From positions 4,951,501 through 5,015,500 of the forward strand of contig JAYJMM010000114.1 in NCBI GenBank assembly GCA_037349105.1: DNA of 64,000 nt, in the 5' to 3' direction. The stretch is from Limnomonas spitsbergensis (lineage: Eukaryota; Chlorophyta; Chlorophyceae; Chlamydomonadales). Below the pieces are notes generated by a model that saw only the letters and a list, made by a program, of their open reading frames with translations, had not been told where the DNA came from and did no database searches. Of the stretch, positions 1-64,000 are shown piece by piece. Both the position numbers and the translations under genes were made by a program. Position 1 is the stretch's first letter; the number at the start of each line of letters is the position of its first letter.

Positions 1-330
1 TTGGGTAAAACAGTCGGCTTTTGGGGGGTAAAACAGTCGGCTTTGGGGGGTAAAACAGTCGGCTTTGGGGGGTAAAACAGTCGGCTTTGGGGGGTAAAAC
101 AGTCGGCTTTTGGGGGTAAAACAGTCGGCTTTGGGGGGTAAAACAGTCGGCTTTTGGGGGTAAAACAGTCGGCTTTTTGGGGTAAAACAGTCGGCTTTTT
201 GGGGTAAAACAGTCGGCTTTTTGGGGTAAAACAGTCGGCTTGGGGGTAAAACAGTCGGCTTTTGGGGGTAAAACAGTCGGCTTTGGGGGGTAAAACAGTC
301 GGCTTTGGGGGGTAAAACAGTCGGTTTTTT
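1..330. repeat. Minisatellite, ~22-bp unit (GTAAAACAGTCGGCTTT plus a G-run)
   Basis: About fifteen head-to-tail copies of a unit made of GTAAAACAGTCGGCTTT followed by a run of four to six G; length differences come mostly from the G and T runs. The array starts at the window edge, so its true length is unknown. It lies in the OGG1 intron that follows exon 3 (minus strand). Between 330 and 675 there is only degenerate telomere-like intron sequence (variants of AACCCGAAACCC). Confidence 0.9.
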
Positions 331-674
331 GTTTGGTTTTCTGTTCATGTGCCCACATCAACCATTCGTTTTCTTAAAAAACGACAAAAAAACGAATTTG
401 GATTGATACGACGGTATCCTTTAACCCTTAACCCTTGCTCCTGAAAACACTGTTCGTCTATCGTGCACCAGACTGAACGCCGGCATGACCCCGAAACCGA
501 CAGGCTCAACCCGAAACCCGAAACCCACAGGCTCAACCCATAGCCTAAACCCGAAACCCACAGGCTAACCCATAGCCTGAACCCAAAACCCACAGGCTAA
601 ACCTGACCTAAGACCTTAGCACATAGCCCGAATCCTAGGCCTAAACCCTTAACCAATAGGCCTAGAAAACTGAC

Positions 675-3600
675 CCGAAGCCAGCAGCCCTGAGGTCCGC
701 CTCGGTTGCTGCCGCTAGCTGATCCAGGGAAGGAAAGGCGTAGAAAAGGAGGGCCGGAGCAGGCACTGCCGTAGCCGCCACCGCTGACGCTGAGGGTGCT
801 GCTGCTGCCGACACTGCCGCTGGCGTCGTGGGTGCGGTAGGCTCCTCCTGTTTGATCCGCGGCTCTTGTTTGAACCGCGGCTCCTGTTTGATCAGCGGCT
901 CCTGTTTGATCAGCGGGCCTCCTGCGGAAAGCTGCCGCTCCTGCTTCGTCGGCGTGCTGCCAGCCGGCATCATCAGCAGCGGCGTGCCGTAGCCGCTGCA
1001 CAGCTTCTCGACCATGCCGTGGATACGGCTGATGTGGTTGTTGGAGGAGCAGATGAAGGAGAACAGACACTCGAGCGGGTCTTGGCGGAGCATTCGAGCG
1101 CCTGGTTGAGGGTTTGGGGTTCAGGGTGGAGGGTTGTGGATTTAAATCCTAGGGCTGGTGTGTTTGTTGGAGGGACAGATGAAGGAAAACAGGCATTAGA
1201 GCGGGTCTTGGTGGAGCATACAAGCGCCGAGGTTGAGGGTTTGGGGTTGAGGGCGAAGGGCTGAGGGACACACTAACGTTGGTTGGGACTGAGGGATGCA
1301 TTATAAGCTAACTACCAAACGTCGACGCCAGTTCCCAATCGTAAATCGAAGAGATTTGGTCAAACTTTTGCCCTAAGGGCAGAGCATAAAACAAAACAAT
1401 TATTTCGTACCCGAGGGGAGGCAGATGAAACCTACGATGCGGACTTCAGGACACATCTCTACTGTTGAGGTTTTTAGAGTTTCGCAATGCCTCACGGGAC
1501 ATCTGGCAACCTGTCACACACCGGCCATCTGGCGCCTGATGGCTTGAGTGGCATTGCAAAAAACAACAATTACAACTCAACACCTACCTGTATATGCATA
1601 TCAGTATATTACATGGGCAGGAGGGTCCACCATCGATACATTTTGTATCAAAAAACAGTTGGGTCGAGATCTTAACATCCTTTCCCAACTTCCCCATGCA
1701 GGAGAGAAAGCCCCCCCTCCCCCCAGAATGTAACGTGTTCCTAGGCCCTGAAGTGGTGCCCGAGTCGGTGGGCGACCTTCTTACACCGAGCTAGATTTAA
1801 AAGTATATCTTTATATCATAATAAAAACGCTTTTCCACAACAATGTTCCTAGGGATATCATCAGGTCTCACAGATGTTCATGAAGCTGTTGCCGTCCCTG
1901 AAGCTGAATTCCAGCGCCCTCACCCGGAAAAAAGGGGCTGATGGCGGCAAACCTAGCATCCCGCGACGCCCAGTGCTCCGCCAGCAGCGTCAGGTTCGAC
2001 GGGCTGCCGCCCCCGCCCGCACCCCCGCTGCCCCCGCCTCCGCCGCTGCCGCCCCCGCTACTTCCAGTTACCGACGAAGGCACGTCGCAGCTCGATGCGG
2101 AGAGGTTGAAATACTCCCGCACAGCCCACTCGTCCTGGTCGGCTCTGCAGCGCTCGCCCCTGGCCAGCACCTGATACAGCACGTCCCCATAGTCCTCCAG
2201 CTGGCGCATTTGAACCTGCGGTTGGTGTTAAGATATTCAAACTTATGAGCATCTGCAGGCAGCATAGAGCAGACAGTTGCAGGTAGTGACAAGCCCCTGG
2301 CCAGCACATAACATAGCACCTCACCGTGTTCATCCAGATGGCCTTTTGCATTTGAAACTGCAGTACTGACTTATGATTTTTTTTCTGGGGGGGGTACTGC
2401 GCATGTTTACCAGGGGGAAATCCCCCCCACCTGACTCCCGGGTAAATGCCTTTTTTTTCACGACCATGATAAACGCGCGCCATATTTCGGCTGTGACAGG
2501 CTGTGCACGTGCACGGGCACGGGCAGGCTGTGCACGTGCACGTGCAAGGGCAGGCTGTGCACGTGCACGGGCACGGGCAGGCTGTGCACGTGCACGTGCA
2601 AGGGCAGGCTGTGCAAGGGCACGGGCACAGGCAGGCTGTTCAAGAGCACGGGCACAGGCAGGCTGTGCAAGGGCACGGGCACAGGCAGGCTGTGCAAGGG
2701 CACGGGTTCGGGCAGGCTGTTCAAGAGCACGGGCACAGGCAGGCTGTGCAAGGGCACGGGCACAGGCAGGCTGTGCAAGGGCACGGGCACAGGCAGGCTG
2801 TGCAAGGGCACGTGCAAGGGCAGGCTGTGCAAGGGCATGGGCACAGGCAGGCTGTGCAAGGGCACGGGCACAGGCAGGCTGTGCAAGGGCACGGGCACAG
2901 GCAGGCTGTGCAAGGGCACGTGCAAGGGCAGGCTGTGCAAGGCACGGGCACAGGCAGGCTGTGCAAGGGCACGTGCAAGGGCAGGCTGTGCAAGGGCACG
3001 GGCAAGGGCAGGCTGTGCAAGGGCACGGGTACAGGCAGGCTGTGCAAGGGCACGTGCAAGGGCAGGCTGTGCAAGGGCACGTGCAAGGGCAGGCTGTGCA
3101 AGGGCACGGGCACAGGCAGGCTGTGCAAGGGCACGTGCAAGGGCAGGCTGTGCAAGGGCACGGGCAAGGGCAGGCTGTGCAAGGGCACGGGCACAGGCAG
3201 GCTGTGCAAGGGCACGGGCACAGGCAGGCTGTGCAAGGGCACGGGTACAGGCAGGCTGTGCAAGGGCACGGGCGCGAGCAGGCTGTGCAAGGGCACGGGC
3301 ACAGGCAGGCTGTGCAAGGGCACGGGCGCGGGCTGTGCACAGGCTGTGACAGGCTTTTCACGACCATGGTAAACGCGCGCCATATTTTTCGGCTGTGACA
3401 GGCTGTGCAGGTGGTTACAGTGGCAGCTGGTGGCAAGCGATGGCCGTGGCAAGCCTCTGGCCAGCACCCAGTATATCATCCCCATATCATCCCCCATCTG
3501 GCAAGATATGGAGATGATATACTGTAGCATCGAGTAGACAGAGGCAGATGGCACGTGATGGCAGGTGGGCAGGTGGGCAGGTGGGCAGTTGCAGTGACAT

Positions 3601-4395
3601 GTAGCAGAGGCAGGCAGTGACAGGCAGCGGGCAAGCATTTGAAGGCAATCCAGACTGAGGCAGGTTGAACAGGCAAGGACAAACAGTCAGGAGGACTGCA
3701 AGTGCACTCCAGATTCAGGCAGGCTGAACAGGCAGTGGCGAGTGGACGGCGGACTGGCGACAGCTTTGGGCAGGTCCCCCGTGCCCTTTATCCAGCGGCT
3801 ATCTCTTCATCCACTTGGCTACGGGGTGTACGGGGCAGCAGAGCCTGAGGTCTATGAGGCTACAGGGTATACGGGTTAAGCAGTATCCACTGACTCATTT
3901 TGCTCTGTCTCACTCATGTACACTCCACTGAAGTGGCCGTCGCCTAAGGTTTTTAAGGTTGGGCGGCCGGTCTCACACCTTATAAATGTAAGCAAAAAAA
4001 AGGTGCGGGAACCCCGAAGCTGCCTAAATGGGGAATGGCTCATACAAAATCCGAAATCTGTTTCATTACATGTACATACTGGCCAAGCTGTGTTTGGGTG
4101 TTCCTGAATGTGCCCCATGCGGACCGATGCGGTGCCCCATGCTCGCTGGCACTGAATCGGAATCGGATCAGAGGATTCAACCCGCACACCCACACACTCG
4201 CTCTCTCACCACTCTCGTGCCGATGACTCCCGTGTATTCAGATTTTCCCGTGGCCCTCCATCTGAAGGACTGCCCGGTCGGCAGCGTGAAATCCAATCGG
4301 AGCTCCCGTGGTGCAACGTTCAGGCATCTCCAGCCCTTGTTCTCCGCCTGCATGGGGCTGCAGCGTGTGGCCAGCTTTGACAGGGGCGTCGCCAT
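675..4395 (-). CDS. OGG1: 8-oxoguanine DNA glycosylase OGG1, 5' half (3 exons, continues past left edge)
   Basis: OGG1 removes 8-oxoguanine from DNA in base-excision repair in nucleus and organelles. Exons on the minus strand: 4395-4210, 2215-1924, 1101-675, all with AG/GT borders and matching phases (0, 1, then 2 nt of the next codon). Exon 1 has the family N-terminal strand [18 protein letters not shown]. Exon 2 aligns with the region ending in AISPFFPG, and carries a Gly/Ser-rich insertion. Exon 3 has [20 protein letters not shown], which includes the two Asn that contact the estranged cytosine in known OGG1 structures; the third Asn of the usual NNN is His here. The HhH-GPD motif with catalytic Lys and Asp is outside the window. 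ATG 4395 is chosen because it sits in a strong start context (AACCATGG) and gives a usual-length N-terminus; an in-frame upstream extension to about 4518 is open but unsupported. Confidence 0.93.
844..916 (-). repeat. OGG1: In-frame 18-bp coding repeat inside OGG1 exon 3 (four KQEP motifs)
   Basis: Four tandem 18-bp units encode [18 protein letters not shown] and RIKQEE, between the helix after the SSNN motif and the FPSLDQLA helix. Because 18 is a multiple of three, the frame is kept. Three of the four units fit the SUMO-attachment consensus (hydrophobic-Lys-x-Glu: IKQE) and one has FKQE. An Ala/Ser-rich stretch follows. The insertion is absent from the well-known animal and plant OGG1 proteins as I know them. 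SUMOylation itself is inference. Confidence 0.85.
1176..1236 (-). repeat. Degraded copy of the 5' part of OGG1 exon 3 (exon echo)
   Basis: Lying just upstream (minus sense) of the real exon 3 start at 1101, this stretch reads [22 protein letters not shown] in the same frame, against the true [19 protein letters not shown]. The stop codon and substitutions show it is not functional. About 100 bp separates copy and original. Confidence 0.85.
1250..1900. other. OGG1 intron 2, no further feature seen
   Basis: Plain intron sequence between exon 2 (ends 1924) and the exon 3 echo. Several short open frames are present, but none resembles a known protein and none continues across a splice border. 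Confidence 0.6.
2270..3670 (-). repeat. OGG1 intron 1 array: exon-2 echoes bracketing a ~27-bp minisatellite
   Basis: The core (about 2500-3345) is a head-to-tail array of a ~27-bp unit (AAGGGCACGGGCACAGGCAGGCTGTGC). It is bracketed by two copies of a ~50-bp sequence with CACGACCATG.TAAACGCGCGCCATATTT (2458-2510 and 3358-3405). Outside these are degraded copies of the 5' part of OGG1 exon 2. At 2282-2370 the minus strand has a CAG acceptor, then TTTCAAATGC and later GTGCTGGCCAGGGG, matching the true exon start (GTTCAAATGC and GTGCTGGCCAGGGG). Another copy at 3430-3490 reads [10 protein letters not shown] against the true [10 protein letters not shown], and a third fragment is at 3635-3665. 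Long open frames through the array come from unit periodicity and are not genes. Confidence 0.85.
3680..4205. other. OGG1 intron 1, exon-proximal part
   Basis: Unique-looking intron sequence between the echo array and the exon 1 donor (GTGAGAG at 4209). No gene or regulatory element recognised. Confidence 0.5.
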
Positions 4396-5377
4396 GGTTC
4401 CCAAGATTAGTTGCTCGCGTCCCGCCAAAATGAGACGCCGCGTCATTGATGATCGGTCCAGGGTTGTGAAGTACAATATAAAGTAGGGTTGATGTACCGT
4501 AGGCGGGGAGCACTCCAATCAGTGTGGCTAAACGGCCTAACGTAAATTATTAAATTATTCAAAATCAGGATTAAACGATAGCTTCACGGCATCCTGCACT
4601 AGCCGGCCACATCTTTCCACCCCGCCCGCGCCGGTCTCACGGATATGTTGGCGAGCTTTGATTTGCCTGGCGAGCGAAACTCTCTCTTTCAATTTGATCT
4701 CAAGTCTCCACCGTCTTCACCAACCTCACCCTCGTTTCTGGTGTCTTTCCCCAGGGTTGTCCTTGATGGCTCATGCCCTCGGATTACTTCTGGCCAGTCG
4801 AATCCATGCCCTATTGCCCTTGACACCCATGTTCCATGCAGCTCCATGCTTGATATCTCCCACTGGGTTAAACCCTAAACCCTAAACCCAGTGCTTATTT
4901 TAAGGATTTAGACAAAGCTTCAAGCCAGTGCTTATTTCAAGGATTTAGACAAAGCTCCATGCTTGTCCTATGCATTCGGATATGTCTCATGGATCAAGCA
5001 TGAGTCCGGGGAAAGTAGATGAGTCCGGAAAAGTGGGGAAAGTAGATGAGTCCGGGGAAAGTAGAAGAGTCCGGGGAAAGCAGGTGAGTCCGGGGAAAGT
5101 AGATGAGTCCGGGGAAAGTAGATGAGTCCGGGGAAAGTAGATGAGTCCGGGGAAACTAGATGAGAAAGCCGCTCCAGCTGATTGAGCACTCACTGTAGCA
5201 TCATGGTTCGAGCAACTGACGGAACCTGCATTTCCTTACCTTCCTTCTATTCATTTACTCATTTGTACAAGATGGATTGATTCACATCAGGATTTCCTCG
5301 ACTGGCCTTTACTTTCTTAGCTGCTTTCTACTTCGCAATCAAATACCTCCCCCGTCTCTCACACTTCCCCTCTGCAG
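4396..5377. promoter_or_regulatory. Divergent intergenic region between OGG1 and the lectin gene
   Basis: OGG1 starts leftward at 4395 and the lectin-type gene runs rightward, so this region should hold both promoters and possibly the lectin's first exon. An open frame from ATG 4645 (77 codons) is a candidate first exon, but it lacks a clear signal peptide and I could not confirm it. At 4870-4890 there is a short telomere-like stretch (AAACCCTAAACCC). No TATA box was convincing. Confidence 0.4.
5005..5165. repeat. Minisatellite, ~19-bp unit GAGTCCGGGGAAAGTAGAT
   Basis: About eight head-to-tail copies of a unit containing GAGTCCGGGGAAAGTAGAT with small indels. It lies upstream of the first confirmed exon of the lectin-type gene. 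Confidence 0.9.
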
Positions 5378-8300
5378 CCTGACAGTCACCCACAACAACA
5401 CCCAGCTTGGCGAGTGCCTCTCCTGCGCCATGGAGGATGCCGGAATCTACACCAGCTACGGATGGGGCTGTGGCGCATGTGAGGCATGTGGGGGCTCTGT
5501 CTCTTCCCGACCTCTTTCCTTCCTTTGGGAGTGCAAGTTTCTCTCTTTCGGGGCTGGGGGACCCACCTCCTGGACAGGTGGAAATCCTGAATATGCCCCC
5601 CCCCCCCTAAGTTGTTTGGGTGTGCCCATGGTCCAGGCCACCCCCAAGCCACATTGCAGGCTTGAGATCTGGCTGTGGTAGTTGAACATGGCCAGGCAGT
5701 CAGAGCAGTTCACACTGCTGGCCAGGCAGTCAGAGCACTTCACACTGTTGGCCAGGCAGTCAGAGCACTGTTGATCACCCCTTTGCCATGCCTTGATCAT
5801 GACAGGCGTGGCTGCATTCGCGAGCAACGATACCAAGGGCGAGTTCTGCTTCAGCTGTCTGCAAGCTGGTGCCGAGGACCCTTGCATCTGCGTTGATGGT
5901 GTCAAGGCTGGCACTATCAACGCCCTCAACCCGGGTGCGCCCACACCTTCTCCCTCCCCACCTTCTCCTTCTCCCTCCCCATCACCTCCTTCCTCCCCAT
6001 CCCCTCCTTCATACCCTCCTCCATCCCCTCTTCCATCCCCTCCTCCATCCCCTCCCCATCCCCTCCTTCATCCCCTCCTCCATCCCCTCCTCCATCCCCT
6101 CCTCCATCCCCTCCTCCATCCCCTCCTCCATCCCCTCCTCCATCCCCTCCTCCATCCCCTCCTCCATCCCCTCCTCCATCCCATCCTCCATCCCATCCTC
6201 CATCCCCTCCTCCATCCCCTCCTCCATCCCCTCCTCCATCCCCTCCTCCATCCCATCCTCCATCCCATCCTCCATCCCCTCCTCCATCCCATCCTCCATC
6301 CCATCCTCCATCCCTCCTCCATCCCCTCTTCCATCCCCTCTTCCATCCCCTCCTCCATCCCCTCCTCCATCCCATCCTCCATCCCATCCTCCATCCCATC
6401 CTCCATCCCATCCTCCATCCCATCCTCCATCCCATCCTCCATCCCATCCTCCATCCCCTCCTCCATCTCCTCCTCCATCCCCTTCTCCATCCCCTCCTCC
6501 ATCCCCTCCTCCACCCCCTCCTCCATCCCCTCCTCCATCCCCTCCTCCATCCCCTCCTCCATCCCATCCTCCATCTCCTCCTCCATCCCCTCCTCCATCC
6601 CCTCCTCCATCTCCTCCTCCATCCCCTCCTCCATCCCCTCCTCCATCTCCTCCTCCATCTCCTCCTCCATCCCCTCCTCCATCTCCTGTTTTGCTGCCAG
6701 CAGGTGAGTGATCATCAAAAGCGTTGATGTCCTGCCTGTATTCAATACTTGGCATGCACGGTAGGGTTGGCTTGTTCTAAAGAGGATGGGGAATTCTTCA
6801 ACCTCATTGTGTGGACCCAGGTGCATTAGTAACTGCATGTGTAACAGCATTTGTAACTGCAGTTGTAACTGCATTCTTCAACCTCATTGTTTGGACCCGG
6901 GTGCATCACTAACAGCATTTGTAACTGCCAGGCCCAACTTGGGAGAGCTTTTGGCTTTTTTGGTGTGTGGCGACAATTTAAGTAACATAAAATCAGGGTG
7001 CGCGGAGTCTAAAGCGTTTACGGTAAAGCAGTAGGTGTCCAACTTCGCGGCAAATGCCCTGGCATACCAACATAACTGCAGTTCGATGAGGTTTCGCCGA
7101 GACTAGGATTTGGCTACTATGAGTTTGGATCCATCATCACTGACTCCTTCCTGGCCCCTACCGCAACCACTGGTGTCTCTCACTTTGATGTGAGTGGCTG
7201 ACAAAGGAACGCGATAGGTACACCAGCAAGAAAGAAAGGGTTTAGGGTTTGGGGGTTGAGGGTAATAGGGTAATAGGGTACACCAGCTGCTTCGTGACCT
7301 CCGTGTTGGTGGATCGTGACCTCCGTGTTGGTGGATCGTGATTTCCGTGTTGGTGGATCGTGACCTCCGTGTTGGTAGATCGTGACCTCCGTGTTGGTGG
7401 ATCGTGCAAGGTTTTATCTCCTCCGCCATCTATTCTCCTTCACGGCAATGCCAAAATCTGTGGCTCGTAAAGGGTCGTCCATGACATTTTCGTACCAAAT
7501 TATGTTACCTCCCACTCATCCGTCACGCTGATTTCAGTCACCATGTCATTAAATTCGCACTTGTCTGTTGTTGGTTCCTTCCAGATTTCACGACTGAGCT
7601 GCTGCCTGCCTGGCCATGACCCATGCAGATCCCCGATGGCTTCGAGGTTGGGGTTGAGCGAGTGGATATCGTATAGGATTGCAATACAGTGGTATGACCT
7701 GCCTAAATTAATCATCTCTCGTACCAGATTTTGTATCATCTCTGGACAACGACGTCCGAACCCGCTTCATCGTCTATCCCGCCAGTGGCAGATTTGGTTT
7801 GTACTAATGTTGGGGATCCATGATGCCTGTTTATTTTCAGCATTGCCATGCTATGCCAAGGGTCCCATCACGCATCATCCTTCTCACACCTCGCTATGTG
7901 GGGGGCTCCTCCCAATGGGAGGCTCCCATCCTATCTCTCTTTCGAAGGATTATCTCACTGTGTGCACCCCCTTCTTGCCCACCAACTACGGAGATCGGGA
8001 CAGACGTCGACGTCAGAGCTTCTTTCTTTGGTGGCCCTACGATCGAGATTGTCTTTGCTTACGCCGGCTCACTAGCATGTGTGAGCGTGCAGGGAGGCTC
8101 TGCGGCACTGGCAAGCGGCCTCTCTTCTTTTTGTGCTGGTAAAACCACATGCTCAATTATTGCTGACAAGGCAGGGCTGATGGCGGATTACCCTGGTTTT
8201 ACCGACCCATGCCCCGGAGTCGACACGGGGCTACACATGTGGATAGGTTGGAGGTCAGTACTGGCAGTACAAGTTCAGGCGTTGCATGCCCCCTTTCGCA

Positions 8301-8463
8301 AGCATGCTGTACATGGGCTTAAATCTCACTCTTCCATATGGCATTCCTTTTTTTACATTTCTGCTCTTTGCTGCCTCTCCCCTCAGGTGCATCTGAGGGT
8401 CATAGAAGGAGGAGGTGTGGTATTGTGACCTTCGGCTGCTGTTTGCAGCTAGCATCTGCAAGT
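5378..8463 (+). CDS. Cys-rich, Pro-rich extracellular protein with SUEL-type galactose-binding lectin domain (5' end unresolved)
   Basis: Supported exons: 5378-5478 (after TCTGCAG; ECLSCAMEDAGIYTSYGWGC), 5806-6703 (joins in phase; GEFCFSCLQAGAEDPCICVDG, then a long Pro/Ser region, donor GTGAGT), 7107-7189 (FGSIITDSFLAPTATTGVSH, donor GTGAGT), probably 7728-7796, and about 8002-8246. The last holds FCAGKTTCSI and, 13 residues later, DPCPGV, which match the C-terminal signature of SUEL/Gal_lectin domains (C-G-K-x-x-C-S then DPCPG). An upstream DVRASFFGG fits the strand that starts the domain. The Cys-x2-Cys modules resemble Cys-rich repeats of green-algal extracellular proteins. A wall or matrix sugar-binding role is inference. 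A last exon from 8387 ending at a stop near 8428 or 8463 is uncertain, as are the start codon and signal peptide. Confidence 0.6.
5660..5775. repeat. 33-bp tandem repeat next to the lectin-gene acceptor
   Basis: Three to four copies of a unit containing GGCCAGGCAGTCAGAGCA and CTTCACACTGTT, in the intron just before the exon at 5806. The array ends about 30 bp before the acceptor GACAG. Confidence 0.85.
5950..6695 (+). repeat. Coding 12-bp repeat (CCTCCTCCATCC) in the lectin-type gene
   Basis: Roughly sixty units of CCTCCTCCATCC with CCT/CAT/CTT variants, inside the exon 5806-6703. All three plus-strand frames stay open: one reads PPSP/PPPS, one LLHP, one SSIP. The true frame enters as SPSPPSPSPSP and indels then move it through LLHP and SSIP segments without a stop. 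Pro/Ser-rich rods of this type are typical of algal wall glycoproteins. Confidence 0.85.
6704..7106. other. Lectin-gene intron with a ~90-bp direct duplication
   Basis: Two copies of a segment starting CTTCAACCTCATTGT.TGGACCC and containing AGCATTTGTAACTGC lie at about 6795 and 6874. No exon recognised. Confidence 0.5.
7295..7412. repeat. 22-bp repeat (GACCTCCGTGTTGGTGGATCGT)
   Basis: Five to six head-to-tail copies of a 22-bp unit beginning GACCTCCGTGTTGGTGGAT, in an intron of the lectin-type gene. Confidence 0.9.
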
Positions 8464-9371
8464 TGATGTATAACTGGCGCAGGCACACGGTCGTTGCTGG
8501 CTGCTTGCAGCAAGGGTGCAGATCACACCACAATCTATGAATACGGGACGGTGCAAGATGTGGCCCAACATCAGCTAAGCTGGGGAAAGGAAGGGAGGGC
8601 AGTTGAGCAAGCCGTGCTGCCTGCCAGTGCATGCCGGTTTTTTTTTTGAATTATAGTGCCGTGAGTCATGGAATGCTGCATTGTTCGGGTTTCGAAAAGG
8701 TTCCCTCTTCTGCCACAAACAATAAACATGCAATCCAGGGAAAATAAGTGGGCTCTTGTTAAGAAGTTCTTGCTAGAGCATGGACATACATCCTTAGCTA
8801 CCCCCTCCCCTCATCACCCCTGAGCACCATAAGGCTACCGACACCCCAAGCCCATGCAACACAATTGAAAGTTTAATAAGACACAGCACACACTGTCTGT
8901 CGTTCTCTCTTGAGGCTGCAAGGCAACTGCATTATTATATCACGTTTGACTTCATCTTCTTAATCAACAAATAGTGCTGTTGGGGGTGCAGTGTGGAGGG
9001 ACGCTAGTTCTTAATTTGCTGCGGGGGGGGGCGGGTCAATTAGTATGTGAGCTAGGGTTCTGGGAGACAGCTAATCGTTCTTAATGGTGATTGCGTGACG
9101 AGGGGAGTCGTTATGCCCCTTAAGGGAGATTTCACGCAGTACTTCTTCGAAGCCAGGCTTAAGGGGGCAGACAATACTTTTGAGTGTACCTCGAAGGCTT
9201 TTGGAATTTGCGGCCAATACTTATTTCTTCCTTTGCCTTCTTAGGGAATATGCTTGAGAGGGACAGGGAAACTATGGGGTGACTTTTCCTTTTGCGGGGG
9301 GAGTTTTTCTTTCTCCTTGGTGTTCCTCTCCTTCTTTCCCTTAATTTTCTTTTCTTTATTCCCAACAGGAA

Positions 9372-9437
9372 AGTTGGGCGCCCACCCGGCCAAGCCTTAG
9401 TTTCTGAGCAGGGCCCAGAGGTGTTCTGTCATTGACT
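9372..9437 (+). repeat. Dispersed repeat family A, copy 1 (GTTGGGCGCCCA...AGAGGTG)
   Basis: A ~65-bp motif, TTGGGCGCCCA, then GCC.AGCCTT, GAGCAGGGCCCAGAGGTGT and T.ATTGAC. The same motif recurs at 10196, 32529, 33271 and 63651, always in plus orientation and outside recognised exons. A pyrimidine-rich tract precedes it here and at 63600-63650. Confidence 0.75.
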
Positions 9438-10195
9438 TTTAATTATTTAAAATGTATGTAATTAGGCTTAAAAAGTGGTATGCTCATAGACGCGGTATTA
9501 CGGTGGCATGCTCATACGTGCGGCTCAAGCCGACACACATCCTCGTTGCACCCTTGAGGTCATGGGGGGGGGGCCAAAAGATCCATCAGGTGTTGCCTTG
9601 CAGTTGACATGACCCTTCTGAAGTCAAACGTATTGATTATCAAATGAAACGGTTTTACGTTGAGGATCGTACCTTTTCGTTCCACCAAAACATCGTACTC
9701 ACAAAGCAGGCTACCCGCTGACCCCCCTGCCACACTCGTCCCCATCTCCTCTTTACTTGAAGTCAGGCCTTACCATCGCCGATCTCCACTGTTATCCTCC
9801 CGCCTGGCTTGCCAACCCTGCCTTCCTCCTTGACCTCCAGGACCGCTGTCCTATCGAAATTCTTGAATTAGGGTTTACCCCATCTTCAATTCTGCCTTTC
9901 CCAAAATCCACATAACATGCACAATTAGCACATTTGCTTCGCGCCGTTGGATGGACCCTCTTTGCACCTGCCATGGACCTTCTCCCTGCTCCTGCCCCCC
10001 ACCCTCTTCCATGTCCGTTACAGAGTGTATCAAGTGCCTGTACCGGTTTACGGGAGCATGTCCCATGCATCAGATGTGATGCTCTGATGGACTGTAAAAA
10101 CTTCACAAACTTCACAACAGGGAAGAACCAGTGATCCTGCGAAAACCTGTAGCAGGGAAGAACCAGTGTTCCTATGAAAACATACAAGCTGGGCG

Positions 10196-10247
10196 CCCAC
10201 GCGGCCGAGCCTTTTGAGCATGGCCCAGAGGTGCAATGCCATTGGCA
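10196..10247 (+). repeat. Dispersed repeat family A, copy 2
   Basis: CTGGGCGCCCACGCGGCCGAGCC and then GAGCATGGCCCAGAGGTGC, ending in CATTGGC. Very close to the copies at 9372 and 63651. Confidence 0.75.
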
Positions 10248-11037
10248 TAGAGAAGCTGGGAGAACCGGCCGTCCGAATGTGTTGATCAGTCTCGATTGAC
10301 TCCAGCAGAAGAACAGGGACTCACAGGGGGGCGAGTTCCCCAGCAGCAAAGGAACTAGGCGATCTGAAGGAAAGACTCTTAGGCAACGGGGCCCAAAGGA
10401 GGGGGGGGGCGCGGACCGGCTTCAGCTTGTTTTTGCAGGGAGTGCACCCAGGCTCAGGAGGCCTGTGACCAGGTCCGGATCTGGCCACCACTGCCAAAGA
10501 GGCCAATTCCCGGCTCGGCTGTGAATTGTCAACTCACACATCCCTCTTCATCTATGCTCCGTCTGCTCTGTACCTACACGCAGCATTCAGATTCAGGGTT
10601 CGTGATTTAGTGTTGAGGGTTTAGATGACAGAGATCATGTTTTAGGGTTGAGGGTTCAGACCTTGAGGTACAGGTGACAAAGACGCAATCAAAAACAAAC
10701 GCCTCCTCTCTATAAGTGTCCATGTGCATCAGAGCGCCGTCGGACAGTTTTCAAGAGCATAGACATTTTAAACACAACTCGAATATTATCGAAGGAGGTC
10801 AAACCCTAAACCCTGGATCCTCAACCTCAGATAAATGTCGTCCTAGAATCCAGCCCTAAATTTAGCCCCATACAACAATGCACCCCAAACGGTGCCCCCC
10901 TCGTAGCTTGCGGACACATGCCGCGCACGGCTGCACACTCGTAGTGAAACATTACGTGCTCTCCTCCTGTAACGATGAACCCTTGGTCCTTCAACCCCAA
11001 CCCTCAACCTAAGTGCACTCCTCCTGTAATGATGAGC

Positions 11038-11879
11038 CCTTGGTCCAGGGACACAGGGAACGGGTAACGGTATCACGTTACGTTACGATACGGGCCTTTG
11101 GCCCGATACGGGATTCAATACGACCTCCCCCCCCCAAATCCCACATTTGAGGTGGAGGTGCCATGGCCCAAACCGGCATGCATGGCTGCATGCCAGCCCC
11201 CATGCAATCTTGCATGGCCCCCAAGTAACCCCTAAGGGTCACCATGTATGCATGCAGATTGACCATGCAGAATGCTAGTTTAAGCAGACAATCATCCGGG
11301 CAATGATGGATATTTAACTCATAATATCACCCAGTCTGTATAAGCACTAGCACATCCCCACTCAGTTGAGTACCGGTACTTGAGTCAGTTCCTCTTACGT
11401 CTCACTCTCCCACCTCATGATCTGTTACATCTGACTAGCTGAGCAGCTGAGCTGCAGGCTTGAATTCCGTGAGCTCGTGAAGTGCTAGTTCATCGGAAGG
11501 TAAACATAAGAGACGAATGAAGGATCCCCAAGCGTTAAACGGGTGCATTATCCACGAAATTTCGAACGGGCTGTCCGAACTTGACTTGCGTCTGTTCCCT
11601 ACACTCTGTGCTCACAAACTCTCAATGCCATTGTAAAGCAGTAGCATATTTTTGCGCGATGCATCGCTGCAAATGTGCAATGCACGAGTTGCTGGGCTTA
11701 TCACTAGCGATGGTCGTGTCGCTGTGTGGAATCTCAGCGCGGTCATTCCACACATACTCAAGAAGTGCGGATTTTCAGTCGGTGCACCGTAGTGGACCGT
11801 AACGATACATTACGTTACGATACGTTACCTTACGGGATTTTGGCCCATACGGACCGTATCCTGTGTCCCTGCCTTGGTC
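11038..11879. mobile_element. hAT-like non-autonomous element (11046-11871) with 8-bp target duplication
   Basis: The ends are inverted: CAGGGACACAGG at 11046 and CCTGTGTCCCTG ending at 11871. Subterminal inverted sequence rich in GTTACG/CGTAAC and TACGGGC follows on each side. CCTTGGTC occurs directly before (11038-11045) and after (11872-11879), an 8-bp duplication as made by hAT transposases, whose ends commonly begin CAG. The element is 826 bp and encodes no transposase fragment I recognise. The neighbouring tandem copy at about 10978-10995 contains an uninterrupted CCTTGGTCCTT, i.e. an empty site. Confidence 0.85.
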
Positions 11880-12477
11880 CTTTAACCTCAACCCTCAACC
11901 TGAGAGCACTGTGCACTCCTCCTGTAACGCTTGGCCCTATAACCTAGAAGAGCATGCGCTCCTCACGCTGGACAGTGCCTGCACAAGACTGATCTGCCTT
12001 GTTTAAATTCATATTCAAAAAATTGTCTCTGGGAGTCTGGCCGAAGGTATGCCGTACCGTAAACCGAATATTAAATACAGTGTGGAACACGACAGAACTG
12101 GGCAATGACCAACTGCCCAGCCTCAACTTGCAGCCTGAAGTTCAGAGTCCCCCGTGCGGGTGCTGCTACCCAAGCGAGTCGCCTCATGACGCCATATGGT
12201 ATCGGCGCATACGCTGCCCAGGCCCATGCTGCGCTTTTTTCCTCAACCCTCACGCCCCAGTGGGCGTGGTTTTCTTTCTTCCTATGATGCCATGAGGCCA
12301 AGGTTTTCGTTTTTTCTATGATGCCCCCAGGGTTTAGGGTTGAAGCCTTGAAGGGCTTAATGATGAGGACTTGCAGGTTAGGTTCCAGGGTTAAGGGTTT
12401 GATGCTAGGGTTAGGATATATGATTTAACCCATAAACCTTTACCCCTCAACCCTAAACTATGGGCCATGACATAGCC
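11880..12477. other. Region downstream of TFB1
   Basis: 3' flank of TFB1, probably holding its 3' UTR. It contains a diverged copy of dispersed repeat family B at about 12170-12275 and telomere-like GGGTTTAGGGTT stretches near 12330-12440. Confidence 0.4.
12170..12275 (-). repeat. Dispersed repeat family B, diverged copy
   Basis: Contains CCCATGCTGCGCTTTTTTCC, then TCAACCCTCACGCCCCAGTG and GGCGTGG, resembling the better-preserved copies at 17168-17250 and (reverse) 25908-25983. Confidence 0.5.
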
Positions 12478-29628
<17,151 letters not shown>

Positions 29629-29880
29629 GGCTGGGGAGACCCCCAGCAGCTTTAGTGTATTCGAGCTCTGCTATGCCAGCCAAGGTTGGCTTGGCTTTTG
29701 CCCAGCTTTCTGAGCTTTAGGTGTGGCAAAATAATAACTTCGGATGTGCGAGTTAGTTTGTAGCCGAGAAGTAGCTGAGCATAGGCTTAGCATGAGGCTA
29801 TGATGTCAGGCACCAGGCTGTGGGTGGGGATATCAAGCCCGAGGTGGCAAGCGGAGATCCGATAGCCTGGATAAGAGAGG
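29629..29880. promoter_or_regulatory. TFB1: TFB1 upstream region
   Basis: The 250 bp before the TFB1 start codon; the promoter is expected here. No TATA box or other defined element is clear. Confidence 0.35.
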
Positions 29881-30059
29881 CAGATAGTAGATTTCAGGAG
29901 GAAGCTTATGGTCAGGCTGTCAGATTGGTGCACATAGGAATTTGAATACCCAGAAAGGGATGGGTCGACAGGGACCAGCGCCAGTGGATTCGAAAGATAG
30001 CCTGGGAACCAGCATAGGGTTTGATCAGTGGAAGCAAATGATGGAAACCAGTGTCAGAT

Positions 30060-32085
30060 CAAGGAAAGTCCTTGGTGGCGAAGGGGGAGATCAGGAAGGA
30101 GATTGAGCATTATACGTTAGTACGTTACTGGGAGTAGGGACAGCAAGCGAGATCACAAGGGATGCACTCCCGGTCAAGAGGGAAACAGACCTGGAATCGC
30201 AGGAGGCTGTGTTGGTGAAACAAGAAGTGCGAGCAGGGGGCTGGGATGACCAGGAAGTTAGTGCTCCCAGCAGTAAGAGAGCTGCAGGCAGGCAGGATGC
30301 CAAGAGGAGCCCTGTGGGCAGACGATGAAATAGAGGAAGTATAGCCAGAACCCAGGAGAAAAAGGGAGGAAGCTAGGGAGCCGGAGAAGGTTAGGGAATA
30401 CATAAGGCTGCCACCGAGGCACGAGGCGCAGCAAAGGAAGCAGACGCACCCACGGTGAGCAAAACCTAGGGTAGCACCGTCATCTACAGCATTTGAAACA
30501 CCGGCGTCTCAGTTCCCCACCAGTTCTAGCAGGGCAGGGCAGAGATCCAGGAGAGAGCAGTGGAAAGGCCAGGACCAAGGAAGAAGCCGGTATGGGTATG
30601 TCAATCACCCAGCCTGGGCAGATCTACCGGATGAACTGGCCGCAGATCCGAGGGAATATGGGGGCGCACAGAATAGCGCAAGGGGCCCAGAGGTGCAGGA
30701 GGAAGACCGAACCCGGCCGAAGGGGTGGTCCAGGCTAGTGCAGTGGATCACCAGGCTGTGAGTAGAGTTTCACCCACGTGAAAGATGAGGTGGTGGCCTT
30801 GGAAGAATTTAAAAGAAAACGCCTGGCGGAATGGGCCACAAAGGCGCTTTGCAGGCTTCCGTACAATCAGGAGGATAGGCATGCGCTTTTGGATGGAATC
30901 AGGGAGGTGTCCGTGGGGGGAGAGGTGTGGCAGGATGCGGTCAGAGTGTTCTCGTATGGATGGATCTTTGAGAAGGAGATGGAGCAGGCCCTGTGAAGGG
31001 CAAGCGATCAGGAAGAGGGGCCATAGAGCAAGTTAGCACAATATAGTCTTTTGGGCCATCATATCATACCATATCGTCTGATACAGTATTTTTTACAGAC
31101 CGTATCATGGGGTTAACATGGGAGGTTTGGCTTTGGAGCTCAAAATTCCCTCGTATCGGTCTGTGGACTTTCCAGATACGGAATCAACAAGCAAGAATGC
31201 CACAACACAAGCATAGACAACGCTCCATTGATATGAATATGATATGCTGACGTACTATATCTAGCTACCTTACCGCAGAGCCAGGAGTGACAAGGGTCCC
31301 GTAGTCCCGTCGCGCAGCAGGCAGCCAGCAGCAGAAGCAGGGCATGCCTCTGGAGGCCCTACCCTGGCACAAGAATAAGGCAGGAGGTAATGCAGCACAC
31401 GGTGACTGGTTAGGAATTGAGGGGTACAGGGTAGGCAGTGAGCCAAGCCTAAGGGGTGAGCAGCAGGCCAGGATAGAGGCAGCAAGACCCGGACCGGGCA
31501 GCAGAACAGCCAGTGAAAGGCTGCCGCTGACCAGTAGGGTCCTAGCCAGGTTGGCAGGGAACAGGCATGAGTTTCGCAGGGCAAGCGAAGCTGAAAAGTA
31601 CGAGAAGTTCAGGATTCTGCCAGAGGAGGAAGAGCGAGCCCCGGATGATGGGATCGCAGAATTCCTAGGAGGAAGAGATGGGGATCGTGCAATGCAGGCA
31701 TTCAGGAGGGGTAGAGATCTGAGCAAGGGAAACACCGAGGGAAAAATTCAGGATCAGCCCAGGGTGGTCAAGCAGAGGGGTATCGTGGAGGTACAAGGCG
31801 ATCTGGGAGAATGGCAGGAGGGCGATGGTCCAGAAGAATACACTGCAGGCACGGGCCTAGTCGAACGAGCCAGGGGCGTAGTAGTTACCTGCAGAACCCA
31901 AAGGAGGAGGCTCGAGCGTCAAGATCACGACGTAGATCAGAAAACAGCAGGCGACCCAGGGATGGCAGTGAGCGCAGGCCTTCGGAAGGTGAAGAAATAT
32001 CTAGGAGGGAAACTGATCGCCAGCCATTAGAAAGGGGAAGGAGATCCCAGGATGAGGAGGACAGCAGGCCTAGCAAAGGGAGCAA
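30060..32085 (+). pseudogene. Decayed coding region of unknown origin, possibly a retroelement gag-like sequence
   Basis: Three plus-strand stretches look protein-coding in composition but are broken by stops and frame changes: about 30120-30330 (KREPDLESQEAV-like, charged), 30778-30996 (LEEFKRKRLAEWATKALCRL) and 31344-32030 (228 codons, rich in Arg, Glu, Gly). They recall a basic, low-complexity gag or capsid precursor, but I find no zinc knuckle, protease or reverse transcriptase. A small hAT-like insertion at 31029-31272 interrupts it. The assignment is weak. Confidence 0.3.
31021..31280. mobile_element. Small hAT-like element (31029-31272), diverged
   Basis: Left end CAAGTTAGCACAATATAG; right end, read inward on the minus strand, TAAGGTAGCTAGATATAG. 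The flanks CCATAGAG (31021-31028) and CCGCAGAG (31273-31280) agree at six of eight positions, consistent with an old 8-bp duplication. The ends resemble those of the larger element at 35443-36464. Confidence 0.5.
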
Positions 32086-32094
32086 GGCGGCCGG

Positions 32095-32395
32095 TGAGCA
32101 GGTGTGTGTGCAGGTGTATGTGCAGGTGGGTGTGCAGGTGGGTGTGCAGGTGTATGTGCAGGTGTGCGTGCAGGTGTGTGAGCAAGTGTGTGTGCAGGTG
32201 GGTGGGCAGATGTATGGGCAAGTGTGTGAGCAGGTGTGTGTGCAGGTGGGTGGGCAGATGTATGGGCAGGTGGGTGTGCAGGTGGGTGTGCAGGTGGGTG
32301 TGCAGGGGTGTGTGCAGGTGGGTGGGCAGATGTATGGGCAAGTGTGTGAGCAGGTGTGTGTGCAGGTGGGTGGGCAGGTGTGTGGGCAGCTTGTG
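32095..32395. repeat. 10/12-bp repeat (GTGTGTGCAGGTGGGTGGGCAG)
   Basis: An array of GTGTGCAGGTG, GGTGGGCAGATGTATGGGC and GTGTGAGCAG units. A higher-order unit of about 110 bp is visible (for example about 32205 and 32325). Both strands stay open through it; not coding. Confidence 0.9.
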
Positions 32396-32528
32396 GAAAC
32401 TGAGGGTCAAGGGTTTTGGGTGGTCTGTGGACTTCAAGGTTCGGGGTTGGATTCAGGTCAAGGGGGGTAAATCGGTTGTCTCCGAAACTTTCGAATTCTA
32501 TTATCATTCTTATCTCCAGTGTTTGTCA

Positions 32529-32592
32529 CTTGGGCGCCCGTGCAGGCCAGCCTTAAGTTCTGAGCAGGGTCCAGAGGTGTTACGTCATTGGC
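32529..32592 (+). repeat. Dispersed repeat family A, copy 3
   Basis: CTTGGGCGCCCGTGCAGGCC and GAGCAGGGTCCAGAGGTGTT, ending CGTCATTGGC. A further diverged 3' half (GCATGGCCAAGAGGTGT and GTCATTGAC) follows at about 32680-32730. Confidence 0.75.
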
Positions 32593-33270
32593 TAGTGTGT
32601 TACAAAGGGTGACGTGAAGGCACGTGCGACTTGCACACCCAAACAAATACACACTAAAAACACTTGCGATCGAGCCATTTTTAGCATGGCCAAGAGGTGT
32701 ATGTTATGTCATTGACTACAAACACAACTAGAGGGGTAACGTCTTTACTAAAAAACAACTTGACGTCATTCACTAACACTCACATAGGTATGCATGCCAG
32801 TGGAAAATAAAGACATGCTGCACGACAAACACATCAGAGAAACAGCAGCCACACCCTTACTTGAAGCTTACATACTTTTTTGGACGCACTCGTCACACGC
32901 CCCTCTCATCAGTCACCCTGATCACTCATCACCCATGCATCCTCACTTCATTAATAACCCCAATCGATCATCAATACATCATCCCAAACGCACATCAACA
33001 CGTCATCAGTAGAGGCCCATCAGCTCTGAACTGCAGCAAGTTGATCTGAGTAGATGCTTCCATCAGTTCTGGTGGCAACCGCAATAAAATATTTTCAGAA
33101 TTCTCAAACACGAGACTGAATGCAAGATCGATTCCACATTTGTAAGCCCACGACTCCAGCTACACGCATTAAAAACCACTCTCAGCGCGTGCACTGCGTG
33201 CTGATAACAGTGCATTTGCCAAAAGAATGGCCATCCTTCCAAATCCTGCTATCCCTGTGTAACCACAGTG

Positions 33271-33335
33271 GATTGGGCACCCACCCTGCTGCTGAGCCTT
33301 TTTGAGCAGGGCACAAAGGTGTGACGTCATTGACC
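33271..33335 (+). repeat. Dispersed repeat family A, copy 4
   Basis: GATTGGGCACCCACCCTGC and GAGCAGGGCACAAAGGTGTG, ending CGTCATTGACC. The GGGCGCCC core is altered to GGGCACCC. Confidence 0.7.
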
Positions 33336-33484
33336 TTGCACAACCATAGGAATAAAACAGACATAGAGACAGCTGTGGCCGTGCTGCCGCGTGTTTGTGT
33401 CCATCCCTTAAGAGTCAAGGGTTGAGGGTTGAGGGTTTACCAGCTGTGCATGTATCCATCCCCGAGATAACCTGGCAAAATTGT

Positions 33485-33620
33485 ATACCGCACTGCATAT
33501 CACATTATTGCAGGCAGCATCTATCACTCGATTGCAAGGTGCATATCACACTATTGCAAGGTGCATATCACACTTTTGCAAGCTGCATATCACATTATTG
33601 CAAGCTGCATATCACAGTCC
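33485..33620. repeat. ~22-bp repeat (GCATATCACATTATTGCAAG)
   Basis: About six units of GCATATCAC.TATTGCAAG. The remainder of 32600-34028 is otherwise empty intergenic sequence without a recognisable gene. Confidence 0.85.
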
Positions 33621-34028
33621 AAATAAACTAGCGCGATACCGTGCGCAGACACATCACGAGGGGAGGACACCGGCCTGGCACCGACCTGGGTTCCGAAAAC
33701 GTGTCGCATGCCCCATATGCCGTCCCTCCCTCCTTCCCTCTCTAATAATATGTGAACCAAAACAACAACGGAAAGGAATCACACAACAACAAGAACATGA
33801 CACGTGCGGCATAGCTTGCTTTAGTAATGTGCTCAAACATCCTCAATTTAACAACATTGCGGCTCACTGTCGTAGCCATGGGCCTGGTGCATCAAGCAAG
33901 TTGCCTGCCTGCCCCTCCGGCCACTGCTGGCAGGTCATCGTGGCACCGCTTCCTTCAGGACTCTCAAACACTTTCAATTGGATGATATATTGCGGCTTGC
34001 GGCCATGGGGGCAATAAGCGGCAAGAAA

Positions 34029-35183
34029 TTAAGGCGTGCACTCTTTCAGGCAGCCCAGCTGTGGCGGCCGGCTCAGCCGGCTGCTACACTTGATTGGCAG
34101 CACTGCGTCCGGGGCATAGCTGCTGATCCGCCTTAGGCACGCCGTCAGGTCCCGCCCGCCGCCGCCCGCCGACCCCGCCGACAACGACTGCTTCCTCAGG
34201 CTCATGAAGCCCCCGAGCATCCGCTGACTTCCGCGCGCAAGCTGCCCCTCCTCGGCGGCGGCCTCCCCACCGCCCGCCGCGACGGCGGCTAGGGGGATGT
34301 GATCCATCAGCACCGGCGTTGAGCGCCTGTGCCTGGGAAAGTGCTCCGGAACCACGGTGGAGGAGATCCTGCGGCCTGCTAGCCGAGCCGGGTGCGTGGC
34401 GCGTATACCCGGCCAGACCAAGACTGCATCACCGACCGTCTCGCGTGCAGACGGGCCCACGATGTCGCTGGACAGGAAGTGCACCCTGCCGCAGTTGCTG
34501 CTGCTGCTGCTGCTGCTCCCGTGGTGGCTGCGATTCCCGTGCGCTTCCGACCACCGGTGCCGCCTGGGCGTTTCCGCGCACGACGACGTAGATCCGCAGG
34601 AATTCACGACCAACGCAGAGGGGGCTTGGGCCCCGGTGGAAGAACCGGAATCAGCGCTCCGGTCCTCGAAGGACAGCTGTTGCTGTTGCTGCTGTTGCTC
34701 CTGCAACAGTGGGTTCTGATGCCTCCTGCTGCTCTGGCCAGCTCTCATGAGTAGCATCAACCCGCGAGACGCAGCCAGCCGCGGGCCCAAACTGCAGCGC
34801 AGGGAATCTGGGCGTATCAGGCCAACGGACGTCCGGCGCGGCGGCGGCAGCGCCTGCGCCTGCACCGCGCCGGCGGCCAGGTCGTGGTTGCTGCGCCCGC
34901 GCATGCTGAGGCGCAGCCCGCGTGGTAGGATCTGAACCTCAGAGTCAATGGCTGAGGATGACTGGGACAGCTGGGACATCTCCCCGGCTGCAGAGTCCAG
35001 CCTGGATCGACGGTCTTCGCCCGTGGACCGCGTTGTCTGGACGAAGACAGAGCATTGGGTGCCCAGCTGGCAGCACTCTGCCTCGCGTGGTATTTCACCA
35101 GGGGGGGCCTGCCCACTGCATAGGCTTTGGAGCTTGCTCAGGAAGCAGCTCCAGAAGCCGCTCCCCGCGTGCTCCGACTTATT
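34029..35183 (-). CDS. 3'-terminal exon of an unknown protein (384 codons)
   Basis: A GC-rich exon open from the acceptor CTCCTCCAG (exon starts 35183, NKSEHAGSGFWSCFLSKLQ) to the stop at 34031-34029. It is Ser/Arg-rich with poly-Gln (QQQQQQQQ-type) and poly-Ser runs, compatible with a low-complexity C-terminal tail of a regulatory or membrane protein. No conserved domain recognised. Composition and codon use resemble the exons of TFB1 and VPS3 rather than the surrounding intergenic DNA, which supports a real exon. Upstream exons would lie to the right but I could not identify any. An in-frame ATG at about 34979 could also be a start. Confidence 0.5.
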   Translation of the reverse strand, partial: NKSEHAGSGFWSCFLSKLQSLCSGQAPPGEIPREAECCQLGTQCSVFVQTTRSTGEDRRSRLDSAAGEMSQLSQSSSAIDSEVQILPRGLRLSMRGRSNHDLAAGAVQAQALPPPRRTSVGLIRPDSLRCSLGPRLAASRGLMLLMRAGQSSRRHQNPLLQEQQQQQQQLSFEDRSADSGSSTGAQAPSALVVNSCGSTSSCAETPRRHRWSEAHGNRSHHGSSSSSSSNCGRVHFLSSDIVGPSARETVGDAVLVWPGIRATHPARLAGRRISSTVVPEHFPRHRRSTPVLMDHIPLAAVAAGGGEAAAEEGQLARGSQRMLGGFMSLRKQSLSAGSAGGGGRDLTACLRRISSYAPDAVLPIKCSSRLSRPPQLGCLKECTP

Positions 35184-35434
35184 CTGGAGGAGGGTGGGGG
35201 CATGCTGGTGGGTTCAGGGAGTGTCCGAGAGGGGGTGAGAGAGGGACGGAAGATGCCGTGACGGCGTGACATGGTGAAAGGGTGCTGGGCTGCTGGCTGG
35301 GGTGAGAGGTTGGGGTGTGAGACTGTGAGGTTGATGGGGGTGACAGGGTTACGGGATGATGGGGTGCTGGGCTCAGAGGGTGCTAGGGCCAGTGAGATCC
35401 TGAGAGGGTGACATGGTGTGAGATTGATAGGTTA

Positions 35435-36472
35435 TGGACTTACAAGGTAGCACAATACGGCAAAAGATGTTTCGTATCCGGAGCAGATCGCTGCTCTGCT
35501 CTGGATACGGCAATACTGCTCCGATCCGGCTCACCATGCAGGAATTTTTTTGCAGCCCTTCCGGGCGACATGACAGGCCATGCAACCCCTGGACACTTGC
35601 GGCTTAGATGCCTTTGGGGGCAGCTTCAGCAACCACGCGATAGTACGCCTACACAACATGTCCGATATAACTGAGGACATCGCTGACGTTCCAGACAGAT
35701 TCGTTGATAACCTCGATCGGGAAAACGCTAAAACTCTCTGACCCGTACAAGTTGTCTTCCAATACGCGATGGCGTTGCAAGCAATGCAAGCTCAAGTTTT
35801 CAGGCTCCGATATGACGAAGACTTTGGCCCATTGCAACACAGGGACAGGGAAAGATGTCTGCGATCAATCAACAGGCTGTTTTAAGGAACAACGAACTCC
35901 GAAAACAACGAAACATGTCTGCGACTACTATACGGTATCCGAGCCATATTCGAATGGTCAGATCGATCAGCAATTCAGCACTTGACGAGCTAAGAAAACC
36001 CAACCTTCACCCGGGGAACCCTGAGCCACCGTCGCCAAATTCTGCATACCGACGGTATCAGGCGAGGTTGCAGACAGATTTGAAGGGCAAAGGGGAAATT
36101 TGAGGGGATATTTGTTATGCATGACAACCACACAGTGGGTTTGTTAGTTGGCATTGTTTGGACAGGTGAGGAGTTGGGGACTGCATCAATCATTGGCTGT
36201 TTTGCCACAGCATTTTGCATGGTCCAAGTCCTAACCAATATGCACTCATGCATGGTTACTTTATTTGGGGCCAGTAGGGGAGGCATCTGGGCATGCATGC
36301 TGTCTGCAGGCTTGCAACATCCTCATGTCTTTCTATGCTGCTATGTAAGCCAGAATGTGCCTAGCACAAGTTTTCGACTGCGAATTACTGATACTCCGAG
36401 CCCGCCGTATCGAAGCGGAGCGGAGTGGACCGGAGCAGAAGCGTATCCGGATTGTGCAACCTTGTGGACTTC
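35435..36472 (+). mobile_element. hAT-like element (35443-36464) with terminal inverted repeats and 8-bp target duplication
   Basis: Left end CAAGGTAGCACAATACGG; right end, inverted, CAAGGTTGCACAATCCGG. Both have subterminal GTATCCGGAGCAG-type inverted sequence. Flanks are TGGACTTA (35435-35442) and TGGACTTC (36465-36472), a near-perfect 8-bp duplication. At 1022 bp it is far too short for an autonomous hAT element, but it retains a transposase N-terminal remnant with a BED-type zinc finger, so it is an internal-deletion derivative. Confidence 0.8.
35659..35985 (+). pseudogene. hAT transposase N-terminal remnant with BED zinc finger
   Basis: An ATG at about 35659 opens MSDITEDIADVPDRF; near 35740 the frame must shift by one to continue into SDPYKLSSNTRWRCKQCKLKF, then TLAHCNTGTGKDVC. 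The pattern RW-C-x2-C-x(n)-H-x(n)-C with a GTGK..C tail is that of BED fingers at the N-terminus of hAT transposases. The catalytic and dimerisation regions are missing. It is non-functional. Confidence 0.7.
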
Positions 36473-36694
36473 GTTCTTATGGTAGTGAGAGGTCGATGGG
36501 ATGATGGGGGTGAGAGGGTATGTAAGAGGCGAGATGATGATCGAGTGATGAGGGGTGCATACGAGGGTTGATAGCGACTGCGGCGGAAGGCACCCGTGAC
36601 GGATGAGCGAGACGGATGAGGGCGAGCGAGGGTGATGGGCAGGCAGGCGGGGAGACGGGAAGACGTGCGTCGCACAGGACTCAGTCGGGGTGTT

Positions 36695-37628
36695 AAATAT
36701 TATATCTCCACCAGTCGGTCCATTTCGAGACTTCGATTACGCAACAGACAGAACCGTTAGCATAAGTGGCCTTGCTCTTTTTAACTCGCAACGGCCGAGC
36801 TAGGACCGTGGCGTGTAGAGGAAGACGCGGGACCACCGAAGTAGGCCGGGCTAGATGGACCCACCTTGCGCCGGTCTCCAGAGATAGATGTCATTGTTAT
36901 GCTATACCGAATGCCTTCGCCAGTAACCTGTGTTCATAATAAATCAATATGGTCGGGCCGGTGTTCAGCATTGTGCACTGGCTGATGACAATGAGTCGGA
37001 AATCGGAATTCACCTGCTAGATTGCTTCCGGTACGATGCACGTCTTTCTCACCTCCTAAGGAGAATTCAGCATATTGAAAAGGAAGCAAATATCCCGGGC
37101 TACTATCTACAGAGTGTATTTGCCCTTCCCAGTCGCGACAGGATGATGCATGGAAGACCGAGAGATTCGAAGGTCGGAAGTTCACGGAAGTTCGGCGGTG
37201 TGGGTGTAGGTTGAGTGGGATGTGTGGAGGGATGAGGCATGGGAATTGGGAAGAGGGGGGCTTTCATGACATGACGTCTCGGCGTGGCCCTCGTGGCAGA
37301 AATAACTAATGGCACACCGTGAATTGATACATATAATGGCATATGCATATGCGTGTTGCTTGAGAAATTAGCAAGGCTTGAGGATGTCGCCATTGCGATG
37401 AGCCAGCGTGCGGACATGGCAAGAATTCCGACAACGAGGTATGACGTCATCGCGTCTCCTGCAGACCAACTGGCAACCACCGACACCGCAACGTTGGCAA
37501 CTGGTGCTCCAGACCACCCGCACCCGGCGAATACGGACCCTGAACCCCGCAAGGAGCTGACGCATTTCGAGACGGTAGTTCATTACCCGTATGCGACTTT
37601 TCGACACCCCTTTTACGCCCCTTATTGA
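36695..37628 (+). other. Unassigned coding-like segments
   Basis: Three plus-strand stretches have protein-like composition without repeats: about 36705-36800 (GPFRDFDYATDRTVSISGLA), about 36966-37200 (SEIGIHLLDCFRYDARLSHL, HIEKEANIPGYY) and about 37353-37628 (LLEKLARLEDVAIAMSQRAD, to a stop at 37628). A GTGTGG site at about 37198 could be a donor. They might be exons of one gene or relics of a mobile element. I recognise no domain. Confidence 0.25.
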
Positions 37629-37629
37629 A

Positions 37630-39800
37630 ATTTGGCTAGCATCGGCATGGTCTCAGCCCAATAAGAAGCCTCTTCAAACTCACTAGCTCAGGTGATACGC
37701 TGACAGACTTGTCGCCATCTGCCCCGCCACTAGTAGTACTTAGTTGGGGCTGGAGTGCGGTTAGGGTTTGAGTAGTAGTAATACTTAGATGGGGCTGGAT
37801 CTCACTTGCCACCTGGGCCCTGATCTCCTCGTCAGCCGCCTGGGGCCTGATCTATCCCTCCGCCACCTGGGGCCCCATATCCCCCTCCGTCCGGATCCAT
37901 CCTTCTGATTCGCCTGCTGGTTCTCACAGCCCCTAGGTTAGCGAGCCTATCCGGATCTGTCACTGCATACAATTGTTGCAGCATATCTGGCTGATTTCTC
38001 CACTTTGGGCCTGGATCTATGCCTCCTGTACTCAACCTATAACCAATTCCCTGTTGTTAGCAACACAGCAATTGATGCAGCCAGCTACACCGCTTTTGCT
38101 CCTTTTCCTAATTTTTACTGCTGCCTCGTAAGGGCCTGCTAGCCAGGTCAGGACTGCAGGTAAATAATATTGTACTCGGATCGTAGCACCTATGCCTCTC
38201 CGGGCTATGGGCACTAATGTCTAGATCTACGATCTTCCCCTTCTATTTCCCCCCCACCTCTTGGGTGTGCGGATTTGCGATCCTTGGGGCAGTCGTTGAT
38301 CCGGATGATTACGGATCGTTGGCTAGCAGGCTTGTCTCTTGACAACTCCTATGGGCCACTTGTGCGCCTGATCCGGCTTGCTTGCCTGCAAACACTTCTT
38401 GGATGTGACAAAGTCCGTATTTTCAGTTCCACTGATTCCGCAAAACAGCCTCTGTCATCACAGAATAATCAAGCAGCCCTACCGTAGCTGTTGATATTCA
38501 AGCAATCAGGCAACTTATTGACCTGGCTTAATTACTCCACAGGCAATCTTCAAAATTAAAATTACATACAGGCCATTCAGCTTTGCTGGGGCTGGTTGCT
38601 GTCACATCTCTATTTATAATATCCACTATTTAAACAAGCTGTGACTAGGATCGTTTTCAAAAACAGTCCAAGACAAAAGCAGAATTCAAATTCCAAGCTG
38701 CATTGCAAGTGTCAACAGCAGAAACTACTAGGTGAGGCTAGTTGATCAGACTAACTACAATTCAGTTCCTTTATGAAGGACTTTTCCGGTGGGTGACTAA
38801 ACAGTGGCTGATGACGAAAGCGGAACTAATCTCCTTGAAAGGGAGCCGCGAAGGTCACCTCAGTGCTCGATAGGACTGGCCAGAAGAGTGCTACGGTATG
38901 CTTGGCTAAACGCAACTTGGGCTGTGAATGGCTTTTGAACTGGGCTCTCCTGCCTCAACTTGGGACGTGCAGACCGAAGACGTTGGTGATCTCGTCGCAA
39001 GTTGCGTGCTCTGAATAGCCCACGCGACAGGGCTGATGCTCTTCTCGTCGGGCTGGACTCTGCTTATCTGGTTCTTCTTCCTGTGCCAGAGCCGGCTAGA
39101 CTTACATGTTAAATATGTACTGGCTTACTGTCAATGTGGTCTGAATGCTGCTCCGAGCTAGACCGGTGCCTTGTTGCATATAGATGCCGGTCCTTCTAAA
39201 AGGGACTGAAGTAAAAGATCGGTGGCACTGCCAAGACACAAAGTCCCGGCAGGCCCTAATTAGACTAAGTGCGGGAACTCCTGTGCCAGGTCATCAGGAA
39301 TTCAAACTAGGCGACGTAGGCTGCGGGCCGGAGACACGCGGTCTCCGTGCTCGCAGCCCGGGATGACGGTTCTGGCACGTTTACGGTAATAGAGCGTGAC
39401 GTAATGCTAACATTATCATATTCAGGCAACATTTCGACCTATCAAGGACCCCTGATCGAGGAGGTGGCTCCCCCAGCCATGTTACAATAATGTCCACATC
39501 ACAGAGGGAGGAAAGAGGGAGGTTGAACATACAGTCATACAATCCTCCATAGCGAGGTCTCTCGTTCGTATAAACATCTTCCATCTCAAGTCTGAGACCT
39601 GTAAGCACTCTGGATAATAATGAGATATTAGATTAAGCACCAAACCCTGAAACATTGAAGGGAACGACTGCCGAGATAGGAGGAGAATCTGTTTGTCTCC
39701 CCTTTGCCCATGTGAGAGCTCTCTGGTAGCCTCCCGGCCAGACGCGCCAGGCCACGTCAAGACAACAAGCAAAATATTGTGCATGTTTAAGAAAAGCAGA
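37630..39800. other. Intergenic region without recognised genes
   Basis: No domain found. Short minus-strand frames at 38035-37832 and 38214-38032 are unremarkable. A GC-rich hairpin lies at 39319-39358. Confidence 0.5.
39319..39358. other. GC-rich inverted repeat (hairpin)
   Basis: GGCTGCG..CCGGAGAC pairs with GTCTCC...CGCAGCC around an ACGCG loop. It could be the 3' hairpin of a small RNA or a mobile-element end; nothing around it decides. Confidence 0.5.
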
Positions 39801-40321
39801 AGCTGCCCACATGAAAGCTCTCTAGCCTGCTGGGTAGACGCACTGGGCGCAGAGCAGTAGAGCAACATCCCATCTGCTGCCCACATGAGAGCTCTCTAGC
39901 CGGCTGGGTAGAATAGACGCAGCGGGCGCAGAGTACCATCCCATCTGCTGCCCACATGAGAGCTCTCTAGCCGGCTGGGTAGAATAGACGCAGCGGGCGC
40001 AGAGTACCATCCCATCTGCTGCCCACATGAGAGCTCTCTAGCCGGCTAGGTAGAATAGACGCAGCGGGCCCAGAGTACCATCCCATCTGCTGCCCACATG
40101 AGAGCTCTCTAGCCGGCTGGGTAGAATAGACGCAGCGGGCGCAGAGTACCATCCCACCTGCTGCCCACATGAGAGCTCTCTAGCCGGCTGGGTAGAATAG
40201 ACGCAGCGGGCGCAGAGTACCATCCCATCTGCTGCCCACATGAGAGCTCTCTAGCCGGCTGGGTAGAATAGACGCAGCGGGCGCAGAGTACCATCCCATC
40301 TGCTGCCCACATGAGAGCTCT
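39800..40321 (-). repeat. 71-bp echo array of the last VPS3 exon (about seven copies)
   Basis: Units of 71 bp on the minus strand contain DGMVLCARC, matching the last coding exon (SGMVLCARCASPAG then TAG), followed by the GAGAGCTCTCATGTGGGCAG sequence that lies just after the true stop codon. The array is downstream of the stop, so it lies in or beyond the 3' UTR. Copies near the exon are nearly identical; the distal two or three are more diverged. Confidence 0.9.
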
Positions 40322-43300
40322 CTAGCCGGCTGGCGAGGCACACCGGGCACAGAGCACCATCCCTGAGGGGTACCTGCAACACACAAGGCCGAGGACAGGG
40401 GCGGGGATGAGGGGGCACATTAAAGGCTGAGGATAAGGGAGGGGAGAGGAGGGGGGGGAGGCATAGAGGCTTCGTGTCGGATCAGATCGGGTCAGGTCAG
40501 GTCGGGGATGGAATAGGATGGGAGTTTCAGGTCCAGAAGGGGATGGAATAGGATGGGAAGTTCAGGTCGGGGTGGGTCAGGTAGGGCAGGAGGGTCGGGT
40601 CGGGTCAGGTAGGGGAGGCACATATCAGAGGGCTGAGTGGAGTGGAAGGGAGGGGGAACACATATCAGAAGGCCAAGTGGGGGAGGCACATAACAGAAGG
40701 CTGAGAGGAGAAGAGGGGAGAAGAAAAGGGGCACATATCAGAAGGCTGAGGGGAGGGGGAGGAGGGGAGCCCCCCCCTCCGAGTTTTGCTTCAGCACAAC
40801 CTTAAAATTCAAATCCTAATGGCTCATGACCACGATCGGTGGTTCCAAACGAAGGCCTCTAGATCGGCCATGTCAGAGGAGCGTTAGAGTAGCTCAAGAG
40901 AGCAGAAGAAGAGTAAAATTACGCCCTGCAGGGGCGTGGGGTAAGGAAACAGCGCGGCATGGGCCGCGTCCTCGCCGTCACCATGTCAAGACAGCATCCC
41001 TCACCCCCACACAACAATCAAACCCTGAATCCCTTGACCATACTAGAAGTGGCCCATGTGTGTGTGTGTGTGTGCGTGCGTCTGTGCATGTATATGTGCG
41101 TATGCATGTTTACATTATCCCCCAGGTGCGTGTGCATCCATGGTAGCACAATCCGGCTCAACTTGCACCGTATCATGCCGTGCAGTGCCATCTCGTGCTG
41201 CCTTAATAGTGCAATACGGATGATCCTGTGCCGCATCGTGCTATCTTGGTAGTGCAACACGGCTGATCCTGTACCGTATCACCGCACAGTATTGTGCCGT
41301 GTCGAGTAGGAGCCTTTGGCAGCCATAGCAAGCACAGTATCGCGCCATATCGTGCTACCATGTGCGTGTGTGGCTAGAGAGGGGGCGTCGCTCACCCATA
41401 GACTACCCGGTCGAGGAGAAGCCTGTGGCAGCCGTGGCAAGCGCTGTCCTCCCCGACCACCAGTCTCTGTCCCGACAGCGCGGCCACGTCGGCACGGCAG
41501 GCCAGGTTGACTGCTCGGTGGAGACCCCGCACGACCTGTGCACGAAAAGAGTGCATTGTGATGGGCAGGCTCGTGCATAAGGGGAAAGGGTCTAAAGGTG
41601 CACCCCCCCCCGGATGACATCAGCAGAGGAAACCAGAAATAGCCGAGGATGGCACTGATCGTGAAATTGAGACAAGCATATTTGTAACACTAAATCGTCA
41701 AAGGGTATAGATACATAGGGTTCAGGGTTGATACCCTTCACCCTTCACCCTTGAAGCCCTACAACCTCAAGCCAAGGTTGGCAGGTATATCATAGAACAT
41801 CGCGCATGGTCCGTTGCCTTCTGCTGTAGGACGTGATGAAGGCTGTAGCTGAAATGTAGCTGAGGCTCCCAAACGTGCTGCGATGTAGGCTGTAGTTTAA
41901 CTGTAGCTGAGACACACAAACGTGCAGTGATGTAGGCTGAAGCTTAACTGTAGCTGAGGCTCCTAAACGTGCCGTAATGAAGGCTGTAGCTGAATTGTAG
42001 CCGAGGCACCCAAACGTAAACAGCGGTCTGCTCCACTCCGCCCGCACATGCATTGCCTAACCCATCCCTGGACACTGGCGTCTGCCTGCCCCCCGCAAGC
42101 GTGGCAGTGATGTAGCTGAATCGTAGCTGAGGCTCTCTCTAACACAAACAGTGGTTCGCCCCATGACAAGCCCCCTAAAACCGCTTTGCCTTCGTCTTTC
42201 CCCACCCCTCGACACCAGCGTCCGCCTGCCCCCCTGTTGGCCGTGAATCTATAAGGAGCTGAACTGCAGCTGAGGCACCCAGATATGAAAAGCGGTCTAC
42301 CCCTCGAGAGGCCCCTACAACTGCTGTGCCTTTGTCTTCAGCCCCCCCAGCTACCTGCGTCTGCTACAGCCAGTATATCCCGCCCGCGAGCGTGGCCGTG
42401 GTGTAGCTGAATTGTAGCTGAGGCCCCCTAACACAAACATTGGTCTTCCCCATGATGAGCCCCTTACAACCGCTTTGTCTTCGTCTTCCTCCACCCCTTT
42501 ACCTGTGTCTGTGCCCAGGCCCCCATAGCCGTTGGCTGTGGTGTAGCTGAATTGTAGCTGAGGCCCCCTAACACTAACAGTGGTCCGCCCCATGATAAGC
42601 CCCCTACAACCGCTTCGCCTTCATCTTCCCCCACCCCCCTTACCTGTGTCTGCCTGTGCCTGTGCATCCCGCCCGCCAGCGTGGCCGACAGTGTCGGCGA
42701 CGCTGCCGCAAGCGGTAGGCCGTCCGGTAGCGCCGCAAGCACGTGGAGCGGGTCCAGCCGCCCACCTGCCTCATGCAAGACGCGCACCGCAGCCGAGTAC
42801 ATAGGCTCGCGGCCGTTGCCAGGGCTGTGGGATAGGGGCGTAAGGGGATTTGGAACAATGCGGCCAAAGGGCACAGGATAGGGTCCAGCCGCCTGCCCGC
42901 CTGATACAGGATGCGTGTTGCAGCCGGGTACATGGGCTTGCGGCCATTGCCGTGGCCGTCGGTCTAGGGGCATCAGGTCGTGGCTTAAATGTTGCCATGG
43001 GGTTAACGTGGGTACAGGAGCGCGTCCCGCAATCTATGCGCCTCATGCAGGACGTGCGCCGTGCAGTCAAGGACAAGGGCATGCAGCCCTCTGCGCCGGG
43101 CTGCGGAATCAGGGCGTGGGGGAATGGGGCAAGAGCCTTGCTGTCCCCCCAACGGCTTCGGGTTTAGGGTTTCCTAAGGTAGTAGCACTTTGCTGTCCCC
43201 CAAGGGCTGAGGGTTAAGGGTTTCCGAAGGGAGCAGCGCTTTGCTGTAACCCCAGGCTCACCTGAGCAGCAGCTCGAGCAGTGGGAGCCAAGCGTCCTGC

Positions 43301-46300
43301 GGCCCTCCGCCCCCCCCTCCCGCCCCCGGCCCCTTCTCCCCCGCTCCGCCCCCGCTCGCCGCGGACCGTCCCGCCCGCGCCCCGTACTGCTGCCGCTGCC
43401 GTCGGCAGTACGCCACGCATCCGTCTATGTCGCCGAGCATCAACGCCAGTACCCGCAATGCTGCATGATGGTCCCCCAGCCTCGACAGCAGGAGCACACG
43501 CTCGTGAAGCAGCGACCGCCAGTGACACTTCCGCCCCTGCTGATGCTGATGCTGCCCCTGCTGATGCTGCTCATGCTGTCCCTGCTGCTGCTTCCCCTGC
43601 TGCTGGGCCTGCGTTAGCACGTCGTCCTTGTCCTCAGCTGCCGCTCCCCGAGGCACCGTCACGTCCTGCTCCAACGGGCCCAGCGCCGCCAAAACAACGC
43701 CAGGGTCATAAGCCTGCGAGCGGTGCAGGTGGATCAGCAGCGCGGCCCGCAGCCGCAGCAGCCGGGGGATGACAGCAGCAGCGGCAGCAGCGCCGCCGCC
43801 GCCCACCTGCTTTCCTCCAGGCTGCAGGACAGAATCCAGTAGTGTCCCCGGCCCGAACAACACAGAAGTACCTGCTGTATGAAGGGCCCTATTTCCGCTG
43901 CTCCATGCCGCAGCATCAGGTCCACTGCCAGCCGGCTGCGCAGGCCGCAAGCCGCCGCCGCCGCCGCCGATGAGGCTGCCGATATCGCCATTGCTGCTGC
44001 TGTTGATACCGCTGGGATCGAGCCCCGATCCCCGTTGCTGTTGTTTATGATGTTGGTGCTGTTGTTGTTGCTGTTGATGCTGCTGCCGGCGCTTCCAATG
44101 AGACTGCTCCTCTATATTCAAAACCGCCTCGAGTGCCTCAAGGCATGCATCCAGGTCAGAGGAGGAGGAGGAAGCAGACGCCACATCCTCCCCATTCTCC
44201 GCCGCTGCTCCCGGCAGCGGCGGACGCCCCGCCACCGCCACAGTGGCGGCTCTTGCACCGCTGCTGTCGCTGCTGCTGCTTGGTGTCCCCAAACCCTCCT
44301 CTCCCCCCACCAGCTGCTGTTGCTGCTGTTGCTGCTGCTGCTGGTCCTGGTCCAGTCGCTGGATGCATTCGACCAGCTCCAGAGCTAGCTCGCTGTGCAG
44401 CGTGCCAATCTGCTTCGCCTGCAAAGCAAATATGATGCACAGCAGCCACAGAGCTCAGTAGAGAGAGAATGAGAAAGAAAGCTGCACCCCGAGTTCAAAG
44501 TGGAATTGAAGGAAATATCAAGTGGGACAGTCACTAGAGCTCAGTGGAGAGGGAGAGAGGTAGAAAGCTGCACCCCGCAAGTCAAAGTGAGGGTGAAGGA
44601 AACATCAAGTGGGGCAGCCACCAGAGCTCAGTATGCAACGTGCCGATCTGCTTCGATGGGTAATCGGACTTCGTGCGGGGCGTAGCCCCCAGAGCTCAGA
44701 GCAGAGAAAGAAAGCTACACATGTTATGGGGAATGTGGGGGTGAAGGGAACATAGCCTGGGACGGGCTTTGAGATCTGCAGAAACAGAGGCAGCAGCGCC
44801 CTGGAACGGAAAGTGAGGGCGAAGGAAACATCGCGGAGGGCAGCCCTAGGTCTCAGCTGAAAGAGAAAAATATGAGCTCTGCATGGGGAAATGAGGCTTA
44901 AGGTAACATCGTGCGGAGCAGCCTTCAGAGCATTGCAGAAAATTAAACCCCAGACCATTAGACTTTCACCATGAAGCCTTTACCCTGAACATGAAGACTG
45001 AACCCTTAAGCATGTGAATGTAAGTACCAGAGCATGATTCAAAGCCGACTGGCTGTAATAACCTTACTTTTGTCTTGGTCATGATTTCAGGCTCAGGGTT
45101 CAGGACCCAGTTTCCCGGCTGCATCCATCCAGGGTTGAGGGACCAGGAAACCGCTTTTCCGACATATTCAAGGGCTCAATGCATACACTCCCGCCTATTA
45201 ATTGGTGCACTGATGACGGGCCTAGGATTTGTCGGCTGCATTTATCCAGGTTTGAGGGACCAGGACCCCGTTTTTCGACATAATCTCTCTAAGGGCTCAA
45301 TGCAATAGTGCATACATTCCCACCAATCAATTGGTGCACTGATGACAAGCCTAGGGTTTTCCCAGCTACATCCATCCAGGGTTGAGGGACCAGGACTCCG
45401 CTTTTTGACATAATCAAGGGTTAAGTGCATACACTCCCACCAATCAATTGGTGCACTGATGACAGGTCTCGATTTGTTTAACCGCCAAGGAGCACGTTGT
45501 CTTAGCCTTGATCCCTGATCCCCAACATCTCACCCGTTCCAAGCACCAGCCACCTGACCACCTCCCCAACCACCCCCGCCACTCACCTCCCCCTACGCAT
45601 CCCCACCTTTCACCTCCCCCTACCCATCCCCATCTCCTGCCTCCCACCCTTTACCCCGTCCCCTTCCTGCCTCCCGCCTACTCCCCCCCCCCACACACAC
45701 AGCTCCCACCTCCCTCCTCCCACCCACCCACGTGTCTCACCCTTCCTAGCACCAGCCACTGCAAATACTCCCATCGCACGTCGTCCGTCCGCCCCTGCAG
45801 AAGCGCCAGCACCGCCTCCACGGGCAGCAGGTCGCTCAGGCCGCGCAGCAGCCGCAGCGCGGCCCGCGGCCCATGCGCGAGCAGCCACGGCAGCTGAGCG
45901 AGCGCCAAAGACGCGGCCTCCGCCGGCCCTCGTCCATCAGCAAGGAGCGGGGAGCGAGGAAAGACAGCTGCGGCGGCGTCGGTGGCAGTGGCGGAGGGGG
46001 AGGATACCAAGGAGCGGGCGGGTGCTGCCGGCCTGTCCGGGCCTCTGCCGTTGCATCTGCTGCTATTGGAGTCCTCCTCGCTGCATGGGCGTGGCGGGTG
46101 GAGCACCCGCCCGCAGGCGAGCAGCAGGAGCGACGCGGCCGAGCCGGTCGCCACTGCCGCTGCATCGCCGCCCGCAGCCGCCACAGCGCCTGAGCAGCTA
46201 TCAGCCTCCTGCACTCAGCAACAACAACCCCGGTTTGCTCTGCCAGGCCCTTTTGAAAGAGGCTGTAAGTGGTTGCGTCAACTTTGTAACAACAACAACA

Positions 46301-49300
46301 ACAGACACGCACAGAAGGAGGAGTTAGGCCAGTGTTGCACCGGGTACACTTTTCAAAGTTTGGGGTTGAAGGGTCAGGACAAAGGATCCGGATTCAGGGT
46401 TTGGTGATAGTGGGTCAGGGCTCAGGGCCCAGGGATAATGCTGAAGAGTTATGGGCACCAACAGCCGCAGGGATTTCTAGAAACATTCCTGGCCAAAAGG
46501 AGAAGGACAAGTAGTCAGAGCTGCTGCTGCGCGGGTCTCGCACGCCGTCTTCAAGAGATATTAACTGCAAGATGGTCTGGTAGCTGGGCATGAAGCAGTT
46601 TCCAGCAGACATAAAATCTTGCCTGGAGATCCCATCTAAAGGCTTGCTAAGCCGCTCTGTAATCTGTTCACGCGCCTACCACAGCTGCCCCAGCAAGGCC
46701 TTATGGGCACCAACAGCCGCAGGGATTTCTGAAAACATTCCTGGCCAAAAGGAGAAGGGGAGATAATCAGAGGTGCTTCTGGACTGCACGGAAATGGGCA
46801 GTGCGTCTCGCACGCTGTCTTCAAGAGATCGTGACTGCAAGATGGTCTGGTAGTTGGGCATGAAGCAGTTTCGAGCAGACATATAACCTTGCCTGGATGT
46901 CCCGACTAAAGGCTTGCCCTGCCGGTCCGTAATCTGATGCATAACTTATTGGCATGGCTGCATTCAATGGTCATACTCTCTAAACCCACCGACGAGGGGG
47001 CTGTGCAAGGTCATGAATAAAGCCAAGTCACACTTTCAGACAACAGCGGCTGCTGCCTGTGCGCGCTACTGAGATTACAGGCTGATTGAGCATTGCAATT
47101 TTAAACTGCTTTGACTGAGCATTGCAATTTTAACTGCTACTGAGATTACAGGCTGATTGAGCATTGCAATTTTAAACTGGTTTGACGTCGCCTCTCGCCG
47201 GTCTCCGTCTCTCCTGTTTCTTGTCTCCTCCCTAATTGACATCCTCGTTTCTAAAAGTTGGAGACCACAGCATGTTATACCCTCCCATCTGCCCCATCTC
47301 CTGCACTCTCCCCTGCCTACCCTCCCCACCCCCCCCTTCCCCCTCCTTCTGCCCCCTCTCCAGCCCTCTCCCTACCTGCTTTCCTCCCGCCCTCGGCCTG
47401 TCTTACCCTTCCTACCCCCCCCTACCTGCCTCCCTTCCGCCCCCTCCCTACCTCCCCCCACCTATCAACCTCCCCTTCCTACCTCCCCCCCCCCTCCCCC
47501 CCTACCTGCCTCCCTTCCGCCCCCTTTCTACCTCCCCCACACCCTACCTGCCTCCCTTCCGCCCCCTCCCTCCCTCCCCCCCCCCTACCTGCAGCGTCCC
47601 CTCGGCTAAGCCCTGCCACAACCCCAACGCCTCCTCCAGGTGATTCCTGGACGCCCTCAGCAGCGCCAGCCCGTGCCACCGAGAACAGGCCTCCATCGCA
47701 GCAACGGTCTCACGCAGGGCAGCCTGACACGGCGGCGGCGGCGGTGGCGCCGCCGCGTCTTCCTGCGCCCCGCCTGTGCCGCGGCCTGAGGGCCCGTCCG
47801 GGTGTGGTGGGCGAAGCTCCGCCGGCCGCATGGCGCCGCCGCCCCGGCGAGCAGCGGCCGCCGTCGCATCCTCGCGAGGCGGCGCATCGAGCGGCGTAGA
47901 TGCGGACTTTGCGGCGGAGACCATTCGGGAGTGCAGCAGCAGCAACGAGGAGGACGAGGAGGCCTCCTCGCCCTCCAGTGGCTGTGAGCCTTCCGTTTTA
48001 GATAGCCTTGGGTTCACGAAGCTCTCCAGAGCTCCGGCCTCGCCGGCCTGGCTCATCAGCACCGTGGCCAGAGTGTCCAGCGCCTCCAGGCAAGCCACAC
48101 CGGGTCGTTCGCGGACCTGATCCGCAACATGATCCGGATACACACACAGGGGGGATGGTATAACAGAGTTCATTCAAGGGTTCACGCAATGGGTCCTATA
48201 CAAGGGGTTCACACAAGGGCTTGACACGGGTTTGACACATAATTCACACAAGCGGGGGGGGAGGGGACACAGCTGGTTCACACAAGGGGTTCACACACAG
48301 AGTTCACGCAGGAGAGGTTTTTAGAAGAAGCTCACACAAGGGTTTGGAACAAGGGTTCACATACTTTATTTCGACTTAACAAGGTGTGAGGCCGGCCGCC
48401 CAACCCTAGGAAACCTGAGACGCTGACACACAAACAGCCCGGGTGCGTATGGGGCCCTCGTCGGCAGCCGAGAAAAGGCGAGCAGGAACAAAAAGGCACA
48501 CGACCAACAAGCACTCACACGGCCGCAATAAGGGGGTCGCACACAGATCTCATACAAGGGGAGTTCACACAAGGTGAGATCACGCAATGGGAGATCACAC
48601 AAGGTGAGATCACACAAGGGGAGATCACACAAGGGTTTCAAACAGAGGGTTCACACACATAGTTCACACGGGTGCACACATCTGGGGGTTCACACAAGTA
48701 CTTCCCTTGGTCAGGTTGGGCCCCTTCAAACAAGGGGCCCAACCTGACCAAGGGAAGTACTTGACCATTTAGCGGGACACCCCACAACCCTATTTGTCTA
48801 AAAATTTTAAAAGTTTTTGTATCATTATCAAAATGTTTAAAGCTTACTAGAAAATAGAATGCCTAGCTGAGGATATGGGGTTTCGAGGGTTGATTATACC
48901 GGACATGCCTGGTTGAGAGAACGCCCATCTGCCTTGAAGATGCACATGGCAACATAACAGGAATAACCAACAAGCAAACAGCATGCCTTGCTGAGGGTTC
49001 CGGGGGTTTTGAGACCTCAGGGGGATGCCTGGTCTTGAAACGCTGACCGGCCTTGCGGACGTATTTGGCAATAACAGGAGTCACCAACAAGCCGATAGGA
49101 AGCCTAGCTGAGGGTTTATGGGTTCCGGGTCTTGAGGCTTAGGGACGATGCCTGGTTGATGAAATGCTGACCAACCTAGCGGATGCACTTGGCAATACAA
49201 CAGGAATAACCAACAAGCCAAAAGGATGCCGAGCTTAGGGTTTAAGAGTTCCGGGGTCTTGAGGTTGAAGGAGGAGGCCTGGTTGAGAGAACGCCGACCG

Positions 49301-52300
49301 GCCTTGCCCTTGCAGATGCACTTGGCAATACAATAGGAATACCCAACAAGCCAATGGCATGTATCGCTGAGGGTTTAAGGGTTCTGGGGTTTTGAGGCTT
49401 TAGGACAAAGCCTGGCCGATGAAACGCCGACCGGCCTTGCAAATGCACTCGGCAATATAACAGGAATAACCAACAAGCCAATAGGAAGCCTAGCTGAGGG
49501 TTTAGGAGAGTGAGAGCTACCGCGGATGCCTGGATGAAACCATCGGCAACCTGCCTTGAGGATGTACTTGGCTATCTGCCGTTTGGCCTCCATTACGATC
49601 TCCGCCGTGTTGCCCTCCGCCCGGTACCCGGCTTTGCCCCCCGCCCGGTAGCCGCTCGACCCCTTGGCCAGGCTCAGACCCGTGGGGCGTGAGTCTAGAT
49701 ACTGATTGCAGATCTGAACCATACCTGCGGTTTGGGGCAAAGAGTTAAGGTTAAGGGTTTTGAGCTGAGGGTTCAGGGTTAGGTTGAGGGTTTGGAGCTC
49801 TCATTGCAGATCTGGACCATACCTTCAGGTTGTGAGTTCAGGGTTAAGGTTGAGGGGGTTTAGAGCTCTGATTGCATATCTGGACCATCCTTCATGTTGT
49901 CGGCAAAGGGTTGAGGTCTGAGGGTTAAGGCATAAGGTTTCTGGGTGAAGGGTTCAGGGATGAGGTTCCAGGAATAAGGTTGAGGGTTTAGAGCTCTGAT
50001 TGCAGACCTGGACCATACCTTCAGATTGTCGGCTTAAGGTTCAGGTCTGAGGGTTCAGGGACAAGGTTTGTGGGTGAAGGGTTCACGTATGAGGGGTAAG
50101 GGATAAGGCTTGTGGGTTGAGACTTGAGAGCCATCATTGCAGATCTGGACCAACCTGATGGTTGTGGGTTAAGGCTGAGGGATAAGGCTGAGAGTTGAGA
50201 GCCATAATTTCAGATATGAACCATACATGCGTGTTGTGGGGAAAGGGTTCAGGCCTGAGGGATTAGAGTGCAGGGCTCAGGGTATGGAGTTCAGGGGCTA
50301 GGGCTGAGGGTCAAGGGCTTTGAGGCTTAGGCTCAGGGTTTCGAGTTTAGGGGCTAAGGTTGAGGATTAAGAGTTTAGGGGCTACGGCTGAGGGCTGAGA
50401 GTTTAGGGCTGGGGGCTGGGCATAGGGGTGAAGGCTGAGGGTTGAGACTTCAGGGTTTAGGGCTGAGGGTTAAGAGTTAGGGGCTAGGGCTGAGGGTTGA
50501 GACTTGACGGTTCAGGGCTGGGGTTTAGAGTTAATGGCTAGGTCTGAGGGTTTATAGTTAGGGGCTGGGGCTGAGGGTTGAGATTTAAGGGCTAGAGCTG
50601 AGGGTTGAGAGTTAGGGGCTAGGGGTGAGGGTTGAGAGTTTAGGGCTGGGGTTTAAGTAAATACCTTCAGTTCAAAAACGCCACTGCCTGTCACCATAGC
50701 AACGTAGGGTTGAGGTTGAGGTTTTTAGGTTTGAGACTGAGGGTGGATGTTTAGTGTAAAGGGTTTGAGGTCAAGTTTGGGGGTTTTATTTGCACATTTA
50801 TTAAGTCACTGACTGACACGATAGCGACATGAAAGGCGATTGGACGCATGCCACTAAACGTAAGCCGAGCTCAGCCCCCCCCATCGAAAACACACCTGGC
50901 AGGGTGTACGCGTTCGTTTTCTTAGGGTTTCGGTGATCCAGGTTTAGGGTAAAGGTTCAGGGTTAAAGAGATGCAGGGTCTAGGCATACGGTTAGGGGTC
51001 AAGATTTGAGGGTTTACTTGCAAGTACCAAATAAAAAACTGGCCCACAATATAGCAGCATGGGAGGCGCTTGGGTGCAAAAGAACAACCACAGTCCTGCC
51101 TCAGACCCTCGCTCTCAGAAACATAGATTGAGTGTAGGTGTAAGGGTTCCAAGGTCCAGGGGTCGAGACATAGGGTTTAAGGCTTAGGGGTCAAGGTTTA
51201 AGGGTTGAGGTGCACATATAGACAAAAATCACTGACTGACATGATAGCAACAGGCGAGGCGCTTGGATACACAAGAACAACTAAAAATCATGCCTCCCCC
51301 CCACCACAGCCTCGGAAATATAACTTCCGGGGTGTACAGCGACATTGGCACTGCAACAACAGCAACAACACCACCCACTTCACATCTGGCCCTGCCCGTG
51401 CAAGCCCCAGTAGGCGCGTTGCGGTACAACCCGAGCCCCTGTTGCTGTTGATCCTGCAACAACAGCAACACCACCCACTTCGCATCGGCCCCTGCCCGTG
51501 CAAGCCCCAGTAGGCGCGCTGCGGTACAACCCAAGCCCCTGTTGCTTTTGTTCCTGCAACAACAGCAGCAACACCCACTTCGCATCGACCCCTGCCCGTG
51601 CAAGCCCCAGTAGGCGCGCTGCGCCGGCGCCTCCGGCAGCCAGCGGGCCACCGCCGACGGGAACAGCGGAAGCAGCTGCGCCGGCTGCCACGCGCTGAGC
51701 GGGCACGCCGCCAGCACCTCCACGGCCTCCGAAACCCGCATCTCGTGCAGCAGCAGCAGGCCTGTCTGGGCCAGGGCAGGCCCGGCCCAGGCCCCAGCGT
51801 CGGCCGGCGCCGTGGCGCCGGTGCCGCCGGCTGCAGGGGCGGCCGGCAGCGCCGCAGTAGCGAGAGCGACGGCCTGGGAGTATCGACGATGCCTCAGAAG
51901 CTCCCAGACCTGCTCGGGGTGGGTGGGGGGGCCGGAGCGGGGTGGGTGGGTAGGCCGGAGCTGGTGGGTGGGTGGGCAGAAGTGGGTGGGTGGGTGGGCC
52001 GGAGCGGGGCGAGGGTGGAGGACGAGGGACAGTGGAAGATGTGGTCAGCAATGGCTGTGGGGGGAACAGGGACAGGCCTGGTCAGGACCTTTCAGAAATT
52101 CAACCCAGTCTAGCCGCATTTTTTGCTCAACATATTCAACCCATTTTTGCTCAATAAACCCTGTACCCATATTTGTTCACACCCTCTCACCCACCTGCTC
52201 CTCAACCTCCACAGATCTCAGGCAAACACTGATGATGAGGTGGCCAATAGCAGCGTCCCACCTCCCCACCACCACCACCACACCTGCTTCCATCCTACCC

Positions 52301-55300
52301 GCTGTGGCCAAAAGCAGAGTCCCCCCCCTCCCACACACCCACCCACCTGCTTCTCAACCTCCACAGGCCTCAGGCACAGCACTGATGACGAGGTGGCCAG
52401 AAGCAGCGTCCCTGAGGAAGTGTCAAGTGTGCAAGGAAGCCGCCCAGCAGCTGCAACCCACGCGTCATCGTGCGCGAACGCGACCTTCTGGATCTACGAA
52501 ATGCAACAACGGGATCTACGTCATGCAACGCCGGGATGTACATCATGCAACAACGGGATCTACGTCATGCAACGCCGGGATGTACATCATGCAACAGCGG
52601 GATGTACATCATACAACAGCGGGATGTACGTCATGCAACTCCGGGATCCACATCATGCGACAACGGGATGTACATCATGCGAGAACATGATTGGCACCAT
52701 GCGACAAAGCGCAGATCGATTTGGCACATAATTGTTGCACTATTTTGCATTCGTACAAACAATACATTGGGGTTAAGTATTCAAGGGTTTCATTCGGGGT
52801 TTAGGATTCAGGTTGTATTTATTGTTCATAGTTGTCCTTGCATCATTTGATCTTTTAGAGTTCAGGGTTTAATTAAGGGCAAAGGGTTAATGGTTTAGGA
52901 CCCTAAGCCCAGCCACTGGGCCATGCAGCCGCAGCATCCACAGCAGCCCTGCCATGCCCTGCCATGCACTTGACAAGAAATCTGCAACAGGGAGGAGACA
53001 GGCCTTGCCAAAAATAAAGGAATCAAAGGGGACCAGCTGCGCCGTGTTGCTGTCAGATACGAGCAGCCAGTGGTCCGGTAGAAAAACAAATAAATGAAGG
53101 GGCTGCTCTATAAATAAATAAATGAAGGGGCTGCTCTATAAATAAATAAATGAAGGGGCTGCTCTATAAATAAATAAATGAAGGGGCTGCTCTATAAATA
53201 AATAAATGAAGAGGCTGCTCTATAAATAAATAAATAAATAAAGGGGCTGCTCTATAAATAAATAAATGAAGGGGCTGCTCTATAAATAAATAAATGAAGA
53301 GGCTGCTCTATAAAGAAATAAATGAAGGGGCTGCTCTATAAATAAATAAATGAAGAGGCTGCTCTATAAATAAATAAATGAAGGGGCTGCTCTATAAATA
53401 AATAAATGAAGAGGCTGCTCTATAAATAAATAAATAAAGGGGCTGCTCTATAAAGAAATAAATGAAGGGGCTGCTCTATAAATAAATAAATGAAGGGGCT
53501 GCTCAAACAAAAGAAAAACATCTGCACTTTTACGCTGTCATAAACCAGCAGCTGGTGGCCTGCTGGAAAACGATTGGATACATAAATAAATAAGTTAATT
53601 AGAAGGCTCCTCAAATACTTAACCCACAAGCTGCCCGGTGTAGCTTTTATGAAACAGCAGCTGGTCTTCCGCTGGAAAAACAAATCAATATTAAATAAAT
53701 AAAGGGGACCTTCAAACCAGAACCCACCAGCTGCGCTGTCTTCCTGACACAAACAAGCAGCTGGTCATCCGCTGGACAAACAATTGAATGCATAAATAAA
53801 TAAAGTGGACCATAAACACAAAACCCACCAGCTGCGCTGTATTGCTGTCATAAACCAGCAGCTGGTCATCCGCTAGACAAACAATTGAATGCATAAATAA
53901 ATGAAGGGGACCCTCAAACGCAACACCCACCAGCTGCGCCGTATTGCTGTCATATACCAGCAGCTGGTCATCCGTTGCCACCACCACAAACGGGCCCGTC
54001 AGCGCCACGGCCAGCGGGACGTCCGTGAGCATCAACGGCTGACGCATAGCCGCACCCTGCAACCGGCGGCAAGTGTTTTGCAACGCCAATCAAGGGTGAA
54101 GGGGTGAAGAGGGGGGGGGGGGTATCCGAATCATAATCCTAAATCCTTGACCGGCGGCAACTGTTGTACAACACCACTCGAAGGGTAGAGGGGTGAGGTC
54201 CAGGAGTAGGGGCGTCTACGTCTCCATGATGTAGGGATAGGAATCAAGGATTCGGGATCTAGGGACAGGAATCAAGGGTTCAGGATCTAGGAATATAAAT
54301 TGAGGGTTCAAGATCTAGGGATAGGAATCAAGGGTTCAGGATCTAGGGACAGGAATCAAGGGTTCAGGATCTAGGAATATGAATCAAGGATTCAGGAGCT
54401 AGGGATAGGAATCAAGGGTTCAGGATCTAGGGATATGAATCGAGGGTTCAAGATCTAGGGATATAAATCGAGGGTTCAGGAGCTAGGGATAGGAATCAAG
54501 GGTTCAGGATCTAGGGATATGAATCGAGGGTTCAAGATCTAGGGATAGGAATCAAGGGTTCAGGAGCTAGGGATATGAATCGAGGGTTCAAGATCTAGGG
54601 ATATGAATCGAGGGTTCAAGATCTAGGGATAGGAATCAAGGGTTCAGGATCTAGGGATAGGAATCAAGGGTTCAGGATTTAGGGATATGAATCGAGGGTT
54701 CAAGATCTAGGGATAGGCATCAAGGGTTCAGGAGCTAGGGATAGGAATCAAGGGTTCAGGATCTAGGGATAGGAATCAAGGATTCAGGATCTAGGGACAG
54801 GAATCAAGGGTTCAGGATCTAGGGATATGAATCGAGGGTTCAAGATCTAGGGATATGCATCGAGGGTTCAGGAGCTAGGGATAGGAATCAAGGGTTCAGG
54901 ATCTAGGGTTAAGGATGTAGGGATAGGAATCAAGGGTTAAGGATCTAGGGATAGGAATTTAGGTTCCAGGATCTAGGGATGGGAATCGAGAGTTCGGGAT
55001 TTGGGGATATGAATTGAGGGTTCAGGATAAAAGGGGGGAGGGTAAGAGGGGGGATGTCTAGGAGCAGGGGCCTGCACGTCTCCATGATCTGGGGGTATAA
55101 AAGATTTCACCTCCCCCCTCCCCTTCCTCGCCCCCTCTCACCAGCTCCTCCCCCCCCCCCCCCCCTCTCACCTCCCTCCCTCGCCTGGTACCCCCCTCCT
55201 CATCTTACATGCCCGTCTCCCCCTCTCACCTCCCCCCCCCCATCACCTAGTACCCCCCTCCACAAAAATGCCCCCCTTCCCTCTCACCTGCTCCCCGTAT

Positions 55301-58300
55301 TACATGCCCCCCTCACCCCACCTGGTGTCCCCCCCCGTCATATACCCCCCTCCCCCCCCCTCTCACCCTACCTGATGCCCCCCCCCCCACCCGTCACTTA
55401 CCCCACCCCCCTCCCACCTGGGCATCCACCAGGAGCAGCATTGAGTCAGCAAACAGCAACAACGCCTGCTTAAGCTGCAGGCAGGCCGCCACCATTGTCC
55501 GGGTGGTCACGCCGGACGCCACCTCTGTCACCTGTGCCAACATTGAAGGGTTTGGGGTTAAGAGTTTTAACCCTCCGCTGGACGGCCATCTCTGTCACCT
55601 GTGCCAACAGTTTAGGGTTCAAGGTCAAGTGTTAAGGGTCTGGACACACTGCCGGACGCTACCTCCGTCACCCGTGCCAACAGTTTAGGGTTCAAGGTCA
55701 AGTGTTAAGGGTCTGGACACACTGCCGGACGCTACCTCCGTCACCCGTGCCAACAGTTTAGGGTTCAAGGTCAAGTGTTAAGGGTCTGGACACACTGCCG
55801 GACGCTACCTCCGTCACCCGTGTCAACAATTTTGGTTTCAGGATTAAGAGTTGAAACCTTACGCTGGACGCCACCTCTGCCAACACTCTAGGGTTCAGGG
55901 TTCAGATTTATTAGTTCAAACCCTACACCAGACGCCATTTATATCACTTGCATCAAAAAATGGCAATGTGATGGGCTCCTAGGCCATGCGGCACCATGCA
56001 GCACCAAGCAGTCACAAGCAGACCCATGCAGTCCCATGCAGCACCAAGCAGTCACAAGCAGACCCATGCAGACCCATGCAATCCCGTGCTGTTCCATGCA
56101 GTCTCATGCAGCTCCATGCAGCTCTAGACACACCAAGGTAGTGCCATGCAGTCACATGCAGTCCTATGCATTTGATTGCAGACCCATACAGTCCCGTGCT
56201 GTGCAATGTGGTCCCATGCAGTCTCATGCGGTCATATGCATTTGAATGCAGACCCATGCAGTTGCATGCGCACCTTGCATCCAGACTGCACAAGCTTGTA
56301 GCCTCCCGGAACCGCTGCCAGGATGCCATTGTCCACCCACGCCAGGGCCGTAATTGGCTCTGGAAACAAAACCTTCAGAAAAAAGGGTGTGTGTCAGAGA
56401 AATTGTGTCAGTGGATTTGAAACGTATCAGATGACGGAGGGAGCAGGCAGGCCAGGAGTGCAGGCGCAAAAGGCTAGGAAACAAAGGCTCCACACAAAAC
56501 CAAGCGATGCCGCGTTCCGGCAGAAAGCCAGCACATCATTAAACCTATGTTTTCCAGAGGAAGCCCTTGCATTGCTTCAGCAAAGCAGACGCCAAAGGCC
56601 ACTGGGCCACTGGGCCACTGATGCACTGAGATTCTGCAGGCGTCAGTCCTGCACATGAAATCCCCAGCAGATGGACCCACCCAAGCAGTGACATGGAATC
56701 ACTGGAGGTGGAGTGGGAGCTGCTGTTGTTGTCCAGCTTCGATAGCTGTGTTTGGGGTGGTTACAGTCCAAGGTAAACCCAACAAACCCTTAACCTTGGA
56801 CCTGAACCCCAAGCGGAATGGGATCTCTTGTTCTTGTCCAGCCTCTAGGATTTGAGGTTAAGGGTCAATCCAATAAACCCTGAACCTTATGCGAAGTGGG
56901 AGTTGTTGGTGTCCAGGTTCAATGCATCCTCCCACAGGCGGTGGTCAAAGGGGCCTGCCACAGGCGGTGGTCAAAGGGGCCTGCCACAGGCGGTGGCCAA
57001 AGGGGCCTGCCGCGGAGAGGCCTCTCAACGCATGTGCAGAAGTGGTGGTTACGTGCAGTGCCACTGTTTCACCTAGTGTGAAACCCTGAACTATAAACTC
57101 GTAACCCTACACCCGTAACCCTAAAATCTTGACCCTTAACTCTTAACCCTAAACTAGTAACCATCAACTCTTAACCCTAAGCCCTAGACTATTGTCCATA
57201 AACTCTGAACCTTAAACCCTTCACCCTCAAGTCACAACCCTAAACTCTTGTCCCTAAGACCTCAACCCTTAACCCTTAACCTTAAATTCGTAACCCTAAA
57301 CCTTGAACCCTGAACTTTTAACCCTCAAGTCTTAACCCTTGCGTGCTGAAGGTATGTTCATGTGCAGTGCCACTGATGCGTGTAGTGTTAAACTCTTGAC
57401 CCTTAACTCTTACTCCTTGTTGATCGAATACCTAATGGTGAAGTGTAAAGAGCTGCTGTACAGAGTACGGTTAACTCCTATAGAACAGGCAACGACGGAA
57501 TATACGGCTGAATACGGCATCACCGTCCCTGTACACGACCGCATGGCATTACCGACCAAGCAAATGATCGCATGACAAAGTTTGGGCGAGCGACTAAGGT
57601 CAGACCAACCGAAATACGTAAACGCCCGATCCCTTCTTTAGCTCACCAAGCAAATTGTGTTGAAGTCATCATGACGTGCAGTGCCGGTGCACCAAGACCT
57701 GGACCCTAAAGCCTGAACCCCAAACCTTGTGTGCTGAAGTAATGACGATGTGCAATTCCAATTGCGAACCTAGCATGGGTGCGCCATGGGCACGGCAGAA
57801 AACTTGCATAGCCGCAAAATGCGGGAAGCCGCCAGCCCGCATCACCTTGTGAGCTGAAGCTATGGTGGTCAGCAGTTCCAACATCGCACCCTAAACCCTG
57901 AACCCTGAAAAATCCACAACCCTGAAACCCTTAGATAATAAACCCTTGTGAGCTGACATGGTGGCGTATTTTGCAGTTCGAATATCACATCAAACGCTAG
58001 ATTTGTTACCACACAGTGCAGGGAGCAGCCGGCCCGCATCACCTTAGCGAGCAGATGCGCTGGCTGCAACGCGTTGTGGCTCGTGCCTCCCGGGCCGGAG
58101 GCGACGGCGTAAACCATCAGAAGGCAGTTCCCGCCCCCGCCGCCTCCCCCGTCAGGTCTGTGCAGAGCGCCTCCCGCTCCCGCTCCCGCTCCCGCCCCGC
58201 CGTCTGCCCCAGCCGCCATTCCGCTGATCTTCTGATGGCCCTGGCCGGCTGCCCTGGCCAGCGCGAAGCCCGGCCCGTTGACACGGACCGCGACTGCCAG

Positions 58301-59348
58301 CCGCGCTGGGGCCCGCTCCGAGTCCCCGGCCATGGCCACCGCGTTGGCGCGGACGCCGGGCAGCGGGTGCAGCGCCGCCGCGTCGTAAGCAGCGATCTGC
58401 ACTGATCCGTCCTCGCAGCGCACGGCCAGGCACGAGGCGGCAGGCAGGCAGCAGAGCTCGACGACGGCGTGACGGGACAGGCGGCGCTCAGAGACCTTTC
58501 GGGTGGCAGCAGCGGATGGGGCGCCGTCGCCGCTGCTTAGCATCTTTGGTGGCACTAGCAGCTGGTGCTCTTCAACCTGTGGCCAGTTAAGGTAAGCTAC
58601 TGTTCATCTACTGTTCATCTACTATTCAGCTACTGTTCAGCTACATCTCAGAATATGGCCGAAGGAGCCCGGGGCATTCAGCCCAGTTGCTTGGCCCACA
58701 TGCCGGAGGTCAGTCCGGGTATGCTACCAATTGGACCAGTGGCGCCTACCCAGCAGCCCCCTACAGGTGGTCTGGCGGCACAGTATAAACCCCCTGGTAT
58801 AAACACTGGCCAGCACTAGCCTAGCCCTGGCCCAACCCTGGTCTCGACCAAGCGTAGGGGTGGGTGGGTGGGTGGGTCATGGGTGTCTCAAGTAAGAGGC
58901 ACGACTGTCATGTCCGTCCTATCCGCCAGTGGGGGTCCCCATGGGGGTCCAGTCAAGCCTCTGTTGAGCTCCCCCAGGTTGCTCTGGGCAATTGGCATAA
59001 AGTTGCGCCAGGTCGGACCGTGTAGAGACATGCATGCCAAACATACCAGGTATGCAATTTAAAACTAACCAAACCTACCGGTAAGTTGCAATGTAGGATA
59101 GCAGGTTTACCCTTGGTTACTTCCTCCTCCAGCTTCAGCTCTCGGCCTTTTCAATCCAGTGCATGCGGCCAGGTTTGGCCATGCAAAGATCTACATGGTC
59201 GCACCTGCCCACTGGCCAAGCCCATGAAGAGGCGCTGGGAGCCTGGGTCCACAGCGATGCATGTGATCCGCTGGGCATCCTTCCGCGTGTGCACGAATTC
59301 AAATGTGAAGGCGCTCCTGTCTGGTGTATCCTCGGACTTGTCGTCCAT
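40322..59348 (-). CDS. VPS3: CORVET subunit VPS3/TGFBRAP1-like, 14 exons
   Basis: A membrane-tethering subunit of the CORVET complex on endosomes/vacuole. Exons: 59348-59205, 58576-58043, 56357-56274, 55531-55418, 54056-53931, 52493-52347, 51909-51579, 49724-49555, 48116-47589, 46208-45741, 44418-43262, 42824-42644, 41535-41396, 40373-40322; 1391 residues. Domain order: CNH beta-propeller (1-380; ITCIAVDPGSQRLFMGLASG, PITALAWVDNGILAAV, TLLLATSSSVLCLRPVEVEK), solenoid start (VWELLRHRRYSQAVALA), Vps39-1 (about 550-725; ALDTLATVLMSQAG, RNHLEEALGLWQGL), clathrin-repeat-like part (about 1175; HERVLLLSRLGDHHAALRVL), and the C-terminal zinc motif (DSACHGCH, LCARCASPAG). VPS3 is preferred over VPS39 because of the VEKQVWELL and TQVVRGLHRAVNL regions. 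All junctions are AG/GT except exon 8, where phase requires AAG/GCAGGT. Poly-Gln, poly-Ala and poly-Gly insertions enlarge it. Confidence 0.9.
40918..40985 (+). repeat. Dispersed repeat family B, diverged copy
   Basis: ACGCCCTGCAGGGGCGTGGGG, then GGAAACAGCGCGGCATGGGCC and CGCCGTCACCAT; same plan as 25908-25983. In VPS3 intron 13. Confidence 0.55.
41127..41370. mobile_element. Small hAT-like element (41135-41362) in VPS3 intron 13
   Basis: Inverted ends: CATGGTAGCACAATCCGG near 41138 and, inverted, CATGGTAGCACGATATGG ending at 41362. TGCGTGTG stands on both sides (41127-41134 and 41363-41370), an exact 8-bp duplication, although the flank is GT-rich and some match could be chance. The interior holds further GTAGTGCAACACGG-like copies of the end motif. 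It lies 26 bp from the exon 13 donor. The ends match those of 35443-36464. Confidence 0.65.
41770..42610 (-). repeat. Echo array of the 3' edge of VPS3 exon 12
   Basis: Units of about 130-180 bp contain degraded copies of the exon end. At about 42350-42405 the minus strand reads ATLAGGIYWL-stop-QTQ then GTAGC, against the true ATLAGGMHRHRQTQ and GTAAGG. Each also carries TAGCTGAATTGTAGCTGAGGC, CCCAAACAC-type sequence from the intron. More distal units keep only the TAGCTGAA part. Confidence 0.85.
42880..43085 (-). repeat. Echo of the 5' edge of VPS3 exon 12 (two copies)
   Basis: About 42880-42960 reads PMYPAATRILYQAGRRLDPI on the minus strand, against the true PMYSAAVRVLHEAGGRLDPL; about 43020-43075 reads TAHVLHEAHRLRDALL. 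Exon 12 is therefore copied on both sides. Confidence 0.88.
44490..44935 (-). repeat. Echo array of the 5' edge of VPS3 exon 11
   Basis: At about 44625-44660 the minus strand reads SKQIGTLHTEL, against the true AKQIGTLHSELALELV. Three to four units of about 100 bp share GAGCTCAG, GAAAGCTGCACCCCG and GAAGGAAACATC. Confidence 0.8.
45100..45480. repeat. ~120-bp tandem repeat in VPS3 intron 10
   Basis: Three copies contain CATCCAGGGTTGAGGGACCAGGA, CATACACTCCCACCAAT and TTGGTGCACTGATGACA. No exon-derived sequence recognised in it. Confidence 0.85.
46440..46945. repeat. ~250-bp direct duplication in VPS3 intron 9
   Basis: Two copies share ATGGGCACCAACAGCCGCAG, CATTCCTGGCCAAAAGGAGAAG, CAAGATGGTCTGGTAG and GGGCATGAAGCAGTTTC. 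The minus strand reads NCFMPSYQTILQ/NCFMPNYQTILQ in each. The source is unknown; it could be a mobile-element relic. A separate ~70-bp duplication (ATTACAGGCTGATTGAGCA) lies at 47070-47180. Confidence 0.7.
47280..47588. repeat. Pyrimidine-rich CCTACCTGCCTCCC repeat next to VPS3 exon 9
   Basis: Degenerate CCTACCTGCCTCCCTTCCGCC units directly past the exon 9 donor (ACCTGCAG on the plus strand). Each repeats the donor complement TACCTGC, so this may be a very short exon-edge echo. Confidence 0.7.
48140..48690. repeat. GGTTCACACAAGG repeat region in VPS3 intron 8
   Basis: Irregular tandem units of GGTTCACACAAGGG and GGAGATCACACAAGG. The region ends at the perfect palindrome of 48695-48763. Confidence 0.85.
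48695..48763. other. Perfect 32-bp inverted repeat with 5-nt loop
   Basis: The left arm (48695-48726, starting CAAGTACTTCCCTTGGTCAG) and the right arm (48732-48763) are exact reverse complements, with loop CAAAC. It would fold as a long perfect hairpin. It separates the GGTTCACAC repeats from an unusually AT-rich stretch (48770-48860). It may be a very young fold-back insertion, a small-RNA precursor or an assembly artefact. Confidence 0.95.
48850..49490 (-). repeat. Echo array of the 3' edge of VPS3 exon 8
   Basis: Four to five units of about 125-140 bp carry degraded copies of the exon end (true: IAKYILKAGCRWFHPG). The unit nearest the exon reads IAECICKAGRRFIGQA on the minus strand. All units share GAATAACCAACAAGCC and a GGGTTTCGGGGTTTTGAGG-type intron part. 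Confidence 0.85.
49740..51230. repeat. Degenerate G-rich telomere-like repeats in VPS3 intron 7
   Basis: Long tracts of GGGTTGAGAGTTTAGGGGCTAGGGCTGAG-type sequence, strongly G-rich on the plus strand. Larger units are visible at 49735-50240 (CATTGCAGATCTGGACCATACCTTC), which copy the VPS3 exon 8 start (GTATGGTTCAGATCTGCAAT on the minus strand), so exon 8 is echoed on both sides. Confidence 0.75.
51330..51578 (-). repeat. ~98-bp echo array of the 3' edge of VPS3 exon 7
   Basis: Two further units repeat the exon end: minus strand QRAYWGLHGQGPMRS then GTGGGTG, against the true AQRAYWGLHGQGSMRS and GTGGGTG. Each unit also contains TTGTTGCAG, an acceptor-like site, before its copy, so each unit is a potential cassette exon. 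Confidence 0.88.
52180..52345 (-). repeat. Echo of the 3' edge of VPS3 exon 6
   Basis: Minus strand GGGACGCTGCTATTGGCCAC.TCATCATC (GTLLLATSSS), then VEVEEQ and GTGGGTG, copying TLLLATSSSVL and VEVEKQ with its donor. The copy needs a frame change, so it is decayed. Confidence 0.88.
52500..52700. repeat. 33-bp repeat (CATGCAACAACGGGATCTACG)
   Basis: About six units containing CATGCAAC..CGGGATGTACATCATG. It begins at the VPS3 exon 6 acceptor (CTACGAAATGCAACAACGGGAT on the plus strand), which is itself the first, variant unit. Confidence 0.9.
53035..53905 (-). repeat. Echo array of the 3' edge of VPS3 exon 5, enclosing a 28-bp minisatellite
   Basis: Five degraded copies of DDQLLVYDSNTAQL: at about 53835-53875 (nearly exact), 53735-53770, 53630-53665, 53525-53560 and 53035-53075 (HWLLVSDSNTAQL). 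Each is followed by AAATAAATAAATGAAGGGG-like intron sequence. Between the fourth and fifth copies (53087-53510) this intron part has itself expanded into about fifteen units of GAAGGGGCTGCTCTATAAAT plus AAATAAAT. Confidence 0.92.
54235..55000. repeat. ~28-bp repeat (ATCTAGGGATAGGAATCAAGGGTTCAGG)
   Basis: About twenty-six degenerate units of ATCTAGGGATA.GAATC.AGGGTTCA in VPS3 intron 4. Confidence 0.92.
55545..55880 (-). repeat. ~74-bp echo array of the 5' edge of VPS3 exon 4
   Basis: Each unit contains CTACCTCCGTCACCCGTGCCAAC on the plus strand, copying the acceptor and exon start (ACCTCTGTCACCTGTGCCAAC); the minus strand reads VTEVASG in both. The three middle units are identical; the outer ones are diverged. 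Confidence 0.9.
55985..56265. repeat. 10-bp repeat (GCAGTCCCAT) next to VPS3 exon 3
   Basis: Degenerate decamers (GCAGTCCCAT, GCAGACCCAT, GCAGTCACAT) run up to the exon 3 donor region at 56273. Confidence 0.85.
56935..57010. repeat. 25-bp repeat (CACAGGCGGTGGTCAAAGGGGCCTG)
   Basis: Three head-to-tail copies in VPS3 intron 2. The surrounding 57080-57340 is telomere-like (AACCCTAAACTC). Confidence 0.9.
57720..58005 (-). repeat. Echo of the 3' edge of VPS3 exon 2
   Basis: CTCACAAGGTGATGCGGGCTGG (minus, about 57832-57858) copies the exon end and donor (CTCGCTAAGGTGATGCGGGCCGG). Two more diverged copies containing GTGAGCTGA lie at about 57725 and 57945. Confidence 0.8.
58580..59204. other. VPS3 intron 1
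   Basis: Contains a short TACTGTTCATC/TACTATTCAGC repeat (58595-58650) and otherwise unremarkable sequence. Confidence 0.6.
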
Positions 59349-59839
59349 GACGGATTCCGGACCCCAGAAATGCTAATGCATTTTCCTTAAAAAGCAAATT
59401 GTTGTTTGAGATTGAGAGATCCGGAAATTGCACGGCGGGTAAAGAACGGGTACAGCAGATCGGGAGTAAGGGCGTCAATGTGTCTGAAGAGGAGGGTTTT
59501 ACGAGGCTCACGGCGCCATCATAGCAACAGTGGGATACCGAAATTTGAAATGAAGCCAGGCTTGTTGATTGCTTTTGTCGGGAGTTTTTTCGTTCATCCA
59601 AAGTGTGACTTTGGCACCGGGACGTTGGGACACACCAAGTACACCGAGTGTGCTGTCAAGGACAGGCAACGTAGAACTGATAGGGCATCGTAGGACAACG
59701 TTTTTTAACTATCTTCATCTGTGACGGCATCGTTAAGCTGGAGAGGATATTTTGTCTAGCTGCCTTCTCAACTACCGTCCAAAGCCAACCTTCCAGCTGC
59801 GACAGCGCTATATTTCCCCTATTGTCTACAGAAATAGAC
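59349..59839. promoter_or_regulatory. Divergent promoter region shared by VPS3 and SYP5
   Basis: Only 491 bp separate the VPS3 start codon (59348, minus) and the SNARE start codon (59840, plus). Both promoters and both 5' UTRs must fit here unless there are upstream non-coding exons. Unlike most of the window this stretch contains no tandem repeats. No individual element can be named with confidence. Confidence 0.6.
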
Positions 59840-62488
59840 ATGCCGTCTGGCGTCAGGTCTGATACGGAGCTGTGGACGAAGGACTTTGATGGAGCCAAAA
59901 ACCTTGCACAGGAAATTATAGAGCTCATACAGGTAAGTGGGGCTGCACCACCGATTCTTCTCTCCCGAACTGGCCGTGGTGAACCACGGCTGCCTTGCGC
60001 CCTACTCCTCCCCTCCAGGAGCGAAACATCAATGCCTCTGTGGGCCCCGAAGCTTCTCGGAAGACCGCCGTTGCGCGGAGAAAGCTTGGTACATTGGGAA
60101 CTGAAGTGGACAGGCTGTTGAAATGGCTTGACTCCGAGGATGCCTCAGGCCTGTAAGTAAGGGACAGCAGCTGCACGTTCCTGGGGTGCCAAAAGGGAGG
60201 CAACTGCAGGATCTGTTCCAGGGCAAGCCCAACTTATCCAGACTAGAGGCAAACTTCAATCTCCTACATATGGGGTTTTCAGGAGGCACTGACAAGCCTG
60301 ATGTGACGTAGCACAGTAGTCGGTGCATGCCAAACTGCATGGCTTTCAATTTAAATTAAATTTCTGTAGAGCCAGATCTGCCAGACAATGCATGGGCAGC
60401 CATTTACCCCAAGGACCAAATGTGACAACATGACCAAACTAACAGTACAGCATAGGAGCACCTCATGACCACTAATTCGGCTGAGCTTTGCCGTTGCTTC
60501 ATGCAGTCCTGTCACGCCATGCAGGGCTCAAAAAAAGCCAGGGGCCCAAAAACGCCATGCCACGCCATGCAGGGGCATGAACACGCCATGTCACGCCATG
60601 CAAGGGCACACACACACTATGTCACGCCATGCAAGGGCACGAACATGCCACGCCACGCCACGCCATGCAAGGGCACAAACATGCCATGCCATGCACGGGC
60701 AAAAACGAGCCTTTCCATGCCATGCCATGCAAGGGCACTATCACACCACGCCATGCAATGCAATGCAAGTGCACAAACACGGCCTGGCACGCCATACCAC
60801 GCCTTTATTTAACCAGGGCACATTTGCCAGCAAGGGAAATGAACAGCTGGATTCCCAGATGTGTATATCTGACATGGAGTACATGACTGCATGTGTCACA
60901 CGTGTCTGAACCCTGGTCCTGCCATTTCCGAGTCCATGAGGTGTCAATTTTAAACCCACATTCCTAAACCCTGACCTGAACCATGCAGGTCTGAGTCAGA
61001 GAAGAACAGGAGAAGAGACATGCTGTACGAGCTAAAGAGCCGGCGGGAGCAGATGCTGTACGCGATTAAACGAAGCGCGGGCCAGCAAGACAGGTCAGCG
61101 GAGGGGAGTGCACCACCCTAGGTTAAATTCTACAAAGCTTACCACGTGCAGGTCCTTGGTGTGTGTGTGTGCGGGGTATAACTTAAATTCAAGAAATTCA
61201 TTTTTTTGGCAGTACAGGGCCTGGTCTTACATCAATGTGAGCTTGTGCTTGCAGAGGCGCCCATGAAGAGCACCGGTTGGTGCCACTCTGTAGTCGGTAC
61301 TGCCCCTTACTTAAGTCATCACAATTCATCCAAAATGGTGTCAACGTGCAAACATATCAACATATGGCCTTCTATGAAGACCCTGAAACCTTCTAATGCG
61401 TTAGACGTCTAATGCTGTCCCCTTCCCCAACTCACCTGTTTTTAGGCAGAGGATGCGTGGTCTGTGTGGTGGTCTGAGCTGCTGTCATGCCGGTCCTTGT
61501 CAGAAGCGTATTACTTTACTTCTCCTTTTGCCTTGGTTCTGTCATCTATTCGGCATGCCTTCTCTCCCGCACGTGCCCTCTTTCTCGCAAAACATTTCTC
61601 CCATACAAGCCCCCTGTCCCGCGAAACCCTTCGTTCCACACAAGCCCCTTATCCCACTCATGCCCTTTTTCCCACCTGCCCAAAACTGCCCGTCCTCCCC
61701 AGGAGAAATGCTCCCCAGGCGAAACCAAGAAGACGGAGGTCATGGACTCATGGCAGAAGATCCTCTCTCCCACTCATGCCCCTGCTCTCACATGCCCATC
61801 CTGCTCTGAAGAAACACTTTTCCAAGGCACAGCATCCAGTAGCCGCTTTATTCCTGGGACCAAGAAGGCAGAGGCTACTGCAGAGCATCCTCTCTTTCAC
61901 ACATGCCCTTGCTCTCACATGCCCATCCTGCCCTGAAGAAATGCTTTTCCATGGCACAGCACCAGTGACAGCTTTTTTCCGTGGGACCAAGAAGGTAGAG
62001 GCTACTGCAGAGCATCCTCTCTCCCACACATGCCCTTACTCTCACATGCCCATCCTGCCCTGAAGAAATACTTTTCCAAGGCACAGCATCCAGTAGCAGC
62101 TTTTTCCCTGGGACCAAGAAGGCGGATGCTGCTGCAGAGCATCCATTCTCCCACACGTGCCCTTTCTCTCACATGCCCATCCTGCCCTGTAGAATGCTTG
62201 TTTAAGGCACTGCATTCAAAAGTAGCTTTTCCCCTGGGACCAAGAAGGCAGAGGCTTCCCTAGAGCATACACTCTCCCATACATGCCTTTCTTCCACTTG
62301 CCCATCCTTCTCTCAGAGACATGCTTTTCCAAAGCACGGCATCCAGTAGCAGCAAGCCCCCTGGTACCAAAGAGACGGAGGCCACCGCTGAGCTGGACAC
62401 CCGTGGGCTGTTGACCTTGCAGCAGCAGATCATGAAGCATCAGGACACAGAGCTGGAGCACATGGAGAAGGCCATTGGGAACACAAAG
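59840..62488 (+). CDS. SYP5: Qc-SNARE of the SYP5 family (syntaxin 51/52-like), first four exons
   Basis: Qc-SNAREs of this family sit on the prevacuolar compartment and vacuole and drive membrane fusion. Exons: 59840-59932 (MPSGVRSDTELW, DGAKNLAQEIIELIQ), 60019-60152 (ERNINASVGPEASRKTAVAR, RKLGTLGTEVDRLLKWL), 60989-61093 (SEKNRRRDMLYELKSRREQM), 62317-62488 (RDMLFQSTASSSKPPGT, LLTLQQQIMKHQDTELEHME, KAIGNTK). Phases agree at all junctions. The order is that of SYP51/52: an N-terminal helical domain with GPEASRKTAVARRKLGTLGTE, then the FQ..IM..QD..LE..E..I.NTK start of the SNARE motif. The central Gln layer, the rest of the SNARE helix and the membrane anchor must lie in exons beyond the window or were not recognised. 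Confidence 0.9.
60530..60795. repeat. CACGCCATGCAAGGGCAC repeat in SYP5 intron 2
   Basis: About ten degenerate units of CCATGCAAGGGCAC.AACATGCCACG. Confidence 0.9.
61690..62290 (+). repeat. Echo array of the 5' edge of SYP5 exon 4 (four to five copies)
   Basis: Units of about 125-130 bp before the real exon copy its first ~85 bp: CTTTTCCAAGGCACAGCATC, then CCTGGGACCAAGAAGGCAGAG, against the true CTTTTCCAAAGCACGGCATC and CCTGGTACCAAAGAGACGGAG. The acceptor CTCTCAG is changed to CCTGAAG in the copies. The oldest copy, at about 61693-61740, keeps only GAGAAATGC and ACCAAGAAGACGGAGG. Confidence 0.9.
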
Positions 62489-62499
62489 GTGCGGCAGGA

Positions 62500-63292
62500 G
62501 TGGCGGGGGTGATGGGGGTTAGGGCAGGGGGTGCAGGCAGGGGAGGGGGAGGGGGGTGGGTATTCTGAACCCCTGCTGCGGCAGCAGATCATGAAGCATC
62601 AGGACACAGAGCTGGAGCACATGGAGAAGGCCATTGGGAACACAAAGGTGCGGCAGGAGTGGCGGGGGTGATGGGGGTTAGGGCAGGGGGTGCAGGCAGG
62701 GGAGGGGGAGGGGGGTGGGGTATTCTGAACCCCTGCTGCGGCAGCAGATCATGAAGCATCAGGACACAGAGCTGGAGCACATGGAGAAGGCCATTGGGAA
62801 CACAAAGGTGCGACAGGAGTGGCGGGGGTGATGGGGGTTAGGGCAGGGGGTGCAGGCAGGGGAGGGGGAGGGGGGTGGGGTATTCTGAACCCCTGCTGCG
62901 GCAGCAGATCATGAAGGATCAGGACACAGAGCTGGAGCACATGGAGAAGGCCATTGGGAACACAAAGGTGCGACAGGAGTGGCGGGGGTGATGGGGGTTA
63001 GGGCAGGGGGTGCAGGCAGGGGAGGGGGAGGGGGGTGGGGTATTCTGAACCCCTGCTGCGGCAGCAGATCATGAAGCATCAGGACACAGAGCGTGAGCAC
63101 ATGGAGGAGGACATTGGGAACACAATGGTGCGGCAGGAGTGGCGGGGGTGATGAGGGTGGGGGCAGGGAAGCGCATACAGGGGAGTGGGGAGGGGGCAGA
63201 AGGGGTTGTCGTCTAACCCCCTGCAGTAGCAGATCATGAAGTATAAGGACGGGCAGTTGAAGCACATAAAGAAGGCTGTAGGGAACACAAAT
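62500..63292 (+). repeat. 160-bp echo array of the 3' part of SYP5 exon 4: five 60-nt SNARE cassettes
   Basis: Cassettes start at 62588, 62748, 62908, 63068 and 63233 (periods 160, 160, 160, 165; 159 from the exon's own sequence at 62429). The first four are preceded by CTGCTGCGGCAGCAG and the fifth by a diverged CTGCAGTAGCAG. The first three are followed by GTGCG, the fourth by GTGCGG after a change to ACAATG, and the fifth has lost the GT donor. Cassettes 1 and 2 encode exactly the exon's own 20 residues, cassette 3 has one change (His to Asp), cassette 4 has several and cassette 5 many. Divergence grows with distance from the true exon. None has an internal stop. Confidence 0.95.
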
Positions 63293-64000
63293 CCTTAACT
63301 TGCTTTTATGGACTGTGCTGTGGGCATTATTGAGGGTTAGTCTCCAGGGTTTTTGAGGCCATTGTCGTTGGCCTTTCCGGCCTTCTCTTTTGGTCCTTTT
63401 TGTTGGTTTTGTTGTTTGCCTCCTTTTTAGTTTCTTCTCTTCTCCCTTCTGACCAGTGGGGCGCCCTCGCAGCCAAGCAGGGGTGGGATACGCTTGCTTT
63501 TCTGGATTTTTCTTTTCTTAGAGGCTTTGTTGAGGGCTAGTCTCTAGTGGAACTCAGGTGTTGAACTTGGTCTTCTTTGCCTTCCCGGCCTCTCCTTTTG
63601 TTCCTTTCCTCCTCTCTTTCTTTTAGTTCCTTCTTTACTCCCTTCTGAACAGTTGGGCGCCCATGCGGCCGAGCTTTGAGCGGGCCCAGAGGTGTAACGT
63701 TTTTGACAAATCCTTAACCCTAAACCCTAAGGTGGTGGTGTCGATGTTTTGGCGAGCAATCTCCCTGTGACAATCAATATAGCGATCACGACTGAAATGG
63801 ATTGTGCTAAATTTACCTGCTGAACGCCGCGAGCAAAATACAAAATTTCGGAGCTGTCCCAACTCCCAAGGCTCAGGCTCAGGTCTGTAACATGGGAATC
63901 GAGGGAAGCGCTTCTCATTTGACCTGATGCATTTACGTTAACTTCAATTCGTCTAATCACAATAGAACGGGAGATGGAAGATATCAATATCCAGACATAG
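63293..64000. other. Right-edge region with duplicated pyrimidine-rich sequence and family A repeat
   Basis: Two diverged copies (about 63330-63480 and 63525-63707) of a ~180-bp segment: GAGGG.TAGTCTC, a Phe/Leu-like CTTTGCCTTCCCGGCC stretch, a T/C-rich tract, then GGGCGCCC. An open minus-strand frame (63987-63727, 86 codons) has a hydrophobic ISVVIAILIV segment, but I recognise no protein. The missing SYP5 exons are not visible here. Confidence 0.5.
63651..63707 (+). repeat. Dispersed repeat family A, copy 5
   Basis: AGTTGGGCGCCCATGCGGCC and GAGCGGGCCCAGAGGTGTAA, preceded by a T/C-rich tract ending CCCTTCTGAACAG. The tandem partner at about 63450-63480 keeps CAGTGGGGCGCCC. Confidence 0.75.

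What the first reader, a model, noticed from the sequence alone, without database searches (positions are those of the whole stretch)
1176..63292. Exon echoes: exon edges are tandemly copied into their own introns in all four housekeeping genes
Seen directly: in OGG1, TFB1, VPS3 and SYP5, about twenty exon edges have one or more degraded copies in the adjoining intron. Each copy spans the splice site: some exon codons, the AG or GT, and intron flank. Units are about 70-165 bp. Copies occur upstream, downstream or on both sides (TFB1 exons 6 and 12; VPS3 exons 6, 8 and 12; SYP5 exon 4). Copies close to the exon are usually the best preserved. Inference: a repeated process of local tandem duplication starting at exon borders, with decay of the outward copies, has filled these introns. 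Ordinary minisatellite growth would not be expected to start at exon edges so often. I know of no name for this.
Basis: partly seen in the sequence, partly recalled or inferred. Interest (0 to 1): 0.93.

Follow-up and report, generated by a model that had tools for sequence, protein, structure and literature searches.

The report
Copied exon edges inside introns
In this genome many introns carry decayed side-by-side copies of the neighbouring exon's edge, splice site included; much of the pattern is what random local duplication plus selection on exons would leave, but the 3' ends of introns carry about twice as many as that simple model gives.

Summary
In 33 other genes of the same genome (CCT/Cpn60, proteasome, HSP70) 53 of 400 sites do: 19 of 200 donors, 34 of 200 acceptors. 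The copies are local duplications (median unit 117 bp); two tested units match only their own intron; echo splice dinucleotides decay neutrally and unit ends scatter, so nothing starts at the exon border. Raw excess over intron interior is 1.4-3.2x for donors and 2.9-5.3x for acceptors. A neutral simulation (uniform duplication, selection on exons, same detection) already gives 1.06-1.55x and 1.17-1.71x (conservative version) or 1.55-2.19x and 1.62-2.46x. Donors do not exceed it in the conservative version; acceptors do, about twofold (p 7e-7 to 0.0013; 0.001 to 0.06 without paralogue doubles). Paralogues echo at the same edges (odds ratio 15). Most likely: neutral tandem duplication, anchored by the selectively fixed exon copy. 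A known kind of event at an unusual density.

The parts
1024..1266 (-). OGG1 acceptor at 1101: functional copy 1139-1024, echo 1266-1150 (offset 127, 84%)
   Evidence: self-BLAST; sequence
2156..2364 (-). OGG1 acceptor at 2215: functional 2222-2156, echo 2364-2293 (offset 142, 75%)
14213..14972 (-). TFB1 donor at 14946: exon tail ...HFWACLPADTQPK|gt followed by a 78-bp array of decayed exon-tail+GT+intron units
   Evidence: unit matches only this intron
22974..23502 (-). TFB1 donor at 23455: exon tail KQIFVERPHVRRAYVK|gt with about five decaying ~106-bp copies downstream
   Evidence: unit matches only this intron
23546..24670 (-). TFB1 acceptor at 23574: exon head copied upstream, adjoining a 13-bp minisatellite
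27902..28074 (-). TFB1 donor at 28056: functional 28074-28037, echo 27939-27902 (offset 135, 84%)
29218..29409 (-). TFB1 donor at 29398 (GC donor, exon model weaker): functional 29409-29362, echo 29265-29218 (81%)
42089..42687 (-). VPS3 donor at 42644: array of exon tail + GT + intron (offset 289; TRF also reports a 140-bp period)
42750..42977 (-). VPS3 acceptor at 42824: functional 42845-42750, echo 42977-42881 (offset 132, 76%)
52177..52412 (-). VPS3 exon 52411-52347 and its donor copied as one block downstream (echo 52259-52177, 86%)
53621..53974 (-). VPS3 donor at 53931: 101-bp units of exon tail DDQLLVYDSNTAQL|gt, identity falling outward
61753..62382 (+). SYP5 acceptor at 62317: 127-bp array upstream that includes the exon head
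62418..63291 (+). SYP5 donor at 62488: 160-bp array, first copies 97-99% alike, outer copies 84% and 67%
   Evidence: gene continues at 64805

Best explanation
Local tandem duplications of roughly 60-250 bp arise all along genes. Those inside exons are removed by selection, those inside introns are kept, and those that straddle a splice junction are also kept, because one copy of the junction stays in its proper place (first copy at a donor, last copy at an acceptor) and the other becomes intron. The echo then decays like any intron sequence. Because selection keeps the exon copy fixed, an edge array cannot lose its source, so it can be renewed from the exon edge while interior arrays die out. 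Shown: local copies, neutral decay of echo splice signals, scattered unit ends, presence at the same edges in paralogues, donor frequency equal to a neutral simulation. Inferred: removal of exon-internal duplications, renewal from the exon copy, and that this anchoring accounts for the acceptor excess.
For: Copies lie next to their own exon in CCT/Cpn60, proteasome and HSP70 genes and in the window genes. Two tested units match only their own intron in 260 Mb. Echo dinucleotides are intact in 14 of 18 donors (13.4 expected from identity) and 22 of 33 acceptors (23.5 expected; 3 of the 33 could not be aligned and count as not intact). Offset mod 3 is unbiased, 20 of 51 multiples of three (p 0.38). 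Exon overlap is scattered, 12-86 bp. The simulation with uniform duplication and selection on exons gives donors 0.096 (observed 0.095) and longer units at edges than inside, 116 vs 94 bp (observed 115 vs 81 under the same definition). Paralogues echo at the same edges: both 11, one only 13, neither 56, p 2e-5; echo-echo identity is above the independent expectation in 11 of 11 shared cases.
Against: Acceptor frequency, 34 of 200, exceeds all six simulated ratios (p 7e-7 to 0.0013); with one of each paralogue pair, 21 of 159, p 0.001 to 0.06. With edge arrays excluded from the interior, donors also exceed the simulation in some sets (p 0.003 to 0.07). Under the same definition introns with an edge hit against those with an interior hit are 52 to 37, share 0.58, against 0.41-0.44 simulated (p 0.0007-0.006; 0.014-0.05 without paralogue doubles). 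Adding slippage to the simulation did not raise the edge ratios (model C), so the anchoring step is not demonstrated. Interior units are shorter than simulated (81 vs 93-100 bp). Simulation parameters were chosen by hand, not fitted. The gradient is only a trend (p 0.057), and two window arrays contradict it.
Confidence: 0.58

Rival explanations
1. Mutational hotspot: exon borders, chiefly 3' splice sites, are duplicated more often than other sequence, for instance because of replication or transcription structures at the exon-intron transition.
For: Acceptors 2.9-5.3x over interior positions, also at >=85% and >=90% identity in the full set. With exons removed from the search 28 arrays touch an intron end and 27 do not, a rate ratio of 2.1-3.3 depending on the minimum length assumed. 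Acceptors exceed all six neutral simulations in the full set.
Against: Unit ends are scattered rather than fixed to the border. Donors fit the simulation in the conservative version (p 0.15-0.74). At >=90% identity without paralogue doubles only 3 of 159 acceptors remain, p 0.2 in the conservative version. Survival bias is not excluded.
Confidence: 0.22
2. Ascertainment: the edges stand out only because the exon copy changes slowly and is easy to recognise; there is no real excess.
For: The neutral simulation, which contains this bias, gives 1.06-1.71x without any hotspot, and 1.55-2.46x with edge arrays excluded from the interior.
Against: Exon-part and intron-part identity within the same pair do not differ (0.869 vs 0.860, n 27, p 0.46); the intron-only search still finds an excess (p 5e-4); acceptors exceed the simulations.
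Confidence: 0.1
3. Intron birth by tandem genomic duplication of an AGGT-containing exon segment (Rogers model): the introns themselves are duplicated exon.
For: The VPS3 intron after 53931 ends in a further copy of the same exon tail, joined to a plausible next exon.
Against: In 0 of 200 introns of the 33 genes does a repeat link the donor side with the acceptor side of the same intron at E<=1 (window introns were not in that scan); most copies contain intron flank as well as exon.
Confidence: 0.05
4. Function: echoes are kept as reserve or regulatory splice sites or cassette exons.
For: Several echoes keep splice-site scores as high as the real site; the first three SYP5 echoes keep an open 63-base stretch between AG and GT (read by eye).
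Against: Splice dinucleotides are retained only as often as overall identity predicts; no frame preference.
Confidence: 0.05

Closest known systems
Tandem repeats near intron-exon junctions in Chlamydomonas and Volvox (Zhao et al. 2013, PMC3887541; abstract, passages and the detection section read)
   Same: Introns have the highest repeat density, and significantly more repeats lie near intron-exon junctions, in two green algae.
   Different: They searched unit sizes of 1-50 bp by scaled position; what I read does not describe copies containing exon sequence or splice sites. Here units are mostly 60-250 bp and include or abut the junction.
[quoted passage not shown] 2016, PMC4974935, and Lehmann et al. 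2010, PMC2891723; passages of both read)
   Same: Local tandem duplication involving exon sequence and splice sites; the potato case duplicated an intron-exon structure, and two fission-yeast introns span several copies of an exon segment.
   Different: There a new intron arises between the copies. Here the copies lie inside introns next to one exon; donor-acceptor linked copies were found in 0 of 200 introns.
Minisatellites with homogenised core and degenerate ends (recalled)
   Same: Head-to-tail units; TFB1 D14946 and L047 D4691 have a homogeneous core.
   Different: One end is fixed in an exon under selection, and in several arrays the exon end is the least degenerate.

Membership tests
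[quoted passage not shown]
   0 of 200 introns of 33 genes, E<=1; one window intron (VPS3 after 53931) is a possible exception
[quoted passage not shown]
   no eukaryotic relatives held
Introner elements | Similar intron sequences dispersed at many loci (recalled definition) | tested here: not met
   two echo units match only their own intron in 260 Mb (two units tested; the tool skips very common words)
Minisatellite / local tandem duplication | Head-to-tail direct copies at one locus | tested here: met
   some pairs have a spacer, e.g. L040 donor 5538, 95% over 58 bp with 77 bp between the copies
Minisatellite / local tandem duplication | Placement independent of gene structure apart from selection on exons | tested here: inconclusive
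   donors agree with a neutral simulation in the conservative version, acceptors are about 2x above it
Alternative / cassette exons | Copies used in transcripts | not testable with these tools
   no RNA data

The most novel reading that the evidence does not exclude
Purifying selection turns every exon edge into a non-decaying master copy: junction-straddling segments are copied out again and again, older echoes are pushed into the intron, and this selection-anchored conveyor, strongest at 3' splice sites, is a main route of intron growth in this genome and keeps echoes at the same edges through gene duplication.
Probability: 0.25. Interest if true: 0.72.

Novelty: new variant of a known kind. 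Interest (0 to 1): 0.48.

Why it matters
How introns lengthen is usually told with transposons. Here 47 of 200 sampled introns carry recognisable copies of their own exon edge, and those introns are about twice as long (median 686 vs 329 bp; longer introns also have more room, so this is not proof of growth). It gives a readable record of duplication in single introns, a natural supply of decoy splice sites that the cell must ignore, and a trap for gene predictors. The neutral part also warns that repeats enriched at intron ends, as reported in green algae, need a null model that includes selection on exons.

Tried and rejected
Rejected: dispersed mobile elements (two units tested); intron birth between linked copies as the general cause (0 of 200); selection to keep or destroy echo splice sites; reading-frame preference; a unit that starts at the exon border. 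Assembly artefact is unlikely for most cases: the best edge copies are 69-96% identical and none of the 75 loci held contains an N; copy number in 97-99% arrays such as SYP5 could still be wrong.

Led nowhere: Pfam scans of two + strand frames and of 12-22 kb minus, the second of which hit only repeat-like or unrelated families; the BSD match of TFB1 was itself weak (E 0.02, below the curated cut-off). The homologue search for VPS3 gave five proteins, of which P0001 was useful. Literature searches listed no paper whose title or abstract start describes systematic exon-edge copies. Matches to DEAD helicases and tRNA synthetases were never fetched. A first comparison of array shares with the simulation (57 of 88 vs 43%, p 5e-5) was not like for like and is replaced.

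Full report
WHAT WAS CHECKED. The window is G000:C114:4951501-5015500 of a 260,226,709-base, 124-contig assembly; that it is a green alga is inferred, not tested. Self-BLAST found 177 nearby direct repeats and TRF 126 rows. The four genes are there: OGG1 on the minus strand, TFB1 with a weak BSD match and matches to human GTF2H1, a VPS3-like protein with homologues, one of which carries PF10367, and SYP5 on the plus strand. SYP5 continues past the window with its SNARE motif at 64805-64951 and membrane anchor at 65899-65964.

EXON MODELS. I wrote a spliced profile aligner in C, trained donor and acceptor matrices on nine CCT genes (80 introns) and used it throughout. The models of the genes kept (9 CCT, 6 Cpn60, 15 proteasome, 3 HSP70) are free of stops; some proteasome exon ends are uncertain. 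Window models rest on distant human or plant queries and are weaker; the 45 window sites used are those I judged credible.

THE OBSERVATION. Under one fixed criterion 13 of 45 window splice sites have an echo. In 30 genes, 51 of 338 sites and 45 of 169 introns do: Cpn60 21, CCT 20, proteasome 10. Adding three HSP70 genes gives 19 of 200 donors and 34 of 200 acceptors, 47 of 200 introns; HSP70 thus adds only 2 of 62 sites, and L074 has no repeat at all. The pattern is not confined to the window but is uneven between genes.

IS IT MORE THAN CHANCE? Three controls were used. (a) Counting arrays with uniform seeds in 30 genes: 57 edge and 31 interior, expected edge share 0.34, rate ratio 3.6; 3.5-4.1 at identity cut-offs of 80-90%. 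(b) Searching each intron alone, exons removed: 28 touch an end, 27 do not, expected share 0.29, ratio 2.55, p 5e-4; 3.1 with one of each paralogue pair; 2.1-3.3 over the minimum lengths tried. (c) Terminal-copy coverage of splice sites against intron positions at least 60 bp inside, 33 genes: donors 0.095 vs 0.069 (1.37x, p 0.1), acceptors 0.170 vs 0.058 (2.94x, p 2e-8); with edge arrays removed from the interior 3.2x and 5.3x. The donor result of the conservative version is not significant.

NEUTRAL SIMULATION. Introns were evolved with substitutions, uniform tandem duplications and deletions, and rejection of anything that damages the exon, then scored with the same BLAST criterion (six parameter sets). 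The donor ratio was 1.06-1.55 and the acceptor ratio 1.17-1.71 (all identities, conservative version), 1.55-2.19 and 1.62-2.46 with edge arrays excluded. In the set closest to the observed frequencies donors were 0.096 and acceptors 0.110. Median unit was 116 bp at edges vs 94 bp inside, against 115 vs 81 observed under the same definition: longer units straddle junctions more easily, so most of the length difference needs no special process. Against the six sets donors do not deviate in the conservative version (p 0.15-0.74) and partly do in the other (p 0.003-0.07); acceptors deviate in both (p 7e-7 to 0.0013 and 1e-9 to 2e-5; without paralogue doubles 0.001-0.06 and 4e-6 to 0.0013). Introns with an edge hit against introns with an interior hit are 52 to 37 (0.58) against 0.41-0.44 simulated, p 0.0007-0.006, or 0.014-0.05 without paralogue doubles. 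Parameters were set by hand, and arrays within a gene are not fully independent.

ANATOMY. In the first scan the functional junction sat in the first copy at donors and the last at acceptors in 15 of 15; later tests require this. Exon overlap is 12-86 bp, median 43. Echo GT is intact in 14 of 18, AG in 22 of 33, both as identity predicts. Exon and intron parts of the same pair are equally preserved (27 pairs). Some pairs are not strictly tandem, and a number begin within a few bases of the junction with little intron flank, probably because the flank next to the functional copy has turned over (inference). Gradients outward from the exon exist in some arrays and not in others.

PARALOGUES. Five paralogue pairs with shared intron positions have third-base identity 0.63-0.77, while intron flanks are close to random (median ungapped identity 0.25-0.34). 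Yet echoes fall on the same edges: both 11, one 13, neither 56 (p 2e-5). Echo-echo identity exceeds the value expected from independent origin in 11 of 11 (alignments of 23-73 bases). So some echoes, or arrays renewed in place, outlive the rest of the intron. That is the best hint that edge arrays are anchored, but it would also follow from edge-specific hotspots.

READING. I conclude that junction-straddling tandem duplications are a large, mostly neutral by-product of a high local duplication rate, with an extra factor of about two at 3' splice sites that I attribute, without proof, to anchoring by the fixed exon copy; a mutational bias is the main rival. The splicing machinery seems to tolerate strong decoy sites nearby, which would fit exon definition (inference, no RNA data).

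RELATION TO THE LITERATURE. Zhao et al. 2013 (PMC3887541) already report repeats concentrated near intron-exon junctions in two green algae, for units of 1-50 bp (abstract, passages and methods section read). Tandem duplications involving splice sites are known from single cases of intron gain (PMC4974935, PMC2891723, passages read). I found no description of systematic exon-edge copies in the listings, which cover open PubMed Central papers only.

Noticed in passing
200 introns of 33 genes (L039-L074): Strong phase-0 excess: 143 phase 0, 33 phase 1, 23 phase 2 among the 199 with a phase.
   Followed up: no
L044/L045, L048/L049, L050/L051, L053/L054, L064/L065: Several housekeeping genes occur as pairs with shared intron positions and 0.63-0.77 third-base identity, suggesting an old large-scale duplication.
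   Followed up: partly
window 39802-40363: A 71-bp array seeded in the last VPS3 exon around its stop codon, i.e. an echo at a gene end rather than at a splice site.
   Followed up: partly
window 53931-53030 (minus): The VPS3 intron ends in another copy of the upstream exon's tail, directly joined to a plausible next exon; its acceptor may come from a duplicated exon segment, a possible case of intron birth.
   Followed up: partly
window 9312-9439, 10187-10236, 32530-32593, 33273-33337, 63591-63697: A dispersed element of about 50-115 bp, 73-86% alike, occurs in several places of the window.
   Followed up: no
window 12795-14033, 16004-16834, 18575-19665, 23894-24670, 54228-55028: Large short-period arrays (7-28 bp units), mostly outside the exons I judged credible; separately, telomere-like repeats lie at 23709-23758 and 57102-57340.
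   Followed up: no
window 1101-674 (minus): The OGG1 frame carries an in-frame LIKQEP-type 18-bp repeat between conserved blocks.
   Followed up: no
window 3469-3524 and 48695-48763: Fold-back palindromes of 56 bp (82%) and 69 bp (93%).
   Followed up: no
L044 6267 and L045 7416: The 60 bp of intron upstream of this acceptor are 87% alike between paralogues, while the other internal intron flanks score 0.27-0.55; it carries an echo in both copies, possibly local gene conversion.
   Followed up: partly
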